From a virus: a DNA stretch of 64,000 bases. Location of the stretch: the IMG/VR virus record IMGVR_UViG_3300027793_000055, positions 123,751 to 187,750 of that record. One strand, given 5' to 3'. Of this stretch, positions 1 to 64,000 are shown piece after piece (positions within the stretch are counted from its first letter, which is position 1; every line of letters begins with the position of its first letter). The notes below the pieces were generated by a model. It made no database searches. It was given only the letters and a program-made list of their open reading frames with translations, and was not told the origin of the DNA. Position numbers and translations under genes: made by a program.

Positions 1-230
1 TTTTTATTTTTTTTAGATTTCTGCTCAACAACAATTTCTTCTGGCTTTCGTGATTTAACTACAAATTTACCAGTCGATGGTAGAAATTTTACTTTTGCTT
101 TTAGTCCATCTTTGCTATCAGTAAGCAAATTTTTTCTTACAGAATCCGCTGTTTCAAAACTGTCACAGACTTTTTCGACTTTCCACGGTTGACCTTGTTT
201 TTGTTCAACCACTTCTTTAAGATCGTTCAT
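1..230 (-). CDS. Hypothetical protein, N-terminal part (runs off the left edge)
   Basis: The frame opens with ATG at 228-230 and stays open to base 1, giving about 76 residues of an incomplete protein starting MNDLKEVVEQKQGQPWKVEK. A GGAG lies about 8 nt upstream of the ATG. The visible part is lysine-rich and short-helical with no recognised domain. The frame begins next to the oppositely transcribed homing-type endonuclease, so the two genes are divergent. The function is unknown. Confidence 0.75.
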   Translation of the reverse strand, partial: MNDLKEVVEQKQGQPWKVEKVCDSFETADSVRKNLLTDSKDGLKAKVKFLPSTGKFVVKSRKPEEIVVEQKSKKNK

Positions 231-306
231 ATTGTGCTCCAAAATATTTAACGGAATTACAGAGATTCAAAATCGTAATTTCAATTCTTCTGAACTATTT
301 ACTGTT

Positions 307-960
307 ATGAAGATGTATAACAGAACTTGTCTTGTTTGTAAATGTAATTTTCTTAGAAATTCAAGCGATGAAGCTAGCAGAAGAAATAAAAATATGATTT
401 TGGAATTTTGTTCTAAAAACTGTTATAAGCAGTATCAACAAAATTTAAAAACCAAAGTCAACTGTCGCAATTGTAATACTAGTTTTTTTAAAAAACAAAA
501 TCAAATTTTAAAAACAAAAAATAATTTTTGTTCCAAATCATGCGCGGCGACTTTCAATAATAAGAATAAAGTCTTTGGTATTCGACGCTCTAAATTAGAA
601 ATGTATATAGAAGAACAATTAAGAAATGATTTTCCATCTTTAAAATTTGTTTTTAATTCAAAAGAATTGATACAATCAGAATTAGATATTTTTATACCTG
701 AATTAAAATTAGCTTTTGAATTAAATGGAATATTTCATTATGAACCAATTTATGGTAATTCAAAACTTGATAAAATTCAAAATAACGATAAACAAAAAAT
801 TATCGCCTGTTTTGAACAAGGAATAGAACTTTGTATAATTGATACTTCATCTTGTAAGTATTTAAATAATAACAATAAAATTAAATATTATAAAATTGTT
901 AAGGACTTGGTCATTCAAAATATTGAACGTGCAGAAAAAACCAACGTGCAGGTGCCTTAA
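307..960 (+). CDS. Free-standing homing-type endonuclease (zinc fingers plus VSR/PD-(D/E)XK-like domain)
   Basis: This is the only convincing plus-strand gene. The N-terminal half has two CxxC...CxxxC zinc-binding clusters (CLVCKC...FCSKNC and CRNC...FCSKSC). The C-terminal half has RSKLE, ELDIFIP and FELNGIFHY, which fit the E, D and E/N positions of a Vsr-like or EDxHD homing endonuclease fold. Such proteins are intronless mobile genes that cut phage DNA and spread by repair. The frame extends back to a TTG at 232, but the first ATG is at 307, giving 217 residues; neither start has a strong ribosome site. It sits directly beside the tRNA-Ser gene, and its opposite orientation and very AT-rich codons suggest recent insertion. 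Confidence 0.8.
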   Translation: MKMYNRTCLVCKCNFLRNSSDEASRRNKNMILEFCSKNCYKQYQQNLKTKVNCRNCNTSFFKKQNQILKTKNNFCSKSCAATFNNKNKVFGIRRSKLEMYIEEQLRNDFPSLKFVFNSKELIQSELDIFIPELKLAFELNGIFHYEPIYGNSKLDKIQNNDKQKIIACFEQGIELCIIDTSSCKYLNNNNKIKYYKIVKDLVIQNIERAEKTNVQVP

Positions 961-970
961 TTTTTTTCCT

Positions 971-1055
971 CGGGCAGAGTGAGATTCGAACTCACGATAC
1001 CTCTCGGTATGCCGGGTTAGTAATCCGGTGCCGTAAGCCACTTGGCTATCTGCCC
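971..1055 (-). tRNA. tRNA-Ser, anticodon ACT
   Basis: The minus strand folds as a class II tRNA: 7-bp acceptor GGGCAGA/TCTGCCC, a T arm GTGAG-TTCGAAT-CTCAC and a long variable arm of about 16 nt. The anticodon loop is TTACTAA, so the anticodon is ACT, which reads the serine codon AGU. The closing pair of the anticodon stem is A-C, and A at position 34 is unusual for this family, where GCT is normal. CCA is not encoded. A sigma70-type promoter lies just upstream. Confidence 0.85.
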
Positions 1056-1064
1056 ACTTTAAGT

Positions 1065-1093
1065 ATCATAAACCAAACTTGAAGGTTTGTAAA
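1065..1093 (-). promoter_or_regulatory. Sigma70-type promoter for tRNA-Ser
   Basis: On the minus strand TTTACA (1088-1093) and TATGAT (1065-1070) are separated by 17 nt. The start of transcription would fall a few bases before the tRNA 5' end at 1055. Confidence 0.65.
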
Positions 1094-1098
1094 GAGGT

Positions 1099-1695
1099 TT
1101 ATCGTTGTGTCTTATTGCCTTGTGCTGCTGCACGGCGGCGAGTAATTTCGCTATCTTCTGGACTGATTACGGTTGATTTTGGTTGTTGTCTTTTTGCTCT
1201 TCCAATTGCAGTTTGTTTTGCTGCTTGAACTTTAATTCTTTCTTCTTCGTCTTCATCAGAGTCTTCTTCAGAGTCTTCTTCACCAGCTTCTTTTTTTTGT
1301 AGATCTAATCTTGCTTGTGTAATTTCTTCTGGCTCTTCTACTTTCTGTTCTAGGAAAGCTTTAAACCCGGAAATATTTTCCTTATCTAGACCTATTTTAA
1401 ATAAAAGATTTTCTATGTAATCGTGCACATGTGTATTTGATATTTTTCTTCCTGCAATTACATCTTCTTCCGGCGTACCAGTTACAAGACCAGAAGATCT
1501 ATTTAATTGTGTTCCAAAGTTTTCTATTTCTTGTATTTGAGAAATAATTTTTGCTTCAGGAGTGTTTGGTTCTGGTTGGAACTCGGTTACAAAATATTTT
1601 AAAACATCAACAGCATCTTGATGAATTGTTGATTCGCTTCTTTCTTGCAACATATTTTTTTTAAATTCTTGTAATAGTTTTTTCATGTCATTCAT
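1099..1695 (-). CDS. Hypothetical acidic phage protein
   Basis: The protein has 198 residues from the ATG at 1695, which follows the stop of the upstream gene by one base and has an AGGTGG-type ribosome site. The frame could open at 1725, but that would overlap the neighbour without an ATG. The N-terminal half is predicted helical (MNDMKKLLQEFKKNMLQERS). A strongly acidic stretch (EEDSEEDSDEDEEE) sits near residues 150-163, and the tail is basic. This composition is common in head-associated or scaffold-like proteins, but no domain is recognised. Confidence 0.75.
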   Translation of the reverse strand: MNDMKKLLQEFKKNMLQERSESTIHQDAVDVLKYFVTEFQPEPNTPEAKIISQIQEIENFGTQLNRSSGLVTGTPEEDVIAGRKISNTHVHDYIENLLFKIGLDKENISGFKAFLEQKVEEPEEITQARLDLQKKEAGEEDSEEDSDEDEEERIKVQAAKQTAIGRAKRQQPKSTVISPEDSEITRRRAAAQGNKTQR

Positions 1696-1696
1696 T

Positions 1697-2647
1697 TTAA
1701 ACACCACCTGCACCGGGAGGAGCACTTTTTGCTCTATCTGTTGGTGCCTTATTTGGATAAGCTGAACCGGCCGGCTGTTTTCCTTTTGTTAACAAGCGAA
1801 CCTTCCAACCTTTGCCTTTCTTTTCCATTTCTTTCTGAAAATTGCTTTTTTCTTCAGCAACAGTTTCTGGTTTTGCTGCCATCTCTTTTGCGTCTTTTTG
1901 AGCTTTTCTAGCAGCTTTTTGAAATTCAATTGCAGATAATTTTTTATATTTTGCTGAATTAATTATCTCTGGATTATCCGAGTCTTTTGCCATTTTCTCT
2001 TGAGCCTCTGCAGCCTTTCTTTCAGAATCAGCATCTCTGATCATATTATTGGCATTACTAACTGCTTGTTGTGCAACAGCTTTTGGATCCTCTTCTTCAA
2101 AAAGTTTATGAAGTTCACTTAAAACAATATTTTTTATATATTGTCTATCTTCTTCCAATAAACCATCATTAATTTCTAACGATTCCGATTTCTTACCCCA
2201 TTCTTCACCTTTACCAGATGAATCACAATCACTTGGTTTTGGTCTACACGCAGGATATTTGGCTCTTTTTTCACCTTCTTGTCTACCACATGTTTTACAA
2301 GTTTTTTTACCTGTTTCTTTATCTGTTCGACAAGTATTACAATCTACCCAGCCTTTGCTTTTTCCTTTTCCACCTTGACGTGAAAACCATCCGCTCAAAC
2401 TACTTTCTTTTTCTTTTTTAAAATCTGGCTTCTTCTTTTTCTTCTCTAAGAAAAATTCTAATTCTTCTGAAATTATATTTAATATTTCTTCTGTTAATTG
2501 TTCTTCTGATAAGCCTTTCCAGATTTTACCTTGGCGACATTTTACAACAGCACCAGAAGCATAAGCAGATGGCCATACATCATATTTACGTTTTGCAATA
2601 CGTGTACAGCGGTCGCCTTTCTTCTTCTTCTCAAAAATAATTTTCAT
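1697..2647 (-). CDS. DUF5872-like phage protein with C-rich second module
   Basis: This 316-residue protein has at least two modules. Residues about 12-45 (CTRIAKRKYDVWPSAYASG...VKCRQGK) match the short DUF5872-type motif of marine phages. Residues about 85-145 carry a GWFSRQGGKG...GWVDC segment followed by CxxC/C...CGR and YPACRP motifs, which also recurs in marine phage proteins and may bind metal. The rest is lysine/glutamate-rich and likely helical. The biochemical role is unknown. It is the first gene after a stem-loop at 2659-2690 and is followed immediately by the acidic gene. Confidence 0.8.
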   Translation of the reverse strand: MKIIFEKKKKGDRCTRIAKRKYDVWPSAYASGAVVKCRQGKIWKGLSEEQLTEEILNIISEELEFFLEKKKKKPDFKKEKESSLSGWFSRQGGKGKSKGWVDCNTCRTDKETGKKTCKTCGRQEGEKRAKYPACRPKPSDCDSSGKGEEWGKKSESLEINDGLLEEDRQYIKNIVLSELHKLFEEEDPKAVAQQAVSNANNMIRDADSERKAAEAQEKMAKDSDNPEIINSAKYKKLSAIEFQKAARKAQKDAKEMAAKPETVAEEKSNFQKEMEKKGKGWKVRLLTKGKQPAGSAYPNKAPTDRAKSAPPGAGGV

Positions 2648-2658
2648 AAAAATAAATA

Positions 2659-2690
2659 GTGCGTAACACGGTTAATACCACATTACGCAC
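2659..2690 (-). terminator. Stem-loop, possible terminator
   Basis: An 8-bp perfect stem (GTGCGTAA/TTACGCAC) lies between the small acidic gene and the DUF5872-like gene. In the minus direction it is followed by TATTTATTTTT, a fair U-rich tail. Confidence 0.5.
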
Positions 2691-2698
2691 CACATTAA

Positions 2699-2905
2699 TC
2701 AATCTTGTTTGTTTTCTTGTTCGGCTTTTGCTGCAGCTTCATTTAATGATTTAATTACAAATTCTTGAAGTTGTTCCTCAGTTAATTCTTCTACTGTTAC
2801 TCCGTAACTTTTAGCAATTGCAGCCTCTGCTTCGTCATCTACTTCAAAGTCTAGAGTAACTGTACCATCACCATTTTCTTTAATACTATCAACTTTAATT
2901 TTCAT
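2699..2905 (-). CDS. Small acidic hypothetical protein
   Basis: A 68-residue protein with a beta-like N-terminal half (MKIKVDSIKENGDGTVTLDF) and an acidic helical C-terminal half (VEELTEEQLQEFVIKSLNE). Its start overlaps the cupin gene's stop by 4 nt, so it is probably translationally coupled. The function is not recognisable. Confidence 0.75.
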   Translation of the reverse strand: MKIKVDSIKENGDGTVTLDFEVDDEAEAAIAKSYGVTVEELTEEQLQEFVIKSLNEAAAKAEQENKQD

Positions 2906-3330
2906 TTTACTCTCCCAAAGTCATCTTCGTATCTGATAATATCATCTTCTCCAAAATAGGTACCGGTCTGAACTTCAATAAATTTAAGTGGTACTGTGCC
3001 AATATTTTCAATACGGTGTTTGGTACCAAACGGTATTTTTACTTTATCACCAGCCTTCATTGTGAATTTCATTACACCAAGTGTCATTAATCCTGTGCCT
3101 TCTGTTATTGTCCATATTTCTTCGCGTTTCTCATGTGATTGCAGACTTAAGCGTTTTTCTGGATTAACTTCAATTATTTTAACTTTGCAGTTATCGTCTT
3201 CATGAAGAATTTTATAATTTCCCCACGGTCTTACTGATGGATCGTTTTGTTTTTTACGTATTGCTGATATTAGTTTTTTAATCATAGGTTTATTTGGTGG
3301 ACCCGGAGACAAATCGAAGTCTCGATTCAA
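2902..3330 (-). CDS. Cupin, mannose-6-phosphate isomerase type II-like
   Basis: The conserved core RPWGNYKIL...KRLSLQSHEKREEIW...GTGLMTLG...IPFGTKHRIEN...YFGEDDIIRYEDDFGR is that of the single-domain cupin found as the C-terminal part of ManC/type II phosphomannose isomerases. Metal-binding His and Glu are present (H in SLQSH, E in EEIW, H in KHRIEN). This family interconverts fructose-6-phosphate and mannose-6-phosphate or acts in sugar-nucleotide synthesis, and the phosphomannomutase at 52.4 kb gives it a logical partner. The start is uncertain: TTG at 3330, or ATG at 3285, which would omit a proline-rich leader. Neither has a good ribosome site. Confidence 0.85.
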   Translation of the reverse strand: MNRDFDLSPGPPNKPMIKKLISAIRKKQNDPSVRPWGNYKILHEDDNCKVKIIEVNPEKRLSLQSHEKREEIWTITEGTGLMTLGVMKFTMKAGDKVKIPFGTKHRIENIGTVPLKFIEVQTGTYFGEDDIIRYEDDFGRVK

Positions 3331-3392
3331 GCGTGCAAGGCTAGCGTTATCGCCACTTTAACTACAAGCCCATATTCCTTTATTTAACTAGT

Positions 3393-3764
3393 TTACTTTT
3401 CTGAATCATTAAAATAATTTTCTGTTTCATATTGTCTTAAATACGTATTAAAACTCTCTAAATTCATACCTAAAAATCTAGCAGCTTCTGTTTTTGTACG
3501 TGTTGCAGATATAGCAAATTTAAGCATAGCATCTCTTACTATATTAGTAATAGCTGACCACAGTGGAATTCCATATATATGGCCTCCTGAAGCTCTTGCA
3601 GAGAGTTCTAACTTAACTGCTATTACTTCTTCTAAAGAAAGTTTATTTAGAAAGATCTGACATTGCTCATTAATTCTTGATTCACTTTCTAATCTGGATA
3701 TTACAGAGTAATACTTTCTGGTACCATATGGTTTCTTTTTTCTTTGGTATGGTACTGTCTTCAT
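3393..3764 (-). CDS. Putative helix-turn-helix (Fis-type) DNA-binding protein
   Basis: This 123-residue basic protein has a C-terminal segment TKTEAARFLGMNLESFNTYL that fits the Fis/NtrC-type helix-turn-helix pattern. The N-terminal half is helical. It overlaps the preceding gene by 4 nt and is probably expressed with it from the promoter at 4121-4150. A transcriptional role is inferred from the motif only. Confidence 0.65.
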   Translation of the reverse strand: MKTVPYQRKKKPYGTRKYYSVISRLESESRINEQCQIFLNKLSLEEVIAVKLELSARASGGHIYGIPLWSAITNIVRDAMLKFAISATRTKTEAARFLGMNLESFNTYLRQYETENYFNDSEK

Positions 3765-4036
3765 TTCTCGTCCTTACTGACACCTAGGATAGCATAGCCG
3801 GCTATATCTTGCCAAGGGCTTTCTCCAAAAGAATCTTTCTTGGTAGCGATCCTGAATAACTTATCGATAAGTCTAGTAATAGCTAGTAGATCTGTATACT
3901 GTTCTGGTTGTACACCATTTGGATATAGGATCTTAATAATCTCAGCACTTTTTTCAAAAGAAGATCCATAAGCTTTATTTTTTTCTTCTACTAAAGATCC
4001 AATACTGGTACCAATTTCTAGAAAAGATCTGCTCAT
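3761..4036 (-). CDS. DUF1599-like phage protein
   Basis: A 91-residue protein with the pattern EEKNKAYGSSFEKS ... LLAITRLIDKLFRIATKK ... ESPWQDIAGYAILG. This resembles the DUF1599 / nucleotide-modification-associated small phage family, in which the D-K-L-x-R-I and D-x-x-G-Y motifs are conserved. The exact reaction is not established. It is first in a two-gene operon with the helix-turn-helix protein. Confidence 0.7.
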   Translation of the reverse strand: MSRSFLEIGTSIGSLVEEKNKAYGSSFEKSAEIIKILYPNGVQPEQYTDLLAITRLIDKLFRIATKKDSFGESPWQDIAGYAILGVSKDEK

Positions 4037-4237
4037 ACTATTTTCTTTCTTATAAGATCTATATTTTATTAATATAAGATCTTATTATTTATATTTTATT
4101 TTTTAAGATCTGGTAGATCTACTATAATCAGATCTTTTTGGATCTGTTAAGTGGTTGTGACGTCAAATGTGTGATCTGCACAGATCAGATCCGGATCTTC
4201 TGAACAAAGATCCGATCTTGTGCTACATTCTGATCGT
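4026..4237. repeat. GATC-rich palindrome cluster
   Basis: This intergenic stretch holds about 14 GATC sites in 210 bp, most within AGATCT. It includes the palindromes TAAGATCTTA (around 4080), TGATCTGCACAGATCA (4172-4187) and AGATCCGGATCT (about 4188-4197). The density is far above the surrounding sequence. It overlaps the promoter for the downstream operon. Confidence 0.8.
4121..4150 (-). promoter_or_regulatory. Possible sigma70-type promoter inside the GATC cluster
   Basis: On the minus strand TTAACA (4145-4150) and TATAGT (4121-4126) are 18 nt apart, with GATC sites in the spacer. It would serve the DUF1599-like and helix-turn-helix genes. Confidence 0.45.
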
Positions 4238-4242
4238 TCAGT

Positions 4243-6966
4243 TTAAACTACTGGTGAATCTTTTTGATCTGGTGTTGGTTCACTAGTTGTTTGTTGAGCA
4301 CCTTCTGGTGGTGTTGTATCAACCGGTTTAGCTACATTACCAACTTCTGCTTCTGCTTGATCCATGATAGCAGCTATATTGCTCATATAATAATCTCTAA
4401 ACATTTGACGGTCAGTAGGATTATCAAGACCAGTATATATATCAGTCAATTCGCCAACATAGTTGTCGAAAAACTCAGAAGCTTCTCTTTCACCGGTTGG
4501 TTCTACTTTGAATTCTTGTTCAGTATCTTTCTTCTTTGGTTTCTTTTCTTGTTCCGGATCAAAAAGTCCTGGCAAGAGTTTATTATCAACCGGTTCATCA
4601 ATAGAAACATTAATTTCTTCTTCAAGTTCCGATTCAGAACTACTTTTGCCAGCTTGTAGTTTGGCTTCTAGTTCATCAAACAGTTCTTTAGAACTTTGTA
4701 GAAGACGAGCCTTGAATGCGTCACGCTGTGCTTTATCTGTCTGCAATTGTTTATATTCAGATGAAATAAGTGGCTTCTTAACTTGTAAGAAAGCGCCTAG
4801 TTTATTTAATCCAGTGTTACCATAATTAAAATCTTGTTTTGCTTCTTTTATAAGTTTACGAAGTTCTTTTCTTAGAAGTTGTTCCTGTTGCATTAATTGT
4901 TTTTTCTTTTTCTCACGAAGAAGAAGAGCTTTGCGGATTGTTTTTCTTAATTCTATTTCTTCCATGAATACTTTTCTATCAATCATTTTTTTCTTCCTCG
5001 TGACAATTGCAGGACTAATAGCGACATTTCCTCCTGCCATAGTAGATATTTCTTCTACTTTATCTTTATTTGCAAATATTTTAAAGACTTCTTCTTGTAT
5101 TTCTTCGGCTGTAGATTTCTCTTGCTGCCCTAAGAATGTATCTAGAATAAGTTGTGCAAAACCAGTCTTATTTGATATTTCATCTGGAATGAAATCAATT
5201 AATTGGTTCAGATTTGCATTTGAAATAATTTCACGCATTCTGCTGGCACTTAAAGGTGCTCCACCAAATGAGATTGGTTTTAAAACTTCAACATCAACTT
5301 TTATATTACTTCCTTGTGGAATATATTTAGCAATATTAGCAAATCTATTTGCATCATCTTCCTTATCACCAACACCTAAAAGAATCGATTCACCATAGCT
5401 GGTTTCTTTCTCTACATATTCAAAAATAGCTCTTAATGGTGCTGGTGTAATTTTTAGATCAACATTTGACAATCCAGCTACAGAAATCATTTGTTTTAAT
5501 AATTGATTTGACTTTGTGCCATCAATTATTTGACCTTTTAATTGGCCAGTATTAAATTTTCTATCTTTTGAAGACTTATCACTTGTTAAAATAATAACAT
5601 GATCGGCTTTTGAAGATAGTTGCTTGATAAGTTCAATATGACCTTTGTGCGGTGGTTTGAAGCCGCCGCCTAATAAAGCTATGTCATATTTCTTTGAAGT
5701 TAGAGCAGCTTCTGTTAAATCTTCACTTTCGCCTTTGCTTCCTCTACCATATTTTGATAAACCAAGAATCTGATTAACTGGAGCAAATTTGCCGGTAAAC
5801 TTATAGATGGTACCTTTATAACTAAAAGCAAAGCCTTCTACAGCTGATGAAATTGTATCAACACCTTTTAATTTTTCTAGTTGACGATTAAGAAAATCAA
5901 TATCTCCTTGGTTTCCAGAACTCTGTATGGCCTTAATAGCTACATCTACCTCTTTTGCTAATCTAACTGTTTCTTTTTTATTATCAAGTATGAAGATACT
6001 CTCTAATGTTTTTAACATTTCGGCAGCAAAATCGGTAACTGTTTTTTCAATTGGCTTGATTGCTTCTTTTTTTAGAGTTTTTAAAGATTCAATAACAGAA
6101 TCTACTTCACTGTGTAATTCTTTTGGTAGCTGTTTTTTTATTTCACGTTTACTAAGAGGTACCAATCCTATTGACCCATCAATAATTAATGATTTAATTT
6201 CTAATGGTAATTGCGTCTTTAAGCGCATATTTAAATCTTTTCTTAATAAATCATTAATTGTGTTGTTGTCTGATAAGCCATATTTACTCATAACATTTTC
6301 AACACTAATAAATGCATTTCTTAGAGGTTCTTTATTATCAAGAGCTTTTAAATTTTGAATTGGATTTACAAGAATAGCGTGTCTTTTATCTGATACTTTA
6401 TCTTGAACTTTTTCTAAGAAGTTCATAAACTTAGTTGCTTTTTTATCTGTTTCACCGGTTTCGTCGTCGATTACTTTGGCGGTTGCTTTATCATATAAAG
6501 CATGACCTGTGCGTTGTATAACAAGACCTCTTGTGTCATAATTAACAACATTTCGAGTCCTATCATCCATAACTTCAGCATTATACCAAATATCAGCGTT
6601 AGAACCAAAGAATTCTATTTGCTTATCTACATCTAATAATTTAATTGCTTTTTCAAATATATTGATTGCATCGCCAAAAGCTAGTTTCAAATTTGGATTT
6701 TTATGATCAGTAAAAAATGCTACCATTTCATCTTTTGATAGGCCACCTTCTTTAACTTGAGTTTTGTTTCTTGCGCCAAGTACTGCTTGTTTTTTAACTG
6801 AAAATGATAAATATATATTTTGACCGTCTGTTTTTTCAGTACCCCATAGTTCGCCTTTTGAAGCAAGCCTAAAAACATCTTTTAATTCAGAAAATGTTAA
6901 ATTCCCATTCTCGTATAAATGGGGCATATGCCCTCCAAGGCCACCTTCTAGAAGAATCTTAATCAT
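4243..6966 (-). CDS. Ligase-like / HxGH nucleotidyltransferase fusion protein
   Basis: This 907-residue protein joins two nucleotidyl-transfer modules. Residues about 40-400 resemble an RNA/DNA ligase core: motif I EKTDG (K45), ARN at 65-67, AEVM near 130, EGFAFSY (377-383) and YKFTGKFAP (388-396). Residues about 427-600 begin DIALLGGGFKPPHKGHIEL with the HKGH (440-443) signature of cytidylyl-/adenylyltransferases, and ASRMR near 575 fits the second nucleotide-binding motif. The C-terminal 270 residues are a coiled-coil-rich, charged region unlike either enzyme. Known members of these families adenylate nucleic acid ends or make NAD/CDP-type products; the true substrate here is unknown. Adjacent marine-phage virion-type genes leave open a virion-associated role. 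Confidence 0.8.
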   Translation of the reverse strand: MIKILLEGGLGGHMPHLYENGNLTFSELKDVFRLASKGELWGTEKTDGQNIYLSFSVKKQAVLGARNKTQVKEGGLSKDEMVAFFTDHKNPNLKLAFGDAINIFEKAIKLLDVDKQIEFFGSNADIWYNAEVMDDRTRNVVNYDTRGLVIQRTGHALYDKATAKVIDDETGETDKKATKFMNFLEKVQDKVSDKRHAILVNPIQNLKALDNKEPLRNAFISVENVMSKYGLSDNNTINDLLRKDLNMRLKTQLPLEIKSLIIDGSIGLVPLSKREIKKQLPKELHSEVDSVIESLKTLKKEAIKPIEKTVTDFAAEMLKTLESIFILDNKKETVRLAKEVDVAIKAIQSSGNQGDIDFLNRQLEKLKGVDTISSAVEGFAFSYKGTIYKFTGKFAPVNQILGLSKYGRGSKGESEDLTEAALTSKKYDIALLGGGFKPPHKGHIELIKQLSSKADHVIILTSDKSSKDRKFNTGQLKGQIIDGTKSNQLLKQMISVAGLSNVDLKITPAPLRAIFEYVEKETSYGESILLGVGDKEDDANRFANIAKYIPQGSNIKVDVEVLKPISFGGAPLSASRMREIISNANLNQLIDFIPDEISNKTGFAQLILDTFLGQQEKSTAEEIQEEVFKIFANKDKVEEISTMAGGNVAISPAIVTRKKKMIDRKVFMEEIELRKTIRKALLLREKKKKQLMQQEQLLRKELRKLIKEAKQDFNYGNTGLNKLGAFLQVKKPLISSEYKQLQTDKAQRDAFKARLLQSSKELFDELEAKLQAGKSSSESELEEEINVSIDEPVDNKLLPGLFDPEQEKKPKKKDTEQEFKVEPTGEREASEFFDNYVGELTDIYTGLDNPTDRQMFRDYYMSNIAAIMDQAEAEVGNVAKPVDTTPPEGAQQTTSEPTPDQKDSPVV

Positions 6967-7255
6967 TGATACTATCCTTTTTTTCTTGTAATATTTTAAC
7001 TTGCTCTTGAAGATTACCGTTTTCTTCCTGCAATATTGCTAGACGTTCTTCTAATCTACGTGAATTTCTTTTGATTTCTTTTATCTGTTCTTTCATTATT
7101 TCTAAACGTCTTGCATCTGTTTGAGAACGAGCTTCTACCTTTAAAAGATTTTCTTCAAGAGCCTGAATCCAAGCTTTAAGAGGTGCACTCCTTTTCTCGC
7201 CTTCGTTCAGTAAAAATTCTCTTGTTAAATCATTTAAAGTTTTTGTCATTATCAA
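6959..7255 (-). CDS. Coiled-coil protein
   Basis: The protein has 98 residues, or 96 from the better placed second ATG at 7249. From residue 25 onward heptad-like leucine and charged residues predict one long coiled coil (EEQI/KEIKR/LEERLAILQEENGNL). It overlaps both neighbours by a few bases. The role is unknown; oligomerisation is likely. Confidence 0.7.
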   Translation of the reverse strand: MIMTKTLNDLTREFLLNEGEKRSAPLKAWIQALEENLLKVEARSQTDARRLEIMKEQIKEIKRNSRRLEERLAILQEENGNLQEQVKILQEKKDSIND

Positions 7256-7500
7256 TCCTCTTGTTTTGCTGCAGCAACTTCGGCAGCTTTTTCTTTAGCT
7301 TCTTTTTCTGCCTTTGCTTTTGCAGCTTTTACAGCAGCTTCTTTTTCCGCCTTTGCTTTTGCTTCTTCTTTAGCAATTCTATCGGCTTCTGCAGCAGCAC
7401 GTTCGGCAGCTTCTTTATTAGCCTGTTCAATCGCACGCTCAGCTGCTTCTAGTTTTTCTTTTCTTAATTTTAAGATAGCTAGTTTTTTTGATTTTTTCAT
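7252..7500 (-). CDS. Lys/Ala/Glu-rich helical protein
   Basis: An 82-residue protein almost wholly of A, E and K (AKAEKEAAVKAAKAKAEKEA). It would form a single charged helix similar to TolA-type linkers. It overlaps the metallopeptidase-like gene upstream and the coiled-coil gene downstream. No function can be assigned. Confidence 0.65.
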   Translation of the reverse strand: MKKSKKLAILKLRKEKLEAAERAIEQANKEAAERAAAEADRIAKEEAKAKAEKEAAVKAAKAKAEKEAKEKAAEVAAAKQED

Positions 7501-8090
7501 TTTTGTTCACCACCTTCCTGATCATTATTTAAGTTAAAATCAAATTTAAAACCAAACCGGTTAGCTACGTGTTCAGCAACTTTATCGGCTCGTTTAACAT
7601 AGTATTCTTTAACAGTATCGTTCTCGGTAATATCACCAGAATATTCACCTTCATTTTTTTCGTTCATTTTGTTCTCCAATACTTTTTCAGTATCTTTTTT
7701 ACCAGCTTTATATTGATCTTCCCAGCTTCTAAAACAGCTGTTACCATCGCGATATGCTTCTTCTTCAATTTCTTTTAGATGAGAATCTTCTGTTATATTA
7801 TCTGTAGCTATATTAGTTAATCTACCATCACAATTTTGTTTATGGTGCACTAGCTCATGAGCAATTGATCGTACTATATCTTTTGGATGACGATCTACCG
7901 TATAAACAGTAATAGTCCAATTTTCTGGATCGTAATAGGCTGTTTTTCCTAAAGGGTCGATTGCATTCTGAGGATCGTGACGTAGAAATAAACGTACCGG
8001 CTTGTTAAAGCCAATATACTGTTTTGCAAAAGGATAAAAAGCCCTTACCATTTTTTTAATAAGGGCTGTTTTATTTTCAAACATTCTCAA
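7497..8090 (-). CDS. Zinc metallopeptidase-like phage protein (HELVHH)
   Basis: This 197-residue protein has SIAHELVHHKQ (H78-E79-H82), the HExxH zinc site, followed about 30 residues later by EEEAY, a possible third ligand. The FRSWEDQY segment after it is shared by related marine phage proteins. It could process virion or host proteins. The acidic C-terminal tail is not part of the peptidase core. Its stop overlaps the next gene by 4 nt. Confidence 0.75.
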   Translation of the reverse strand: MRMFENKTALIKKMVRAFYPFAKQYIGFNKPVRLFLRHDPQNAIDPLGKTAYYDPENWTITVYTVDRHPKDIVRSIAHELVHHKQNCDGRLTNIATDNITEDSHLKEIEEEAYRDGNSCFRSWEDQYKAGKKDTEKVLENKMNEKNEGEYSGDITENDTVKEYYVKRADKVAEHVANRFGFKFDFNLNNDQEGGEQK

Positions 8091-8216
8091 ACCTCAGAAA
8101 CAACATATTAAGTTTTTTAACTAACGAGAACAATTATAAATTTTTAGTTCTCTACGCCTTTTACCACTTCACTAGAAAGAAAATAAAAGGTTATTTTAAT
8201 TTAATTAGTTTGTAAA

Positions 8217-9113
8217 TTATTTCTTTCTTGAGAAGAATTTTTCAAGGTCAATTGATTTTTTAACTTGTTTTTGTTGAGCAGGTCTAACATCGATATTTTG
8301 CAATTGAGAAGCATATCTTAATGTATCTACTATTTTTTTATAAACATCCATCAACATTTTAGTATCAGCTAATGCACTGTGCCAATTTTCTGCACTAATA
8401 CCATAAGCAGTGGATACTTTACCTAATGATGAAGAACCTTTCAAGACAGATAGAATATCTCTAGCTCTTTTTTGTACTTTTTCATTAAATGGTTCAAATT
8501 CACCGGAAGCCAAAGTTTTCAATACTGGATTAACCTGATGATTAAGAAGTTGAAGAGTATCAATAACTTTTAACTTTGGTAACGGTTGTTCACTTAGTGT
8601 ATTTATAAATGACATATCAAATGTCGCATTTTGTGCCACAAGAACAGCATCTTTGAAACCGGAAATAAATTCTTTAAATTGATTTAGAGCCATTTGTTGT
8701 TCAACGGTTTGTAAACCTGGCTCACCATACTTAGTCATAGCCAATACATCCTGTGGCTGCTTTAAAGGCTTATTGGACTTCGAATTACGCCTCTCCCATT
8801 CCTTACGCTGGCTTGAATCCAAATCGCTCAGGCGGGCTTTTAAATCGTCTGTGAGTTTAATTTTAACGTGGAATGTATCCATTATTTCAGCTTTTGTAAG
8901 CCAATCATTTGGATCAACTGCAATTGCAGCAATTTCTAACAACTGTTCGTTTTTGGCTTTAAGACCGGTTGTCTCAGTATCAAAGAAGATCCAAATCTTA
9001 TCACCAAGATTATCTAACATATCGAGAACTTCTTCTGGTTTCTTACCAATATAGCTTTTGCCTTTTATATTAACAGCTTCTGTTAAAAATTGTTGCCATT
9101 TGATATCATTCAT
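8217..9113 (-). CDS. DnaQ-like 3'-5' exonuclease
   Basis: A 298-residue DEDDh exonuclease. Exo I is FFDTETTG (D45, E47), Exo II is AQNATFDMSF and Exo III is NWHSALADTKM with the HxxxxD spacing. This family removes mismatched 3' ends, and it is a natural proofreading partner for the DnaE polymerase at 54.7-58.2 kb. The first 13 codons (MNDIKWQQFLTEA) and their GGTGATTT ribosome site are duplicated in the mini-ORF at 10.1 kb. Confidence 0.9.
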   Translation of the reverse strand: MNDIKWQQFLTEAVNIKGKSYIGKKPEEVLDMLDNLGDKIWIFFDTETTGLKAKNEQLLEIAAIAVDPNDWLTKAEIMDTFHVKIKLTDDLKARLSDLDSSQRKEWERRNSKSNKPLKQPQDVLAMTKYGEPGLQTVEQQMALNQFKEFISGFKDAVLVAQNATFDMSFINTLSEQPLPKLKVIDTLQLLNHQVNPVLKTLASGEFEPFNEKVQKRARDILSVLKGSSSLGKVSTAYGISAENWHSALADTKMLMDVYKKIVDTLRYASQLQNIDVRPAQQKQVKKSIDLEKFFSRKK

Positions 9114-9162
9114 AAATCACCGTTTGTAACTTTATTTTTAAAAACCATTAAAATAACTGCAA

Positions 9163-9747
9163 CTATGATCGCAATTTTACTATTAAATTTTTATGTTTTT
9201 TGTGTATTGGTTTTTGGTATAGTTTAATTTGTTTTAATATATTTTTATATTCTTCAAGAATTATTTTTTCAATTAATGCTTCATTTATAATACTATTGAT
9301 TTCTATTATTTTGTTTTTATCCCAAACTATATAAGCTTTCCCGCCAGACTCTCCTCTGTTTTCGTAAACAATAGAGTCATATCCTTTTTCTGTGAGATAC
9401 TTTGCTAATAATAAATTTTGTTCTATAGGCATAGCTGTGCCTTTTTCTTTGGCATTTTTAGAGGCAAGGGAAACTAAAGACTGTTCTTCTTCTTTGGTAG
9501 CTTTTCCAGTCCTTATCAGTTGACGAAAAATTTCCTTTAAATTCCAAATTCCAGGGTCTGATAGAGTAATTGGAGATGATATATTTAATATATATTTTTT
9601 TAGAAAGTATTTTTGCTTTCCTTGTCCACGATGCATCGCGCTTTCTTTTGTTCCAAAATGAAAACCAAAATCTGAGCCTGCCTTTGACATATCAAAAGCA
9701 CTGACTGGAATATCTTGATCCATCGAACGGTATACTTCTATTTCCAT
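9163..9747 (-). CDS. ART-PolyVal-type ADP-ribosyltransferase-like protein
   Basis: The 194-residue protein contains YRSM, SDFGFHFGTKESAMHRG and, later, GYDSIVYENRGESGGKAYIV, which ends in a WDKNKI motif. This layout matches the ADP-ribosyltransferase domain seen in polyvalent phage proteins (R / H / E-type ART folds). Such enzymes may modify host proteins on injection or early in infection, as T4 Alt does. The target is unknown. The last 45 residues are basic. Confidence 0.7.
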   Translation of the reverse strand: MEIEVYRSMDQDIPVSAFDMSKAGSDFGFHFGTKESAMHRGQGKQKYFLKKYILNISSPITLSDPGIWNLKEIFRQLIRTGKATKEEEQSLVSLASKNAKEKGTAMPIEQNLLLAKYLTEKGYDSIVYENRGESGGKAYIVWDKNKIIEINSIINEALIEKIILEEYKNILKQIKLYQKPIHKKHKNLIVKLRS

Positions 9748-9788
9748 ATTTTTATTTCTTGCGGTAGAATCTTAAATAAATAGCTATA

Positions 9789-10070
9789 TTATTTTTTAGG
9801 AAAAACTATTAAAGCATCTTTTGGGTTAAAATAGTTGCAGCAACCATAATCAGCTGAGACATACGCTTGAACATCGTCGTTTTCACAAAAGCCTTTTGAA
9901 TTTAGGCCCTTGCAATCTCTACAGCAAAAGCCGGTTGCTTTTTTATCGATTTCCATATAGCCAACATGCTTATCTGCTATACGTTCAAGTGTTTGTTTAT
10001 CATTTTTATCAGCAGCACTTGTATTTTGCTTTTCGTTTTTCTTTTCTTCGTTTATTTTAATTTTAAGCAT
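9789..10070 (-). CDS. Cysteine-rich small phage protein
   Basis: A 93-residue protein with CCRDC, FCEND and GCCNYF motifs over its second half: six cysteines in about 35 residues, suggesting metal or Fe-S binding. The motif resembles high-potential iron-sulphur proteins in part, but this is not proven. The N-terminal third is charged. The ribosome site is GGTGATTT directly before ATG. Confidence 0.7.
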   Translation of the reverse strand: MLKIKINEEKKNEKQNTSAADKNDKQTLERIADKHVGYMEIDKKATGFCCRDCKGLNSKGFCENDDVQAYVSADYGCCNYFNPKDALIVFPKK

Positions 10071-10073
10071 AAA

Positions 10074-10154
10074 TCACCAAGCTTTGCAGGACCAATATCT
10101 GGCTTTTATTTTAGTACCTTCTGCTAGAAACTGTTGCCACTTGATATCAATCAT
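10074..10154 (-). CDS. 26-residue chimeric mini-ORF
   Basis: This short frame encodes MIDIKWQQFLAEG followed by TKIKARYWSCKAW. The first half copies the start of the DnaQ gene (MNDIKWQQFLTEA), including the upstream GTGATTT. The second half copies the C-terminus of the 140-residue protein at 10.8-11.2 kb (TKARYWSCKKW). It may be a translated minigene or a scar of duplication and deletion. Confidence 0.45.
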   Translation of the reverse strand: MIDIKWQQFLAEGTKIKARYWSCKAW

Positions 10155-10157
10155 AAA

Positions 10158-10757
10158 TCACTTATTTTTGATACCTGCTAATTTATTTATACGATTTAGT
10201 GATTCTTGGAGATCTTTATTTTTATATTTATAAATGTTAGATTTTTCCAGAATATTTCCAGCAATATTGTTTATTGGTTCTGTTCTTTGTGTAAGATATT
10301 GATTGATTTCCGTTGCAATTTTTGCAAAACCTTGATCTCCATAGAGATTCGATATAATTCTTTTTAATGATTGTACTTTTTGATCATTTGACTGTAACTG
10401 TTGTACTTTCTTACTTAAATCAGCCAATTCAGTAAGAAGTCTTTCCACATCAGAGCCTTGTCCAAATATTTGCTGGATTTTAGTTGCACCCATATTAATA
10501 ATTTTCTGAGGGTCTAGTAGGAGTCCAAAATCTTGGTGGAAATCGTCACCAACATAATTTGATTGTATTATCGAAGAACCTAAAATTTGATCAAATTCAT
10601 TAATTATACCTTTTATTTTAGGTGTTAATAGTGACTCATCTCCAACACCAAATTTACTTTTAACTGTTTGACCAACTTTTTGAAGAAAATTTTCTTCCAT
10701 TTGTTGGCTTAATTCTTCTGCAATGATCTGTTTTAATAACTTATTGCTAACTTTCAT
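10158..10757 (-). CDS. Marine-phage KLLKQIIAEEL-type hypothetical protein
   Basis: The protein has 199 residues from the ATG at 10757, which has a GGAGATTT ribosome site; an upstream in-frame start at 10799 is unlikely. The N-terminal MKVSNKLLKQIIAEEL is a helical motif found at the start of many marine myovirus virion-associated proteins, also seen at 14971-16092. The remainder is helical without a known domain. Confidence 0.75.
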   Translation of the reverse strand: MKVSNKLLKQIIAEELSQQMEENFLQKVGQTVKSKFGVGDESLLTPKIKGIINEFDQILGSSIIQSNYVGDDFHQDFGLLLDPQKIINMGATKIQQIFGQGSDVERLLTELADLSKKVQQLQSNDQKVQSLKRIISNLYGDQGFAKIATEINQYLTQRTEPINNIAGNILEKSNIYKYKNKDLQESLNRINKLAGIKNK

Positions 10758-10802
10758 TTTAAATCTCCAAATATTGATAAATAGTTTTTTTAATGGCAAA
10801 AA

Positions 10803-11225
10803 TCACCATTTCTTACAAGACCAATATCTTGCTTTTGTTTTTGGTCCTGGATTTGCACAATTGTGTCTTGCACGAAATGATCTACGTCTAGCTGGATTAC
10901 TTTTCTTGATTCTCATATTTGGATCACCAAAATTAACTTTTTTAACGTTACCTGTTTTTGGATCACGAACAAATACTTTAAATTTTTTAACATCACCACG
11001 CATTGGTTTGTTAAGAGAAACTTTTCTACCCTGATATTCAGCTTCTTCTAATTGTTCTGGACAACCACATTCACGTTCTTCATAAAATAATTCTATTTCA
11101 TGCAGTTCGCCTTCATCACATGTACCTTCATACATTCCACAATCTTTTTCTTCAAAGTGAAAAGTCTGAACACCTTCAGGATTAACTTTTTCACTCATTT
11201 TTGGTTTCTTAATTTTTATTTTCAT
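10803..11225 (-). CDS. Conserved marine phage protein (RYWSCKKW family)
   Basis: A 140-residue protein whose C-terminal 75 residues (GRKVSLNKPMRGDVKKFKV ... SFRARHNC...KARYWSCKKW) belong to a conserved phage family of unknown function. The N-terminal half is acidic with several Cys. It overlaps the Nudix gene's stop by 4 nt. Confidence 0.8.
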   Translation of the reverse strand: MKIKIKKPKMSEKVNPEGVQTFHFEEKDCGMYEGTCDEGELHEIELFYEERECGCPEQLEEAEYQGRKVSLNKPMRGDVKKFKVFVRDPKTGNVKKVNFGDPNMRIKKSNPARRRSFRARHNCANPGPKTKARYWSCKKW

Positions 11226-11953
11226 TTTTTATCCTCTTTCTCATCTTTTTCGAGTTTCTTTTCCATCTTTTCTAATTCACTATAATAGTGTTCATATTGA
11301 GAAAGATGATTACGAGCAATATCGGCAGAAACTTGTGGATCTTTTGTATGTTCTAATTCATGTTCAATGCCTTTTCGCAATTCTTTTGGTTCAAAATCAC
11401 TTGGTTTGCTATTATCTCCAACACCGCCTTTTATTTTATTTATAAACGGTCGTTTTTCAAAATCTTTTGGTATTTTTACGTGTTTTTCTTCCTTCATCGA
11501 TGAAACAGAAGACAAAACTTGTATTAAATCTGGTACACAATCTCTTGGAACTAACTTATTTACATCGGCCCAGATAAACTCACTATTTTCACTATCAAGT
11601 TTGACTGTACCGATTGCTTTATTGGTTAAAAAAAATGCGTGGTCTTGTTTTTGACTAATATCTTCTAAAAATTGTAGATCTTCCGGCATTACATTTAAAC
11701 CGGTTTCTTCTTTTATCTCTCTTATCGCAGCCTGAATAAGAGTTTCTTCTTCTCTTCTCCCGCCACCCGGTAAACTCCATTTTCCGGGCATCCATTCATC
11801 ACTTTCTGAACGTTTGAGAAGTAAAACAGCTCCATTATTATTTTTAATAACTATATGTGCAGAATCAAATTTATTATCTAGGTCGGAAAGGCTTGCTTCT
11901 TCATTTTCTTTCAAAAATTTTCTCCAACTTTCAACCAACAGTTTATAGGACAT
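11222..11953 (-). CDS. Nudix hydrolase with DUF5661-like tail
   Basis: Residues about 30-140 form a Nudix domain with the box GGGRREEETLIQAAIREIKE followed by ETGL (about 63-86), which hydrolyses nucleoside diphosphates linked to X. Residues about 165-240 (KELRKGIEHELEHTKDPQVS...ARNHLSQYEHYY) match the DUF5661-type helical module found alone in other phages. The fusion is unusual and may tether the enzyme. It is transcribed from upstream, with a terminator just 5' of it. Confidence 0.85.
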   Translation of the reverse strand: MSYKLLVESWRKFLKENEEASLSDLDNKFDSAHIVIKNNNGAVLLLKRSESDEWMPGKWSLPGGGRREEETLIQAAIREIKEETGLNVMPEDLQFLEDISQKQDHAFFLTNKAIGTVKLDSENSEFIWADVNKLVPRDCVPDLIQVLSSVSSMKEEKHVKIPKDFEKRPFINKIKGGVGDNSKPSDFEPKELRKGIEHELEHTKDPQVSADIARNHLSQYEHYYSELEKMEKKLEKDEKEDKK

Positions 11954-11956
11954 AAA

Positions 11957-11990
11957 TAAAAAAACCTCGCCTGTATAAATAGGCGAGGTT
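11957..11990 (-). terminator. Rho-independent terminator
   Basis: The hairpin AACCTCGCCT/AGGCGAGGTT with an 8-nt loop is followed on the minus strand by a run of seven T. It ends transcripts of the 11997-14084 genes. Confidence 0.85.
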
Positions 11991-11996
11991 TATTAG

Positions 11997-12242
11997 TTAT
12001 TCAACACGAATTAAGTATTTATATGATAATCTTGATACTTCTATTTCGCTTTCTTGAAAGTAAATGTCTGCAATTTTAAGAAAGTTATCACATAAAATTA
12101 CAATTCCTATATCATCCTGATTAATTAGGCCATTGTTATGAGATATGATTCGTCCCCAATCTCTTGGATTTAAAATTGGTGGCCCATGATAAAAAATTAA
12201 ATCACCAATTGACAGAATATCGGTTTGTATTAAAATAGACAC
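11997..12242 (-). CDS. Small SH3-like family protein
   Basis: An 81-residue protein with LSIGDLIFYHG near the start, an IGIVILCD central strand and a short C-terminal strand. It is a member of the tiny SH3-like family that expands at 27-36 kb. It is the last gene before a terminator. The function is unknown. Confidence 0.7.
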   Translation of the reverse strand: MSILIQTDILSIGDLIFYHGPPILNPRDWGRIISHNNGLINQDDIGIVILCDNFLKIADIYFQESEIEVSRLSYKYLIRVE

Positions 12243-12257
12243 ATATTTAAATATGCA

Positions 12258-12842
12258 TCAATCACCAGAATAGAAGTCTGGATCATTTGGATTTAAGAAA
12301 TCTAATAGATTAATATCGTATTCTTCTGGATCAATAGTATTTGAACGCGAATCCATAAGCCAACCAGTATAATCTGGTGTTTCTAGAACATCTGGAATAT
12401 CCTTTGGAGTTACTTCTTTAGTTGGAACTGGTTTTTCTGACTTTTTAGGTGGTGGATCTGGTGCAAAAATAGATTTTAATGCATCATTTGTACTTTTTTT
12501 CTTAAAATCTTCCCATTTCTGAAGTTCGTTGCCGGCTTTGTATAGGGATGTTTTTCTGTCTGCCTCAAATTTTGAACTTATTATAATATGATCAGATTTA
12601 AACCATTCATAATATGTTCCCGGTGCTAGCATAGAATAGCCATCTGATATACTTTCTTCGAATTCAACACCAATTTTATATAAAATCAAGGTATCGTCAC
12701 TGTGATCTGGTTGAATATCTTTGATAATTCCAAATTTTCCAGAAAAATTATCATAATAGTCGCGATTAAATGACCAGCGATTCCATTTGTGATCCGGGAT
12801 ACCGGTAATTTCTACCCAATTTCCTATTTTAAAATTAGACAT
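12258..12842 (-). CDS. Hypothetical protein with SH3-like N-terminus
   Basis: A 194-residue protein beginning MSNFKIGNWVEITGIP and FGIIKDIQ, the pattern of the small SH3-like family. A proline/lysine-rich, disordered linker follows (PPPKKSEKPVPTKE), and the C-terminal tail is acidic. It is longer than its relatives and probably has a tail for partner binding. Confidence 0.7.
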   Translation of the reverse strand: MSNFKIGNWVEITGIPDHKWNRWSFNRDYYDNFSGKFGIIKDIQPDHSDDTLILYKIGVEFEESISDGYSMLAPGTYYEWFKSDHIIISSKFEADRKTSLYKAGNELQKWEDFKKKSTNDALKSIFAPDPPPKKSEKPVPTKEVTPKDIPDVLETPDYTGWLMDSRSNTIDPEEYDINLLDFLNPNDPDFYSGD

Positions 12843-12867
12843 ATTATTAATTCTTTTAAAATACTGT

Positions 12868-13146
12868 TTATTTATTGATACAATACTGTTTTACTTCATA
12901 AGTAAGACAATTTAAATTAAGAAGTTTTAAATATTCTGCCAATTCTTCTTCAGATTCTATCCAATAATATTCTATTTCAAATGTATCAAAACAAAAAACA
13001 GAAATTAACCAAATCGGTTTTTCTTGCTTATAGTTCGGAATAGCACAACTAGTACTTAAGGAACATTTATAAAAACAATTATCAACTTTAACCCGAATAA
13101 TCTCAGATTTTAATATGTTGTATAATTGTTTTATTTTTTTAATCAT
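12868..13146 (-). CDS. Hypothetical protein
   Basis: A 92-residue mixed alpha/beta protein with five scattered cysteines (CFYKC, CAIP, CFDTF, CLTY). It overlaps the UvdE stop by 4 nt and is likely co-translated with it. No family was recognised. Confidence 0.7.
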   Translation of the reverse strand: MIKKIKQLYNILKSEIIRVKVDNCFYKCSLSTSCAIPNYKQEKPIWLISVFCFDTFEIEYYWIESEEELAEYLKLLNLNCLTYEVKQYCINK

Positions 13147-14084
13147 ACTTTAATAGAGAAATCTTTCCTCATTTTAAATATTGCAAGATTTTTCATTTTT
13201 GCTTCGATATCTAAATCAATTAAATCTAGACGTGAAAGCTGTAATTGACAATCTGGTACATAGTGAATATAGTTGCTATGTTTCCTACGCTCTGGAAAAG
13301 AACCTTTTTCCATTCCCGGTTCTGTATTAGAGAGATGCTGTAGCGGCTTATAATCCACTCCATCGCGTTTCCAAGTAAGAGATGCGTATGAACACGCCTC
13401 ATCACAACTAAAGCCGTCCTGATTAAACTGGTGATGATGTGAATCAAAGACAATTGGTGTACCGGTTTCTTTATGCACGTGCAGTAGTTGCTTGACTGAA
13501 AAACAACGCTCATCGTTTTCGAGTGTTAGCCGGTTACGAATATTATCAGGTAGAATTTTGATTGTTTCAATTAGTTTAGAACTGTTGCCGCGCTTTCCAC
13601 CGTGGATATTAATAGCAGCCTCCGGAGTTTCAGGGAGTCCCATTTGATCAAAGACCCACGCATGATATGCGAGTTCATTGATTGAATTTTTAATAACGTG
13701 CTCTGCATCACTATTAATAATAGTGAATTGGCCGGGATGTGTTGTGACACGAATTCCGTTTTGTTTAAACAAGTCGCCAAGTTTTTTTAGTTTACGGCAT
13801 AAAATTTGGTCATTATGAATTGTTGAAATATTAAATTCATATAGTGGAAATAGACTACTAGAAAGTCGGAATGACTTAATATTATTTTCTACAAGTTTTT
13901 GTACAATTTTAATATGTTCATCAACATTATTATGATAGGTAGATGAAATACGTGTTAGTGGATATTTTCCACTTTTGAAAGAGCCAAGTTGTAGACTTTT
14001 TTCATTAATAATGTTTTTATATTCAATTAAACCATTTCTTTTATTTTTTGGTTCAATCCATTGACAGCACAAGCCCAAAGCCAT
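13143..14084 (-). CDS. uvsE: UV damage endonuclease UvdE/UvsE
   Basis: A 313-residue TIM-barrel nuclease with LGLCCQWIEP, ISSTYHNN, VTTHPGQFTI, NIHGGKRGN, LENDERCFS and FDSHHHQ blocks, which carry the metal-binding His, Glu and Asp residues of the family. UVDE nicks DNA 5' of UV photoproducts and abasic sites. It starts an operon that runs to the terminator at 11.96 kb. Confidence 0.95.
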   Translation of the reverse strand: MALGLCCQWIEPKNKRNGLIEYKNIINEKSLQLGSFKSGKYPLTRISSTYHNNVDEHIKIVQKLVENNIKSFRLSSSLFPLYEFNISTIHNDQILCRKLKKLGDLFKQNGIRVTTHPGQFTIINSDAEHVIKNSINELAYHAWVFDQMGLPETPEAAINIHGGKRGNSSKLIETIKILPDNIRNRLTLENDERCFSVKQLLHVHKETGTPIVFDSHHHQFNQDGFSCDEACSYASLTWKRDGVDYKPLQHLSNTEPGMEKGSFPERRKHSNYIHYVPDCQLQLSRLDLIDLDIEAKMKNLAIFKMRKDFSIKV

Positions 14085-14128
14085 TATTAACTCCTATAAA
14101 TTTGGCAAACTTTATATAAACAAATAAA

Positions 14129-14152
14129 GGGGACCACCTTTCGGTGGTCCCC
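14129..14152 (-). terminator. Strong hairpin terminator
   Basis: A 10-bp GC-rich stem GGGGACCACC/GGTGGTCCCC has a 4-nt loop. On the minus strand TTTATTTG follows. It closes the lipoprotein transcript. Confidence 0.75.
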
Positions 14153-14241
14153 ATATTAAGTTTTGAATATATTATGTTGGTGTGTAGATGTGGTTACTTA
14201 TTACTTTTACAGACCTATTGTTGGTCCGTACTAATAATTAG

Positions 14242-14526
14242 TCACCGTGTTTCAGAAACACCAGTAACAGCTGATGAACTAGACTTGCCGGTATCAGCAG
14301 TTGTTACAGCACTATCAACATTAACAACCGGTGCTACGACGGTGGTTGATGTTGGTGTTGCAGCTGTAGATGTGTTTGAGCCTACTTCGGTTGAAGTAGT
14401 TGGAACTTCACCAGCTACAACATCTTGACTTACAGTTGAGGCATCTGGGGCTGCTTCGACTGTATCTTTCTGTTGGCAAGCTGCAGCAAGACCAACAAGA
14501 AGTGAGAAAGTTAGAATAAAACGCAT
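14242..14526 (-). CDS. Small phage-encoded lipoprotein
   Basis: A 94-residue protein with signal sequence MRFILTFSLLVGLAAAC and a lipobox (LAAA-C17). After cleavage the mature chain is a Thr/Ser/Val-rich, apparently disordered tail (STAATPTSTTVVAPVV). It has its own sigma70-type promoter (14580-14608) and is followed by a strong terminator, so it is a single-gene transcript. Small phage lipoproteins often block superinfection or act in lysis, but which applies here is unknown. Confidence 0.8.
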   Translation of the reverse strand: MRFILTFSLLVGLAAACQQKDTVEAAPDASTVSQDVVAGEVPTTSTEVGSNTSTAATPTSTTVVAPVVNVDSAVTTADTGKSSSSAVTGVSETR

Positions 14527-14579
14527 AATTAAATCCTTTTTATAAAAAGCGGGCCGCTAATTGCACCCGTTGTTCACCT

Positions 14580-14608
14580 ATCTTAGCAGAGATCCATCGC
14601 TTTGTCAA
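14580..14608 (-). promoter_or_regulatory. Sigma70 promoter with GATC in the spacer
   Basis: TTGACA (14603-14608), 17 nt, TAAGAT (14580-14585), with TGC before the -10 and a GATC 5 nt before it. It drives the lipoprotein gene. Confidence 0.85.
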
Positions 14609-14871
14609 GCAGTGTTCTCACGTGATCCAACTTTTTTTTCTTTCCGGAAATGATTAAATACAAAATCAAAAAATATCTCTAACTCATGAGTTGTATAGCC
14701 AATGCGACCTAACTTTGAAGAAAGCAGGCACATTTTTTCTAAATCATTGTTTTCTATAGCATCAAGTAATTCTTGTCCAATAGAACTTTTATTTTTTAAA
14801 AAAAGCAAGATATCTTCACCGGTACCAATTGCTGGATTATCAATATCTATTTCTTCATAATAACGGGTCAC
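14605..14871 (-). CDS. Hypothetical helical protein
   Basis: An 88-residue helical protein (SIGQELLDAIENNDLEKMCLL...ELEIFFDFVFNHFRKEKK). The 3' end of the frame overlaps the lipoprotein promoter's -35. No family was recognised. Confidence 0.6.
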   Translation of the reverse strand: MTRYYEEIDIDNPAIGTGEDILLFLKNKSSIGQELLDAIENNDLEKMCLLSSKLGRIGYTTHELEIFFDFVFNHFRKEKKVGSRENTA

Positions 14872-14924
14872 AGGAGTACTCCAAGTTGGAGCAGCAGTTT
14901 ACCACGGCAGCTGCCAAAAGTAAA

Positions 14925-14942
14925 GCACCCTGTTAAGGGTGC
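14925..14942 (-). terminator. Hairpin terminator
   Basis: The stem GCACCC/GGGTGC with a 6-nt loop is followed on the minus strand by TTTACTTTT. It closes the 14971-16092 gene. Confidence 0.7.
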
Positions 14943-14970
14943 CTTAATTTGTATCCGGATCAAATTAATT

Positions 14971-16092
14971 TCAGTCCTTTAATACAGCTTTTGGAAGTTT
15001 TGTAAATCTACGGAATGATTCACGAAGTTCTTCTACTTGAGCCTCTTCCATTTTTTTCTTATCTTTTTTCTTATCGTGTTCTTCTTTTTCTTTGGCAGCA
15101 CTTTCACCTTTTTCGTGCTTTGCTTTTTCAGCTGCGGTTTCACCTTTGTGTTCGCCTTTTTCTTCGGCTCCACCATGTGCTTTTACTTCATCAAGTTCTT
15201 CTTCTTTAAGACCACCTTGTCCAGCTGCACGAGACATTAAATATTTAAGCCCTTTGATGCTATCTTTACTGGCTTTGCCTTTTTGAGTTATATTGGCCGG
15301 CTTTCTTTGTGCTAATAGATCACCATGCATTTCACCAGAACCGCCGCGAAGAATATCAGCGACTTTTTCTGCATTTCTAACTGAATTTTCTTTTGCAGCT
15401 GCTTTTAAAGCACTTCTGAGATCGATAGCTAGTTTGCTTTGTGGATCGATTTCCAGATTAACCAACAAATCATCGATTATTTCATCTTTGGTTACTGTTG
15501 GCCCATATATATCGTCTTCTTCTTCATCACGCTCATCATTAGCCATTCTGATATTTTTAATAACACTACCAACGTCACCGGCACCTGTTGTATCTTGGTG
15601 ACCCAAAGTACGTGCCCAGCTGCCCTTGAATTTGGAAAGTGCGCGACCTTTCTCACCTTTTATTTCTTCAAGGCCACCTTCATATATTTTTTGTATTTGT
15701 TTGTTTTGAGCAGCTGCCTGATCTTGATAAAATTCTTGTTTACCGGCACTTAGTTGAGCTAAAAATTTATCTCCTTTATCATCGATTGCTTCAATTGAAA
15801 AGCGTGGTACTTTTGGTCCTTCAACATAAATTCCAGGTTTTGAACCAACATATTGTACAGTTGCGCCTTCATCACCACCTTTTAATATAAATTGCATGCC
15901 TGAAATATTAACTCTTGCGAAGTCTTCGCCACTTTGTTTTGCTTTATTCAGCTGCTGAATTGCTTGATCAAATAGACCTTTATGTCTACCACTCAAGTAA
16001 TCCATACCAAATACATGACCAACGCCTTCCTTCATAACCTTATCAAGTTCTTCCTTGATTATCCTTTTAAGCTTATCTTTACTTATTTTCAT
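14971..16092 (-). CDS. Marine-phage virion-type hypothetical protein
   Basis: A 373-residue protein opening with MKISKDKLKRIIKEELDKV, the helical N-terminal motif shared by many marine myovirus head-associated proteins. The middle is mixed and the C-terminal 90 residues are highly charged (EKGEHKGETAAEKAKHEKG, KEKEEHDKKKDKKKM). A GTTAACGTTAAC palindrome sits 15-25 nt before the ATG. The structural role is an inference from the N-terminal motif. Confidence 0.75.
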   Translation of the reverse strand: MKISKDKLKRIIKEELDKVMKEGVGHVFGMDYLSGRHKGLFDQAIQQLNKAKQSGEDFARVNISGMQFILKGGDEGATVQYVGSKPGIYVEGPKVPRFSIEAIDDKGDKFLAQLSAGKQEFYQDQAAAQNKQIQKIYEGGLEEIKGEKGRALSKFKGSWARTLGHQDTTGAGDVGSVIKNIRMANDERDEEEDDIYGPTVTKDEIIDDLLVNLEIDPQSKLAIDLRSALKAAAKENSVRNAEKVADILRGGSGEMHGDLLAQRKPANITQKGKASKDSIKGLKYLMSRAAGQGGLKEEELDEVKAHGGAEEKGEHKGETAAEKAKHEKGESAAKEKEEHDKKKDKKKMEEAQVEELRESFRRFTKLPKAVLKD

Positions 16093-16742
16093 TTATAAAT
16101 CCTCTTGTTAACGTTAACAGGCTGCTATAATTTGCAAATTTCAGCCATTATGTTATTATATAGTGGCACTAGTACCCATTTAATTAGTTTTTTACTTAAC
16201 CGGTTAATTTTTTTCTCTATTTTTATGCATTTTAAAGCAGATAGCCTGCCTAATATAAACTGCAGATAATCTGCCTTGCATATGCTAACTCTACCACACT
16301 ATCTATATAGCCCTGCAAAGCAACAGGATGCATTATAGGGGCTTATATCCTCCTAGGCCGATATACGGCTAACTTGTATGCCACAGCCCTTCCTATGCTG
16401 TTTAAATTAAGCATTCTATCTTAAGCTTACTAACCGGTTAATTTTTTATTTTTTATATAAGCCTATTATAGCCTATATTAGCCTTAATAAACTATTAAAA
16501 CTATTAAATGCCTATATTGGTGCTTAGTGCCTAAAATTTTTCCAGAAAATTTTCTGCCTACCCCTTTAACACAGTGTGTTAAAAAAATTTCCAAAAATTT
16601 GGCCGGTATTTCTTGCGCGTACTTAGCCGCCAGTATATACTATATCTACCACTGGTACTTAGATTCCGGTATATAGGGGGGAGGGGGGGCACCTACCACC
16701 ATTTTTATATATTTATTTTATTGGCTTTGCTTATTTTTAAAT
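16093..16742. other. Gene-poor stretch with short repeats
   Basis: About 650 bp has no convincing gene on either strand. It contains two copies of AACCGGTTAATTTTTT (about 16198 and 16432), several GCCTA/TAGGC repeats at 16250-16520, a TTTAACACAGTGTGTTAAA palindrome near 16565 and a run of G (about 16676-16688). It forms the left flank of the GC-rich early block. An origin or packaging site is possible but unproven. Confidence 0.6.
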
Positions 16743-16771
16743 ATAAAAAAACCCACCTTGTTAGGGTGGGG
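16743..16771 (-). terminator. Rho-independent terminator
   Basis: The stem CCCACC/GGTGGG is followed by seven T on the minus strand. It lies downstream of the 16834-17223 gene. Confidence 0.85.
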
Positions 16772-16833
16772 CATTATGCTATTGCTGATCTGCCGGCCAG
16801 ATAGGCCGACAGACTATGTATCAATCCTAACAG

Positions 16834-17223
16834 TCAAGCGCGGACAACAGAGATAACACCATCGTCAAAGGTCACAGAAACCTTGTCACCCTTGACCAGA
16901 CCAAGCAGACCAACGGGCAGACGAACAAAAGCGCCAGTCTCGCCGACTTCCTGCACAGTGTATTCACGGGTTGCGCCAACAGTAGCAGGCTTACGGCCGC
17001 GAACGCCACTGTTAACAGTAGAGAAAAGTTCGCTACGCAGAGCAGCCAGAGTATTGCCATGCTCGGTACCGTCAAACAGTGCAATAGCACCGTCAAGGGT
17101 CTTTGCGGTGAAGCCGGTACCATTGTGCAGATCACGAACCTTGCTAGCGCCGCCAGTGACAACAGCGAGGGCAATATCCTTGGCAGAAACAATAGCCTTG
17201 CGAGCGGTGTTGACGTTGGTCAT
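16834..17223 (-). CDS. Early GC-rich hypothetical protein
   Basis: A 129-residue protein with an Ala-rich helical first half. The beta-like second half (REYTVQEVGETGAFVRLPVG...VKGDKVSVTFDDGVISV) hints at a small barrel or AbrB-like fold. Codons are clearly GC-richer than in the rest of the window. A near-consensus promoter 80 nt upstream and a strong terminator make it a probable abundant early product. The function is unknown. Confidence 0.75.
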   Translation of the reverse strand: MTNVNTARKAIVSAKDIALAVVTGGASKVRDLHNGTGFTAKTLDGAIALFDGTEHGNTLAALRSELFSTVNSGVRGRKPATVGATREYTVQEVGETGAFVRLPVGLLGLVKGDKVSVTFDDGVISVVRA

Positions 17224-17304
17224 AGTATATACCTCTTATCACGAACAAGACGGTTAGGTTAGGAAAGCAGCTAGCGGTTACCGTCACCCGCTCGCCACCA
17301 GCAC

Positions 17305-17333
17305 ATTATAGCACGGGCTGAAAAGGAAGTCAA
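17305..17333 (-). promoter_or_regulatory. Consensus-like sigma70 promoter
   Basis: TTGACT (17328-17333), 17 nt, TATAAT (17305-17310) with extended TGC. It is one of the strongest in the window and serves 16834-17223. Confidence 0.9.
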
Positions 17334-17390
17334 GCCCTCCGATGCTGCCGGCGTAAGTGCCTGAAAAGAGGGTTAATTTTTTTAGTGTAT

Positions 17391-17453
17391 GTGATCTGGG
17401 AGAGATCACCGGGAGATCACTATATCTGATCTGTAACAGTTAAGGAGAGATCA
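17391..17453. promoter_or_regulatory. TGATCT/AGATCA inverted repeats upstream of an early promoter
   Basis: Two inverted repeats, GTGATCT-5-AGATCAC (17391-17409) and TGATCT-15-AGATCA (17427-17453), lie 57 bp upstream of the -35. An extra AGATCAC lies between them. The same element recurs before four other early promoters. Confidence 0.75.
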
Positions 17454-17529
17454 CGTGATACCTCTAGCTATAGCTATCGATACTTTTTTTATATACTCTC
17501 GCTAACTGCTCTTGCAGGAATAGAATAAC

Positions 17530-17552
17530 AAAAAACCGGCCTATAGGCCGGT
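17530..17552 (-). terminator. Rho-independent terminator
   Basis: The stem ACCGGCC/GGCCGGT with loop TATA is followed by TTTTTTG on the minus strand. It ends the 18027-17585 operon. Confidence 0.85.
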
Positions 17553-17584
17553 TGGTATATACTTAATCTTCTGCAGTAGCTTGA

Positions 17585-17821
17585 TCAAAAAGCGGTGGAA
17601 AGCTCGCACACATCGACTTCCACAATAGCATCATGCTGCTTGACCATTGCAATATTGCCACACGGTGAAACGCGCATCACATGTCCACTGTGCTCTTTAC
17701 GATAGATCTCGACAGTCCGGCCCAGCTTGATACGTTCAAGGGTCTGCCAGATAACCGGCTTACCATCGAGATAGTGTGGGCGCGTTGTCATCATATAACC
17801 GGGCAGCTTAGGCTTATTCAT
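17585..17821 (-). CDS. Early hypothetical protein
   Basis: A 78-residue basic protein (MNKPKLPGYMMTTRPHYL...KLGRTVEIYRKEHSGHVMRV) with an AGGAG ribosome site. A tandem GTTAACGTTAACGTT lies just upstream. It is the second gene of an operon from the promoter at 18034-18062. No family was recognised. Confidence 0.7.
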   Translation of the reverse strand: MNKPKLPGYMMTTRPHYLDGKPVIWQTLERIKLGRTVEIYRKEHSGHVMRVSPCGNIAMVKQHDAIVEVDVCELSTAF

Positions 17822-17859
17822 GATATATCTCCTAGGAAAGAGTTAACGTTAACGTTATA

Positions 17860-18027
17860 TCAAAGGCCCAGCATGCTGGCCTGAACATGTCTTTTTTCAC
17901 TGTGACGGATGCCACGCCGTGTTGCAATCTTAACATGTCGACGCCAAAGAGAACCGGGCGAAACACATCGGCGGCAGATACATTCAGAAGCGGCACCATT
18001 GGCAAGGGAGCGGGTTTCTTTCGTCAT
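17860..18027 (-). CDS. Small basic Cys-containing protein, probably leaderless
   Basis: The ATG at 18027 is 6 nt after the -10 (CATAAT), so the message would begin at the start codon. The 55-residue product is Arg-rich with a CICRRC motif. The frame could extend upstream, but this would run through the promoter. It is moderately supported. Confidence 0.5.
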   Translation of the reverse strand: MTKETRSLANGAASECICRRCVSPGSLWRRHVKIATRRGIRHSEKRHVQASMLGL

Positions 18028-18033
18028 AGGCAC

Positions 18034-18062
18034 ATTATGCCACAAGCCCGCCGGAAAGTCAA
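18034..18062 (-). promoter_or_regulatory. Sigma70 promoter of a leaderless early operon
   Basis: TTGACT (18057-18062), 17 nt, CATAAT (18034-18039). The ATG follows after 6 nt. Confidence 0.8.
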
Positions 18063-18113
18063 GCGGGAATGTGTGCGGCTGTAACCGGTTGAAAAAAGGG
18101 CTTTTTCTTTCAT

Positions 18114-18153
18114 TATATCTGATCTGCGCAGTTAACTGACGAGATCAGATATA
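18114..18153. promoter_or_regulatory. 12-bp inverted repeat operator candidate
   Basis: TATATCTGATCT and AGATCAGATATA are separated by 16 nt that include AGTTAACT. The inner TGATCT is 57 bp upstream of the -35. Confidence 0.75.
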
Positions 18154-18157
18154 AAAG

Positions 18158-18325
18158 TTAATATGGCAGATCATCATCACAGTATGGTGAAAGTGGTAGG
18201 ATAAGTACGGTACCAGATGATACTTTTTCTTGACCTTGCTTTTTTCCATCGATATCATAGTGCACTTCTGAAAAGTGATGATCGGGGATATCATAATAAC
18301 CATCCTGAACGTAGAGATATTCCAT
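18158..18325 (-). CDS. Small early hypothetical protein
   Basis: The protein has 55 residues from the ATG at 18325, preceded by GTGAGGATT. It is Tyr/Asp-rich (MEYLYVQDGYYDIPDHHFSE). A GTG at 18340 is possible but gives a worse ribosome site. The function is unknown. Confidence 0.6.
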   Translation of the reverse strand: MEYLYVQDGYYDIPDHHFSEVHYDIDGKKQGQEKVSSGTVLILPLSPYCDDDLPY

Positions 18326-18362
18326 ATCTTTAATCCTCACCGGTTGAATAATCTATATAGAA

Positions 18363-18382
18363 AACAGGCACCCACGCCCGTT
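18363..18382 (-). terminator. Possible terminator
   Basis: The stem AACGGGC/GCCTGTT with a 6-nt loop is followed by TTTC on the minus strand. It lies after the 18406-18618 gene. Confidence 0.45.
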
Positions 18383-18405
18383 CACCTTCTTTTTTATTCT
18401 TCCGG

Positions 18406-18618
18406 TTAACTGTTATTCTTTTGCAACCAGCATTCCACCAGTTCCCGTAAAGATACTGTGGCCAGAACATGTTCTGGTTCTACTGTATCAATCCTACCAG
18501 AATCAAAAACTTCACCCTCACCTTCCCAAGTAAGAAAAGAAACCTGCACACCAGAAACTACATCCCAAGTCTCACCATCCGAAAGTGTAACAAAAGGGGT
18601 TGCGTCTGCCAGATTCAT
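18406..18618 (-). CDS. Small acidic early protein
   Basis: A 70-residue acidic, beta-rich protein (VTLSDGETWDVVSGVQVSFL...RELVECWLQKN). Its GGGAGG ribosome site lies inside a CCCTTAAGGG palindrome that could mask it. It is likely co-transcribed with 18668-19102. The function is unknown. Confidence 0.7.
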   Translation of the reverse strand: MNLADATPFVTLSDGETWDVVSGVQVSFLTWEGEGEVFDSGRIDTVEPEHVLATVSLRELVECWLQKNNS

Positions 18619-18667
18619 ATATCTACCTCCCTTAAGGGAAAAAGTGGCGATTCTATATAGAAAGAAA

Positions 18668-19102
18668 CTAGCTAGCCATATTCACCAGATGGGCAATAAC
18701 ACGAGGATCATTAAGATCATGCTTTTCCAGCATATCTTCGATCTTATTCTGAAGTGCATAGAAGCCCATATCGTTTTTCTTTTTGGCATATGCCATAAGA
18801 CCGGCAAGGTTAACGAGCAAACCATATTCCTGCAGGGAGTGAACACGATTAACTGTATCGTTAATCGTCTGGCACATATTCCTGCGAGCCATCTCTCTAT
18901 CTTTAATAACCTGATCATCACGTTGCCGCTGACGAATAGCCTTCTCAGTCTTAGCAACAGAAACAATATAGTTAACCTGATCAGTCAGCATATCAAGATC
19001 ACTGTCACTCAAACCAGCAACCTCCCCACGGCTCATGCTACCAATGGTAGTGATTGCATCCTGAAGCATTGCGAGGGTTTCAGCGGTGAGTGCGTTCGTC
19101 AT
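18668..19102 (-). CDS. Early helical protein, probably leaderless
   Basis: A 144-residue, mostly helical protein (LTDQVNYIVSVAKTEKAIRQ...). The ATG lies exactly 6 nt after TATAAT, so the transcript most likely starts at the A of ATG. Codon use is GC-rich like the rest of the early block. No known family. Confidence 0.75.
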   Translation of the reverse strand: MTNALTAETLAMLQDAITTIGSMSRGEVAGLSDSDLDMLTDQVNYIVSVAKTEKAIRQRQRDDQVIKDREMARRNMCQTINDTVNRVHSLQEYGLLVNLAGLMAYAKKKNDMGFYALQNKIEDMLEKHDLNDPRVIAHLVNMAS

Positions 19103-19108
19103 AGGGGC

Positions 19109-19136
19109 ATTATAGCAGAACCGGCAGGAAAGTCAA
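19109..19136 (-). promoter_or_regulatory. Consensus sigma70 promoter, leaderless output
   Basis: TTGACT (19131-19136), 16 nt, TATAAT (19109-19114) with TGC extension. Confidence 0.9.
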
Positions 19137-19194
19137 GCACAGACTGCCCGCGATGCTAAACCCGCGATATATGGGGGCTTTTCATTTATTATAC

Positions 19195-19224
19195 GTGATC
19201 TCTAATCGATCCCGGAGAGATCAC
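19195..19224. promoter_or_regulatory. 9-bp inverted repeat operator candidate
   Basis: GTGATCTCT and AGAGATCAC flank a 12-nt centre holding GATC. The TGATCT lies 59 bp upstream of the -35. Confidence 0.75.
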
Positions 19225-19237
19225 TATCCTTTTTTAT

Positions 19238-19475
19238 AAGGATCCTCTCCTATCCCAGCATGATTCCTGAACCGGCTTTTCTAGCCAATATTTATAAAAT
19301 GGCTTCCGGATGCGGAGCACCCTTTTTTATAGCCTTTTATTCGACTTTCTCCCTATCTCTGAATGATTTAAAAATACACTTTTCTAGCCAATATCTATAA
19401 AACGGCTTCCTACTGCGGAACACCTTTTTCTATACCGTTTTATACGGTTTCTCCCCTATCCCATGATGATTCTAG
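19238..19475. repeat. 103-bp tandem repeat, foldable, non-coding
   Basis: Two copies start at 19276 and 19379 (period 103) with the tail of a third before them. They share CTTTTCTAGCCAATAT, TATAAAA, GGCTTCC, TGCGGA and CTCCC blocks. Each copy can form a long hairpin whose outer stem changes on both sides (ATAAAA plus GGCT/AGCC in copy one, ATAAAACGG/CCGTTTTAT in copy two). It contains no reading frame. Confidence 0.75.
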
Positions 19476-19652
19476 TAATCTAGCTGCAGCATATATTCTA
19501 TATACAGGTTAAACCTATAGGGTACTAACAAGCTTGTATTTTAAAATATAAACTTTTTTATCTTTTTTTTATCTTTTTTCTCTTTTTCTATTCTTTTTCT
19601 AAAATGGTACACTATTTAATTTGTATTGATCTGTTTGTGGTATAGTGATTTA

Positions 19653-19713
19653 ATACCCACCCTCCACCACCACTTTTTAACTTTCCCACCAGCTACGGCT
19701 GGTGTTTTTTTTT
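19653..19713 (+). ncRNA. Candidate plus-strand small RNA
   Basis: An extended -10 TGGTATAGT ends at 19646 and a perfect rho-independent terminator (CACCAGC-TACG-GCTGGTG, then nine T) lies at 19687-19713. The roughly 60-nt transcript would hold a C-rich single-stranded stretch CCCACCCTCCACCACCAC that could pair with Shine-Dalgarno sites. There is no good -35, so the promoter is uncertain. Confidence 0.4.
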
Positions 19714-19801
19714 ACTAGATTATATCTACCGTGTAGCCGGCTATTTACGGAAACAAAAAGGGAGAAGTGGACACTTTTTTAAGTGACTGTTTTGGGCAGG
19801 T

Positions 19802-20023
19802 TTAATCTTCTATTACATTCCCTTTATATAGGGTTAACTGATGATTGGATACATATACAGTATTACCAGACAATAGATCTAGAAAGGTGTACCCTTCTTT
19901 TCTGGAATCTTTTTTTAGGGTTTCTTTATAGCTTCCTGAAAAGAATAGTAAAAGTCTATCCTTTTTAGCGCCTGAGAAGATATGACCTTCTATAGAAACA
20001 TGTTCATCTAGTAGGATTAACAT
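19802..20023 (-). CDS. Small protein of the M-x-ILL / DLLSG family
   Basis: A 73-residue protein (MLILLDEHVSIEG...FLDLLSGNTVYV). It shares an N-terminal hydrophobic strand, a central charged loop and a DLLSG/LLDG turn with the genes at 20377, 20127 and 22496, and seems to be a second family of tiny paralogues. The function is unknown. Confidence 0.65.
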   Translation of the reverse strand: MLILLDEHVSIEGHIFSGAKKDRLLLFFSGSYKETLKKDSRKEGYTFLDLLSGNTVYVSNHQLTLYKGNVIED

Positions 20024-20126
20024 ATTATATTCTTCTTGTCTCGGCAGGATTATAGGATGGTGCTATAGTTAACCTGTCCTTCAATAAAGGCTAGTTTTAT
20101 ATCTTTGTGTCCTTATCTCAGGGATA

Positions 20127-20351
20127 CTATTGAAGGATGATACCACTTAGTGTTACCAGTTTAACTTGCCATGCATATAGGAAATATGATCTATCTGTTA
20201 AACTATTGATTATCCGATATACTGCAACTGTTTTTTGTATATTGTTTTCAATATCTTCTTTGTCATTCTCTTTTATAAAAAAGATTGCTCTTTCTTGTGT
20301 TTTTAATGATAACTCACCTATTGAGACTGGTCCTTCAAGTAGAATAAACAT
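20127..20351 (-). CDS. Small protein of the M-x-ILL / DLLSG family
   Basis: The protein has 74 residues from the ATG at 20351 (MFILLEGPVSIGELSLKTQE). The longer frame to 20402 has no ribosome site. The 3' end lies in an inverted repeat CCTTCAATA/TATTGAAGG (20078-20136). Confidence 0.65.
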   Translation of the reverse strand: MFILLEGPVSIGELSLKTQERAIFFIKENDKEDIENNIQKTVAVYRIINSLTDRSYFLYAWQVKLVTLSGIILQ

Positions 20352-20376
20352 ATTTAATTCTTGTGTTCTCGGGAAC

Positions 20377-20598
20377 TTAAAATAGGGTACCTTTGGTAGC
20401 AAGAGATTCTAACACTATTACACCTAGATTAATCTCTTTTCCAGAAAGTATATCTGTAAACTTGGTGCTATTAATCTTGTTTTTTGGATTTGTTATATAG
20501 TGATAGGATGCTGGATTATAAAGTATAACTCTTTCACCTTCTCTGCCATAAAGAATACCAGTTACACTTATATACATATCATTAACCAATAGATACAT
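20377..20598 (-). CDS. Small protein of the M-x-ILL / DLLSG family
   Basis: A 73-residue protein with MYLLVNDMYISVTG, a FTDILSGKEINLG turn and a short C-terminal helix, clearly related to the 19802 protein. The function is unknown. Confidence 0.65.
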   Translation of the reverse strand: MYLLVNDMYISVTGILYGREGERVILYNPASYHYITNPKNKINSTKFTDILSGKEINLGVIVLESLATKGTLF

Positions 20599-20613
20599 AT
20601 TTAACCTTGTTTT

Positions 20614-20880
20614 CTAGTCTAATATGGTACCATATTTGATTAGTTTTTCTAAACCATCTGTATATAGACCATAAGTCTTATCTATCAGTAGATCTGTTAC
20701 TATATAGTAGTGATCTAGATTTGGATACTGTTCTAGATACTTGTATTTTTCATCCCTCAGATAAAATATTCTTCTTTGAAGTTTATAATCATCATCACTA
20801 AAAAGGTGTTGTATGCTAGCATAATCTGAATATGGCATATCTAGTAATTCAAGATTGTTTATTTCAATTATTATAAACAT
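20614..20880 (-). CDS. Small protein, probably same family
   Basis: The protein has 88 residues from the ATG at 20880 (MFIIIEINNLELLDM...). It is longer than its neighbours, Tyr/Asp-rich, and ends GLEKLIKYGTILD like the 20127 protein's tail. The frame could open at 20937 without a ribosome site. Confidence 0.6.
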   Translation of the reverse strand: MFIIIEINNLELLDMPYSDYASIQHLFSDDDYKLQRRIFYLRDEKYKYLEQYPNLDHYYIVTDLLIDKTYGLYTDGLEKLIKYGTILD

Positions 20881-20896
20881 CCTTTTCTTATCTCGC

Positions 20897-21079
20897 TTAC
20901 CACTCACCCTTAACAAAGATTCCAAAACCACCAACATTTTCAGTTTCTTCAGTCAGAAGTTGCAAAGTATAAGCTGGACACATAGAAGAAAAATCAATAC
21001 CAACAAAGTTTTCACTGATAATCTCTTTTTGCATCTCGATGATAGCCATATTCTGTTCTTCACGCGACTTTGCAATCAT
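20897..21079 (-). CDS. Small hypothetical protein
   Basis: A 60-residue protein (MIAKSREEQNMAIIEMQKEI...ENVGGFGIFVKGEW) with an AGAGG ribosome site. It follows a terminator, so it may belong to a different transcript from the genes upstream. No family. Confidence 0.65.
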   Translation of the reverse strand: MIAKSREEQNMAIIEMQKEIISENFVGIDFSSMCPAYTLQLLTEETENVGGFGIFVKGEW

Positions 21080-21109
21080 ATTTTATAACCTCTTGTTTGT
21101 TGTGTGTTT

Positions 21110-21138
21110 AAAATATAAGAAGCCCCATTAGATGGGGC
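21110..21138 (-). terminator. Hairpin terminator
   Basis: The stem GCCCCAT/ATGGGGC is followed by TTCTTATATTTT on the minus strand. It lies after the 21151-21354 gene. Confidence 0.75.
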
Positions 21139-21150
21139 ACTCTTTATATA

Positions 21151-21354
21151 TCAAAGAACTGGAATATTTCTATTGAGATGGGTATAAATAGCACAATATG
21201 TATCAAGGTATGCATTCCAGTTTTGTGCATCCTGCACAAGCTGTGCATTTGTGCTATTTTCATCTTCTTGAAGATTTAAGAAAGTTTGACGCATATGCAG
21301 ACAATCAAAACTATTAATCATAGAAATAACACCATTGATAACTTGCTTATCCAT
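21151..21354 (-). CDS. Small hypothetical protein
   Basis: A 67-residue helical protein (MDKQVINGVISMINSFDCLH...AQNWNAYLDTYCAIY). It is followed by a terminator. The function is unknown. Confidence 0.65.
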   Translation of the reverse strand: MDKQVINGVISMINSFDCLHMRQTFLNLQEDENSTNAQLVQDAQNWNAYLDTYCAIYTHLNRNIPVL

Positions 21355-21375
21355 ATTATCTCCTATTTCTCTTAA

Positions 21376-21666
21376 TCAGAGGAAAAAGTTTGTATCTACC
21401 TTAGACCAGTTTCCATTCCAAGGAACACCATTAAGATGAAGAATGTGCTTCTTATGATATACTCTAACTCCAGGAAGTCCATTTAGTCTTTCTTTTGTAG
21501 TGCTCGTATTCCAGCCACCAGTCTGAATATAAACACCATCATCTCTTACTTCAATAATCGGTGTATCCCAAAGATAGAGCCTATCACCAATAACTTTTGT
21601 ATTTTTTGAGCTATAGTTTTTGCCAATAAAAAGACATTCAATCGAACGCTTGGTTACGAGTCTCAC
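21376..21666 (-). CDS. Conserved phage protein (GGWNTSTTKERLN motif)
   Basis: A 96-residue protein with a RLYLWDTPIIEVRDDG strand pair and GGWNTSTTKERLNGL, a motif found in small proteins of many T4-like and other phages. It has no known activity. It precedes the tRNA-Lys gene in coordinates. Confidence 0.75.
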   Translation of the reverse strand: MRLVTKRSIECLFIGKNYSSKNTKVIGDRLYLWDTPIIEVRDDGVYIQTGGWNTSTTKERLNGLPGVRVYHKKHILHLNGVPWNGNWSKVDTNFFL

Positions 21667-21691
21667 ATATATCCTTTTTTAACTTTTGTTT

Positions 21692-21767
21692 TGGTGGATT
21701 GAGTGGGGATCGAACCCACGGCCAATAGATTAAAAGTCTACTGCTCTACCATCTGAGCTATCAATCC
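21692..21767 (-). tRNA. tRNA-Lys, anticodon TTT
   Basis: A complete cloverleaf: acceptor GGATTGA/TCAATCC, loop CTTTTAA with anticodon TTT, T arm GTGGG-TTCGATC-CCCAC and encoded CCA. It is immediately preceded (5') by the leader hairpin at 21772-21792. Confidence 0.95.
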
Positions 21768-21771
21768 AAAT

Positions 21772-21792
21772 ATCCGTTTTTACAGAACGGAT
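21772..21792 (-). other. tRNA leader hairpin (copy 1)
   Basis: ATCCGTT and AACGGAT form a 7-bp stem 4 nt before the tRNA-Lys 5' end. The same sequence stands before tRNA-Ile at 37.2 kb. Confidence 0.75.
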
Positions 21793-21806
21793 AAACTGTT
21801 TTTTTG

Positions 21807-21879
21807 CTGCCTAGCTTGGGTTCGAACCAAGGACATTTTGATTAACAGTCAAACGCTCTACCGACTGAGCTACTAGGCA
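21807..21879 (-). tRNA. tRNA-Asn, anticodon GTT
   Basis: Acceptor TGCCTAG/CTAGGCA, anticodon stem TTTGA/TCAAA with loop CTGTTAA (anticodon GTT) and T arm CTTGG-TTCGAAC-CCAAG. CCA is not encoded. Confidence 0.95.
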
Positions 21880-21947
21880 ATAACCAGAATGACTTTATCA
21901 TACTGGCTATATTCTGTTAACTATTTCTATTTTGTTTTTTTATATAT

Positions 21948-22304
21948 TCACGCTGAATCTGCGAGTGCAGCATTGATCTCGTCTACAGTCATTGTACGAA
22001 CCTCACCCACATCATTCATAGGTTCTGCAACAGCGTCAGCTTCATTGGTATCAACAATAGGCTGAACAGTCAAAGACATAGCAGCCATAAAACTATCGCG
22101 ATCATAAAGGGCAGACGGCCGGCCGCGACCACCAGAAACCTGCTTTCCAACAGGAGTAAGATTAGCTGCTGCCAGCTTCTTCATAAGTGTAGCCTTAGAC
22201 ACGCCGGAAAGTTCAAGCATATCATTAATAGTAAGAGTCTCACCAGAAAAGTCAGGGTTATTGAAAATACGAGAAACACTAGAAACAACAGCGGTCTGTA
22301 CCAT
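21948..22304 (-). CDS. Putative helix-turn-helix early regulator
   Basis: A 118-residue protein with LTINDMLELSGVSKATLMKK (about residues 25-44), a clear helix-turn-helix, followed by a GGRGRPSALYDRDSF basic wing. The C-terminal half is acidic and disordered. It has a strong promoter with an upstream TGATCT/AGATCA element and GC-rich codons, so it is likely an early DNA-binding protein. It is a candidate for recognising that element. Confidence 0.7.
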   Translation of the reverse strand: MVQTAVVSSVSRIFNNPDFSGETLTINDMLELSGVSKATLMKKLAAANLTPVGKQVSGGRGRPSALYDRDSFMAAMSLTVQPIVDTNEADAVAEPMNDVGEVRTMTVDEINAALADSA

Positions 22305-22372
22305 AACTACTCCACTTTATAATACAAAGCATAACGGGCTTTGTTCCGTTTGGCCACCGTGGCCACCAGCAC

Positions 22373-22401
22373 ATTCTAACACGGATCGGGCAAAGCGTCA
22401 A
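22373..22401 (-). promoter_or_regulatory. Sigma70 promoter with GATC in the spacer
   Basis: TTGACG (22396-22401), 17 nt, TAGAAT (22373-22378). It is nearly identical to the promoter at 26906-26934 over about 50 bp. Confidence 0.85.
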
Positions 22402-22460
22402 GCACCATCACCGAGCGGGCCTAAGTGCCTGATCTTGCTCGTGTTTTTATTTGTTTACAG

Positions 22461-22487
22461 TGATCTGCTTATCTGCTGGAGAGATCA
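22461..22487. promoter_or_regulatory. TGATCT...AGATCA inverted repeat
   Basis: TGATCT (22461-22466) and AGATCA (22482-22487), 59 bp upstream of the -35 for the helix-turn-helix gene. Confidence 0.7.
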
Positions 22488-22495
22488 GCCTACAC

Positions 22496-22711
22496 TTAAT
22501 ACACTTCTGAGTTGTTTATTAGATATTCTAAAGCACTACCACCAAATACTATTTCTTCACCATCCAATAGGTTTGTCAATATGATACTTTTATTGGTTTT
22601 ACCTTCGATGACATTTTCATATACTTTTATTGGAATCTTATATATCTCTCTTTTATCTGTGGAAGGATTCTCAAATAATATAAATTTAAAAACATCTTTT
22701 TTTGTTATCAT
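22496..22711 (-). CDS. Small protein, DLLSG/LLDG family
   Basis: A 71-residue protein (MITKKDVFKFILFENPSTDK...LTNLLDGEEIVFG). It shares the LLDG turn and length with the genes at 19.8-20.9 kb. It overlaps the next gene upstream by 4 nt. Confidence 0.65.
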   Translation of the reverse strand: MITKKDVFKFILFENPSTDKREIYKIPIKVYENVIEGKTNKSIILTNLLDGEEIVFGGSALEYLINNSEVY

Positions 22712-22965
22712 TCTAGTTTGGCTCCTTCTTTTAGGATTCTACGAATACCTTGAGTTCGCAAGAAAGTAGTAAAATTTTCATACACATCAAAAACGTGGAA
22801 AGTACGTTGCGTTTTACGAGGATTAATAACTTCCTCTTCATAATCACGAAATGTTTCATCTAAAATAAAATAAAGGTTTCTTACAATGTATTCTTCTCCT
22901 GTTTCAAAGTTCTCGTATCGAGTATCGATAAGATAGTAGCTGCCTTTGGTTAGATCTAGAATCAT
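22708..22965 (-). CDS. Small hypothetical protein
   Basis: The protein has 85 residues from the ATG at 22965 (MILDLTKGSYYLIDTRYENF), which starts shortly after the stop of the upstream gene. A longer frame to 22998 would overlap that gene. It is Tyr/Glu/Arg-rich. The function is unknown. Confidence 0.65.
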   Translation of the reverse strand: MILDLTKGSYYLIDTRYENFETGEEYIVRNLYFILDETFRDYEEEVINPRKTQRTFHVFDVYENFTTFLRTQGIRRILKEGAKLE

Positions 22966-22969
22966 TAGC

Positions 22970-23224
22970 TTACTCGTGGTTATCGATTCTCTTACCAAAA
23001 CTGACTAGCTGTTTTATTTCTAATGCTGTTAAATACTTTAAAGTATCGAGCATTAAATCTTCAATCTCATACTCATTGTTTTCTATAAATGAAATACCAA
23101 AATCTTCTAAGTCTTCAAAATATGAAATTGGTATCTTGATAACGTGTCTGATATCATTAATATCATCATACATATACACTCTAAATCTAACCTCAACAAT
23201 TGTTTTATCATTTGCATCAGACAT
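22970..23224 (-). CDS. Small hypothetical protein
   Basis: The protein has 84 residues from MSDANDKTIVEVRFRVYMYD (ATG at 23224, AGGATT upstream). It is acidic with strand-rich segments. The function is unknown. Confidence 0.65.
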   Translation of the reverse strand: MSDANDKTIVEVRFRVYMYDDINDIRHVIKIPISYFEDLEDFGISFIENNEYEIEDLMLDTLKYLTALEIKQLVSFGKRIDNHE

Positions 23225-23232
23225 ATTAGCTT

Positions 23233-23487
23233 TTAATCCTCGATGCCAGAAACAATATATAAAAAACTGGATACTACTGTTGTAGTATGACCATTTTGCC
23301 AGTATATTCTGGCATACCATTCTTGTTCAAAAGTAAAAACTTCTACAATAAGTCCTAATAGATTAGGATCAGACAGATATATATCAGCTCTAACTAAATC
23401 ACCAACAAAAATAGGTTGAGTTTTCCTAGAAAAATGGTTTCCTCTATGTACCTTTTTTAGAAGATTATCCTTTTTTGTTTTTGGCAT
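23233..23487 (-). CDS. Small SH3-like family protein
   Basis: An 84-residue protein with a basic leader and the family core IFVGDLVRADI...LLGLIVEVF...ARIYWQNGHTTTV. It ends with a strand-like tail. The start overlaps the next gene's stop by 23 nt. Confidence 0.7.
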   Translation of the reverse strand: MPKTKKDNLLKKVHRGNHFSRKTQPIFVGDLVRADIYLSDPNLLGLIVEVFTFEQEWYARIYWQNGHTTTVVSSFLYIVSGIED

Positions 23488-23764
23488 TTTTACTTATTAC
23501 AACAATATCTGCTATGCGCCTTATTCTGGCTTTATGTAGTGTCTCTTCTCTATCTAGATTCTGCCAATAAACTCGCACAAAAGAAAGATTATTTTCATTT
23601 AAATCACAATCTTCTATATCCCACGTTGGATACCATTCAGTTTGAGATATTTCTTCTAATACTACACCTATTCCTCTTTCTAAAGGATCTCGACCAACAT
23701 ATTCAACTAAATCACCTTTTTGAAAGGAGTTTCTTTTATGTCTTGTGTGCGTTTTTGGCATCAT
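23465..23764 (-). CDS. Small SH3-like family protein, long variant
   Basis: The protein has 99 residues from MMPKTHTRHKRNSFQKGDLV. Core blocks are KGDLVEYVG, RGIGVVLEE and VRVYWQNLDREETL. A 30-residue insertion separates the two strand pairs. A terminator lies upstream of the gene. Confidence 0.7.
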   Translation of the reverse strand: MMPKTHTRHKRNSFQKGDLVEYVGRDPLERGIGVVLEEISQTEWYPTWDIEDCDLNENNLSFVRVYWQNLDREETLHKARIRRIADIVVISKNAKNKKG

Positions 23765-23775
23765 GTATAAATACA

Positions 23776-23804
23776 AAGAAGGGTGGCGTAAAACCACCCT
23801 TCTT
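23776..23804 (-). terminator. Rho-independent terminator
   Basis: The 11-bp stem AAGAAGGGTGG/CCACCCTTCTT with a 7-nt loop is followed by TGTATTTAT. It ends the VWA/metallopeptidase transcript. Confidence 0.85.
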
Positions 23805-23813
23805 TATAATAAA

Positions 23814-25082
23814 TCAACCGTCTGCACAGTCCTTATCAGGAATAGCAATAATCTTCTCATTCGTCTGGAAATATGGTGAACGAGCACACGCTTCCGTGGT
23901 CATCCACATACGCTGACACTTACTAGCCTTTGGCTTTGGTGCATACATATCAGTCAGAACAATGTGGCCATCAAAGCTATTCTTATTCACATAGTCAGTA
24001 GGTGCATCAAAGTTAGTACCACCAGAAAGAACGCGCTCACGCTTATGCTTTGCACCCTTCTTCCATTCATAGACCTTTTCTTCATAAACGGCATCATCGA
24101 ATGGTACAACAGTAAATGTTGCAATCTCGGCCAGCTTATTCAGTTCAGCAAAGAAAGCAGCAAGCATACCATCATGCACAGAACCAGATTGATCAATCGA
24201 AACTGCAATACGGGCAGTACGAGCAGTCTTTCGACCCGGATGAATATAGGGATAACGACGATTGATCTTCTTCATCGAGTTAGAACGATCAGCAGCTTGC
24301 GAAGTCTTTACAAAATAGCGAAGAATAGACTTCCAATCAAGTTGAGACTTAATAGAATCCATAATCTGCTTCTGCATTTTATGTGAAACAGAACCCCAAC
24401 CGCGACCCTCCTTTACTACTTCTTCAACAGCGTCCTGAATAGCTTCCTTCAATCGTTCAGAAGCAATCTGTCGAGTTACAGAATCAACCTTGTCGCCTCC
24501 TTCTGTAGCCCATCCATCATGACTATCAAGAGAGTCAGGCATACCATCACCAGATTGTGGTTGACCCTTTCCGCCATTCTTTTCTTGTTCTTCTTCCTTC
24601 TTCTCCTTGATAATCTTATAATATTGCTCTGCAGAAAGGTATGGCTCCATATCTGCAAACATATTATTAGTTTCGCCGGTCTTTGGATCAGTATAAGAAC
24701 GACCGGGAATAACTGCAAATGCAGGAAGTTCATCAGCAATAAAAGAATTAATCGCAAGATCGGTTGCGATATTCCAGTTTCTATTCATACCATCTTCAGG
24801 CAAACGACCAGTCACATGTTCGAAAAGCAAGTGATAAAACTCGTGCTTCAATACACCAAGAATCTCAACCTGTTGGCGTTCTGGATCACCATTGCCAAGA
24901 GAATCAAAAAACTCTGGATTATACATCATTTCGAAGTAGCCAGAATCAGGATTAACCCGCACACCGGCAGTAGGAACAGCAGTAGAAGGAATCTTACTAA
25001 TACAACGTGAGATTGCAGCAAAAAATGGTTCCTTCTTAAGCAAGCGGAACATGTGCATATTGAGATCAAAACCAGTGGTCAT
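23814..25082 (-). CDS. DUF2201-type metallopeptidase/VWA protein
   Basis: A 422-residue protein of the DUF2201 layout. The N-terminal domain carries the zinc-like HEFYH motif (H80-E81-H84) and RNWNIATDLAIN. A Gly/Gln/Glu-rich linker lies at about 165-190. The C-terminal VWA domain has IAVSIDQSGSV (MIDAS) and SGGTNFDAP and IVLTDMY blocks. These proteins are usually partners of MoxR AAA ATPases, and one is encoded 0.7 kb away. It has its own promoter and terminator. A role in remodelling or cutting a host protein complex is inferred. Confidence 0.9.
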   Translation of the reverse strand: MTTGFDLNMHMFRLLKKEPFFAAISRCISKIPSTAVPTAGVRVNPDSGYFEMMYNPEFFDSLGNGDPERQQVEILGVLKHEFYHLLFEHVTGRLPEDGMNRNWNIATDLAINSFIADELPAFAVIPGRSYTDPKTGETNNMFADMEPYLSAEQYYKIIKEKKEEEQEKNGGKGQPQSGDGMPDSLDSHDGWATEGGDKVDSVTRQIASERLKEAIQDAVEEVVKEGRGWGSVSHKMQKQIMDSIKSQLDWKSILRYFVKTSQAADRSNSMKKINRRYPYIHPGRKTARTARIAVSIDQSGSVHDGMLAAFFAELNKLAEIATFTVVPFDDAVYEEKVYEWKKGAKHKRERVLSGGTNFDAPTDYVNKNSFDGHIVLTDMYAPKPKASKCQRMWMTTEACARSPYFQTNEKIIAIPDKDCADG

Positions 25083-25133
25083 GATTAACTTCCTTTTATA
25101 GTGTGATCTGCTGAATAGTCTCTGCCCATCGTC

Positions 25134-25161
25134 ATTATAGCACGATGGGCACAGAAGTCAA
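25134..25161 (-). promoter_or_regulatory. Consensus-like sigma70 promoter
   Basis: TTGACT (25156-25161), 16 nt, TATAAT (25134-25139) with TGC extension. A TGATCT lies in the leader. Confidence 0.9.
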
Positions 25162-25203
25162 GTGTTGGCTGGAGTTTGTATATAATACTAAAAATGTTCT
25201 TGT

Positions 25204-25698
25204 TTACTGAATAAGATAACCTTTACCTTTTGCAGCAGTAACAACATATGTCATAAGAAATTTAGCGGCATAACTATAATACTGATCTGTATCAATATCG
25301 ATATTAAGTTTCTTGGCTAATGTTTCACCTCGACGCCACGCTTCTGTTTCTTCCTCTATTTCTTCAATAAGGAAGCGCATAGTTTTCAATTTACGTGGAT
25401 CTTTATCGGCAGCTTCAAGTGCTTTATACTTCTTATTGAAGTTCTTATCGCGATTTAGAATATGGCCACACTCATGAAGTATGCTGAAAAGCTGATTATG
25501 TGACTTAGATCTTTCTGAAAGAAAGACTAGTTTCATTTCAAAGTCTACACTATCAACTATATGCTTTGTTTTACCACGAATGACTTTATAGCCACGCTTG
25601 GCTAGCCATGATTCGATAATATTTATCTTATCTTGCCAAAAAGAGCTTGAAACGTCTTTCTCCTTGGTCATATTAGTATATAGTGTCTTTTTAAGCAT
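25204..25698 (-). CDS. IrrE/ImmA-like zinc metallopeptidase
   Basis: A 164-residue protein with ILHECGHIL (H75-E76-H79), the HExxH site typical of ImmA/IrrE peptidases, and downstream acidic helices (EEIEEETEAWRRGE) that could supply a third ligand. It lies between the MoxR and VWA genes. The start may be at 25698 or at the in-frame ATG nine codons later. Confidence 0.75.
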   Translation of the reverse strand: MLKKTLYTNMTKEKDVSSSFWQDKINIIESWLAKRGYKVIRGKTKHIVDSVDFEMKLVFLSERSKSHNQLFSILHECGHILNRDKNFNKKYKALEAADKDPRKLKTMRFLIEEIEEETEAWRRGETLAKKLNIDIDTDQYYSYAAKFLMTYVVTAAKGKGYLIQ

Positions 25699-25725
25699 AA
25701 TTTGACTTTATTTATAATAAGTGAA

Positions 25726-25752
25726 GGGTGATACACTAATAATGTATCACCC
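25726..25752 (-). terminator. Hairpin terminator
   Basis: The stem GGGTGATACA/TGTATCACCC with a 7-nt loop lies just after the MoxR stop. The U tract is weak. Confidence 0.65.
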
Positions 25753-25763
25753 CTCACAGTTAA

Positions 25764-26849
25764 TCACTTCTTGGTAGCTACATCAGAAAGCAGCTTAGTG
25801 ATATAATCACCAACCTTAACACCATTAATCACAGCCTTGTGGAGTGCAATAGTGTTATCCTTTGGAGCGGGGGGACGACCAACATTCTTCCACAGCTTCA
25901 TTGTGGCTTCTGAAGGAAGCATAAACAAATAGGTAGCAAGATTAGTGATCTGTTCAGTAGTCAGCTTATCCTGCAAAACCTTGCAAGCATCCATCTTATC
26001 GATCAGCTGAATATGCTCATTGAGAGCAAACTTCTCAACAAGATTGAACTTACCATTATCAATAATATCAGCCGGTGTAACGATTCGCTGATAGTTCTGA
26101 ATAAAACTACCAAGTTCGATGGCTGCTTCATAACCAATAAATGCAGCAGAAAGAGGAATAATATCCTTGCTGTATTCGCCAGTCAACAGACCAGCATGCT
26201 GCATTACATCATTGCAACGCTTCCAAGAACGTCGTGAAGGATACTTCTTGTTTGGCTCAAAATCACCATTATTATGCTCAAGATGATTGCGATGATTATT
26301 GATAAAGTCCCAGATAACACTGTGGACATTATCCTTAGCCCAAGCAAGCCAATCTTCGATAGTAGGCTCAACGTCAAAGACAGACCAACGATCAAGTTCC
26401 GCCGGATCCATCTCACCAACCTGATACTGTGCAGCGTGCATACCGCCGTTAACAGCAGCAAAGATACGAGTGCCACGGTGAAGCACATGACCATTCAGCT
26501 TACGAGAATCAGTAAGCTCAAAGATACCCTGACGAACCTCGATGGTTGCACGATCAACCTCATCAAGAAACAAAACGACGGGATGCTCGCAAGCCTCCTT
26601 AAACCAATCCGGCGGATTGAAAGAGGTACGATTACCATTAATCGAAGGCAGACCAACAAGATCGCCCTCCGTCATCTGTGATGCACGACGTTCAACAACC
26701 GGCATGCCGAGTTCTCGTGCAACCTGATACACAAGTTCGGACTTACCAATACCATGACGACCACGAATAAGAATCGGCTTTGCTTCTGCAATAACCGAAG
26801 GAATAATGCGATTGAAAGTGGCAAAGTCAACAGAAAGACCAAAGGACAT
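25764..26849 (-). CDS. MoxR-family AAA+ ATPase
   Basis: A 361-residue AAA+ protein: Walker A GRHGIGKS (30-37), Walker B VVLFLDEVDRA (91-101), sensor-like FAAVNGG and an arginine-containing PAELDRW loop. MoxR ATPases act as chaperones with VWA proteins to mature or dismantle complexes. GC-rich codons, a strong promoter and a 59-bp-upstream TGATCT/AGATCA element mark it as early. The two-gene pairing with 23814-25082 is strong context. Confidence 0.9.
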   Translation of the reverse strand: MSFGLSVDFATFNRIIPSVIAEAKPILIRGRHGIGKSELVYQVARELGMPVVERRASQMTEGDLVGLPSINGNRTSFNPPDWFKEACEHPVVLFLDEVDRATIEVRQGIFELTDSRKLNGHVLHRGTRIFAAVNGGMHAAQYQVGEMDPAELDRWSVFDVEPTIEDWLAWAKDNVHSVIWDFINNHRNHLEHNNGDFEPNKKYPSRRSWKRCNDVMQHAGLLTGEYSKDIIPLSAAFIGYEAAIELGSFIQNYQRIVTPADIIDNGKFNLVEKFALNEHIQLIDKMDACKVLQDKLTTEQITNLATYLFMLPSEATMKLWKNVGRPPAPKDNTIALHKAVINGVKVGDYITKLLSDVATKK

Positions 26850-26905
26850 GCGAACCTCTTACGTTATTGTTTGACCGTGAATCGCACCATGCGAGCCACC
26901 AGCAC

Positions 26906-26934
26906 ATTCTAACACGGATCGGGCAAAGCGTCAA
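26906..26934 (-). promoter_or_regulatory. Sigma70 promoter with GATC in the spacer
   Basis: TTGACG (26929-26934), 17 nt, TAGAAT (26906-26911). The flanking sequence repeats the 22.37-22.44 kb promoter almost base for base, including CCTAAGTGC. Confidence 0.85.
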
Positions 26935-26993
26935 GCACCATCGCCGAGCGCACCTAAGTGCTTGAAACTACGGCAGTTTTATTTAGTTCAGGG

Positions 26994-27010
26994 TGATCTA
27001 TCACAGATCA
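26994..27010. promoter_or_regulatory. TGATCT...AGATCA inverted repeat
   Basis: TGATCT (26994-26999) and AGATCA (27005-27010), 59 bp upstream of the -35 for the MoxR gene. Confidence 0.75.
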
Positions 27011-27044
27011 TCCGCTTCACTATGTAGACACTAAGCACATAAGC

Positions 27045-27290
27045 CTAATTTATTAGTACAAATTCCCAAACTCCCTCATCTAATAGTTTAACTATATCTT
27101 CTTTTTCTATCCAAGTTGTTTTACCTTGTGGCTTCCCATTTAAAAAAGTTAAACCATAAAACTCTGCATATCCATTATTTTCTTTTAGAGGTGAAGGACC
27201 GCACGAAAACCCAGAGACATATACAAGAACATCACCGCCAGACAGAAAAAAATCTCCTATCTTTATTTCTAAATCTTTTTTTTCTGTCAT
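27045..27290 (-). CDS. Small SH3-like family protein
   Basis: An 81-residue protein with EIKIGDFFLSGGDVLVYV and a GLTFLNGKPQGKTTWIEK tail. It is the last of a run of adjacent tiny genes in this direction. The function is unknown. Confidence 0.65.
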   Translation of the reverse strand: MTEKKDLEIKIGDFFLSGGDVLVYVSGFSCGPSPLKENNGYAEFYGLTFLNGKPQGKTTWIEKEDIVKLLDEGVWEFVLIN

Positions 27291-27497
27291 CTATATCACC
27301 GCTTTAAAATATCTATCTAAAGTACGGACTACCCAATAACTGCTATATAAAGTATTTTGATGAACAAGATAAGCATGATGTTTATCAGCTCTGATAACTA
27401 AAAATAAATCACCTTTTTGACATTTGACTTCTCTGAGTTCTTCTTGACTAATGAAAGAATCAATTTGATAGTGTAAGAGTGAACCAACATTATACAT
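27291..27497 (-). CDS. Small SH3-like family protein, divergent
   Basis: A 68-residue protein (MYNVGSLLHYQ...CQKGDLFLVIRADKHHAYLV). The family core appears twice in part. Its stop directly abuts the next start. Confidence 0.65.
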   Translation of the reverse strand: MYNVGSLLHYQIDSFISQEELREVKCQKGDLFLVIRADKHHAYLVHQNTLYSSYWVVRTLDRYFKAVI

Positions 27498-27498
27498 T

Positions 27499-27705
27499 TT
27501 ACTTAATCTTTCTCATTTGATGAGACTTTACAATAGGATTACTCTCCGCTGAAGTAGAAAGAATCTCATAAACAGTTCTCTGTGTTGTATCATAAATACC
27601 ATCTGTAATATCGTGAATGGCATAAACAATACCAACACCGTTGATTTGTGTATTGTCGGGTAGCTTACGAGAATATTCGATAAGATCACCAACTTGATAT
27701 TTCAT
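27499..27705 (-). CDS. Small SH3-like family protein
   Basis: A 68-residue protein with MKYQVGDLIEYSRKLPD and VGIVYAIHD. The tail is Thr/Ser-rich. It shares one base with the next gene's frame end. Confidence 0.7.
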   Translation of the reverse strand: MKYQVGDLIEYSRKLPDNTQINGVGIVYAIHDITDGIYDTTQRTVYEILSTSAESNPIVKSHQMRKIK

Positions 27706-27929
27706 TACTCCACCAAAGGATAATGGACATAAATGTGATAACGAACAAAATACTCTAAAATATTTCCAGAGAATACATCTTCTTTACCATCGGGAGAGAT
27801 ATAGAAAGTGTAATATATATCTTTATCATCCTCGTCTATGTCAATAAGAAGGAAACTTCTAGTTCCTTCTTTGTGGCGTGTATCAATAAACATATCACCG
27901 ATATTGTAGTTGGTCAAATGCCACTTCAT
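27705..27929 (-). CDS. Small SH3-like family protein
   Basis: The protein has 74 residues from MKWHLTNYNIGDMFIDTRHK (ATG at 27929, overlapping the upstream stop as TAATG). The core blocks FLLIDIDED and YYTFYISPDG fit the family. Confidence 0.7.
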   Translation of the reverse strand: MKWHLTNYNIGDMFIDTRHKEGTRSFLLIDIDEDDKDIYYTFYISPDGKEDVFSGNILEYFVRYHIYVHYPLVE

Positions 27930-28114
27930 TAAGTTTCCTTTGATATAGCCCATTTTCCTTTTTCAATCAGGCTTACAGCAACGTTAACTGAAAAAGGCAT
28001 AGTCTTTAAACTATCCTGCCAAAATAGAAACAGTTGTCCTTGAACAATATCAGTAACCAGTGCAATTCTATGGCTATTACGAACAACAATAAGATCGCCA
28101 ACTTGGAAATGCAT
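27929..28114 (-). CDS. Small SH3-like family protein
   Basis: The protein has 61 residues from MHFQVGDLIVVRNSHRIALV. Core: IVQGQLFLFWQDSL. It is a textbook short family member with the W-Q-D strand end. Confidence 0.75.
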   Translation of the reverse strand: MHFQVGDLIVVRNSHRIALVTDIVQGQLFLFWQDSLKTMPFSVNVAVSLIEKGKWAISKET

Positions 28115-28125
28115 ATACACCAAAA

Positions 28126-28142
28126 CCCACTTATTAAGTGGG
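28126..28142 (-). terminator. Hairpin terminator
   Basis: The stem CCCACTT/AGTGGG is followed by TTTTGG on the minus strand. It ends the zinc-knuckle transcript. Confidence 0.7.
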
Positions 28143-28160
28143 CTAAAAGTGATTTAAATT

Positions 28161-28751
28161 TTACTTCTTTGGAAAGAACCTTTCTTCTATGTGACTGCTC
28201 TTACCAGAGAACCAATCTTCTGGAATCTGGGTAATAACCATCTCTTCACTTACACCGGAAAGAAGTGTCATATAGTAATCATTATAACCGGCGGTGCTTT
28301 CTAGTTTAGAGAACTTTTCCAATTTAATGGGATAACGAGTGTATTGGCTAGCATCAAGCGTAATACTATCACTATTTTCGTGATAAGTGATTCTATCCCA
28401 ATTAATTTCTGTGATAATAGCCATATGGCTATCGTACCTAGGCTCAACAAGAGCACCGATACCAAATCCAGTTTTACACATTTTCTGGAAGAGGTTCTTT
28501 CGATATTCTGCATTTTTTGCAATAGCTTGTGAATAATCTACGATGAGCTTCTTGCAAGTCTTTCTATTGTGGCTAGTTTCACCACAATAACCACACCTTT
28601 TGGTAGTATTTGAAGAAGCATGATGAGCCACTTTTTGTGCTGCATAACTATTTGGATTTTGTCGTGCCTGTTCTTTTAGTTTAGGGCATCCTCGCTGATT
28701 ATGTCCAGTACCACCGCACCAACGACAGTGCACGCTTCTACGATAGACCAC
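28161..28751 (-). CDS. Zinc-knuckle protein
   Basis: A 196-residue protein with GTG start and an AGGAGATCACC ribosome site. Two CCHC knuckles (CRWCGGTGHNQRGC at about 9-22 and CGYCGETSHNRKTC at about 52-65) suggest RNA or single-stranded DNA binding. The C-terminal half, with KTGFGIGALVEPRYDSHMAI, resembles an SH3-like core. The protein at 37560-38135 has the same layout and is a paralogue. Confidence 0.85.
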   Translation of the reverse strand: MVYRRSVHCRWCGGTGHNQRGCPKLKEQARQNPNSYAAQKVAHHASSNTTKRCGYCGETSHNRKTCKKLIVDYSQAIAKNAEYRKNLFQKMCKTGFGIGALVEPRYDSHMAIITEINWDRITYHENSDSITLDASQYTRYPIKLEKFSKLESTAGYNDYYMTLLSGVSEEMVITQIPEDWFSGKSSHIEERFFPKK

Positions 28752-28780
28752 GGTGATCTCCTTTGTTTGCCGGGGAAGTC

Positions 28781-28809
28781 AGCATAGCATGGATCGATCC
28801 TATCGTCAA
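28781..28809 (-). promoter_or_regulatory. Sigma70 promoter with two GATC in the spacer
   Basis: TTGACG (28804-28809), 17 nt, TATGCT (28781-28786). It is preceded by TGC. The spacer has GATCGATC. Confidence 0.75.
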
Positions 28810-28843
28810 CAGATAAGAACGTTCTATGCCATAGATATAAAAA

Positions 28844-29047
28844 CTAAGATATTTTAATAACTTTAATTTTTATTGTTGAAACAACAGGTTTAATGTTATA
28901 GATTAATTCCTGCCCTATTTCTGCTGTTATGACAGCCATATGTTCACAAGCCGGAATATCTACAATTTGTATAAGCTCTTGAAATGAGGCTGACTCATAA
29001 AATACTCTGCCAGTCTCAATCGATAATACTCTATATTTTGGCGGCAT
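28844..29047 (-). CDS. Small hypothetical protein
   Basis: A 67-residue protein (MPPKYRVLSIETGRVFYESA...KPVVSTIKIKVIKIS). It is beta-rich with a weak ribosome site. It lies just past a promoter. No family. Confidence 0.6.
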   Translation of the reverse strand: MPPKYRVLSIETGRVFYESASFQELIQIVDIPACEHMAVITAEIGQELIYNIKPVVSTIKIKVIKIS

Positions 29048-29052
29048 ATGTT

Positions 29053-29295
29053 TTATTCTACTATAGAAAATGCATCCTCTAGAACATCGGTATACATCTC
29101 AATATATGAACCACTGATAGATTGAATTGTATACTCATGAAGAAGTCTGTTCTTTGATTGTATATTTTTAGAAATGATAAGAAAAAGTTGACCTTTTGTA
29201 AAGGAAAAATATTCACTGTTAATATCAGCGAATGTTCTAGAGAAATTTAAGCATATAAGATCACCAATCTTAAACTTATTCTGGCTCATATTCAA
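29053..29295 (-). CDS. Small SH3-like family protein
   Basis: An 80-residue protein with NKFKIGDLICLNFSR and FTKGQLFLIISKN. It overlaps the upstream gene's stop. Confidence 0.7.
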   Translation of the reverse strand: MNMSQNKFKIGDLICLNFSRTFADINSEYFSFTKGQLFLIISKNIQSKNRLLHEYTIQSISGSYIEMYTDVLEDAFSIVE

Positions 29296-29506
29296 TCTTC
29301 CAATAGCCGCGTTTAATATCCCTATCTAGATAAGTATCCAATATACAAAACTCCTGACTATCATCCATAAAATGAAATAAATAATAATATTTACCACTAT
29401 CGGTACTTATCCCTCCAGAAAGAAGTAAGGCAAGAGTATCATAAGTATCATCTGCAAAATCCTTGAAAGAAAAGATGGTACCAGTTTTAAAAGTTTTCCG
29501 ACTCAT
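29276..29506 (-). CDS. Small SH3-like family protein (TGT-IFSF subtype)
   Basis: A 76-residue protein (FKTGTIFSFKDFADDTYDTL...YYLFHFMDDSQEF). It is very similar in layout to its neighbour at 29487-29726. Confidence 0.7.
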   Translation of the reverse strand: MSRKTFKTGTIFSFKDFADDTYDTLALLLSGGISTDSGKYYYLFHFMDDSQEFCILDTYLDRDIKRGYWKIEYEPE

Positions 29507-29726
29507 GTTCTAGTATCCAATATCCTTGAACAAGCTTCCACTCTAAATCAGTAGCAGCTAAATTATAATAATTTTCTATAGCCGTATCATAGAATCTATA
29601 TCCAATATTATTTCCATCTTTGTGAGAAGAAACCAGTAAAACAAAAGTTGTATCTTTTTCTTCACCTTCGTAATAAGAACGAGGCTCTATAAAAGAAAAC
29701 AAGGTACCAGTTTTATACTGTTTCAT
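29487..29726 (-). CDS. Small SH3-like family protein (TGT-LFSF subtype)
   Basis: The protein has 79 residues from MKQYKTGTLFSFIEPRSYYE. It shares the TGTxFSF core, LLVSS strand and W...GYWxxEHE ending with the neighbouring gene, so the pair looks like a tandem duplicate. Confidence 0.7.
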   Translation of the reverse strand: MKQYKTGTLFSFIEPRSYYEGEEKDTTFVLLVSSHKDGNNIGYRFYDTAIENYYNLAATDLEWKLVQGYWILEHESENF

Positions 29727-29895
29727 ATATTTCAAATCTATCGTCTTCAAGATCTATACAACTGAGCGTATGATCTACCGATTCACACCAAACAGTTTTA
29801 TACCAGGTTTGCTCTTTTGTTTCTCTTTCTATTTTTACAATTACTCCCCATTCTTCATCCCAATTATCATAAATAAGGGTACCAACTTTAAACAT
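29713..29895 (-). CDS. Small SH3-like family protein
   Basis: A 60-residue protein (MFKVGTLIYDNWDEEWGVIV...WYKTVWCESVDHTL). It has the W-strand and DDRF turn of the family. Confidence 0.7.
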   Translation of the reverse strand: MFKVGTLIYDNWDEEWGVIVKIERETKEQTWYKTVWCESVDHTLSCIDLEDDRFEIYETV

Positions 29896-29896
29896 T

Positions 29897-30133
29897 TTAT
29901 TGATTGCCGTGGTATTGAATTAGTGTAGACCAAGCAACAAGATTAATATCGTGGTCTTGAAAAACATTCAATCGCGTTGGCCAATATACTTTCATCATTT
30001 TAGTCATCTTACCTTTATATCTGGCTTCATAAAGATCAATTATAATACCAAACCCACCTTCATCGGGTAGATTTAGAAAAAGAAGATCCCCCACCTTTAC
30101 TGGTGGAGGATTACCAAGTGAATAACTATTCAT
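29897..30133 (-). CDS. Small SH3-like family protein
   Basis: A 78-residue protein with PVKVGDLLFLNLPDEGGFGI and MKVYWPTRLNVFQDHD. Its start overlaps the next gene's stop by 4 nt. Confidence 0.75.
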   Translation of the reverse strand: MNSYSLGNPPPVKVGDLLFLNLPDEGGFGIIIDLYEARYKGKMTKMMKVYWPTRLNVFQDHDINLVAWSTLIQYHGNQ

Positions 30134-30834
30134 CGTGACAGCTTCAAGTATCGTTCTTCAATATTGATCAAAACATCATCACCAATAGGCAGCAATGAAT
30201 AAGAACGTGAACCAGCAGCAGCACGAACTTTATTGGTAACTTCAATAATAATAAAAGTATTATCGTTGTGCTTGCCAGCAACAAAAGAATTTTTTCCAAC
30301 ATTAGTCAACACAACAGCATCACCATTGTTAAACTTTGGTTTAGAAGCCAATTGTTCAAGATAACGCTGTGCATATTTATTATTCACGATCTTTTCATAA
30401 GTCTGCTCGGAAGGGATATAACTTTCTTCCGCGAGTACCTTTTCGCAGGTATCACGATAATAATAGGGCTGGCTTCCGGCTGCAGCCATATCCTTGTACC
30501 ACTTGGCAATGAGACGCATCTTTGTTCGCTTGTCCTCATCATACGATGCTTGCCATGCTTTGATAATGGCAGCATTCTCTTGCAAAGCATCATCGGAATA
30601 CCTCTTTTCGTTATCTTCGATGCATCTAACTTGATTAGTCGAAAGCGAACCCCGTGCATTAAATTGTTCAAGGAGAGAACGCATGAACTCTTCAGTCTTA
30701 GGATACTGACGAACAGCAGGATTAGTAAGTAGCTTTTCAAGCCTTTCTTTAAGGGATGGATCATTTACACGAGTATTGATAGAGTTAAATTGATTATTGG
30801 TTGGAGCCGGCTTAAAATGACGATAATAAGGCAC
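30130..30834 (-). CDS. Conserved phage protein with SH3-like C-terminus
   Basis: The 234-residue protein (GTG start with GAGGTTAAAA) has a helical middle (LEQFNARGSLSTNQVRCIED) and a C-terminal FNNGDAVVLTNV...YSLLPIGDDVLINIEERY barrel-like region. The layout occurs in other large phages. It begins a transcript from the promoter at 30865-30893. The function is unknown. Confidence 0.75.
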   Translation of the reverse strand: MPYYRHFKPAPTNNQFNSINTRVNDPSLKERLEKLLTNPAVRQYPKTEEFMRSLLEQFNARGSLSTNQVRCIEDNEKRYSDDALQENAAIIKAWQASYDEDKRTKMRLIAKWYKDMAAAGSQPYYYRDTCEKVLAEESYIPSEQTYEKIVNNKYAQRYLEQLASKPKFNNGDAVVLTNVGKNSFVAGKHNDNTFIIIEVTNKVRAAAGSRSYSLLPIGDDVLINIEERYLKLSR

Positions 30835-30864
30835 TTTTAACCTCGTTTGTGCTGTCCGATAGCT

Positions 30865-30893
30865 ATCCTATCACACATTCCGCCTTCTGTCAA
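30865..30893 (-). promoter_or_regulatory. Sigma70 promoter
   Basis: TTGACA (30888-30893), 17 nt, TAGGAT (30865-30870). Confidence 0.85.
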
Positions 30894-30912
30894 CAACAAG
30901 TAAAGTCGATTA

Positions 30913-31170
30913 TCAATTAATTGTTTTTGAGTTTTTATTTAATCTTTTTACTATAGCAAAAAGAAGGTGCGATACATATGTTTCTGCTGTTCTTTTTCCA
31001 GCTAAGTCAGAGTGTGATAAATATGCATCAATATAATCCTGAATTACTGTACCAATTTCACTTAAAATAAGTTTTTCTGGATCTTCTCTTGTTAATTCTT
31101 CTATAATGAGATTTTCCTGTTTTATAATTTCTTTTTCTTCGCTCGAAAGAGGAGTATTCTTTTTCTTCAT
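30913..31170 (-). CDS. Small helical hypothetical protein
   Basis: An 85-residue protein (MKKKNTPLSSEEKEIIKQEN...ETYVSHLLFAIVKRLNK), helical and charged. It is not an SH3-like family member. It is just upstream of the 30.13 kb gene's promoter. Confidence 0.65.
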   Translation of the reverse strand: MKKKNTPLSSEEKEIIKQENLIIEELTREDPEKLILSEIGTVIQDYIDAYLSHSDLAGKRTAETYVSHLLFAIVKRLNKNSKTIN

Positions 31171-31407
31171 TTATACGACCTTTAAAGTAAGTGTAGCTGT
31201 AGCAACTGTGTAATCCATATATTTTTGAGCATCTTGCCAAAATACAATCAGTCTAGTATTATCTATAGATGTAATTACCCCAAAGCCATTACCATATGCT
31301 GCTTTGAATTTATAAATATCTTGAAGTTCGACCAGATCACCTAATTTAAAAGTGTGAGGATATGAAAGAGTACCATCCGGGTTTGTTATAAGTTTTTTTC
31401 TTGCCAT
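31171..31407 (-). CDS. Small SH3-like family protein
   Basis: The protein has 78 residues from MARKKLITNPDG (ATG at 31407 with a GAGGATT site). Core: FKLGDLVELQ, NGFGVITSID, LIVFWQDAQKY. It is a full-length family member. Confidence 0.75.
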   Translation of the reverse strand: MARKKLITNPDGTLSYPHTFKLGDLVELQDIYKFKAAYGNGFGVITSIDNTRLIVFWQDAQKYMDYTVATATLTLKVV

Positions 31408-31408
31408 T

Positions 31409-31618
31409 TTAATCCTCAAAAATCAATAGTTTATTGATTTCAAAATAATAAGTTTTATCTGGTATTTGCTGAAATACGATTCCAACATCGCCATATCCAT
31501 CATCACCATCAACAACAATAGCTAATCTATATTCATCTGCTGAATCTTTAAGATATGCATGTGCTACTAACTGACCAATTTTGATATTTTCAATAGTTGC
31601 AGCTTTAATGTTAGGCAT
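31409..31618 (-). CDS. Small SH3-like family protein
   Basis: A 69-residue protein with NIKIGQLVAHAY, LAIVVDGDDGYGDVGIVFQQ and a LLIFED tail. Confidence 0.7.
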   Translation of the reverse strand: MPNIKAATIENIKIGQLVAHAYLKDSADEYRLAIVVDGDDGYGDVGIVFQQIPDKTYYFEINKLLIFED

Positions 31619-31777
31619 TTAGAGTTTTTTAATTCGATTGTAATTTATAATATATTCTGTATCTCGTGAATGAATATAGATTTTAGCCATTTCTTTATGA
31701 GGCCAAATATCTAAAATTGTTGCAAGAAGATTGCCAATCTTTGTTTCGACAATATCGCCTACATTAAAATAGTTCAT
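31619..31777 (-). CDS. Small SH3-like family protein
   Basis: The protein has 52 residues from MNYFNVGDIVETKIGNLLAT. The frame could reach 31825, but the internal ATG is better placed relative to the family start. Confidence 0.65.
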   Translation of the reverse strand: MNYFNVGDIVETKIGNLLATILDIWPHKEMAKIYIHSRDTEYIINYNRIKKL

Positions 31778-31797
31778 AAAACCCACTAAATAATTAT

Positions 31798-31986
31798 TTA
31801 AAAGGAAATTTTCTGATATAAGCACTCTATATTCGCAAGAGACTCATCAGAAACAAATCCATCAAAAAAATTTGGCCAATATACCTTAAATCCATATTGT
31901 TTTTCTGGATCTATTGCGAATATAATCCCAATTTGTTTGTCATTTGGATCAAAAATAAGAGTTCCAACAACTTCTTGATTATTCAT
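31798..31986 (-). CDS. Small SH3-like family protein
   Basis: The protein has 62 residues from MNNQEVVGTLIFDPNDKQIG. It has IIFAID and FKVYWPNFFDG, a clean family signature. Confidence 0.7.
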   Translation of the reverse strand: MNNQEVVGTLIFDPNDKQIGIIFAIDPEKQYGFKVYWPNFFDGFVSDESLANIECLYQKISF

Positions 31987-32179
31987 AACACACTCTTTTA
32001 ATGTCCTGAAAATATTCATCTATTGGCTTGTTTTTATTTGGCCAAAATACAGTTACCTTTGGATTCATAGAAGAACTATCAACTGCTATAACAATACCAT
32101 AACCATACTGTTGTGTTGAGTTAAAATTCGCCTCAACAAGATCACCAACCATAAACATTTGTGAACGAAATTTAGCCAT
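31979..32179 (-). CDS. Small SH3-like family protein
   Basis: The protein has 66 residues from MAKFRSQMFMVGDLVEANFN. Core YGYGIVIAVD and VTVFWPNKNKP. The ribosome site is GGTGAAG. Its start nearly abuts the upstream gene's stop. Confidence 0.7.
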   Translation of the reverse strand: MAKFRSQMFMVGDLVEANFNSTQQYGYGIVIAVDSSSMNPKVTVFWPNKNKPIDEYFQDIKRVCYE

Positions 32180-32180
32180 A

Positions 32181-32453
32181 TTATTCTTCACCATAGCTTG
32201 GTGACAAAGCACCTTCTAGAAGTGCAGAAGTACCATCTTTATTGAAGGTTCTTCTATCTTCAATAGGCTTACTAAAGTCATGCATGTTCTTATGCATAAG
32301 AAGATTGATTGGCTCACTCAAAGGAATATCCTGAATAATATGGCCTTTGTTTGGATCAAGTTGCACAAAATCAACCTTACTAATAGGAATTAGCCTACCA
32401 TATACACGAATAAACATAACATCATTATTACCAATATCAATATATTTATTCAT
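32181..32453 (-). CDS. Small hypothetical protein
   Basis: A 90-residue protein (MNKYIDIGNNDVMFIRVYGR...ALLEGALSPSYGEE). It lacks the GDL core. It is coupled to the neighbouring genes. The function is unknown. Confidence 0.65.
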   Translation of the reverse strand: MNKYIDIGNNDVMFIRVYGRLIPISKVDFVQLDPNKGHIIQDIPLSEPINLLMHKNMHDFSKPIEDRRTFNKDGTSALLEGALSPSYGEE

Positions 32454-32461
32454 AATTTCCT

Positions 32462-32710
32462 TTAAATTTCGATCTTGGAAAAGTACGGACTTTTATAACT
32501 GTGAAGATCATTTTTATGCCAGTATAGAACACGATCTGTTTTTACAGAAAGAATTTCGTATTGTTGTTCGCCATCAATAATCAAATTATCTGAAATAATA
32601 AGAAAAAGATCTCCAACATTACATTGTATACTTTCTTCATAATCAAGACCAACAGAAAGATAAATATTTTTATTAATCTGAATAAGGTCGCCGGTTTTAA
32701 ACAGTTTCAT
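32462..32710 (-). CDS. Small SH3-like family protein
   Basis: An 82-residue protein with KLFKTGDLIQINKNIYLS and QCNVGDLFLIISDN, i.e. two GDL elements, suggesting an internal repeat or a doubled core. Confidence 0.65.
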   Translation of the reverse strand: MKLFKTGDLIQINKNIYLSVGLDYEESIQCNVGDLFLIISDNLIIDGEQQYEILSVKTDRVLYWHKNDLHSYKSPYFSKIEI

Positions 32711-32934
32711 AACTTACGCATATACCTTTCTGTCAGGCAGATTTTATCTGAGATTAAAAAGTGATTTTCATACTCTCCCTGTAAAAATATGCTGTATATA
32801 TTTTCTTCCCAACCTGAATCTCGGCCACGATGCCGAGAATAGATAATACCAGTAAGTATCTGCGGCTCTCCAGATATAGATGGTATATGGCAAACTATTA
32901 ATTCACCAATCTTGTATTTATATCTGGCTTTCAT
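32707..32934 (-). CDS. Small SH3-like family protein
   Basis: A 75-residue protein (MKARYKYKIGELIVCHIPSI...ENIYSIFLQGEYENH). Confidence 0.7.
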   Translation of the reverse strand: MKARYKYKIGELIVCHIPSISGEPQILTGIIYSRHRGRDSGWEENIYSIFLQGEYENHFLISDKICLTERYMRKL

Positions 32935-33422
32935 GGGTTATTAAGCATTAGCTGTTCATTAGTCAAACCAAGTGAAACACATTTCTTATAAAAGCGATTC
33001 CAAGTAAGATGCTGCACAACCTTAAACTTATGATTTCGTACCTGCTTTTCTTCAATAACAAAGAGTTTATAATTTTTTGGATTAAATTTAAGGTTTCCCT
33101 TCATCGAATACGATTGATACCAAGTTTTTTCGCTAGAAGGAAGAACACAATGGACGGTAAAATAGTGAAAATTATTTTTAATTGCATTGATGAATGAAAC
33201 TGGTTTTGATGCAAGATTCATGACAACTGTTAACCTATCTTCTCCTTGCCAAGAATTAATATTTGCAGTAGCATCTGCAACTGATTCTTCAACAGTAAAA
33301 CGAAAAAATGAAATAACTTCTTCTTCATTATCAAAAAAGATAGCTCGATCTGTAGTGCCATAATGATAATCATAAAGAAAATCAAGAAGTGACCAACCCT
33401 TTGGCTTGAGCATATACTTCAT
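32931..33422 (-). CDS. Hypothetical protein
   Basis: A 163-residue mixed protein (WSLLDFLYDYHYGTTDRAIF...LTWNRFYKKCVSLGLTN). It overlaps the next gene by 4 nt. No family was recognised. Confidence 0.7.
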   Translation of the reverse strand: MKYMLKPKGWSLLDFLYDYHYGTTDRAIFFDNEEEVISFFRFTVEESVADATANINSWQGEDRLTVVMNLASKPVSFINAIKNNFHYFTVHCVLPSSEKTWYQSYSMKGNLKFNPKNYKLFVIEEKQVRNHKFKVVQHLTWNRFYKKCVSLGLTNEQLMLNNP

Positions 33423-33435
33423 AATGTTCTACCTT

Positions 33436-33618
33436 TCAGTTATAAGCAAGACGAATGATAAAAAGCTGTCTCAAAAAAAGTGTTTTATCTGAATGAATAA
33501 TGCTGTAGATTGTATCTCCTAGAAAGTCCTCGTCAATAAATTCAATAAGACCAATTTGTTCTTCATCACCATATTTAAAGACGACTAAGTCACCAACATT
33601 GTACTTATTCATAATCAA
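33436..33618 (-). CDS. Small SH3-like family protein
   Basis: A 60-residue protein (MIMNKYNVGDLVVFKYGDEE, QIGLIEFIDEDF). The start overlaps the zinc-ribbon gene's stop by 4 nt. Confidence 0.7.
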   Translation of the reverse strand: MIMNKYNVGDLVVFKYGDEEQIGLIEFIDEDFLGDTIYSIIHSDKTLFLRQLFIIRLAYN

Positions 33619-33968
33619 ATACCATCACGATTCTTGTAGTTGTAAGCATCAGCAGTATGCAAACAAGCACCTTCCGTCTTGATAAGACGACGATGCTTGG
33701 ACACTTGATTGATATTGTCACCCATATTGCTACCCTTGTTCTTCAACTTGGTAGTAGCATTAAGATAATCGGTGAGTGCAGGATCGGTATTGATCTGAAT
33801 AGAACAACCAGTCTTGTGCGAATAGATCATATTGCCCGTATATTTTACAGCTTCACACTCATCTTCGCCACACTCGTTGCAAACAATAGCACGACCGGGC
33901 TTACCCTTGCGAGAAGCCTTGTCATAATCAGCACCACAAGAAGCACAAACTGCATTGTAAATCGGCAT
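33615..33968 (-). CDS. Zinc-ribbon protein
   Basis: A 117-residue protein with CASCGADYDK...CNECGEDEC near the N-terminus, a two-CxxC zinc ribbon, and a basic, Asn-rich C-terminal part. The ribosome site AGGTGATC matches the 16S tail very well. It heads a transcript from the promoter at 34001-34029. DNA or RNA binding is plausible. Confidence 0.75.
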   Translation of the reverse strand: MPIYNAVCASCGADYDKASRKGKPGRAIVCNECGEDECEAVKYTGNMIYSHKTGCSIQINTDPALTDYLNATTKLKNKGSNMGDNINQVSKHRRLIKTEGACLHTADAYNYKNRDGI

Positions 33969-34000
33969 AGATCACCTATCGCGGAAAAGGCTACATCCCG

Positions 34001-34029
34001 ATCCTACCACGGGATCGGGTTCGCGTCAA
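34001..34029 (-). promoter_or_regulatory. Sigma70 promoter with GATC in the spacer
   Basis: TTGACG (34024-34029), 17 nt, TAGGAT (34001-34006). Confidence 0.85.
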
Positions 34030-34044
34030 GGGGTTTCTGCGGGA

Positions 34045-34176
34045 TCATTCTTCGTCGGGCTTTACTTTATTACGACGACGATTCTTACTGTGCCATTTTT
34101 TATCTTTGTGTTGTCCAGCACCTTTTCGGTTCCAAGCATTTTGTGCAACACGATTACGAATGTTTAGCATAGTCAT
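34045..34176 (-). CDS. Small basic protein
   Basis: A 43-residue Arg/Lys-rich protein (NAWNRKGAGQHKDKKWH followed by SKNRRRNK), likely nucleic-acid binding. Too short for standard gene calls, but it has an ATG and a clean stop. Similar tiny basic proteins occur in other phages. Confidence 0.6.
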   Translation of the reverse strand: MTMLNIRNRVAQNAWNRKGAGQHKDKKWHSKNRRRNKVKPDEE

Positions 34177-34180
34177 ATAA

Positions 34181-34342
34181 TTAGTCCACAGGTTTAATCA
34201 TCATCGCAAGTTGAAAGTCCTCAAAATAATCTGGAGCATTGATCCAATCTAACTCTAACACATTTGGGTCTGGTGTGTCAACTACAATAGCAAGAAAACC
34301 TTGATATTCAACCATATCACCGATTTTAAATTTATACTTCAT
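34181..34342 (-). CDS. Small SH3-like family protein, 53 residues
   Basis: MKYKFKIGDMVEYQGFLAIV, then VLELDWINAPDYFED: the family core in its shortest form. The start overlaps the upstream stop as ATGA. Confidence 0.7.
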   Translation of the reverse strand: MKYKFKIGDMVEYQGFLAIVVDTPDPNVLELDWINAPDYFEDFQLAMMIKPVD

Positions 34343-34524
34343 TCGTAAACCTCTAAACGATGAATTGAGATTAGTTCTTTTATTTCATTCTCGGAATACC
34401 AACTAGATGTTCCATTAGTCCAATAAATATCATAAATTCTATCTCTTACACGATAGATATAGCCACATGAGTCAATATGATTGTGATTATCCTGATGTAT
34501 GACTAAACTACCAACTTTACACAT
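34339..34524 (-). CDS. Small SH3-like family protein (YxVYE-tail subtype)
   Basis: A 61-residue protein (MCKVGSLVIHQDNHNHIDSC, IYRVRDRIYDIYWTNG) ending LISIHRLEVYE. The protein at 34957-35145 has the same ending and is a close paralogue. Confidence 0.7.
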   Translation of the reverse strand: MCKVGSLVIHQDNHNHIDSCGYIYRVRDRIYDIYWTNGTSSWYSENEIKELISIHRLEVYE

Positions 34525-34525
34525 A

Positions 34526-34732
34526 TTATTCTACTGGAATATATTCTACATTATCTTTCAGCATTTCAGTTAGCTCTTGTTCTGTCCAATAAGTATCTTT
34601 ATAATTTGGCTTGTTAATATAAGTCAGCCAATGATATGTTACACCTTTTTCTTGGTCAATTTTATACAAATAGCATCGCACTTCTTCATCGAAGTTGTGA
34701 TCAATAAAAATGTCGCCAATATTATATTTCAT
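34526..34732 (-). CDS. Small SH3-like family protein (IGDIF subtype)
   Basis: A 68-residue protein (MKYNIGDIFIDHNFDEEVRC...YWTEQELTEMLKDNVEYIPV). It pairs with the gene at 34722-34949, which has the same N-terminus. Confidence 0.7.
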   Translation of the reverse strand: MKYNIGDIFIDHNFDEEVRCYLYKIDQEKGVTYHWLTYINKPNYKDTYWTEQELTEMLKDNVEYIPVE

Positions 34733-34949
34733 TTGGATAATATATGTAGTAGTGTTTTTCTTCTACTTGATACTGTAAGAACTGTTCAGTATATTCTTCG
34801 TAGTAATGATTATCATCTATTATATGGACAGCTAAATATAAATTTGGATCAAGCTTTTTATCTTTTGTTCGGCTTATGCGTTTATCAATTATATAAAGAA
34901 AGGTGTTATTACCTGTTATAAAAAACATATCACCTATATTGTATTTCAT
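34722..34949 (-). CDS. Small SH3-like family protein (IGDMF subtype)
   Basis: The protein has 75 residues from MKYNIGDMFFITGNNTFLY. Its EQFLQYQVEEKHYYIYYP ending resembles the 34526 gene's. Confidence 0.7.
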   Translation of the reverse strand: MKYNIGDMFFITGNNTFLYIIDKRISRTKDKKLDPNLYLAVHIIDDNHYYEEYTEQFLQYQVEEKHYYIYYPNEI

Positions 34950-34956
34950 ATGAAAA

Positions 34957-35145
34957 CTACTCGTATACTTCAATAAGTTCAGCTGCAATTAATTCTATTA
35001 ATTCTCGATTAGTATACCACACACTTCTATCACGTACACTAGGCCAAGCTACATAAATTCTAAGTTTTTCTATTTTATAGATATAGCCAAAATCAATACT
35101 TTTATCAGGATTGTGATATATTAGTAGTGTATTGATTTTGAACAT
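34957..35145 (-). CDS. Small SH3-like family protein (VYE-tail subtype)
   Basis: A 62-residue protein (MFKINTLLIYHNPDKSIDFG, YIYKIEKLRIYVAWPS) ending LIAAELIEVYE. It is a tandem paralogue of 34339-34524. Confidence 0.7.
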   Translation of the reverse strand: MFKINTLLIYHNPDKSIDFGYIYKIEKLRIYVAWPSVRDRSVWYTNRELIELIAAELIEVYE

Positions 35146-35168
35146 TATTAAAATACCTATTCTATATC

Positions 35169-35381
35169 TTACTCTAAATCAACATACCAAGCCCAATTAA
35201 TATTAATAAAATCTTGCAAAGCATCTTGGTCGTTATTATAATAATGTCCTCTTGAGTTTGCAGTTTTATGTTGACGAAGTATTGCTTCGCGTTCTGTAAT
35301 ACCCATTATCTTATTTTTTATTTGTTCGCCAGTTTCTTCATCAAAAACTGGCTCATCATATGCAATAAATTTTACTGTCAT
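35169..35381 (-). CDS. Conserved small phage protein
   Basis: A 70-residue protein with MGITEREAILRQHKTANSRG and DQDALQDFININWA, a pattern found in other phages. The function is unknown. Confidence 0.7.
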   Translation of the reverse strand: MTVKFIAYDEPVFDEETGEQIKNKIMGITEREAILRQHKTANSRGHYYNNDQDALQDFININWAWYVDLE

Positions 35382-35554
35382 TTGTTTTCTTCAATATACC
35401 ACTTCTTGTGTTCTATCATCATATGCATTGAAGATTCACTACAACTAGTATTCTCACCAGTATTCCAACTTATTTTATAACTTTCTATATTAGAAATTAT
35501 AATACCAAATCTACCTGTAGATGAAATTATAAGAGTACCAACAGCAATTTTCAT
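35378..35554 (-). CDS. Small SH3-like family protein
   Basis: The protein has 58 residues from MKIAVGTLIISSTGRFGIII. It is a close paralogue of the next upstream gene (GNLIISNSGR). Confidence 0.7.
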   Translation of the reverse strand: MKIAVGTLIISSTGRFGIIISNIESYKISWNTGENTSCSESSMHMMIEHKKWYIEENK

Positions 35555-35751
35555 TTTTGGATAAACCACTTTTCATAACGAATCATGAAAAGCAGATGTT
35601 CTTCATTGATATGATCATCTCCTTGTTCATCTGACCAAGTAAGTTTCATTTCGACTGTTTGATCTTTCCTATGTTCTAGATTCTTGATTTCTGTAATAAG
35701 GGCAGTTCTTCCAGAATTGCTAATAATAAGATTACCAACTTTAAAACTCAT
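35551..35751 (-). CDS. Small SH3-like family protein
   Basis: The protein has 66 residues from MSFKVGNLIISNSGRTALIT. It ends HLLFMIRYEKWFIQK, like the 35378 protein's MHMMIEHKKWYIEENK, so the two are tandem duplicates. A longer frame to 35856 would overlap the next gene. Confidence 0.7.
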   Translation of the reverse strand: MSFKVGNLIISNSGRTALITEIKNLEHRKDQTVEMKLTWSDEQGDDHINEEHLLFMIRYEKWFIQK

Positions 35752-35764
35752 AAATCCTCCATTA

Positions 35765-36115
35765 TCACAGATCAAACTCGATTTGACGCACAAGTCTAAT
35801 TCCAAAAGGTGTATCAAAAGCACCTTTTTGTGTATAGTCATCTTGATCTTCACCAAGAATAGTCAGACTATATCCTTCATTTTCTTCAGGATCTTCACTA
35901 TCTTCAAGATCAGCCAAGAATGTCATAATTCCATCAACAAGCTCATACCCATCGTACCATTTTACATCTGGCCAACGAAACAGTGTCCATCCGTTTTTTT
36001 CGTAACGATCACAGCCTTGCAAGAGTTCAAGTATGATTTCATCTGAAAGTACTTGTACCATTTTCTTTACATTCTTTTCAGTAAGAGCGATAAACACATC
36101 TGAACGATAGCCCAT
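35765..36115 (-). CDS. Conserved phage protein (MGYRSDV family)
   Basis: A 116-residue protein starting MGYRSDVFIALTEKN, an N-terminal motif known from phage proteins of unknown function. It has an acidic C-terminal half. It is first in the transcript from the promoter at 36157-36186. Confidence 0.8.
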   Translation of the reverse strand: MGYRSDVFIALTEKNVKKMVQVLSDEIILELLQGCDRYEKNGWTLFRWPDVKWYDGYELVDGIMTFLADLEDSEDPEENEGYSLTILGEDQDDYTQKGAFDTPFGIRLVRQIEFDL

Positions 36116-36156
36116 ACTCGTCCTCCAATCGTATTAACAAGAACAGCCCTTTACCT

Positions 36157-36186
36157 ATCCTAGCACGGGATCGGTCGGGCTGTCAA
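36157..36186 (-). promoter_or_regulatory. Sigma70 promoter with GATC in the spacer
   Basis: TTGACA (36181-36186), 18 nt, TAGGAT (36157-36162), TGC extension. Confidence 0.8.
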
Positions 36187-36210
36187 GTATTATGTTACTG
36201 CTTATAATAG

Positions 36211-36285
36211 TGGTACTAACAAAACAGGAATGGAACCTGTTTCTCACATAAACAGCGTGAGGTTTATTAATAAGCTTATATCAGT
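36211..36285 (-). tRNA. Possible tRNA-Asn (GTT), degenerate D arm
   Basis: Acceptor ACTGATA/TGTTAGT pairs throughout, the T arm is ACAGG-TTCCATT-CCTGT, CCA is encoded, and the anticodon stem TCACG/TGTGA holds loop CTGTTTA with anticodon GTT. The D arm is weak and lacks the usual GG. It may be a decaying or unusual tRNA. Confidence 0.55.
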
Positions 36286-36303
36286 ATAGATAACTATTTT
36301 ATA

Positions 36304-36474
36304 TTATTTTTTAAACTCGTGTGAAAGAGAAACTTCAATAAAACCACCTGGTAATTCTAAAAAAGCTTCTGCTACACTTTCTGACCAACCTTCTATCAAC
36401 TCAATACGGTTTGTGATTTCTTCTTCGGAGAGCGTTTGATCAAACTGAAAATCAAAAGTCACACAAAGTTTCAT
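36304..36474 (-). CDS. Small hypothetical protein
   Basis: A 56-residue protein (MKLCVTFDFQFDQTLSEEEI...LELPGGFIEVSLSHEF). It is acidic and mixed alpha/beta. It sits between the tRNA-like element and the repeat-containing gene. Confidence 0.6.
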   Translation of the reverse strand: MKLCVTFDFQFDQTLSEEEITNRIELIEGWSESVAEAFLELPGGFIEVSLSHEFKK

Positions 36475-36496
36475 GTTACTAAGTAGTTAGTAACTA

Positions 36497-36901
36497 TCAA
36501 ACAGCAGTCAGTTTATACTTCTTCCCGTCAATCTCCACAACCTTGCCTTCACAAGTATCTGACTTCAACTTTTCAAGCCCGTTATGCTGTAGGGCGAGGG
36601 CGAAGGCGAAGGCGAGGGAGAGGGTGAAGGGGAAGGCGAGGGGGAGGGCGAGGGCGAAGGCGAAGGCGAGATTGTGCTTTCCATCAAAGTCAAAAACAGA
36701 ACTATTATTTACAAAAATAATATCGCCTTTGCGGGTGAACTTGTATTCCTGCCTGTTCTTGACGGGCGAATAACCATGTACCTTACGAAGTCGGTTTGTT
36801 TCCTGAAACCAAAAATCATTCAACACATATTCAGTGCCTTCTTCCATATTGTAGAAGGTGTTGCGAATAGCAGCATCAGTTTGTTCAATAGTGAGTGACA
36901 T
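36497..36901 (-). CDS. Hypothetical protein with hydrophobic hexanucleotide insert
   Basis: A 134-residue protein. Residues about 75-103 are a low-complexity run of A, L, F and P (LAFAFALALPLAFPFTL...) made by a GC-rich hexamer repeat. The parts on either side (MEEGTEYVLNDFWFQETN and CEGKVVEIDGKKYKLTAV) look like ordinary phage sequence, so the repeat seems inserted into a pre-existing gene. It could form a membrane-like helix. Confidence 0.7.
   Translation of the reverse strand: MSLTIEQTDAAIRNTFYNMEEGTEYVLNDFWFQETNRLRKVHGYSPVKNRQEYKFTRKGDIIFVNNSSVFDFDGKHNLAFAFALALPLAFPFTLSLAFAFALALQHNGLEKLKSDTCEGKVVEIDGKKYKLTAV
36592..36670. repeat. GGCGAR hexanucleotide repeat inside a gene
   Basis: About 13 units of GGCGAG/GGCGAA with some GGGGAG and GGTGAA changes over 79 bp, in frame with the 36497-36901 gene. 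It is far more GC-rich than its surroundings. Confidence 0.85.
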
Positions 36902-36934
36902 ATTATCTCCCGATGTGTTTGTTATAGTTATATT

Positions 36935-37093
36935 TCACTGAACAATATATTCTGCCGGAATATTCTCAATAATGATCTCGTCTTGAGGAACATGAACAAC
37001 AGGAATATTCTTCTTTACTGCAACAGTTTCAGTAGTTTCAGCATCGGGCTGAATAAAGATAGAAAAGATAAAAACAAAAACATTAGAAAGCAT
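36935..37093 (-). CDS. Small membrane-anchored or secreted protein
   Basis: The protein has 52 residues from the ATG at 37093 (MLSNVFVFIFSIFI) with an AGAGG site. A hydrophobic N-terminus is followed by a polar tail. The longer frame to 37210 would run into tRNA-Ile, so the short start is chosen. Confidence 0.6.
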   Translation of the reverse strand: MLSNVFVFIFSIFIQPDAETTETVAVKKNIPVVHVPQDEIIIENIPAEYIVQ

Positions 37094-37131
37094 ATGTAAT
37101 ATCCTCTTGGTTGATAATAACAGTTTGTATA

Positions 37132-37208
37132 TGGTAGACCCCTTGGGAATCGAACCCAATTCATAGAGACTTATAAGATCCCTTGTGATAACCAAACACC
37201 CGAGGTCC
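37132..37208 (-). tRNA. tRNA-Ile, anticodon TAT
   Basis: Acceptor GGACCTC/GGGGTCT with G-U pairs, D stem GTG/CAC, anticodon stem GGGAT/GTCTC with loop CTTATAA (anticodon TAT, codon AUA), T arm TTGGG-TTCGATT-CCCAA, and CCA encoded. The leader hairpin is at 37215-37237. AUA codons are common in this AT-rich genome, so the tRNA has a clear use. Confidence 0.9.
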
Positions 37209-37214
37209 ACAAAT

Positions 37215-37237
37215 ATCCGTTTTGATGTAGAACGGAT
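37215..37237 (-). other. tRNA leader hairpin (copy 2)
   Basis: ATCCGTT/AACGGAT stem 6 nt before the tRNA-Ile 5' end, in the same sequence context (AATATCCGTTTT ... GAACGGATAAACT) as the hairpin before tRNA-Lys. Confidence 0.75.
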
Positions 37238-37251
37238 AAACTACCAGATAT

Positions 37252-37470
37252 TCACTCTGCCGGTGTAGACAAATCTGACAAATACTTATCATTCATCCTA
37301 TCAATGTCAATATCAAGACCGACAAGATGGACAATCCTAGTAAGACAATAAGCTACCTCGTCCATATCTTCGGATGCTAGCCAGCCAGCATTCTCAAGAG
37401 TATTGAGATGTTCCACAAGATCCTCAATATCATGAGCAGCCTTTTCCATGCTTGGGTTGTTATGAATCAC
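37252..37470 (-). CDS. Small hypothetical protein
   Basis: The protein has 72 residues from the GTG at 37470 with an ideal GGAGG site. The open frame continues to 37539 but would overlap the promoter. It is helical (MEKAAHDIEDLVEHLNTLEN). The function is unknown. Confidence 0.7.
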   Translation of the reverse strand: MIHNNPSMEKAAHDIEDLVEHLNTLENAGWLASEDMDEVAYCLTRIVHLVGLDIDIDRMNDKYLSDLSTPAE

Positions 37471-37510
37471 AGCATTCCTCCGTTTTGGTTCCGATCTGCA
37501 ACCGTGAGCC

Positions 37511-37539
37511 ATCATAGCACAGATCACTCGCCACGTCAA
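37511..37539 (-). promoter_or_regulatory. Sigma70 promoter with GATC in the spacer
   Basis: TTGACG (37534-37539), 17 nt, TATGAT (37511-37516), TGC extension. Confidence 0.85.
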
Positions 37540-37559
37540 GTGCTGTGCTACCGCAGTAT

Positions 37560-38135
37560 TTACTTTATGATTTTTTTGGAAGAAGTATAAAATTTACCAT
37601 CAGTAAAGCCTGGTGGTATTTTTTTTAAAGTTTCTTCTTTATCTCCAGCATCATGAACTACAAACTCACCAATAAGTGCTGTTTGGATATTAAAATTATC
37701 ATGTTTCAAGGCTTGTAACAGTTTATCGATGGTAACTGTCATAGAAAAACCATTTGGATAATCAGGACTACATACAATTACATTAGCATAATTTGTAGTT
37801 ATCGCACCTTTTAAAGAAAAATAGTTTCTTAATGGCTTAAGGCACTGATCGATTATAAAACTTTTATTAACTGACTCCCAACGAATTTGTTTAATATAAA
37901 AAAGACCAGTCTCTGCATCTTCTCTACTTCTAACAGGTGAACTGAAATCTTTATATTTTAATTCAATTAGTGAATTAATATAGAAACCGGTTTTATCTAG
38001 AAGCTCAAGAAACTCATTTCGACTCTTAGAATTAACTGCTTCAATATTTTTCAATTGATTTAATCTTAATACACAAGTTTTTGTTGTATGTCCCGGTGTC
38101 TGACAGAAGGAGCAACAATGTTTTTTCTCAGTCAT
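37560..38135 (-). CDS. Zinc-knuckle protein, paralogue of 28161-28751
   Basis: The protein has 191 residues from MTEKKHCCSFCQTPGHTTKT. A CCHC knuckle (CSFCQTPGHTTKTC) is followed by RNEFLELLDKTGFYINSLIE, which aligns with the same region of the 28.2 kb protein. The ATG overlaps the end of the upstream micropeptide (ATGACTGA). Nucleic-acid binding is likely. Confidence 0.8.
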   Translation of the reverse strand: MTEKKHCCSFCQTPGHTTKTCVLRLNQLKNIEAVNSKSRNEFLELLDKTGFYINSLIELKYKDFSSPVRSREDAETGLFYIKQIRWESVNKSFIIDQCLKPLRNYFSLKGAITTNYANVIVCSPDYPNGFSMTVTIDKLLQALKHDNFNIQTALIGEFVVHDAGDKEETLKKIPPGFTDGKFYTSSKKIIK

Positions 38136-38232
38136 CTTTTCGTTTTTCTTGTATAGCTTCAATAATCATTGATATAAAAACATACCCGGTTGGTAAAAAA
38201 AAAGTAAATAATATGGAAAGTGTTAAAAACAT
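38128..38232 (-). CDS. 34-residue membrane micropeptide
   Basis: MFLTLSILFTFFLPTGYVFI then SMIIEAIQEKRKDD: one hydrophobic segment of about 23 residues and a charged tail. The stop overlaps the zinc-knuckle gene's start. Another 34-residue membrane peptide is encoded at 53125-53229. Confidence 0.55.
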   Translation of the reverse strand: MFLTLSILFTFFLPTGYVFISMIIEAIQEKRKDD

Positions 38233-38256
38233 ATAACATATTCCATATTATTTATT

Positions 38257-38577
38257 TCAAGCAGCTTGCTGTGAACCGGCTTTTGTTTTCTTTTGTTTTG
38301 GAATAGTTTGGCCTTTTATTTTAAGTTCCTCTATTTCTTGTAATAATTTAACTCTTTCGGTTCTAAGATTTTCAATCATTATTTCAAGATTTTTATTAGC
38401 TGCTGTAATAGTATTGATATTTTTTTGTATTATTTCATTTTTATCTTCTAGATCCATTATTCTATTGCCTCTTTTGTGTATTTCTGTAGCTTGACTTTTT
38501 ATAATTTCAATTAATTGTTCTTTTAGGTGTTCATTATTTAAACTAGCAGCTACTTTTGACGCTATATCATTTTGCAT
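38257..38577 (-). CDS. Coiled-coil protein
   Basis: A 106-residue protein that is nearly all helical with heptad pattern (IMDLEDKNEIIQKNINTITA...LQEIEELKIK). It has a basic Gln/Lys-rich tail. The role is unknown. Confidence 0.7.
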   Translation of the reverse strand: MQNDIASKVAASLNNEHLKEQLIEIIKSQATEIHKRGNRIMDLEDKNEIIQKNINTITAANKNLEIMIENLRTERVKLLQEIEELKIKGQTIPKQKKTKAGSQQAA

Positions 38578-38597
38578 AATATTTTCCTTTTTGTTAA

Positions 38598-39878
38598 TTA
38601 ACAGTCAGTTCCAACCCAATAGTTTAGAGTATCAATCATTTGGTTTGGACTTGAAGAAAGATATTCTAAAAATCCACCACATCTTTGCGTTAGTTCAACC
38701 CAAAGAGTTTGATCAAATATATTATATTCAATAAAAGCTCCTATAATATAGTTTTGCTCGGTACATTGTGCCACAACCATTTCTATCGCTTCACGCACTG
38801 TTTGTGCTATATCTTGTTGCAACGTTTCATCGCTAAATATAACAACTTTTCTTTCATTGTCTTCTGACCATGATAATGAGTTTGGACTACCAGCTAAACT
38901 TGCTTCATAAACAGCACTTAGTTGATATTCAATGAAACCTTGATGACTTGCTGTATTTGCTTGTCTAACCACAGAACAAGCAGTTCTGGAATCAGTAAAA
39001 TCAGTTAGAACTTTTATTTGTCTTGAATTCGGCTGAATGTCTGTGTATCCTATACCTATTACAGCAAAACGACTTGTTTGTAACACACCTTGTGATGACC
39101 AGCTACAAAGAGCATTTGCAACTTGATCTATAGTGTAATCCATAGAACCAGAAAAGTCTATGATGAAAACAAAGTCATTTGCGATTCCGCCATTTTCGTT
39201 TTCATCTATTGCACCATCACAGTCATCATCATCGCCATTTCCACAGATTTCTGTGGTTGGAGTTCTCATATTTCTTATTGATTCTCTGCCGTCAACACAT
39301 TCTTTATATCCAGCACGACATTCACCAACATTGATTGTGTCGGGATCTCCTTCATAAACATATCTTTCTTCATTGTTGAAGAGTGGATCATCTATTGTGT
39401 CTTCATCTATCTCGCCATCGCAATCATTGTCTAAGTTATCGCAAACTTCTTCACCATATGAATCTGGATAAGAACATTGCCAAGAACCCTCAATACATTC
39501 TTGTATTGCATATTCACATACACCAAGACCAATACAAGTATTTTTTGAACTGTGTGCTGGTATAATGATTGGCAATCCGTTCCAGCGGTCATCAACAAAA
39601 CCATTGCAATCATCATCAATATTATTGCAGGTTTCTTGTTGTTTTTTTATTTCACCCAAACAAACAAGATTATCTTCGCTATCTCTTGCTGTCAAACCAG
39701 TTGAGCAAGAACCAATATTCAAATCTTCGTGCTTTGGATCGTCAACATTTATCTCTATCACATTACCACTAACATCAGTATAACAGGGATTTTGTAAAAC
39801 TTCTTTGAGAGGTTCTTGTTCGCAGTTACAAGAACTAAAAGCTAAAAAGAAAAGTATTACAAAACTACTGTTTCTCAT
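38598..39878 (-). CDS. Lipoprotein with MopE-like repeats and VWA domain
   Basis: The 426-residue precursor starts with a signal peptide ending in the lipobox FSSC (C17). Three calcium-loop-like repeats follow (CNNIDDDCNGFVDD near 85, CDNLDNDCDGEIDED near 145, CGNGDDDDCDGAIDE near 210). A VWA domain then opens with FIIDFSGSMD (MIDAS). Many cysteines would form disulphides outside the cytoplasm. MopE-type motifs are common in myxobacteria and relatives, and a phage copy suggests a host in or near that group and display of an adhesin- or receptor-like protein on the host surface. Confidence 0.85.
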   Translation of the reverse strand: MRNSSFVILFFLAFSSCNCEQEPLKEVLQNPCYTDVSGNVIEINVDDPKHEDLNIGSCSTGLTARDSEDNLVCLGEIKKQQETCNNIDDDCNGFVDDRWNGLPIIIPAHSSKNTCIGLGVCEYAIQECIEGSWQCSYPDSYGEEVCDNLDNDCDGEIDEDTIDDPLFNNEERYVYEGDPDTINVGECRAGYKECVDGRESIRNMRTPTTEICGNGDDDDCDGAIDENENGGIANDFVFIIDFSGSMDYTIDQVANALCSWSSQGVLQTSRFAVIGIGYTDIQPNSRQIKVLTDFTDSRTACSVVRQANTASHQGFIEYQLSAVYEASLAGSPNSLSWSEDNERKVVIFSDETLQQDIAQTVREAIEMVVAQCTEQNYIIGAFIEYNIFDQTLWVELTQRCGGFLEYLSSSPNQMIDTLNYWVGTDC

Positions 39879-40053
39879 TTTCCTCTCCGATTATATATTT
39901 TCTAATTTCTGGTGTTTGTGATTTTAGCCATTCCTTTATCAGTTTATCGGATGCTTCAATGTAAGTCAAACCCGCATCACAATAAAAACAAGAACTTTTT
40001 TTGCCAAGGCAAACCGAACATATTGATTTTATGTAAAGTTTGCCATCATTCAT
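39865..40053 (-). CDS. Small Cys-rich protein
   Basis: A 62-residue protein with CSVCLGKKSSCFYC, a CxxC...CxxC zinc site, and a helical tail. It overlaps the lipoprotein start by 14 nt. Likely zinc binding; the function is unknown. Confidence 0.7.
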   Translation of the reverse strand: MNDGKLYIKSICSVCLGKKSSCFYCDAGLTYIEASDKLIKEWLKSQTPEIRKYIIGEENEKQ

Positions 40054-40054
40054 A

Positions 40055-40390
40055 TTAGATTTGAGGTAGTGATGTGTAAGTAAATCTAACTACACCCGGA
40101 ATAGAGAGTGCCTGACTCCTTACTTTTTCAAGTATGGCGTTAGTAGATCCTTCTGGCAAATATTCACCGTCTATCTTAAGAGACATACGTGTTGTATTGT
40201 GTAATTGTTTTTCTAAAGTCTCTTCAGCTTTTACGATTGTTACACCCTCGATACCACGTATACGAGAAAGATAATCAGTAACAGTCATATCTTGTTTTTT
40301 AGAAGTTACAACCACAGCCTCAACTTTGATAATTTTATCACCAACACGTTCTTGAATATTGTTTCTAAAATTTTCAAATAGTTTGTACAT
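40055..40390 (-). CDS. Conserved phage protein, ferredoxin-like fold
   Basis: A 111-residue protein with alternating strands and helices (IIKVEAVVVTSKKQDMTVTD, RIRGIEGVTIV). It resembles small virion-associated marine phage proteins, but its role is unproven. Confidence 0.7.
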   Translation of the reverse strand: MYKLFENFRNNIQERVGDKIIKVEAVVVTSKKQDMTVTDYLSRIRGIEGVTIVKAEETLEKQLHNTTRMSLKIDGEYLPEGSTNAILEKVRSQALSIPGVVRFTYTSLPQI

Positions 40391-40415
40391 ATTAGTAATT
40401 ATAATGCTGAAAGGT

Positions 40416-40439
40416 AAAAGCAGCCAGTTGGCTGCTTTT
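40416..40439 (-). terminator. Rho-independent terminator
   Basis: The stem AAAAGCAGCC/GGCTGCTTTT sits right after the Hsp20 stop, followed by TTTTACC. Confidence 0.8.
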
Positions 40440-40440
40440 C

Positions 40441-40791
40441 TTATTTTATTTCTATTAATCTTGTTTTGTCCTGTTTTGATTTTTCTTGGACTATTATACT
40501 AAGAATTCCATTTTTACATTCTGCTGTGATACTCTTAATATCGATACTGTCAGATAATCTCCATTTACGAGAAAACTTTTTGTCTTTTAGTTCAGATGTT
40601 AATGTCAAAACATTATTGCTGATATCTAATTTTAGATCTTCTTTTGAATATCCCGGTACAACAACTTCTATTTTTGTAGAGCCGTTATCTTGTTTTGTCA
40701 CAGAGTCATATACAAAGGCATCATCGATAATTCTTGCTTGATGAGCCAATATGTCATTTAAGAAACTTGATAAATTATTTGTATACAGCAT
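40441..40791 (-). CDS. Small heat-shock protein (Hsp20)
   Basis: A 116-residue alpha-crystallin domain protein (IEVVVPGYSKEDLKLDISNN ... KWRLSDSID ... CKNGILSIIV). The GILSI box is the hallmark edge strand. The ATG at 40791 has AGGAG 9 nt upstream; the in-frame ATG at 40800 is too close to it. Holds unfolded proteins; with GroEL at 42.4 kb it forms a phage folding set. Confidence 0.9.
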   Translation of the reverse strand: MLYTNNLSSFLNDILAHQARIIDDAFVYDSVTKQDNGSTKIEVVVPGYSKEDLKLDISNNVLTLTSELKDKKFSRKWRLSDSIDIKSITAECKNGILSIIVQEKSKQDKTRLIEIK

Positions 40792-40835
40792 ACAATACAT
40801 CTCCTATTTGGGAACAGTTGAGTCCCACTTTGGTT

Positions 40836-40862
40836 ATGTTAATCACATTTCTTTATTGTCAA
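40836..40862 (-). promoter_or_regulatory. Weak sigma70-type promoter for hsp20
   Basis: TTGACA (40857-40862) and TAACAT (40836-40841), but the spacer is only 15 nt. It overlaps the end of the 40843 gene. Confidence 0.35.
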
Positions 40863-41310
40863 GTGGTTCTTTTTCCTTTTTTTCTTTCTTTATTTTAACA
40901 CCGGATTGAATTGGTGCTTCACCCCAAAAATGTTCATTATCGTGTTGGTTTGTTAAAAACTGTGCTATAATAAAAGGTTTTCCATTTTTAATTTTAAAAT
41001 CAGCTTTATATGGCTCTAGTTTGCCATATTTTGGCGTAGGATCTTTTTTCTGGAACTTCTTTCTTTCTGGCGGTGTGTTAAGATGATTTAAGATACGTTG
41101 TAAAATATCTTTTTCATTTAGATAAGATTCTTTAATAAGAGTAGGCCAATCGATATCAATGTATCCAAGAACAACCCATTTAGAAGAACCAAAACCATCT
41201 ACTTCCCAATGCATCGACTGTGAATATCTACCAGATCTGGTTTCTTCTGTACAAGAATTATTAATTTGTCGAAAATCACACGTGATTGTTGTCATAGAAG
41301 TCTCAGTCAT
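40843..41310 (-). CDS. Hypothetical protein
   Basis: A 155-residue protein (CDFRQINNSCTEETRSGRYS ... VLGYIDIDWPTLIKES ... basic Lys-rich tail). It overlaps the glutaredoxin stop by 8 nt. No family was recognised. Confidence 0.7.
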   Translation of the reverse strand: MTETSMTTITCDFRQINNSCTEETRSGRYSQSMHWEVDGFGSSKWVVLGYIDIDWPTLIKESYLNEKDILQRILNHLNTPPERKKFQKKDPTPKYGKLEPYKADFKIKNGKPFIIAQFLTNQHDNEHFWGEAPIQSGVKIKKEKKEKEPLDNKEM

Positions 41311-41566
41311 TTAATAGAATCCTTCCTGTGTTACGACTAATTCTCTCGTTTAATTCTGTAAAACCACCAATAACGGTTTCATTATTGTTTTCATCAATAG
41401 CTATTACAATTGGTACAGTTGGCCAATTATAATTTGATTTCTGCTCTTGTAGAAACTGATCCCCTTTATCTGCGGCAACTACAATAAATGGAATCTTATT
41501 TTGTGTCAAAAGATTAACAGCCTTCTTACAAAAAGGGCAGTCAACTTTGATAATCAATTTATACAT
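41303..41566 (-). CDS. Glutaredoxin
   Basis: An 87-residue protein from MYKLIIKVDCPFCKK with the CPFC active site (C10, C13 from this start), a TVPIVI cis-proline loop and a FTELNER helix. It reduces disulphides, for example for nucleotide reduction. An upstream in-frame ATG lies at 41581. Confidence 0.85.
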   Translation of the reverse strand: MYKLIIKVDCPFCKKAVNLLTQNKIPFIVVAADKGDQFLQEQKSNYNWPTVPIVIAIDENNNETVIGGFTELNERISRNTGRILLND

Positions 41567-41577
41567 TTTTGGATTTA

Positions 41578-41892
41578 TCATTTCTTGACCTTTGTTAGTG
41601 TTTTTTCTACTTCTTCAAAAGAGGAACAAACAAGAATCTGCGAACTTACATTACCATTATTAAAGATAAGTAAGGTTAATTCTTTATCTATCAGTTGTGT
41701 AGTATCTGTTGGATATGTAGTGTATTCTGGATCTGGATAGTATTCTTTAATGGAAGTCTTTTTAGCTACGGAAAGATTCGTTAGATTGATAATTTGTTTT
41801 TCTACAGAAGCTTTAAATCCTTGTACTTTTCTGTTTTTTTCATCTGTTAAGATAGTTGCTTCTCTATTGACAACGTCCATCGTTATAAACAT
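41578..41892 (-). CDS. Hypothetical protein
   Basis: The protein has 104 residues from MFITMDVVNREATILTDEKN. The C-terminal EELTLLIFNN-like strand and CSSFEEVEKTLTKVKK helix hint at a small alpha/beta fold. It overlaps its neighbour by about 29 nt. Confidence 0.65.
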   Translation of the reverse strand: MFITMDVVNREATILTDEKNRKVQGFKASVEKQIINLTNLSVAKKTSIKEYYPDPEYTTYPTDTTQLIDKELTLLIFNNGNVSSQILVCSSFEEVEKTLTKVKK

Positions 41893-42103
41893 CGGATACC
41901 TCGTATATGTGTTTTTTATCAATTATCCAATAATCACCATCATAAAAAACTGTTGCAGTTTTATCATCAAACATATCAACTATAACAGCTAATTGTGGTA
42001 GGGCAGTTATTTTCTGCCTTTTAATTAATTTCTCTTCTTTAGAGGCCCAAAGAAGATGGGTACCAGCCGGTACCCATACAAGTTCACCCACCTTGCGATT
42101 CAT
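41864..42103 (-). CDS. Small SH3-like/phage conserved protein
   Basis: A 79-residue protein (MNRKVGELVWVPAGTHLLWA, QLAVIVDMFDDKTATVFYDG, YWIIDKKHIYEV). The second half is a clear SH3-like strand set. Close homologues exist in marine phages. The function is unknown. Confidence 0.75.
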   Translation of the reverse strand: MNRKVGELVWVPAGTHLLWASKEEKLIKRQKITALPQLAVIVDMFDDKTATVFYDGDYWIIDKKHIYEVSDVYNDGRCQ

Positions 42104-42368
42104 TTTTTTGTTCTGGGTTTAAAACTTTCTCATATCCATCAAGGATGGTTTCACAATCTGTGATTCTTACAAAGATTTTCTGCAGAATTTCTTTTGTTGA
42201 TGAGAGTTGTGTTTTTGAGACAGTGTTTTTTCCTGTAGAAAGAAATTGTTTAGCAGAAGTTAAAATTGACTCAACAATTTGAAGTTCATCACTAACTGTA
42301 TTAAGTACATTTGCAACTTCTTTAGGAACATCTTTAATATCGGCTGTATAACTAATTTTTACTTGCAT
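42084..42368 (-). CDS. Hypothetical helical protein
   Basis: A 94-residue protein (DVPKEVANVLNTVSDELQIV...LQKIFVRITDCETILDGYEK). It is next to GroEL but has no GroES features. The function is unknown. Confidence 0.65.
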   Translation of the reverse strand: MQVKISYTADIKDVPKEVANVLNTVSDELQIVESILTSAKQFLSTGKNTVSKTQLSSTKEILQKIFVRITDCETILDGYEKVLNPEQKNESQGG

Positions 42369-42378
42369 ATATTTCCTT

Positions 42379-43953
42379 TCATATATCGATAACTGCGTGA
42401 TCGGTCGTTATTAGAGTACCGGCTGCTGACGCTGCATTTTGCAATGCACACCGTGTAACTTTCACGGGATCAATAATGCCGGCTTCGTAAGCATTAATAA
42501 AACGCTCGTTGACAACATCATAACATGCATCATCATCACTGTCAAGTGCTTGTTGTAATACAACGTCTGGTTTTCCACCAGCATTTTCTACTATTGTTCT
42601 GAGTGGTTGTTGACAGGCTTTCACAACAATATCAACACCATATCTTTCTGCTTGAAAATCTACTTTAACGTGCATCCTATTGTCTTTTGCTATCTTAGCT
42701 AGTGTTATACCCGAACCGGGTACTATTCCTTCATCTAGGGCCGATTTAACCGCTTCTAGAGCATCTTCAATACGGTGTTTCTTCTCAATCATTTCAATCT
42801 CTGTTGGTGCACCAACATTAATCACCGCAATACCAGAAGCAAGACGTGTAATACGCTCCATCGATGGTTTACAAGAATCAATATCATTTGAGTTTGATAT
42901 TTCTTCTTTCAAAGCAGAAATTCTTTCCTGAATCTTTGTCGAGTCGCCTTTACCGCCCATAATAATTGTTTGTGTCTTTGAACACTCGATTGATTTAGCT
43001 TTACCTAAATCTTTCAGTTTGGCAGAGCGAATATCACCACCACTTAATCTTGTAAAATATGTAGCTCCAAGTGAAAGTGCAAGATCACTTAGAATATTTC
43101 TACGTTCTTCACCATATCTTGGTGCTTTAATGGCAGCAACAGCCATAGTACCACGAAGTGAATTCATTATAAGTGCAGCAAGTGCTTGTCCTTCAATTTC
43201 TTCTGCAATAACAATCAATGGTTTGCTTTCACGAGCAGCAATTTCTAGTACCGGCAGTAGTTGTTCTACAGTATCGATACGCTCATCGGTGATCAAAAAA
43301 TAAGGTTCATTATAGCTTAAAATACCTTTTCTCTCGTTAGTAACAAATTGTGAAGATGCAAACCCAGAATCAAAACGAAAGCCTTCTACAATATCAAGGC
43401 TCGTTTGCATTGACTTTGCTTCTTGAATAAGAATTGAGCCATCCTTGCCAACAAGATCAACGGCTTTTGCAATTAGCTTACCAATGCTTTTATCACCATT
43501 TGCTGAAATGGTTGCTACACGCTCTAAATCCTGTTCATCTGAAACAGGCTTTGACCACGATGGCATTTCATTAATAAAGAATTCAACTGCTTTATCAATA
43601 CCGCGCTTTAAATCAATTGGTGAAATACCAGCAGCTAGAAATGGCTGTGCTTGCACAAGAATAGAATGTGCTAAAACTGTTGCTGTTGTTGTACCATCGC
43701 CAGCAGAAGCAGCAGATTGACGAGCAACTTGTTTAATAATTTGTGCTCCAACATTTTCAAATGGATCATCAAGTTCTATAAATTCACTTACCGTGACACC
43801 ATCTTTTGTAATAATTGGGTTCTTACCTTTTGCGTGTAGAATTACATTCTTGCCACGTGGACCCATAGTTGTTTTAACATTATTAGCTAACTTTGTAACA
43901 CCATCTAAAATCTTTTTGTTTAGTGATGAACCATTATCAAATACTTTTGACAT
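42379..43953 (-). CDS. groL: GroEL-type chaperonin
   Basis: A 524-residue group I chaperonin from MSKVFDNGSSLNKKIL (ATG at 43953 with GGAG). It keeps the GDGTTTAT nucleotide loop, the apical DGSILIQEAKS and VEGFRFDSGF segments and the EGIVPGSG hinge. The C-terminus lacks the usual GGM tail. No GroES-like gene is visible in the window. It has its own promoter and may fold phage capsid proteins. Confidence 0.95.
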   Translation of the reverse strand: MSKVFDNGSSLNKKILDGVTKLANNVKTTMGPRGKNVILHAKGKNPIITKDGVTVSEFIELDDPFENVGAQIIKQVARQSAASAGDGTTTATVLAHSILVQAQPFLAAGISPIDLKRGIDKAVEFFINEMPSWSKPVSDEQDLERVATISANGDKSIGKLIAKAVDLVGKDGSILIQEAKSMQTSLDIVEGFRFDSGFASSQFVTNERKGILSYNEPYFLITDERIDTVEQLLPVLEIAARESKPLIVIAEEIEGQALAALIMNSLRGTMAVAAIKAPRYGEERRNILSDLALSLGATYFTRLSGGDIRSAKLKDLGKAKSIECSKTQTIIMGGKGDSTKIQERISALKEEISNSNDIDSCKPSMERITRLASGIAVINVGAPTEIEMIEKKHRIEDALEAVKSALDEGIVPGSGITLAKIAKDNRMHVKVDFQAERYGVDIVVKACQQPLRTIVENAGGKPDVVLQQALDSDDDACYDVVNERFINAYEAGIIDPVKVTRCALQNAASAAGTLITTDHAVIDI

Positions 43954-43976
43954 TACAAACTCCAATCTGTCGGTCT

Positions 43977-44004
43977 ATTATACTCACATCGTAGAAGAAG
44001 TAAA
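43977..44004 (-). promoter_or_regulatory. Sigma70-type promoter for groEL
   Basis: TTTACT (43999-44004), 16 nt, TATAAT (43977-43982). The -35 overlaps the terminator stem of the upstream gene. Confidence 0.75.
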
Positions 44005-44023
44005 GAGGCTTTTCAGCCTCTTT
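44002..44023 (-). terminator. Hairpin terminator
   Basis: The stem AAAGAGGC/GCCTCTTT with a short loop follows the 44026 gene. It merges with the groEL promoter. Confidence 0.75.
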
Positions 44024-44025
44024 CT

Positions 44026-45462
44026 TCAATCTTGATCTATTGCTGTATCTTTTACCACTTTTTCCGTTGAAGGTGTTAGCTTCTCCGCTAATTTAACTGC
44101 CCTTTCGCCCTCTTCACCACGTCCTTCTTGAGTCGAAGTTAAGTAATTTTGTAATGAAGAAGTGAAATCAGCTAGGTTATTAAAAATTTCTGTAATACTA
44201 GCATCTAACGATTTAACGGCATTTTCTATAATTGTTTTTATCTTTTCATCAGAAAATTCTATCACAATCTTTTCTTGTAAATAGTTATCTACGAATTTCA
44301 TCCAATGACCGTATGGAATACGAAATTCTGATTCAAGTGCCTTACTGGTGGGTTTTTCCTTGGAAATCTGTTCACCAGAAAAGTATTTTATTAATTCTAG
44401 AACTTTAGGCGAACGTGGTAATTGTTTTAAAGGTTCAATTATATAAAACAAAGATTTTGGATTTAAATTATTAACAAACTCACGGAATTGTCCAGATTTA
44501 GGTAATTTAAAATTGTTAGCTTCTAATACTTGAAATGCTAAAATACCCATTTCTTTATGAGAGGGAGTCTTATTGCCTTGTAACTTAGTGATACCATCTC
44601 TTAAAATACTAGCAGCTTCTTCTGAAAGTCCACTCTCAATATCGAGAACGTTCGGTTCTTCTGTTTCAGGCTGTTCTTTTAAGCCAACAAATCCTTCCTT
44701 TATTAAATTGTCTGGTAATTGTAGTTTGCCCGTCTGTGCATCCGTTGGTATTGTACCAGGACTTAATTGCAGAAATTGATTGATATTTTCAGCATTAACA
44801 ACAAATCTGTAAACTTCCATCTTACCAACAGCTGTTTTTGCTCCAGAAGAATTTTTTAAATATACATCAAAATATACACTATCATTCAAATTAATAGAAC
44901 TAATTAAATTGGCAACACTGCCTTTTATGATTGGCCCTTCTCCCTTTTCGCCATATGAAACTGTTTTAAGAGAAACAGGAATTCCACCATCAGTAATATC
45001 GCCAATATCACCTTCAGCATTTCCCTTGATGGCAGTTTTTTGTACGCTACCATAAATAACACTTAAGAACGCTTCATTAATAAAACCCGCTGGAGAAGGC
45101 TGGAAAGACTTAAACATTCTGTTTAAAGTCTCAAGAAGTATGATTTGTGAAATAATTCTTCTTGGATTTTTAACATCAGCACCAGATGCGATTTGTTCCA
45201 TCTGATTTCTAATCATCTTCAATCTTTCAAATGGATTTGAACCGCCACGTGTTGCAGAATCTACGATTCTTATCAACTCGTTTCTTTCAACTGTATCTAG
45301 TTTACCCCAATTTTCAGAAATTTGTAATTGTGGTAATTTTAAAACTCGTTCTTGAGTTTGTGGTTGTTCCTCTTGAACAAGCTTCTTAGCACCAACCTTA
45401 ATCTTTTGGGTTTCTTCCAAAAGATCGGCCATCTTCCATATTTCTTCCAGCGTAAGTTTCAT
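44026..45462 (-). CDS. Large hypothetical protein with possible PD-(D/E)XK-like core
   Basis: A 478-residue protein. The segment about 140-185 (GFINEAFLSVIYG ... GDIGDITDGGIPVSLKTV) has the E...D...SLK spacing of a PD-(D/E)XK nuclease fold. The N-terminal region is helical and the rest is helix-rich. It fits marine phage proteins with the same N-terminal DSATRGGSNPFERLK block. The nuclease reading is tentative. Confidence 0.55.
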   Translation of the reverse strand: MKLTLEEIWKMADLLEETQKIKVGAKKLVQEEQPQTQERVLKLPQLQISENWGKLDTVERNELIRIVDSATRGGSNPFERLKMIRNQMEQIASGADVKNPRRIISQIILLETLNRMFKSFQPSPAGFINEAFLSVIYGSVQKTAIKGNAEGDIGDITDGGIPVSLKTVSYGEKGEGPIIKGSVANLISSINLNDSVYFDVYLKNSSGAKTAVGKMEVYRFVVNAENINQFLQLSPGTIPTDAQTGKLQLPDNLIKEGFVGLKEQPETEEPNVLDIESGLSEEAASILRDGITKLQGNKTPSHKEMGILAFQVLEANNFKLPKSGQFREFVNNLNPKSLFYIIEPLKQLPRSPKVLELIKYFSGEQISKEKPTSKALESEFRIPYGHWMKFVDNYLQEKIVIEFSDEKIKTIIENAVKSLDASITEIFNNLADFTSSLQNYLTSTQEGRGEEGERAVKLAEKLTPSTEKVVKDTAIDQD

Positions 45463-45472
45463 TAACTAAGCC

Positions 45473-46156
45473 TCACTCAGCGATTTTATCGGCAATACCA
45501 TAACTGATTGCTTCTTCTGCGCTAATATAAATATTACGCTTTTCGTCAATTAACTTCTTAATTCGCGCTGTTTTCATTTTTGTTTCTTTTGCAAGAGCCT
45601 CAATATACATTTCTTGCATCATCGAAATCTCTTGAAACTCGTTTTCAATATCGTGAATACCGCCCATAGCACCAGCCTGAACAGGGTGAATCATAACACG
45701 ACAATTCTGTCCAATCTCACGCAAACCTTTTGTGCCCGTTGCCATCAATAGTACACCGGCACTCATAACCTTTCCCATTCCAAGAGTACGAATCTTAATA
45801 TCTTTCTTAACAAGATTCATCGTATCATAGATAGAAAACATATCACTAGCTGACCCACCGTGTGTTGAAACAAGAAAATCAAGTGGTTGATTGATCTTAT
45901 CAATTACTTCTGCGAGAAGAGCATCATTTTTACCTTTAAGTTTAGCAGTAAAATGCTGTGGTAGTCGAACTACCTGATCTCGAAAATGAAAAAGTGACAA
46001 AACAATCTCTTTACCACGCTTTTCATTAACATCACCATAAAGAGAAATAAGGTTCATCTCCTGAATGAAAACAGGATCCTCTTCAAGTTCCTCTAATTCT
46101 TCATTAACATGTTCTTCTTCTAGATTTTTCTTTTTACGAGTTACCATTTGTTTCAT
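45473..46156 (-). CDS. clpP: ClpP-like serine protease
   Basis: A 227-residue ClpP family protein: STHGGSASDMFSIYDTM, the nucleophile serine in GKVMSAGVLLMAT and the His in VMIHPVQAGAMGG. The position of the catalytic Asp (E. coli D171) is Asn in KRNIYISAEEAISYG. Such a substitution occurs in some ClpP relatives, so activity is possible but uncertain. The acidic N-terminal extension (EEEHVNEELEELEEDP) is unusual. It is near GroEL and the nucleotidyltransferase gene. Confidence 0.85.
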   Translation of the reverse strand: MKQMVTRKKKNLEEEHVNEELEELEEDPVFIQEMNLISLYGDVNEKRGKEIVLSLFHFRDQVVRLPQHFTAKLKGKNDALLAEVIDKINQPLDFLVSTHGGSASDMFSIYDTMNLVKKDIKIRTLGMGKVMSAGVLLMATGTKGLREIGQNCRVMIHPVQAGAMGGIHDIENEFQEISMMQEMYIEALAKETKMKTARIKKLIDEKRNIYISAEEAISYGIADKIAE

Positions 46157-46584
46157 CCTTTGTTTCTAAATTCGGTACTATTATGTGTCTTAGCACCAAG
46201 ACCATCTACAATTTTAATACCCAGTTTGTTGCATATTTCAACTTCTGGAATATTACTGACAAATCTATCTCCACCTTTAGCAAAGATAAATTCTACATCA
46301 TCACCTAAAACCAAAGTTTCATGTAAAACAACAGCTTCAATTGATTGACAGACACTAGAATCGGTATCTACCGATAACACTACATCATCAACAACACGAA
46401 GTGCTTTTATGATTTGCATACGAAAATCTTCATCCTGAAAGATTTTTCCAATCTTTAGTTTTTGTTGATGATCGTTATTAACGATGACAACTAACTTATC
46501 ACCTAACTTTTTTGCCATCTCTAAACATTCTATATGTCCCGGATGAATAGGGTTAGCATACATAGAAGTTATAACTATTTTCAT
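46153..46584 (-). CDS. HxGH cytidylyltransferase-like protein
   Basis: A 143-residue protein with MYANPIHPGHIECLE (HPGH) and THNSTEFRN, the nucleotidyltransferase signatures of the GCT/RfaE/CoaD group. It could activate a sugar- or glycerol-phosphate with CTP. It overlaps clpP by 4 nt. Confidence 0.8.
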   Translation of the reverse strand: MKIVITSMYANPIHPGHIECLEMAKKLGDKLVVIVNNDHQQKLKIGKIFQDEDFRMQIIKALRVVDDVVLSVDTDSSVCQSIEAVVLHETLVLGDDVEFIFAKGGDRFVSNIPEVEICNKLGIKIVDGLGAKTHNSTEFRNKG

Positions 46585-46587
46585 TTT

Positions 46588-46971
46588 TTAGCCTTTACAG
46601 GTACGACTATTATGACCTGTTTTACCACACTTACCACAGGTACGACCAGATTGTTTAGCTGTTTTTACAGGTGTTTTCGCATCTTTACGAGTTTTACGTT
46701 GTTTCTTTTGAATAACAGCTGTTTTAATAGGTTTACCGCTATCATCGGTTAAGATAATTGGCAAGGTTTTTGCAAAATTAAACCAAAGTTTTGGATCTGT
46801 ATATTCTTTCCGAAAAATATTAAGAATATCACCAGCTTTAGAAAAACCAGTTGCAATTTGTCGCCAATCTTGTAGAAATTGGTCAAGTTGTTTAAATTCT
46901 GAATTATTCTTGAATTTAAGCTGAAGATTATAGGTTTTTGAATCTGTTTTCCAGATGCAGCCTTCGATCAT
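46588..46971 (-). CDS. Hypothetical protein with C-terminal zinc knuckle
   Basis: A 127-residue protein: N-terminal alpha/beta part (YNLQLKFKNNSEFKQLDQFL), basic linker, CGKCGKTGHNSRTC at the end. It is the third zinc-knuckle protein in the window. First gene of a transcript from 46987-47015. Confidence 0.75.
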   Translation of the reverse strand: MIEGCIWKTDSKTYNLQLKFKNNSEFKQLDQFLQDWRQIATGFSKAGDILNIFRKEYTDPKLWFNFAKTLPIILTDDSGKPIKTAVIQKKQRKTRKDAKTPVKTAKQSGRTCGKCGKTGHNSRTCKG

Positions 46972-46986
46972 AAAGCCTCCGCTCCT

Positions 46987-47015
46987 ATCCTAACACGTCT
47001 CGACTTGTCTGTCAA
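46987..47015 (-). promoter_or_regulatory. Sigma70 promoter
   Basis: TTGACA (47010-47015), 17 nt, TAGGAT (46987-46992). Confidence 0.85.
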
Positions 47016-47032
47016 GCTCTTTACAAAAGTAA

Positions 47033-47051
47033 AAGCCCCAAAAAGGGGCTT
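47033..47051 (-). terminator. Rho-independent terminator
   Basis: The stem AAGCCCC/GGGGCTT with loop of five T is followed by TTACTTTTG. It ends the 47079 gene. Confidence 0.8.
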
Positions 47052-47078
47052 CTACCGGAGTTTAGTCTCTAACTATAA

Positions 47079-47891
47079 TCAGGCTTTTTTAAGTTTTTCT
47101 GCTACTTTAGCAGCAACTTTCTTTACGAGATCTTGCTTAGTTAAGGCTGGTTTTTTTGATTCCATAAGACGACCTTTAACACGTTTTACGGTTTCAGCTA
47201 CGATTGCTTCAAGTGCAGCTTCATCAAGAGCACCCTCTTCATCTTCTGAATCCATTTCTGGTTCCATTTCTGGTTCCATTTCAACTTCAGTTTCTTCACC
47301 TTCATCTTCTACTGAAATAACGTCAGCAGCACCTGGAACTTTTTCAGTAATAACACGAATAAGTTCTTTTACAAGACCTTCAACATCAAGACCACCAGCA
47401 CCCATATCACCTTCTGGTGCAGCATCCATTTCTGGTGCTTCAACATCTTCTGAGCCTTCTTCTGGCATATCTTCTTCTTTTACAAGACCTTTGCCACTTG
47501 AACCATTTTTGGATGATTTACTGGCTGGTGACATTTTTGCACCACCCTTGGTCTTTACTTTGCCAACAAGTGCTTTTGCTTCATTTACACCTTCTGGTGC
47601 TCTTTCATCTGCTCTGCGATCTTGAGCATCAAATGGCATTTGACCGCCACCTTCTTCAAGTTCTTCTTTACCTTCTTCTAAATCTTCAACTTCTTCTTCT
47701 AGTCTTTCACCTTCTGAATCTGAAGATTCTTCCACCTTCTTTTTGCCATAGACTTCTTTTACATCTTTCTTGGCTTCTTCAAGATCTTTTTGTTCTTCAC
47801 TTTCTTTCAAAAATGAATTTGTTAATGGCTGCAATCCTGCAATTTTCATAAATTTGCGAACTGCTTGTTCTTCTAATAATTTCTTTGACAT
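47079..47891 (-). CDS. Acidic virion-type protein
   Basis: A 270-residue protein starting MSKKLLEEQAVRKFMKIAGL, an N-terminal motif of marine phage virion-associated proteins. The middle is very acidic (EMEPEMEPEMDSEDEE), and the C-terminus is basic (KKVAAKVAEKLKKA). It may be a scaffold- or decoration-like protein. Confidence 0.75.
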   Translation of the reverse strand: MSKKLLEEQAVRKFMKIAGLQPLTNSFLKESEEQKDLEEAKKDVKEVYGKKKVEESSDSEGERLEEEVEDLEEGKEELEEGGGQMPFDAQDRRADERAPEGVNEAKALVGKVKTKGGAKMSPASKSSKNGSSGKGLVKEEDMPEEGSEDVEAPEMDAAPEGDMGAGGLDVEGLVKELIRVITEKVPGAADVISVEDEGEETEVEMEPEMEPEMDSEDEEGALDEAALEAIVAETVKRVKGRLMESKKPALTKQDLVKKVAAKVAEKLKKA

Positions 47892-47956
47892 TACTAAACT
47901 CCTTTTTTTAACAGTAAATCATAATTAAATAGTGTGCTTTTAGTGAAAATCCCTGT

Positions 47957-48421
47957 TTATTTGTCTTTTAGGTCAATTGAACGTTGAATTTCACGCATTT
48001 CTCTCATTAACTGAGATTGTTCACGAATAACAATTCGCTGACTTTCTAACATTTCTTCTAGTAAACGTGTTTGTAGTTCACTATTTTTTGCAATAGCTGC
48101 AACTGCTCTTGCATTGTCACGTAATACATTTTCAAGACTTTGACGAATATACCAAACTTTAACACCATCTTGATCGTCTTTATCGTGCCATTCATAAAGC
48201 GTATGAGTTTGTTTTGCAACACTATCGATCTTACTTTTAAGATCTTTTGTTTCTACAACAACCGTATTCATCTGCTCAGAAATACTTTTTAATTTTATTT
48301 CGCTGCTTTGTAGATTTTTATTGCTTAAAAAAGCAAATACTTCTCTTGCCACAACTAATACCAAAGCTGCCAAAAGACCAACAACTGTAAGTTCACTGCT
48401 ACCCATAACTGATGGTGTCAT
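47957..48421 (-). CDS. Membrane protein with coiled coil
   Basis: A 154-residue protein with one N-terminal membrane segment (LTVVGLLAALVLVVAREVFA) and a long coiled coil. It could be a holin-, antiholin- or spanin-type membrane protein, but no motif decides this. Confidence 0.7.
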   Translation of the reverse strand: MTPSVMGSSELTVVGLLAALVLVVAREVFAFLSNKNLQSSEIKLKSISEQMNTVVVETKDLKSKIDSVAKQTHTLYEWHDKDDQDGVKVWYIRQSLENVLRDNARAVAAIAKNSELQTRLLEEMLESQRIVIREQSQLMREMREIQRSIDLKDK

Positions 48422-48444
48422 AAAAAGTACCTCAAATACTATAA

Positions 48445-48684
48445 TTAGTCTTCAAGTACCTTCATTCCTTTTTTTATCTTACGTACTGCATTATCTTCAA
48501 TTTGCTTGATTCGCACAAAGGATACACCAAGACGATCAGCTATCTGACGTAAAGTCATTGGTCCATTCTTTTTTATTGCTATTAGATCACAATTATGATC
48601 TTCTGAATGTTCAATCCAATTCTTACATTCTTTAAAAGGACAATCAACACTAAGTTCTAAACATTTTTCTGAGCATTCTTTCAT
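48445..48684 (-). CDS. Sigma region-4-like DNA-binding protein
   Basis: A 79-residue protein. The C-terminal 40 residues (MTLRQIADRLGVSFVRIKQI then EDNAVRKI) match sigma70 region 4.2, which contacts the -35. The N-terminal part has CxxxC and CPFKEC sites like the cysteine-bearing sigma-4 proteins of deltaproteobacterial phages and genomes. It may alter host RNA polymerase choice. Confidence 0.75.
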   Translation of the reverse strand: MKECSEKCLELSVDCPFKECKNWIEHSEDHNCDLIAIKKNGPMTLRQIADRLGVSFVRIKQIEDNAVRKIKKGMKVLED

Positions 48685-49016
48685 TTGTCATCCTCAAATA
48701 AGTCATAGATATCTTCAATTTCATTTTGATTTAATTTAAACTGTCTACCAACAAGACGCATCTTTTCTCTCTCTTTTTTGATAATCTCTGTACGATACTT
48801 AAATCGTTCCTCTTTAACTGCCTCATCGATTATTTGTAGCAGCCTATCATCATCACGAAGAAAAGCATCAATTAAGATATGAAAAAATCTACGAAAAGAT
48901 ACGTTCTCATGTTTCGCTTTAAGCAAAAAATCTGCATACATTTTTTCCGGAAATCTTAAATGTACCTGTCGTAAATTCTTAATTTCCTGTTGAATTATTG
49001 ATGATTGCTCTGTCAT
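48681..49016 (-). CDS. Possible ribbon-helix-helix protein
   Basis: A 111-residue protein (VHLRFPEKMYADFLLKAKHE...RRFFHILIDAFLRDDD), fitting a ribbon-helix-helix DNA-binding pattern. The remaining helix is highly charged. Coupled to the sigma-4-like gene by a 4-nt overlap, so both may act as regulators. Confidence 0.6.
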   Translation of the reverse strand: MTEQSSIIQQEIKNLRQVHLRFPEKMYADFLLKAKHENVSFRRFFHILIDAFLRDDDRLLQIIDEAVKEERFKYRTEIIKKEREKMRLVGRQFKLNQNEIEDIYDLFEDDK

Positions 49017-49024
49017 TATTTATA

Positions 49025-50062
49025 TTATTTCTTATTTAAGATATGTGTATAGCTCTCGGAAGCACCGGCACTTGTCTGTTGAATAAACTGTATTTTACCA
49101 GCAAGTTCATGGAAATTCCTTGCACCAGCATATGAATAGCCACTTTGAATATTTCCACGAATATCTTGAAGAATGTTTACAACTGAACCTTTGTGTTTGA
49201 TAAAGGTTGAAATACCTTCTGGTGCTGAACTTTTACCGCGCCAATCAGTTTGTGCTTCACGAGAAGCCATACCACGATAGTTCTTCATCTTTACACCATT
49301 ACCATCAGTAAAAGTTTCTCCTGGACTTTCATCTGTTCCAGCAAGCATACTTCCACACATTACAAAGTGAGCACCGGCAGCAAATGCTTTTACCATATCT
49401 CCACTATTCTTGATACCACCATCTACAATAAGTTTTGTTTTTCCACTCTTATATGCCTGTGTTTGGACACAATCAAAAATAGCAGAAAGATTAGGAACAC
49501 CAAAACCGGTTTGTAGGCGTGTTGAACAAATTGATCCCCCACCTATACCAACACGGATACTATCTGCACCCCAATCACTTAAATCTTGGAAAGCCTTTCC
49601 AGTTGCCACATTTCCAGCCATAAGATGAAATGCATTGCGACTTGGATGGTTTTTTATCTTTTCTATTGCTTCCTTGACATTTTGATGATGACCATGTGCA
49701 ACATCAATACAAATAATATCAACACCACATTTTACTAGTTCGTGAGTTCTTTCATAAAAGTCACCAGTTGAACCAACGGCAGCGCCAACAAACTTAACAC
49801 CTTTATTTTTTGCTTCCCATACAAGTTTTGCTTGCTGTTCAAGAGAGTTGTAACGATGAATAATACCAACACCTCCCGCTGCCGACATAGCAAGTGCCAT
49901 ATCAACTTCTGTAACAGTATCCATTGGTGATGAAATAACTGGAAGTGATAATTGAATACTTGGTCCTAAATTAAGTGATAGATCGACCTCACTTCGGCTC
50001 ACAATAGAACTAAATTTTGGAACCAACAATACGTCATCAAAGGTTAGAGATTTCTGGAACAT
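49025..50062 (-). CDS. IMP dehydrogenase / GMP reductase family enzyme
   Basis: A 345-residue TIM-barrel enzyme lacking the CBS domains of bacterial IMPDH. The active-site loop GIGGGSICSTR holds the catalytic Cys, and LSLPVISSPMDTVTE and GTDESPGETF are family blocks. The short length is like GMPR, while the loop is closer to IMPDH, so the direction (IMP to XMP or GMP to IMP) cannot be fixed from sequence. PurA is encoded 4 kb downstream. Confidence 0.9.
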   Translation of the reverse strand: MFQKSLTFDDVLLVPKFSSIVSRSEVDLSLNLGPSIQLSLPVISSPMDTVTEVDMALAMSAAGGVGIIHRYNSLEQQAKLVWEAKNKGVKFVGAAVGSTGDFYERTHELVKCGVDIICIDVAHGHHQNVKEAIEKIKNHPSRNAFHLMAGNVATGKAFQDLSDWGADSIRVGIGGGSICSTRLQTGFGVPNLSAIFDCVQTQAYKSGKTKLIVDGGIKNSGDMVKAFAAGAHFVMCGSMLAGTDESPGETFTDGNGVKMKNYRGMASREAQTDWRGKSSAPEGISTFIKHKGSVVNILQDIRGNIQSGYSYAGARNFHELAGKIQFIQQTSAGASESYTHILNKK

Positions 50063-50327
50063 TTTCTTTCCTTTCGTTAAAATTAGTAATCATTTTCTGT
50101 AATGATTTCTGTGCCTTATCCCAGCACTCTGGACAATAAACTTTTACACTCTGTTCGGCATTTTTTACAACGACAAACCAGCTTTGTACCTGTTGTTTAT
50201 TCTTTCTGTCAAAGGCTGTTTCACAAGTATAACACTGATCGGGAAGCCTGTCAAACATATTCAGCTTTTGATTTAAATCTTTTTTTTGTTCTTTATGGGT
50301 TTGTTTATTTGGTTCTATTTTTTTCAT
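50037..50327 (-). CDS. Zinc-ribbon protein
   Basis: A 96-residue protein with CYTC (about 32-35) and CPEC (about 65-68), a two-CxxC zinc ribbon, with a Lys-rich N-terminus. It overlaps both neighbours. DNA or RNA binding is possible. Confidence 0.7.
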   Translation of the reverse strand: MKKIEPNKQTHKEQKKDLNQKLNMFDRLPDQCYTCETAFDRKNKQQVQSWFVVVKNAEQSVKVYCPECWDKAQKSLQKMITNFNERKENVPEISNL

Positions 50328-51021
50328 TGTTTATTCTTTCTAGAGATTTCTGATAATATTCCTCACTTATCTCCGTACCAATAAAACTTCTTTCGTTTCT
50401 TATGCAGGAAATAGCGGTTGTTGATGAACCGGCAAAAGGATCACAAACAATATCACCAATATTTGAATGTTTTTTAACAAGATCAGAGAATAGATCTACA
50501 GATTTTTGAGTTGGATGAAATCTATCTTTACCGTGGTAAATGGGATAAGAATAAATTCCATTATCATACTCGCTATTAAAAGTTGGTTTTGATTTTTTGA
50601 TTGCCAAAACAGCTACTTCTCTTGCGTTTGTTAAATAATTAATTTTAGAATTAATAGGTACCGGATTTGTCTTAACCCATTCAAGAAATCTTATTTGTTT
50701 AAATTTATTTGCTTCATATTCTTCTTTTAGTTCCTGAATTTTCCAAAGATCATAAAAGATAATACTGGTGCCTGTTGGTTTTAGAATTCTGTGAATTTCT
50801 GATAGAATTGATTTAAGATCTAATTGTTTTTCATCCCATTCACCAAATTCATAACTCATCTTAAATCTTTCAATTGTTTTCTCGCCTTTACTAGCAAGAA
50901 AACCAGTCTTTCTAGATATAAGATATGGTGGATCTGTCAATACTAAATCAACACTGTTATCTGGAATCTTTTTAAGAAACTCTAGACAGTCTAAATTATA
51001 TAAGTCACACTTTTGTGGCAT
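50305..51021 (-). CDS. Beta-class DNA methyltransferase
   Basis: The protein has 238 residues from MPQKCDLYNLDCLEFL (ATG at 51021). DPPY (30-33) comes before FAGSSTT (196-202), the order of beta-class N6-adenine or N4-cytosine methyltransferases such as DpnA or YhdJ; RFHPTQKS fits the conserved TQKP block. It overlaps the 51005-51520 nuclease candidate by 17 nt. The target sequence is unknown. Confidence 0.9.
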   Translation of the reverse strand: MPQKCDLYNLDCLEFLKKIPDNSVDLVLTDPPYLISRKTGFLASKGEKTIERFKMSYEFGEWDEKQLDLKSILSEIHRILKPTGTSIIFYDLWKIQELKEEYEANKFKQIRFLEWVKTNPVPINSKINYLTNAREVAVLAIKKSKPTFNSEYDNGIYSYPIYHGKDRFHPTQKSVDLFSDLVKKHSNIGDIVCDPFAGSSTTAISCIRNERSFIGTEISEEYYQKSLERINNEKNRTK

Positions 51022-51520
51022 ATTTGTAAATTTCTCCAGTGGATATTGTAGCACCAAGACGTGGATCTTTCAACGGCTTATTTGAAGTTTTCATTTTCAT
51101 AAACTTCTTTTTTAGTTTTGGCAACAATATTTCATAAACCTGAGTACCGCTCATCTTCCACGTTTCAACAATATTACCATTTTTATCAAAGCGAGAATAA
51201 AAGTGTTCCTCGTAACACAGGATTTTTTCTTCTTTCAGATATTTTTCTTGCTCTTCCCAAGTTTCTAGAACAGAAATACCATTATATGTTGCATTTATTT
51301 TATCACTAATTGTTGATTTATATTCAACTTTTTTACCTTCAGAATTAAAGGCATCTGCACCAGAATACGTTTGTGCTACTGTATGACCAAATTTAAATGC
51401 TTGATATATCTCTTTTCCACGAGCATAAGAAAAAGGATCACCAACACCATTTTCATAACATATTTTAGTTAATTTTTCAAAAAGTTCAACATACTGTTCT
51501 TTAAACGAACTCGTTGTCAT
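51005..51520 (-). CDS. PD-(D/E)XK nuclease, restriction endonuclease candidate
   Basis: A 171-residue protein with GADAFNSEGKKVEYKS, giving D56 and E66-x-K68, the PD-(D/E)XK catalytic triad spacing. The overlap with a methyltransferase gene is the arrangement expected of a restriction-modification pair. It lacks obvious homology to a named enzyme here, so the specificity and activity are unknown. The alternative is a phage host-DNA-degrading nuclease with a protecting methylase. Confidence 0.7.
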   Translation of the reverse strand: MTTSSFKEQYVELFEKLTKICYENGVGDPFSYARGKEIYQAFKFGHTVAQTYSGADAFNSEGKKVEYKSTISDKINATYNGISVLETWEEQEKYLKEEKILCYEEHFYSRFDKNGNIVETWKMSGTQVYEILLPKLKKKFMKMKTSNKPLKDPRLGATISTGEIYKYATKV

Positions 51521-51818
51521 TTTGTATCTCTTTCTCTATTGTTCTTAAGTTATCAATAAATTTTTTAATATGACCTGCTGAATATCTAGATATTGGTTCT
51601 TCATAGTCACACCACAAAATGGTATATGATGTACTATCGATAAAGGTTTCTTTATAGAGTTGATAGTACTTATCTTCCAAATTTATTGGCTCAGTATTTA
51701 TTATTAGACCAAAAGTATATATTTTTTCGAAATCTTCCGGTTTCGCATCAAATATATTTATATTATTTTTTGGCCTTGTATGAATATCTACAACTAGTTG
51801 TCCTATTTGATACAACAC
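51501..51818 (-). CDS. SH3-like family protein, long variant
   Basis: A 105-residue protein with a GTG (or TTG) start and IGQLVVDI. The start codon lies in the CACTCTA...TAGAGTG hairpin (51816-51836). It is first after the promoter at 51859-51887. The function is unknown. Confidence 0.6.
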   Translation of the reverse strand: MLYQIGQLVVDIHTRPKNNINIFDAKPEDFEKIYTFGLIINTEPINLEDKYYQLYKETFIDSTSYTILWCDYEEPISRYSAGHIKKFIDNLRTIEKEIQNDNEFV

Positions 51819-51858
51819 TCTACTTTAATTAGAGTGATATCTACTCAAACTCAAGAGT

Positions 51859-51887
51859 AGGATAGCGTACCTATCTCAAAAAGTCAA
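51859..51887 (-). promoter_or_regulatory. Sigma70 promoter
   Basis: TTGACT (51882-51887), 17 nt, TATCCT (51859-51864). It drives the SH3-like, nuclease and methyltransferase genes. Confidence 0.75.
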
Positions 51888-52378
51888 GTCATTTTGTTGG
51901 TCATGCTTTTCATTTGTGGTTGAACTGGAGTTTTACTTGGACCGCTAAACTCTATAATGATTGATGGAAATGGAGCACTATTTTTACTACCACCAAACTT
52001 CAATCTTCCACGAATAAATGTTATACTTTTACAAACAAATGGATCAAAACAAAACTCATGTATCCACTTACTATCCATTCTTGCTGGGACAAGAAGAATA
52101 CTTGTTGTGCCGTTGCTAAATGCTTCGTGATATGCTTTGCTTACCCATTCATATGTGCTACTGTATGGTGGATTGATAAAGACTGTTTCTCCACTCCAAC
52201 TTTGTGATAAGCCATTTTGTGCTTGTGTATAGTGTTTGGCACATTTATTATTTGTTCCATCACTTGCAGGATCAAGTGTAAAATTGTAGGTTTTATTTAG
52301 CTTATCAAATAACCATTGTGGTGTAGCCCACTCATCACTTTTGCTACTAAAAAGCACATTCATATCATTTTTGTTCAT
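51884..52378 (-). CDS. dam: Phage DNA adenine methyltransferase (Dam, PF05869-like)
   Basis: A 164-residue protein: DEWATPQWLFDKLNKTYNFT, LDPASDGTNNKC, FINPPYS (NPPY 69-72). This is the small phage N6-adenine methyltransferase family. Its specificity is not fixed by the family, although GATC is one known target. The window has phased GATC sites in promoters, so the question matters. Confidence 0.9.
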   Translation of the reverse strand: MNKNDMNVLFSSKSDEWATPQWLFDKLNKTYNFTLDPASDGTNNKCAKHYTQAQNGLSQSWSGETVFINPPYSSTYEWVSKAYHEAFSNGTTSILLVPARMDSKWIHEFCFDPFVCKSITFIRGRLKFGGSKNSAPFPSIIIEFSGPSKTPVQPQMKSMTNKMT

Positions 52379-52424
52379 ATAATATCCTATTAAAAATATT
52401 ATATTACTTAAAAAAACAAAAATT

Positions 52425-53123
52425 TTAAGCTATTTTTTTTAATAATTCTCTTGTTTGTTGCCAACCTTCTACATGTACAATAATAGAACCGGGTATTTCA
52501 AGACTGGCTATAGCTATATTTCTATCATTACCTCCGGTTGCCACGCGATCACCAAAAAAAGCTACTGGTCCTGTTATGTGTTTTAAAACTTGCTCTTTTC
52601 CTGTTCCTCTTGGATATATATCAATTGATATCTGGCCACCGGTATCAAATTGTAATTCTTTATAAACTGGTGCTAAAACTGTTTCAATGAGTTTATTTCT
52701 TTCATTTGATGTTTTTTCCCACTCTACATAATCCAAACGCTGTTGAAGTGTGCAGTTTCTACCAATAGTAGAAAAATTTACCATACCATTACGTATTTCT
52801 ATGTGCTGGCCGGCTTTATGTGGTACTTTAGATGCTGCCACAAGAGCTTCTAACGAATCTAACAGATTTTGTGGTGGCTGCCAAACATTATTAGCAACCA
52901 TCTCTCCATCAATATAAGTTTCATTACCAGAACAAGAAAATACGGCTTGACAAGCTTTTAGTATTTTTTCTGGTAATTGTTCTTGTAGCTTCTTGTAATC
53001 TGAACCAGATACAAGATAAACCTTATTTTTCAAAGTAAACTGGAAGAATTCTTCTATAAATTCAGCCTTCATTGGAAGCCGATTTGGAGTTAAAGTACCA
53101 TCAACATCAAATAAAAAATTCAT
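52425..53123 (-). CDS. Phosphomannomutase (eukaryotic-type, HAD family)
   Basis: A 232-residue HAD-fold enzyme with FDVDGTLTPNR, MVNFSTIGRNC, GGQISIDIYPRG and FFGDRVATGGND blocks of the PMM2-type group. It turns mannose-6-phosphate into mannose-1-phosphate. With the cupin at 2.9-3.3 kb it could feed a GDP-mannose or glycan route for phage DNA or host surface. The family is unusual in phages. Confidence 0.9.
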   Translation of the reverse strand: MNFLFDVDGTLTPNRLPMKAEFIEEFFQFTLKNKVYLVSGSDYKKLQEQLPEKILKACQAVFSCSGNETYIDGEMVANNVWQPPQNLLDSLEALVAASKVPHKAGQHIEIRNGMVNFSTIGRNCTLQQRLDYVEWEKTSNERNKLIETVLAPVYKELQFDTGGQISIDIYPRGTGKEQVLKHITGPVAFFGDRVATGGNDRNIAIASLEIPGSIIVHVEGWQQTRELLKKIA

Positions 53124-53124
53124 A

Positions 53125-53229
53125 CTATTTTTTCCTATGCAAATAACCTATTATTTGCTCAAACAAAGAAACCGCTATATAAATAGCGGTTAATAAGTAA
53201 AGAGGAATCTCTTTAAAAAACTGTATCAT
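53125..53229 (-). CDS. 34-residue membrane micropeptide
   Basis: MIQFFKEIPLYLLTAIYIAV then SLFEQIIGYLHRKK: a single hydrophobic segment with basic ends. It starts in the dUTPase stop (ATGA) and ends one base before the PMM start, so it is part of the operon. A hairpin AACCGCTAT/ATAGCGGTT (53170-53191) lies inside it. Confidence 0.6.
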   Translation of the reverse strand: MIQFFKEIPLYLLTAIYIAVSLFEQIIGYLHRKK

Positions 53230-53699
53230 TTTTTATCTGTACTACCTAAAGCACCTGTACCACGATTTGAAATGGTAATTGGGTAATAATCATACAAGTC
53301 TGGCTTATCGCCTGTTTGTTCAAATGCTTTAAAATGAACAACAGGAATTAGTACAGCTTGTGCAATTTTATCACCCTTCTTCAAGGTTTGTGGACCGACA
53401 CCAACATTATGTAGATTCACAAATACCTCACCATCATATCCACTATCTACAACACAAGCACCAACAAGCAGTGAACGCTTTGCAGCAACACCAGAACGGT
53501 TTTTGATTTCTAGCATATAACCGTGTGGTACACCAAAACGACAACCTGTTTGTAATAGAGCACAGCGACCTGGATCAATTACAACCTCTTCACCATTTGG
53601 TGGATTGAAGAACAGATCCAAACCAGCATCACTTGGATTGGCACGTTCTGGTACAATTACATCTGGACGTGTTTTAGCAAATTCAATAATAAGACCCAT
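53226..53699 (-). CDS. dut: dUTPase
   Basis: A 157-residue trimeric-type dUTPase with all five motifs: DAGLDLFF, GYMLEIKNRSG, VVDSGYDGEVF, GDKIAQAV and the C-terminal RGTGALGST. It removes dUTP and supplies dUMP for ThyX at 60.8 kb. Part of a nucleotide gene cluster. Confidence 0.95.
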   Translation of the reverse strand: MGLIIEFAKTRPDVIVPERANPSDAGLDLFFNPPNGEEVVIDPGRCALLQTGCRFGVPHGYMLEIKNRSGVAAKRSLLVGACVVDSGYDGEVFVNLHNVGVGPQTLKKGDKIAQAVLIPVVHFKAFEQTGDKPDLYDYYPITISNRGTGALGSTDKK

Positions 53700-53723
53700 T
53701 ATAATCCTCTTCTTTCTTAGAAA

Positions 53724-54722
53724 TCAAATATCGTTTGGTGTAAAAGAAAATTTAACATCTGCGATAGTCTTGCAGTTTTTCTCTACTGTATCTTTTACTA
53801 CAGTCATAAATGTTTGTTTATTGCCAAGATTTACTGTTTTATTATCAATTATAATATTCCAGCAATCAAGTTGTTCTAAAATATCTACCTTGTTAATTAT
53901 TAGATCAGTGGCACCATTGATTCTAACGGCTTTTATTAATTTAGTAATATCTAGAAAATTAACTTGTCGTGGTCTTCCAGTTGTTGCACCAAATTCCTGA
54001 CCAATCTTCCGAATATCTCTTAATACTTGCAAATCAGGTTCAAACTGTTTTGCACCAACATATGTATCATATGCTTTTGCAACACCAATTACTTTTCGTA
54101 CACTCTGTGGTGGAATACCATTTAACATAGCACCAGCCGTCGTACAATGTGAGGATGTAACATAAGGATAATCGCCCCAATCAATATCTAGATGAAATCC
54201 TTGTGCTCCTTCAAAAAGTACTTTAGCATCTGGATGGGTATTAAAGAATTCTTCGTAGATATCAATTGATTTAATACCTCTCAGTCCATCTTCAAAACGT
54301 AAGCCCTTGCGATCATATTTATCACGATATGCAGGACCATTACCACGTTTTGTGGTACCAATTTTTGTATCTAAACTATCTTCATGAAGATGCATACCAG
54401 TAATTAAATTGGTACGCTTATCAACAAACAGCAATTCTCGTACTTTAATACCAGCAGCTTCCAGTTCTTTCATTTCTTCTTCTAAAAGACCTGTATTTAC
54501 AACACAACCTGGTCCAATAATAGATTTAACACCTTGTACAACACCTGTTGGAATAGCGTGTGTTACAAGTTTTTTACCATCCTTATAAATGGTGTGGCCG
54601 GCATTATGTGAGCCGTTAAACCGCACACAATGTGTGTATCCACCATTCTTTAGTAGTGTGTTAGTAACTTTACCTTTACCTTCATCACCGAAACTCAAAC
54701 CTAAAATAATATCAGCAATCAT
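53724..54722 (-). CDS. purA: Adenylosuccinate synthetase (short, PurA/PurZ family)
   Basis: A 332-residue protein, about 100 residues shorter than bacterial PurA, like archaeal forms and phage PurZ. FGDEGKGK (Asp13 kept), GSHNAGHT, GTTKRGNGPAY, YPYVTSSH and GATTGRPRQ blocks are clear. The kept Asp argues for ordinary IMP use; classical PurZ has Ser there. It could make AMP from IMP while the IMPDH/GMPR gene works the other branch. Confidence 0.9.
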   Translation of the reverse strand: MIADIILGLSFGDEGKGKVTNTLLKNGGYTHCVRFNGSHNAGHTIYKDGKKLVTHAIPTGVVQGVKSIIGPGCVVNTGLLEEEMKELEAAGIKVRELLFVDKRTNLITGMHLHEDSLDTKIGTTKRGNGPAYRDKYDRKGLRFEDGLRGIKSIDIYEEFFNTHPDAKVLFEGAQGFHLDIDWGDYPYVTSSHCTTAGAMLNGIPPQSVRKVIGVAKAYDTYVGAKQFEPDLQVLRDIRKIGQEFGATTGRPRQVNFLDITKLIKAVRINGATDLIINKVDILEQLDCWNIIIDNKTVNLGNKQTFMTVVKDTVEKNCKTIADVKFSFTPNDI

Positions 54723-54725
54723 TAA

Positions 54726-57700
54726 TCACCCTAAAAGTCGGAAAGACTTACGAATCGAACGTGTCGAGAAACCAAATTGTTCATTATAATCAATCCTACT
54801 CATATATGGCTTATTAATATGAATAACATCGTTTTCTTGAATTCCCCAACAACGAATTTTTGTAACTTTACTTGTTGAATCAACAACATCAAGAACCCAA
54901 AACTCTTTACCATTCTTTGTTTTCTTTACTTCCTTCTTACGGGGAATAAACCAAACAAATTGTAGTTCTGGATCATATTCACCAATTGGTTTGATACCAT
55001 TATCCTCCAGTTTGTTCATTGTGTCAAGCGACATTACACGATTTAGTGGGAAGAAGCCTGTTAGTTCTGTCAAGAATACAATCTTCTCTTCTTCACTAAA
55101 ATCACCTTCTGGACGATATAGTTCAAGATTTTCCTCAAACTTCTTTAAATTACGAGGACGATCAACAGCAACAACAGACCAGAAATGCTTTGCACCAGAG
55201 AATCGTTGATCAATCAAGCCATTCAAGGCACCAGCACGACAAAGAACATCAAGAGCCTTCTTATTCAGTTTTGAATAAGACATATACTCGTTGAATAGGA
55301 ACTCTTCTACTGTTTTGAATGGACGATAGTTAACAATTTCTTTAAATGCAGCTGCACCAAGACCTTTAATAGCCATCAAAGGCTGAATCAGTGTTTCACC
55401 ATCTTCACTAATCTCCCATACTTCACCAGAAGTGTTAATATCCAATTGCTTGATTTTGAAACCAAGACCCTTTGCAATATTAACAGCCTTTTCTTTACGA
55501 TCTTCTGGTTCTTTATCGAGGAATGCAGCCATCCATTCAGCAGCAAAATAGGTCAACAACCAAGCACACTGATACGAGATAATAGAATACGAAACAGCGT
55601 GTGACTTGTTGAAACCGTAACCAGAGAAGAATTCAAACATCTTCCATTGTTCTTCTGCTGCTTTCTTATGAATGCCTTTCTCTACACAACCGTTAATAAA
55701 CTTATCGTAAAGAGCGGTTTTTACTTTATCTTCCTTACCAGTACCCTTCTTTGTAAGAACCTTACGAAGCTGATTACCTTCTTCTAGAGAAAGATCCTTA
55801 CCAAGTTTATGAGCCATAGAAGCAATCTGTTCTTGGAAGATAAGGAATCCATAAGTATCTTCTGTCACCTGACGAGCAAGTGGATGAATATACTTAATTC
55901 GTGTTGGCGATTCACGAGCCTCTACATAATTCTTATCAACGTCGGCGTTCAATGGACCGGGACGATAGATAGAAGTAATAGCAGAAATGTCGATAATACT
56001 TGTTGGTTTTGCACGCTGGCAGAACCGTTGAGCACCATTTTCTGTGAATTGGAAAATACCAGCCCACTTTCCATCATGGAATACATTCTTGTATACTTTC
56101 TGATCTTCTAGATCAAGAACATCAGGATGCAATACTTCATCATAATAAGCCTTAATATCATCGAACGTAGGATTCTTGATACCTTTGTGACGCTTAAGAA
56201 TATGAGAAATAGCAGTTTCAATCATCTTCAGCGTAGCAAGACCAAGAACGTCAAACTTAATAAAACCAAGTGGCTCAAGGTGGCGAACGTTTTGACCTTC
56301 TGCCCACGGTGTTTGAATTACACCACCACTATTAATCAATGGCATTGATTGATCAATCTTTTCGGCAACAACAACACCACCAGCATGACGTGAAGCTGAA
56401 CGGATTTGACCGTGCAGAGCATTAACGTGATGCTTGATTTGCGGATACTTTTCAAGGAAATTAATCAGTGATTCACTAAACTCCATTACCTCTTCGAAGG
56501 TTGGAACATAAAGACCAGCCTTAATACCATTCTTCTGTTTGGCAAGTGGTGTAGCTTCAAGCATCATCTTGCTTGTTACATCATTTACCTCAGAGAATTC
56601 AATATCATAGAATTTACTAATATCCTTGATTAGTGATTTAAGTTGCAAGGTATTCCAGTTTGTAATTGGTGCAACCTTATCCATACCCCATTCTTTAATA
56701 AGAGTTTCTTTGAGAGTCATTGGTTCTGCAACATCAAAGTCAATATCTGGATAATCCTTCTGATTTGAACGCATGAAACGCTCAAACTGAAGATCCCACT
56801 TAATCGGGTCAATTTGTGTAATACCAAGAAGATAGGATACAAGAGCACCTGCACCTGAACCGCGACCAGGACCACTAATCATAGACTGATTAGCCTTATC
56901 TGCAATCGCCCTCATTGTAAGAAAATATTGTGAGAAGTTATTTTGCTTAATAACTTCCAATTCGCGTTCTAGACGGGCAGTATATTCTTCCTTCTTTTTG
57001 TGTCCACGAATTTTCATATTCGCTAGACCTTCATTGGTTAGACGAGACAGTTCTTCATCTGCTGTTGATCCATCTGGAACAACAAAGGTGGGCAGCTTAA
57101 CTGTTGTATCTGGTCTAAAATTTTCAATACGTTCAAAAGCAATATGATGAGTTTCTTCGATTGAACGAAGTACGACCTGTTGATCAAATTCCATTTCATG
57201 AATAGCAGAATAGTGCTGGAATGATGCTAGCATCTGATCACCATTCTTTGGATACAATTCATAACCAACTTCATCAACAGAAGCTGGAAGTGACTTATCG
57301 GCATCCTTCTTGTTCAGCCAACCAATCTTCTTATAAAGAATACGATCCTTCCACATATCAGGACGTGGATAGTGAGAATCGGCAGTAGAAATTGTCTTGA
57401 AACCAAATTCTTGTGAAAGCTGAATAATATACTTATTCAGCAGCATTTGGTCTTTAGAATCGTTCCATTGAAGCTCACCATACCAACGATCACCAAAGAT
57501 TTCCATCATCCTCTTTGTGGTATCGCGCATAGCGTCTAGAATGGCTTTTGGGCCACTTTCATAGTTTTCCCAATAGTCACCAGCATAAACACCACCAAGA
57601 CAAGCAGAAGCCGCAATAACGCCTTCATTATGTGCCTTAAGCATTTGGTAATCAATACGTGGAAAACGATAATAGTTATCACCCTGATATGACTTTGAGA

Positions 57701-58154
57701 TCAGGGTGAAAATATTATTTAGACCGGTCTGATTCTGTGCAAGAAGAATAAGATGCCGGCGCTTATTTAGAACGTTCTTTGTAGAAGTCTTTGATTCCTC
57801 TTCATTTTCAATTGTTAGAGTTACTTCTTCATCTTCTGATTTTGCAGAGGTTTTCTTAGCAGACTTTTGATTTTCTTTGAGTTTCTTCCACTCTTCAATA
57901 GAATGATGAAAATATGCTTCAACACCATAAATTGGCTTGAAGTTCCTCCCTTCGGAAGTCATCTTCTCAGAATGAAGAAGCTGATATGGCAAAGAATTCA
58001 TGTTACCATGATTTGTGATTGCCATAGCATCCATACCATTTGAATAAGCAAAATCATAGTGTTCAGATGGTAGGCCGATGGCATCGAAAATACTGAAGCC
58101 GTCGTGAGCGTGAAGGTTAATGAATTTAATTTTTGAAGAGACACGATCAGACAT
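54726..58154 (-). CDS. dnaE: DNA polymerase III alpha subunit (DnaE)
   Basis: A 1142-residue C-family polymerase. The PHP domain keeps NLHAHDGFS (13-21) and TNHGN (47-51). The catalytic palm has SGPGRGSGAG (427-436) and PDIDFD (469-474). A charged insertion (about 98-130, KKTSAKSEDEE...) is not usual. It is the phage replicase, a less common choice for large myoviruses than family B. It would need a proofreader, here the DnaQ gene. The stop is close to purA. Confidence 0.95.
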   Translation of the reverse strand: MSDRVSSKIKFINLHAHDGFSIFDAIGLPSEHYDFAYSNGMDAMAITNHGNMNSLPYQLLHSEKMTSEGRNFKPIYGVEAYFHHSIEEWKKLKENQKSAKKTSAKSEDEEVTLTIENEEESKTSTKNVLNKRRHLILLAQNQTGLNNIFTLISKSYQGDNYYRFPRIDYQMLKAHNEGVIAASACLGGVYAGDYWENYESGPKAILDAMRDTTKRMMEIFGDRWYGELQWNDSKDQMLLNKYIIQLSQEFGFKTISTADSHYPRPDMWKDRILYKKIGWLNKKDADKSLPASVDEVGYELYPKNGDQMLASFQHYSAIHEMEFDQQVVLRSIEETHHIAFERIENFRPDTTVKLPTFVVPDGSTADEELSRLTNEGLANMKIRGHKKKEEYTARLERELEVIKQNNFSQYFLTMRAIADKANQSMISGPGRGSGAGALVSYLLGITQIDPIKWDLQFERFMRSNQKDYPDIDFDVAEPMTLKETLIKEWGMDKVAPITNWNTLQLKSLIKDISKFYDIEFSEVNDVTSKMMLEATPLAKQKNGIKAGLYVPTFEEVMEFSESLINFLEKYPQIKHHVNALHGQIRSASRHAGGVVVAEKIDQSMPLINSGGVIQTPWAEGQNVRHLEPLGFIKFDVLGLATLKMIETAISHILKRHKGIKNPTFDDIKAYYDEVLHPDVLDLEDQKVYKNVFHDGKWAGIFQFTENGAQRFCQRAKPTSIIDISAITSIYRPGPLNADVDKNYVEARESPTRIKYIHPLARQVTEDTYGFLIFQEQIASMAHKLGKDLSLEEGNQLRKVLTKKGTGKEDKVKTALYDKFINGCVEKGIHKKAAEEQWKMFEFFSGYGFNKSHAVSYSIISYQCAWLLTYFAAEWMAAFLDKEPEDRKEKAVNIAKGLGFKIKQLDINTSGEVWEISEDGETLIQPLMAIKGLGAAAFKEIVNYRPFKTVEEFLFNEYMSYSKLNKKALDVLCRAGALNGLIDQRFSGAKHFWSVVAVDRPRNLKKFEENLELYRPEGDFSEEEKIVFLTELTGFFPLNRVMSLDTMNKLEDNGIKPIGEYDPELQFVWFIPRKKEVKKTKNGKEFWVLDVVDSTSKVTKIRCWGIQENDVIHINKPYMSRIDYNEQFGFSTRSIRKSFRLLG

Positions 58155-58164
58155 TTTTTTTCTC

Positions 58165-58371
58165 CTAATAAGCTTTCTTAAATTCTCGATGATTAAACAG
58201 TCTTAATACAGAATCATCCATAAGAAGCTGATATGTATGCAGAATGTGATTCTCTGGAACACTGGTATCAAAATCAACAATTAGACCAATCCTATGTTGG
58301 TATTTTGTAAAAGGTAGTATTTCTACCAAATCACCAATTTGGTAGCTATAGTTATAGAATTCTTTGTTCAT
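58165..58371 (-). CDS. Small SH3-like family protein
   Basis: A 68-residue protein with SYQIGDLVEILPFTKYQHRIG, or GLIVDF, and a C-terminal YQLLMDDSVLRLF strand. A member of the expanded family, far from the main array. Confidence 0.7.
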   Translation of the reverse strand: MNKEFYNYSYQIGDLVEILPFTKYQHRIGLIVDFDTSVPENHILHTYQLLMDDSVLRLFNHREFKKAY

Positions 58372-58395
58372 GAAAGCACCTGAAATTCGCTTTCT

Positions 58396-58488
58396 TTATA
58401 AGCCAATTTTTTGTTCTGAATTATTCAGAGGTATCGATACAAGATCGCCAACTTTTGGTATTATATTACTTGTTTTTTGCTCTTCCAA
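58396..58488 (-). pseudogene. Truncated SH3-like family member
   Basis: The frame from a TTG reads MEEQKTSNIIPKVGDLVSIP then LNNSEQKIGL and ends early. It keeps the N-terminal half of the family core and lacks the W strand. It looks like a decayed copy overlapping the end of 58466-58807. Confidence 0.5.
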
Positions 58489-58807
58489 GCGGCGAGACAA
58501 AAGAGATCGCATAGGAACCCATCTTAGCATGCTCCTCTTCATTTGTCAACTCGCACTCAAACACAAGCCAAGTTTTGCCGGTTTGTTGTGAATGCCAAAC
58601 ATATGTATTGAAATTTTTATTTTTTTTTGTAAAAAGACTATTTGAGCTATAACTTCCTATTATAACACCAACATTATTGGCTTCTTCCATATAGAAAGGT
58701 CTATTCCACTTCTTTCTTAATGATATATATGGACCAAATTCAACTGGTGTCGGATCTTTTTCAGACATACCGGTATAAAAAGCTAATTGACCTACTTTAA
58801 ACTTCAT
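58466..58807 (-). CDS. SH3-like family protein, extended
   Basis: A 113-residue protein with MKFKVGQLAFYTGMSEKDP, NVGVIIGSYSS, TYVWHSQQTGKTWLVFE. A longer loop between strands. It is one of the last members in the window. Confidence 0.7.
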   Translation of the reverse strand: MKFKVGQLAFYTGMSEKDPTPVEFGPYISLRKKWNRPFYMEEANNVGVIIGSYSSNSLFTKKNKNFNTYVWHSQQTGKTWLVFECELTNEEEHAKMGSYAISFVSPLGRAKNK

Positions 58808-59108
58808 TCGTTTCTGCCCACTTAACGGTTAACATCTGAATTCCATAATCCTGCGCCACAAAGAAAAGTGGATTTTTATTCTTAAACTGTACAGCTAATT
58901 CTATAAACACTTTTTTAGAAAGTTTTGAACAATCATAAAGAAATTTATTTTTACCAGTTTTAGCCATTTCTGCTATACGAGTTTCTATGTCTTCAATATA
59001 AAAAGAAATTCTATCTTTTTCTTTGTCTGTTAATGGAACATCTTCATTTTTTAAAACGTTGACTGCTTTTTTTGTAACTTGACAAATTTCTTTGTAGTCT
59101 AAACTCAT
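58797..59108 (-). CDS. Hypothetical protein
   Basis: A 103-residue protein (MSLDYKEICQVTKKAVNVLK...QFKNKNPLFFVAQDYGIQML). Helix then alpha/beta. No family. Confidence 0.7.
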   Translation of the reverse strand: MSLDYKEICQVTKKAVNVLKNEDVPLTDKEKDRISFYIEDIETRIAEMAKTGKNKFLYDCSKLSKKVFIELAVQFKNKNPLFFVAQDYGIQMLTVKWAETNEV

Positions 59109-59135
59109 ATATTACTCCTTTTATAATAGGCTGAC

Positions 59136-60086
59136 CTATGGTTCATCTATTTCTACTTCAAAGTCTCTATCTTCACCAATTGGATTAAATTCATGATATT
59201 CAAAACCAAAACGCGGTCTTTTAACACGTTTACTGTTGGCAGAACCCATAAATTTTTGATAACCTTCCCAAGAGTCTATTTGATGGTACCAAGATAATTT
59301 AAGAGTATTATCCTCATTGACATTAGCTATATCAAATATTTCTTCTGGCTTAAAAAATCTACCTGTATATCTCTGCTCTTTGGCCAACAACTCGCCATAA
59401 AATTTTCCATCTTTCCATTTACCATTTTTCCATAAAAGTTTTTCATTATCACGAAACCTTTTTAGGTATTGCGAATATTCCTCTGGAGATATTGTAAAGC
59501 CTGTTAAGGCACCATCTTTTATTGTTTTTCCATCCGGTGTTTGAAGAAAAAATTGTTTCTCGCTTGAAATTTCTAATCGCTTATTTTTTATAAGTGAATT
59601 AGGATACACGGCATATGGAAATGATACATAATATCTATTTGGCGTTACCCATCTACTAAAATAACGAGATATATGGTGTGCTCTCTGGATTCCAAAAAAG
59701 ATAGACCATACAAGACCGTCTCTTACATCCCTATCTTTTGGGTTAATAGGCACATAGTATATTGGTATTTGTTTTAGATATTGGGATGGATATTTAACAT
59801 ATCTTGCTTTTAATTTTGGATTATTTACTGGATCATAAATCCAATCTCCCAATCTATGCCGTAATAAAGGTGTTGTTTCACGGTGGGAAACAACCCAAAT
59901 TGTTTCACAACCTGCAACAGCACATTCGTATATGGCACGCTCAAAAGAAAGATAGTTTGGCGCTATTGGCATTAAACTTTCATGCCAAGGTAAATTAAAG
60001 CCCAATGGTTGACAAGCTATTGGTACTATGCCGGCTAAATGAAATTTCTTTCTATAGCCTGTATTTGATTCTAATTCTTCTTCCAT
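59136..60086 (-). CDS. Conserved marine phage protein (nucleotide-sugar-transferase-like)
   Basis: A 316-residue protein with HLAGIVPIACQPLGFNLPWH, ERAIYECAVAGCETIWVVSH and IPIYYVPINPKDRDVRDG. These repeat in marine phage proteins that resemble sugar-nucleotidyltransferase folds. The reaction is unproven. It is paired with the 60071 gene. Confidence 0.7.
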   Translation of the reverse strand: MEEELESNTGYRKKFHLAGIVPIACQPLGFNLPWHESLMPIAPNYLSFERAIYECAVAGCETIWVVSHRETTPLLRHRLGDWIYDPVNNPKLKARYVKYPSQYLKQIPIYYVPINPKDRDVRDGLVWSIFFGIQRAHHISRYFSRWVTPNRYYVSFPYAVYPNSLIKNKRLEISSEKQFFLQTPDGKTIKDGALTGFTISPEEYSQYLKRFRDNEKLLWKNGKWKDGKFYGELLAKEQRYTGRFFKPEEIFDIANVNEDNTLKLSWYHQIDSWEGYQKFMGSANSKRVKRPRFGFEYHEFNPIGEDRDFEVEIDEP

Positions 60087-60856
60087 CGTGTAAAATGCCT
60101 TAATACCTTTCTAACATAAGCATTTTCACTTGTTAAATCTGCGAAAATAGGCGTAGAATCGAAAAAAAATATCTCGCGCTTTTCAAATTCTATTTTGATA
60201 GGGGCCGTGCTCGGTTTCCCTGTTGCAGAGAAACCTACTTTTTTTCCTTTCAAGCCATTCTTTTTTAGCATCTCTAATGTCTTTAGTCTGGAATAAACCG
60301 GACCATAAGACTCATCGCCCAATTGCTGTTTTGTAAGAAAAGATAATGAAACTAAATCTTTTGGTACCTTTTCATAATCTGTATTAGATTTGTAAAATAG
60401 TTTTGATTTATTCTGTCTTTGTGATGGATAAAAAATAACTTTTTTAACAAAATCATCTTTACAATCATCAATAAATCTAACTGAATGTAATCCACAGCTT
60501 CTTATGTTAATCCAATCAGCAACCTGAAATATGCCTTCATATGTTTCAAGATCTATCCTGAAGTCAAAAATGTTTTTACAGTTAAATTCTTGTACCCAAG
60601 CTCTTTTACCAGTTACTTTAACCTTTTTATCCTGAACTGTAATGTTTTCTATTTTATCTCCAAAATAGTTTAATCCTGCCATTGAAAGTAGGAAAGCAAT
60701 ATATTCTTGGTAATCACGTTTTGAAAAATTGTCGTCGAGGTAATCAAATTCAAATGGTAGTTCCAAATCCTTATATACAATTGGAAAACCATTCTTCAAA
60801 GCAAATTGAAGTGCTTTTAGATTACCGCCTATTACAAGATTGTCGAGTTCAGCCAT
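60071..60856 (-). CDS. Conserved marine phage protein with N-terminal Rossmann-like motif
   Basis: A 261-residue protein starting LDNLVIGGNLKALQFALKNG, a nucleotide-binding-like opening. Overlaps the 59136 gene by 16 nt and the thyX gene by 8 nt. The three genes often travel together in marine phages. The function is unknown. Confidence 0.7.
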   Translation of the reverse strand: MAELDNLVIGGNLKALQFALKNGFPIVYKDLELPFEFDYLDDNFSKRDYQEYIAFLLSMAGLNYFGDKIENITVQDKKVKVTGKRAWVQEFNCKNIFDFRIDLETYEGIFQVADWINIRSCGLHSVRFIDDCKDDFVKKVIFYPSQRQNKSKLFYKSNTDYEKVPKDLVSLSFLTKQQLGDESYGPVYSRLKTLEMLKKNGLKGKKVGFSATGKPSTAPIKIEFEKREIFFFDSTPIFADLTSENAYVRKVLRHFTRWKKN

Positions 60857-61559
60857 TTCTTACTTCATTATATGCCGCTAGTGTCTCTGGATATAAATCT
60901 GCAAGAATTGTTCTCATAGCGTTTGCAACTTGTACGATTTCCCATTGTGCTCCTTCATGTGAACGCAAATCAATGAACTTGAGAATATTATTTAAATTAG
61001 CAGAAGCATAGTATTCGGTATAAAGATTTTGTGGTAATACACCACGAGCCTGTTCACGACAGACACCGGACTCCATCAAATTATTATATAATTTTACCGA
61101 GTTCATATGCCAGTTTTTAACTAGCGTTGAAGCTGACATAATTGCTGACATTCCGGCACCACCAACGTCAATTTGAGGATCAATCAAATCTTGAGCATTA
61201 CTTGCTTGACGATTGCTTTCATGTTGTGTGCGAAATTCTTTTGGTTCATAGAATTCTAATTTCTCGGCTGTATAACGACGTGAAATCTCATTATAACTCC
61301 AAGTGCGGTGTCTATGGTGTTGTGAACGAATGAAAAGTGGCACTTTTACACGAAACGTAACAAAGCAGTGTTCTAGTGTTGAAGTATGTTTATGTTTAAT
61401 CAAATAACGAATAAGTTTCTTATCTTTATTATCTAAATCTTGTTTGTGAACACCAAAAGATACACGCGCAGAATTAACAATTGTTAGATCACTACCTACA
61501 CTGTCAACTAATTCAACTTTACCAATACCATCGCCATAAAGTTCAACACTTTTCATCAT
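60849..61559 (-). CDS. thyX: Flavin-dependent thymidylate synthase ThyX
   Basis: A 236-residue ThyX: QHHRHRTWSYNEISRRY is the RHRxxSxNExSxRY signature. It makes dTMP from dUMP with FAD and folate. It works with dUTPase. The start codon overlaps the HNH gene's stop by 17 nt. Confidence 0.95.
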   Translation of the reverse strand: MMKSVELYGDGIGKVELVDSVGSDLTIVNSARVSFGVHKQDLDNKDKKLIRYLIKHKHTSTLEHCFVTFRVKVPLFIRSQHHRHRTWSYNEISRRYTAEKLEFYEPKEFRTQHESNRQASNAQDLIDPQIDVGGAGMSAIMSASTLVKNWHMNSVKLYNNLMESGVCREQARGVLPQNLYTEYYASANLNNILKFIDLRSHEGAQWEIVQVANAMRTILADLYPETLAAYNEVRNG

Positions 61560-62064
61560 TTTTCTCCATTTTATTAATAAGTTCTTTCATCCAAGTATAT
61601 AATTTCTCTATCTCTTGTAAAGAAGCATCATTTTTTATTCTATTTGCTTTATATGAAATAAAAACTACATTATCTTTTGTATATCCCTTTTTAGGATCAA
61701 TTCTATCAATAGAAGGCGAATTATCAGCAGCAATTCCACAGGATTTTTCCAAAATAATTCCAAGAACTGGACATATTTCTGGTATTTTTATATCTTCAAT
61801 AGTTAAATTGAATTGTAAATTTAGATTTTTAGCACGACTTCTTGCTCTTGACAAAATTGCTTTTTGTATATTATTGTTGCGCCATTTTGCTGTTTTATCG
61901 CTATGATATTTTTTAAATTCTTCGCTTTGTCTTGATTTATAAGTTTGTCTGGCTGATTCATTATAACATTCTATACACAAAGAGCGTTTATGATTCTTGC
62001 TATCACCTCTAGAATAAAATTGTTGTAATTCCTTCTCTTTTTTACAGAGCCTGCACTTTTTCAT
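61543..62064 (-). CDS. HNH/endonuclease VII-like protein
   Basis: A 173-residue protein with N-terminal CRLCKK...CIECY zinc site and CPVLGI...SIDRIDPKKGYTKDNV...ISYKANRIKND, the H-N-H/treble-clef pattern of phage homing-type endonucleases. It lies just before thyX and may be a mobile gene. Confidence 0.85.
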   Translation of the reverse strand: MKKCRLCKKEKELQQFYSRGDSKNHKRSLCIECYNESARQTYKSRQSEEFKKYHSDKTAKWRNNNIQKAILSRARSRAKNLNLQFNLTIEDIKIPEICPVLGIILEKSCGIAADNSPSIDRIDPKKGYTKDNVVFISYKANRIKNDASLQEIEKLYTWMKELINKMEKNDEKC

Positions 62065-62375
62065 TTCTTCCTCTTTGATTTCTGTAAAGCCATTTCTCTA
62101 ACTTCTTCTAAAGTATAAACCCATTTCATTCTATAATGGGCTTCACCCATAGCAATAGTATATGCAAGTCTAAACTCACCTTCAGCAAATTTACTTTTAA
62201 AGCGAATCTTCAAAACATCGTATGGCACACGAATATACCATCTATAACGCCAAAGTTTAATATACCAAGGCTGTTCTTGAAAGCGATTGCTCATTCTTGA
62301 AGCAAGAGCGCCGTGTGGTGGATCTTTAACTTTATCAAGGAGTTGTAGAAATTTATTCTTTTGATTTTCGTTCAT
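62061..62375 (-). CDS. Hypothetical protein
   Basis: A 104-residue basic, aromatic-rich protein (PWYIKLWRYRWYIRVPYDVL). It overlaps both neighbours by 4 nt. No family. Confidence 0.7.
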   Translation of the reverse strand: MNENQKNKFLQLLDKVKDPPHGALASRMSNRFQEQPWYIKLWRYRWYIRVPYDVLKIRFKSKFAEGEFRLAYTIAMGEAHYRMKWVYTLEEVREMALQKSKRKK

Positions 62376-62701
62376 TTTCTATCTGTCTCCCAAATCATTT
62401 TTACTTCTTGTTGTCGCATTAACTTTTCATTAACACAATAAGCACGAACATCATATCTGCCGGTGCTAATAGAACCAATACAGAAACCATCAGGCAAATC
62501 AAATTCTATATCAGTATATCCTGGAACAGTTCCTTTATGTAGTGTGTTTTCATCGGCACATAAAGCAAAAGAGTTTTGACTATAACCACAAACTTGTGCG
62601 TATTTTGATTTACAATCAATTTCAATAACTATAACTGAATCAGTTTGTAATGAAATCCAAGCACTATTTACAAGAATTTCTCTTTCTTCTATTTTGATCA
62701 T
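62372..62701 (-). CDS. Hypothetical beta-rich protein
   Basis: A 109-residue protein (VNSAWISLQTDSVIVIEIDC ... DGFCIGSISTGRYDVRAYCV). It is beta-rich with several Cys. It lies directly after the tRNA-like element. Confidence 0.7.
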   Translation of the reverse strand: MIKIEEREILVNSAWISLQTDSVIVIEIDCKSKYAQVCGYSQNSFALCADENTLHKGTVPGYTDIEFDLPDGFCIGSISTGRYDVRAYCVNEKLMRQQEVKMIWETDRK

Positions 62702-62715
62702 CTTTATCCTTTTAG

Positions 62716-62832
62716 CGTTGGAGGTAGGGAGTTGAACCCTACTAAGGAATGTTACTCAGTATCTACTCGGAGATTTGCACTCCAATTATCTACACTAATT
62801 CACCAGACCCGCGATACTCATACGGCTCCAAC
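62716..62832 (-). tRNA. tRNA-Leu-like element (CAA?), with insertion
   Basis: The 117-nt segment has a perfect 7-bp acceptor GTTGGAG/CTCCAAC, T arm GTAGGG-TTCAACT-CCCTAC, long variable region and a stem TGGAG/CTCCG with loop TGCAAAT. The CAA triplet would be Leu, but U33 is G. About 15 extra nt lie between the acceptor and D arm. It may be a mutated, intron-bearing or tRNA-like gene. Confidence 0.45.
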
Positions 62833-62838
62833 ATATCC

Positions 62839-63081
62839 TCAACAATATTTATTAGGTGTTTTTTTAAACCACTTATTATTTTGCTGTTCTGTTTCCGCTG
62901 GCTTGTCAGGACTAATATGTGTTTCACTGGTAACAGCAGTAACTTCATAAGATGGCGTTACTTTATTTAATACCAAAGCAATATGATCTTTTACTACTTT
63001 TACTTGTTGTTCGTTTAAGGTTGTTGTTCCCGACAACTCAAAAAAACCTTGTAGCCAATATGTAAATTGTTCAGCTGTCAT
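62839..63081 (-). CDS. Conserved phage protein (MTAEQFTYWLQGFFEL)
   Basis: An 80-residue protein whose first 45 residues (TAEQFTYWLQGFFELSGTTT) match a small protein found across many tailed phages. The function is unknown. The C-terminus is Pro/Glu-rich. Confidence 0.75.
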   Translation of the reverse strand: MTAEQFTYWLQGFFELSGTTTLNEQQVKVVKDHIALVLNKVTPSYEVTAVTSETHISPDKPAETEQQNNKWFKKTPNKYC

Positions 63082-63329
63082 TTTAAAACCTCAAAATCTT
63101 CTTCTTCAATAGAAGTTGTAAATACTCCGCGTTCATCTAATAAAACAACATTATGAACAGCCGGATTTGTAATCCAAGCAACAAAAAGATAAAGCTTATT
63201 TTTCTTTATATTACTATATAACATATTTTCGCGTTTACACTTTATCCAAGTATATGGTTGAAGATTTTGCATCTCTGATTTTTCTGAAATCGTTTTAATT
63301 GTTTTTTCAATTTTTGTTTTACGAGGCAT
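63078..63329 (-). CDS. Hypothetical protein
   Basis: An 83-residue protein (MPRKTKIEKTIKTISEKSEM ... LYLFVAWITNPAVHNVVLLD). Basic N-terminus, strand-rich C-terminus. Confidence 0.7.
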   Translation of the reverse strand: MPRKTKIEKTIKTISEKSEMQNLQPYTWIKCKRENMLYSNIKKNKLYLFVAWITNPAVHNVVLLDERGVFTTSIEEEDFEVLK

Positions 63330-63343
63330 TATTTATCTCCTTT

Positions 63344-63526
63344 TCAATCAATATGCGATACAAAAGCAAACCACCATAAACACAATCTTTTCACCGGGAA
63401 ACCATCATATAAATGATTTTCATATCCAAACATACGAATATCTTTTGGATAATATGCAAGATAATATGCAACATCGTTATGTGAAAAACCAATATATTTA
63501 TCTTTCCAAGAACCTATAAGTTTCAT
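63344..63526 (-). CDS. Small hypothetical protein
   Basis: A 60-residue protein (MKLIGSWKDKYIGFSHNDVA...RLCLWWFAFVSHID), rich in aromatic residues. It overlaps the next gene by 4 nt. Confidence 0.65.
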   Translation of the reverse strand: MKLIGSWKDKYIGFSHNDVAYYLAYYPKDIRMFGYENHLYDGFPVKRLCLWWFAFVSHID

Positions 63527-63852
63527 TTATCACCAAACTTTTTCTTTAATCTTTCATATTCTTTCTTATCACGCTCTTCTTTATCTTCTTTCATTTTCTT
63601 TTTGAACTTTGCTGCTTTTTCTTCTTCTTTCATTCTTTTATTATATTCTTTATCAGTTTCCAATCTATAACCTTTGATGTGCCATTCTACTGATGCGTAA
63701 TCATCATCACTATACGAACTAACTAATAGACCGGTCCATTCACCACTCTTTTCTGCTTCTTTTGCAGCTTGTAAAGAGTTGATAAGATTATCTATTCCAT
63801 CATCAGGATCAATGGTTGAATGAGTATCAAAGACACGAACTTTATTTATCAT
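63523..63852 (-). CDS. Hypothetical charged protein
   Basis: A 109-residue protein; the N-terminal half is mixed (MINKVRVFDTHSTIDPDDGI) and the C-terminal half is a Lys/Glu-rich helix (EEKAAKFKKKMKEDKEERDK). Confidence 0.65.
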   Translation of the reverse strand: MINKVRVFDTHSTIDPDDGIDNLINSLQAAKEAEKSGEWTGLLVSSYSDDDYASVEWHIKGYRLETDKEYNKRMKEEEKAAKFKKKMKEDKEERDKKEYERLKKKFGDK

Positions 63853-63855
63853 TTA

Positions 63856-64000
63856 TCACCAAGTTAAAATACGAGGACCGTAGTTTATTAGTTTATCAAA
63901 GTTTGCTTTATCAGTCAAGATCAAACTTTCCATATCATCATAGAATATAATATGGTTTTCTTTTGTTTCCATAACCCAACTTTCGGGAAATAGAGAACGA
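63856..64000 (-). CDS. Hypothetical protein, C-terminal part (runs off the right edge)
   Basis: The last 47 residues of a protein that begins outside the window: ...RSLFPESWVMETKENHIIFY...KLINYGPRILTW. The frame is open to base 64000. It may start at the internal ATG, but the frame upstream continues. Confidence 0.65.
   Translation of the reverse strand, partial: RSLFPESWVMETKENHIIFYDDMESLILTDKANFDKLINYGPRILTW

What the first reader, a model, noticed from the sequence alone, without database searches (positions are those of the whole stretch)
11997..58807. Expanded array of about 30 tiny SH3-like proteins
From 27.0 to 35.8 kb, and scattered elsewhere (11.9, 12.3, 23.2, 23.5, 41.9, 51.5, 58.2, 58.5 kb), genes of about 50-110 residues share F-K-x-G-D-L-V ... 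G-I-G-x-V ... V-x-W-x-N. Several are obvious tandem duplicates (29276/29487, 34339/34957, 34526/34722, 35378/35551). One copy at 58.4 kb is truncated. Such birth-and-death expansion is typical of genes in conflict with host proteins, and this many in one phage segment is striking.
Basis: partly seen in the sequence, partly recalled or inferred. Interest (0 to 1): 0.8.

Follow-up and report, generated by a model that had tools for sequence, protein, structure and literature searches.

The report
Shuffled cassettes of tiny SH3-like genes
This marine phage carries about 25-35 tiny, very divergent barrel-shaped proteins, and its relatives hold the same family as strings of swappable one-gene cassettes in which each gene's tail doubles as the start signal of the next, so genes can be reshuffled between viruses without breaking the operon.

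Summary
The window, part of a 187,750-base IMG/VR phage contig, has about 36 candidate tiny SH3-like genes, all on the minus strand. Twenty match a family profile built only from other phages (0 of 53 neighbouring genes and 0 of 108 shuffles do), seven more are linked by homology or an AlphaFold model, about nine rest on motif alone. The fold is a Tudor/KOW-like SH3 barrel.

Main result: in related uncultured phages the same locus holds dense arrays of 20-32 members joined by one junction, GGAGGTTATCARTGAAAGTCGGTGATTTGGT. It encodes at once the C-terminus (LEVISESR) and stop of one gene and the Shine-Dalgarno, start and N-terminus (M/V-K-V-G-D-L-V) of the next, overlapping by 14 bases. Cassettes recur in other phages between unrelated neighbours, and homology ends at the junction. 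No integrase, resolvase or reverse transcriptase was found; a RecA-type recombinase is always present. Median dN/dS is 0.18.

The window phage has the family and locus but not the junction: a divergent form with high turnover. I infer early, diversified binding modules against host factors; no function was tested.

The parts
27045..35751 (-). Main cluster: about 24 SH3-like genes, packed with 0 to -14 nt spacing, upstream of the ATPase gene
29897..30133 (-). SH3-like member; jackhmmer from it reaches 940 members in 97 loci
   Evidence: profile probability 98%
31979..32179 (-). SH3-like member used for the AlphaFold model
   Evidence: profile probability 97%; pLDDT 85.8, five strands
31171..31407 (-). 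SH3-like member
   Evidence: profile probability 94%
23233..23487 (-). SH3-like member
   Evidence: profile probability 96%
23465..23764 (-). SH3-like member (start assigned by eye)
   Evidence: profile probability 95%
58165..58371 (-). SH3-like member
   Evidence: profile probability 94%
34339..34524 (-). SH3-like member
   Evidence: profile probability 93%
34181..34342 (-). SH3-like member
   Evidence: profile probability 93%
27929..28114 (-). SH3-like member
   Evidence: profile probability 92%
33436..33612 (-). SH3-like member
   Evidence: profile probability 92%
27499..27705 (-). SH3-like member; 46% homologue lies at another place in the order of L088
   Evidence: profile probability 91%
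29713..29895 (-). SH3-like member; 46% homologue displaced in L088
   Evidence: profile probability 87%
29053..29289 (-). SH3-like member
   Evidence: profile probability 78%
32707..32934 (-). SH3-like member
   Evidence: profile probability 74%
31798..31986 (-). SH3-like member
   Evidence: profile probability 73%
35551..35751 (-). SH3-like member (start assigned by eye)
   Evidence: profile probability 68%
31619..31777 (-). SH3-like member (start assigned by eye)
   Evidence: profile probability 67%
32462..32710 (-). SH3-like member
   Evidence: profile probability 64%
31409..31618 (-). SH3-like member
   Evidence: profile probability 58%
27045..27290 (-). SH3-like member
   Evidence: profile probability 55%
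34957..35145 (-). SH3-like member by link to 34339 (39% identical)
35378..35554 (-). SH3-like member by link to 35551 (32% identical)
27705..27929 (-). Divergent subgroup; model is a barrel with an added helix
   Evidence: pLDDT 87; SH3/Tudor-type matches
34526..34732 (-). Same divergent subgroup as 27705
34722..34949 (-). Same divergent subgroup as 27705
29276..29506 (-). Divergent member, weak link to the family through L088 3218-3451
29487..29726 (-). Divergent member paired with 29276 (30% identical)
58466..58807 (-). Candidate, motif and weak profile support (38%)
12258..12842 (-). Candidate N-terminal domain, weak support (26%)
41864..42103 (-). Candidate, motif only
11997..12242 (-). 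Candidate, motif only
51501..51818 (-). Candidate, motif only
27291..27497 (-). Candidate, motif only
58396..58542 (-). Truncated SH3-like copy (first two strands only)
28161..28751 (-). Double CCHC-like zinc-knuckle protein with possible SH3-like C-terminal part; conserved marker of the locus
30130..30834 (-). 234-aa protein with a G-D type motif near its C-terminus; conserved marker of the locus (72% in L088)
25764..26849 (-). MoxR/CobS-like ATPase that anchors the locus; homologues used to fetch related arrays
   Evidence: phrog_1297, E 4e-51

Best explanation
The genes form one large, fast-diverging family of about 60-residue SH3 (Tudor/KOW-like) barrels, transcribed early on one strand. 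In sister phages they are single-gene cassettes. Each cassette runs from one copy of a roughly 31-base junction to the next. The junction encodes the C-terminus and stop codon of the upstream gene and, in overlap, the Shine-Dalgarno, start codon and first residues of the downstream gene. A cassette moved by homologous recombination between junctions therefore stays in frame, terminated and translated, and the array works as a plug-and-play operon fed from a population-wide pool of cassettes. The window phage belongs to the same lineage and has the same locus and family, in a derived or ancestral form without the junction, where genes still turn over and change order. The products most likely act early in infection as diversified binding modules that block or redirect host factors, defence included. 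Shown: fold (predicted), family, junction, shuffled cassettes with edges at the junction, purifying selection, promoter orientation. Inferred: homologous recombination as the mover, and the binding role.
For: Family and locus. Fold. Junction: 359 of 901 neighbour spacings are exactly -14; 452 motif copies in 62 loci and none in shuffles; 240 of 277 cassettes have the required length of 1 mod 3 and 239 are open. DNA-level selection: Glu of LEV is GAG 98% vs 40% in gene bodies, p 9e-46; Ile is ATC 79% vs 28% and Leu6 is TTA/TTG 85% vs 39%, outside the start and stop codons. SESR ends: 325 of 331 are followed at -14 by a new start. Shuffling: identity falls from 0.81-0.91 inside cassettes to 0.34-0.37 outside, with the drop within the junction; 81% of family pairs have no conserved neighbour vs 43% of other small genes in the same loci; one cassette occurs in 11 contigs, nearly all with different neighbours. 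Selection: median dN/dS 0.18, none above 1 in 82 pairs. Machinery: RecA-type protein in 15 of 15 contigs. Early expression: 166 near-consensus sigma-70 promoters on the coding strand vs 14 on the other and 5.8 in shuffles.
Against: The window itself has no copy of the junction, so the cassette mechanism is shown only in relatives; in the window lineage reshuffling rests on the changed order of 28-46% homologues in L088. Recombination at the junction is inferred from patterns; selection for in-frame products would also leave breakpoints there. No function, expression or host is known. About nine window candidates lack statistical support.
Confidence: 0.65

Rival explanations
1. Ordinary birth and death by tandem duplication within each genome.
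For: Four adjacent or near-adjacent pairs in the window are each other's best relatives; a truncated copy exists; seven genes here where a relative has three.
Against: Pairs are only 30-39% identical. In relatives only 2 of 7241 within-locus pairs reach 60% identity while 305 between-locus pairs do. Cassettes recur between different neighbours.
Confidence: 0.15
2. Nucleic-acid-binding KOW-like proteins acting on the nucleoid, transcription or ribosomes, like the KOW-type early protein MotB of T4.
For: Best profile and fold neighbours include NusG KOW, uL24, and the UvrD/PcrA Tudor that contacts RNA polymerase. MotB has a predicted KOW domain and is an early protein (PMC7827196).
Against: Net charge centres on zero with pI from 4.2 to 9.9, and loops are near-random with no conserved basic patch, which does not suit one shared nucleic-acid ligand. 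Matches are to fold type, none below E 0.001 in the fold search.
Confidence: 0.2
3. An integron-like system: cassettes moved by a site-specific recombinase acting on the junction.
For: Cassette ends are exact and the junction is conserved beyond what translation needs; it has a weak imperfect palindrome.
Against: No tyrosine or serine recombinase in any of 15 long contigs; only a weak hairpin (-2.6 kcal/mol).
Confidence: 0.08
4. The junction is only a compact translation signal; cassettes spread by illegitimate recombination, and selection keeps in-frame products.
For: Every base of the SD, start and stop has a translational reason.
Against: Ile ATC and Leu TTA/TTG preferences outside those signals are not needed for translation, though common descent of junctions by copying could explain them.
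Confidence: 0.2

Closest known systems
SH3/Tudor-like small-barrel clusters of phage proteins (Viral AlphaFold Database, PMC12487901)
   Same: Small SH3/Tudor-like barrels are the largest phage-only structural cluster, so the fold is common in phages.
   Different: The sections read (the structural-clustering section and keyword passages) mention no arrays, junction or shuffling; that study lists folds, not gene arrangement.
Conserved boundary sequences in lambdoid phages (Clark et al. 2001; Susskind and Botstein 1978; cited in PMC3029335)
   Same: Short conserved sequences at gene borders proposed to let homologous recombination swap modules.
   Different: There they were proposed at scattered module borders, and PMC3029335 says they cannot be found at most mosaic boundaries. 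Here one junction recurs at many gene borders of long one-family arrays and codes for both genes at once.
Integron gene cassettes
   Same: Arrays of promoterless single-gene cassettes from a large shared pool.
   Different: No integrase found, no strongly folded attC-like site, and the border is coding sequence with built-in SD, start and stop.
T4 MotB (KOW-type early protein, PMC7827196)
   Same: Early phage protein with a predicted KOW/SH3-like domain that alters host gene expression.
   Different: Single conserved gene with an extra OB-fold domain; no array.

Membership tests
SH3-like (Tudor/KOW) small-barrel fold | Five-stranded small barrel | tested here: met
   Models of 31979 and 27705, pLDDT 86 and 87; Tudor/chromo/KOW matches up to TM 0.67 for 31979, weaker (about 0.4-0.5) for 27705
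SH3-like (Tudor/KOW) small-barrel fold | Significant sequence match to a named Pfam or PHROG family | tested here: not met
   No window protein among the ten scanned passes a cut-off; scattered weak KOW/Tudor/UBE2O matches in relatives
One homologous family within the window | Each candidate recognised by a profile built without window sequences | tested here: inconclusive
   20 of 36 at 50% probability or more, 0 of 53 controls above 10%; others linked or unsupported
Boundary-sequence mosaicism | Conserved sequence at gene borders | tested here: met
   Met in relatives; not present in the window
Boundary-sequence mosaicism | Homology between genomes ends at that border | tested here: met
   Met in relatives:
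Boundary-sequence mosaicism | Recombination stimulated by the border | not testable with these tools
   needs a recombination assay
Integron | Tyrosine integrase encoded | tested here: not met
   0 of 15 contigs; serine recombinase also 0 of 15
Integron | Folded attC sites | tested here: not met
   37-nt junction folds to -2.6 kcal/mol only
Diversity-generating retroelement | Reverse transcriptase encoded | tested here: not met
   0 of 15 contigs
Counter-defence or host-takeover genes | Inhibit a host system when expressed | not testable with these tools
   only indirect support

The most novel reading that the evidence does not exclude
A previously undescribed modular gene-array system in a widespread group of uncultured large marine phages: one-gene SH3 cassettes whose shared overlapping junction is at once coding sequence of two genes, ribosome-binding site, start, stop and recombination site, giving an open-ended, swappable repertoire of small binding proteins.
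Probability: 0.5. Interest if true: 0.9.

Novelty: new variant of a known kind. Interest (0 to 1): 0.8.

Why it matters
It offers a concrete, testable design for how phages keep a large, swappable arsenal of small proteins: every cassette brings the start signal of its neighbour, so any order works. It would make the old idea of boundary-sequence shuffling directly testable, and the hundreds of distinct members (744 clusters at 60% identity, with no sign of levelling off) are a library of candidate inhibitors of host and defence proteins.

Tried and rejected
Pfam and PHROGs scans gave only weak, scattered matches. tblastn and blastn of members, an array stretch and the junction against 50,697 phage records found no array; the short junction matches in Salmonella phages such as Det7 lie on the opposite strand to the annotated gene and are taken as chance. 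The genome scan found the junction in two MAG contigs only, too weak to name a host. Integrase, resolvase and reverse transcriptase searches were negative. Uniformly acidic DNA mimics and uniformly basic nucleic-acid binders were rejected on charge. Ten literature searches found no description of such arrays in the papers held; preprints and most subscription journals are not held, so prior description cannot be excluded. A first strict motif regex found nothing because it was too narrow.

Full report
What was checked. The window is bases 123,751-187,750 of a 187,750-base IMG/VR phage contig. I listed 36 candidates. All-against-all BLASTP shows a loose web of relationships at 20-40% identity. 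The named tandem pairs are 30-39% identical in protein and 40-59% in DNA, so they are old. The copy at 58396-58542 is truncated.

Are they one family? Jackhmmer started from window member 29897-30133 reached 940 proteins in 97 of the loci held. A profile built from 878 members of other phages, leaving out the window, recognises 20 of 36 candidates at 50% probability or more. None of 53 other window genes exceeds 10% and none of 108 shuffled sequences exceeds 20%. Seven more are tied in by direct homology or by the model of 27705. The remaining candidates rest on the motif.

Fold. The AlphaFold model of 31979 from a 91-sequence alignment has five strands and pLDDT 85.8. Its nearest solved structures are Tudor, chromo, PWWP and KOW domains (TM to 0.67; none below E 0.001), and the profile finds NusG KOW, uL24, MIB1 and PsaE chains. 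The divergent subgroup member 27705 gives pLDDT 87, four strands, a helix and a last strand, with weaker SH3/Tudor-type matches. Conservation is confined to the barrel core (G-D-L-V, G, V-x-W, L); loops are near maximal entropy, there is no conserved polar catalytic set, and charge varies widely around zero. This suits binding modules with varied targets, and argues against an enzyme.

The main result lies in the relatives. Homologues of the neighbouring ATPase (25764-26849, phrog_1297) led to 80 loci from large uncultured phages. There, at the same place, are dense arrays of up to 32 family members. Among 901 neighbour spacings, 359 are exactly -14. The junction consensus is GGAGGTTATCARTGAAAGTCGGTGATTTGGT. 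Read in one frame it ends a gene...L-E-V-I-S/N-E-S-R-stop. Read in the next frame it begins one: V/M-K-V-G-D-L-V. The GGAGG lies at the right distance to serve as Shine-Dalgarno.

Tests of the junction. 452 copies occur in 62 loci, none in shuffled sequence; 240 of 277 cassettes have the length (1 mod 3) that the overlap demands, and 239 are open. The SESR-like ending occurs almost only when a new gene starts at -14 (325 of 331; only 6 of 474 other members have it); this is partly built in, as the ending and the next start share bases. Glu of LEV is coded GAG in 98% of junctions against 40% in gene bodies (p 9e-46). Ile is ATC in 79% against 28%, and Leu6 is TTA/TTG in 85% against 39%; these bases lie outside the start, stop and Shine-Dalgarno, so the junction is conserved as DNA, either as a recombination site or by common copying.

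Tests of shuffling. After merging near-identical contigs, 87 loci hold 941 members in 744 clusters at 60% identity, and new clusters keep appearing at a nearly constant rate. Only 2 of 7241 within-locus pairs reach 60%, against 305 between loci. Of 73 equal-length pairs at 75% or more, 53 have no homologous neighbour and 1 has two. DNA identity is 0.81-0.91 inside cassettes and 0.34-0.37 outside, with the change within the junction. One cassette occurs in 11 contigs, nearly all with different neighbours. As a control, 81% of family pairs have no conserved neighbour, against 43% of other small genes in the same loci. Of 82 pairs the median dN/dS is 0.18 and none exceeds 1, so the proteins are kept by selection.

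Mechanism. No tyrosine recombinase, serine recombinase or reverse transcriptase was found in 15 long contigs; a RecA-type protein is in all 15. Homologous recombination between junctions is therefore the simplest mover, but this is inference. Near-consensus sigma-70 promoters are 166 on the coding strand, 14 on the other and 5.8 expected from shuffles over 963 kb; in the window 9 against 1. This fits early transcription by host RNA polymerase. The looser promoter scan of 25.5-40.5 kb was close to its shuffle expectation (79 against 64.7), so no single promoter for the window's main cluster is claimed.

Back to the window. It has no junction copy, nor do its low-GC relatives. Genes are packed at spacings such as 0, 1, -1, -4 and -11 instead. 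Turnover is clear. In L021, whose GroEL is 89% identical (its contig's DNA polymerase likewise), three SH3 genes stand where the window has seven. In L088, whose ATPase is 79% identical, 28-46% homologues of 29897, 29276, 27499, 27929, 29713 and 29053 lie in a different order. So the window phage shares the locus and the habit of gene exchange; whether its junctionless state is older or derived is unknown.

Comparison with what is known. Small SH3/Tudor-like barrels are the largest phage-only structural cluster (PMC12487901), so the fold is not new. Shuffling at conserved boundary sequences was proposed for lambdoid phages, but such sequences are said to be missing at most mosaic boundaries (PMC3029335). 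Here one boundary recurs at many gene borders of long arrays and encodes two genes at once. No paper found describes it, within the limits of the library.

Noticed in passing
L093:17313, L115:18225, L126:16769, L128:14816, L131:14372, L144:15704: A conserved sigma-70 promoter-like block (TTGACTTTCAGTAGTTTAGCTGCTATACTATAAG) sits at the stop codon of the last cassette of an array, the -35 hexamer overlapping the stop.
   Followed up: partly
window 28161-28751 and 37560-38162: Two proteins with CCHC-like zinc knuckles (two in 28161, one in 37560) and a possible SH3-like C-terminal part flank or lie in the main cluster and are conserved in relatives.
   Followed up: partly
junction consensus in relatives: The junction contains a weak imperfect palindrome ATCAGTGAAAGTCGGTGAT (-2.6 kcal/mol, z -3.2), cause unknown.
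   Followed up: partly
window 36497-36901: Alternating Phe/Leu/Ala low-complexity stretch (AFAFALALPLAFPFTLSLAFAFALAL); the homologue in L021 has a different version, suggesting slippage.
   Followed up: no
window 42379-43965: Phage-encoded GroEL (phrog_5725, E 7e-140), 89% identical in the nearest relative.
   Followed up: no
window 38598-39878: 426-aa protein 92% identical to L018-L020 although the ATPase of those contigs is only 57% identical, a sign of mosaic exchange of larger blocks.
   Followed up: partly
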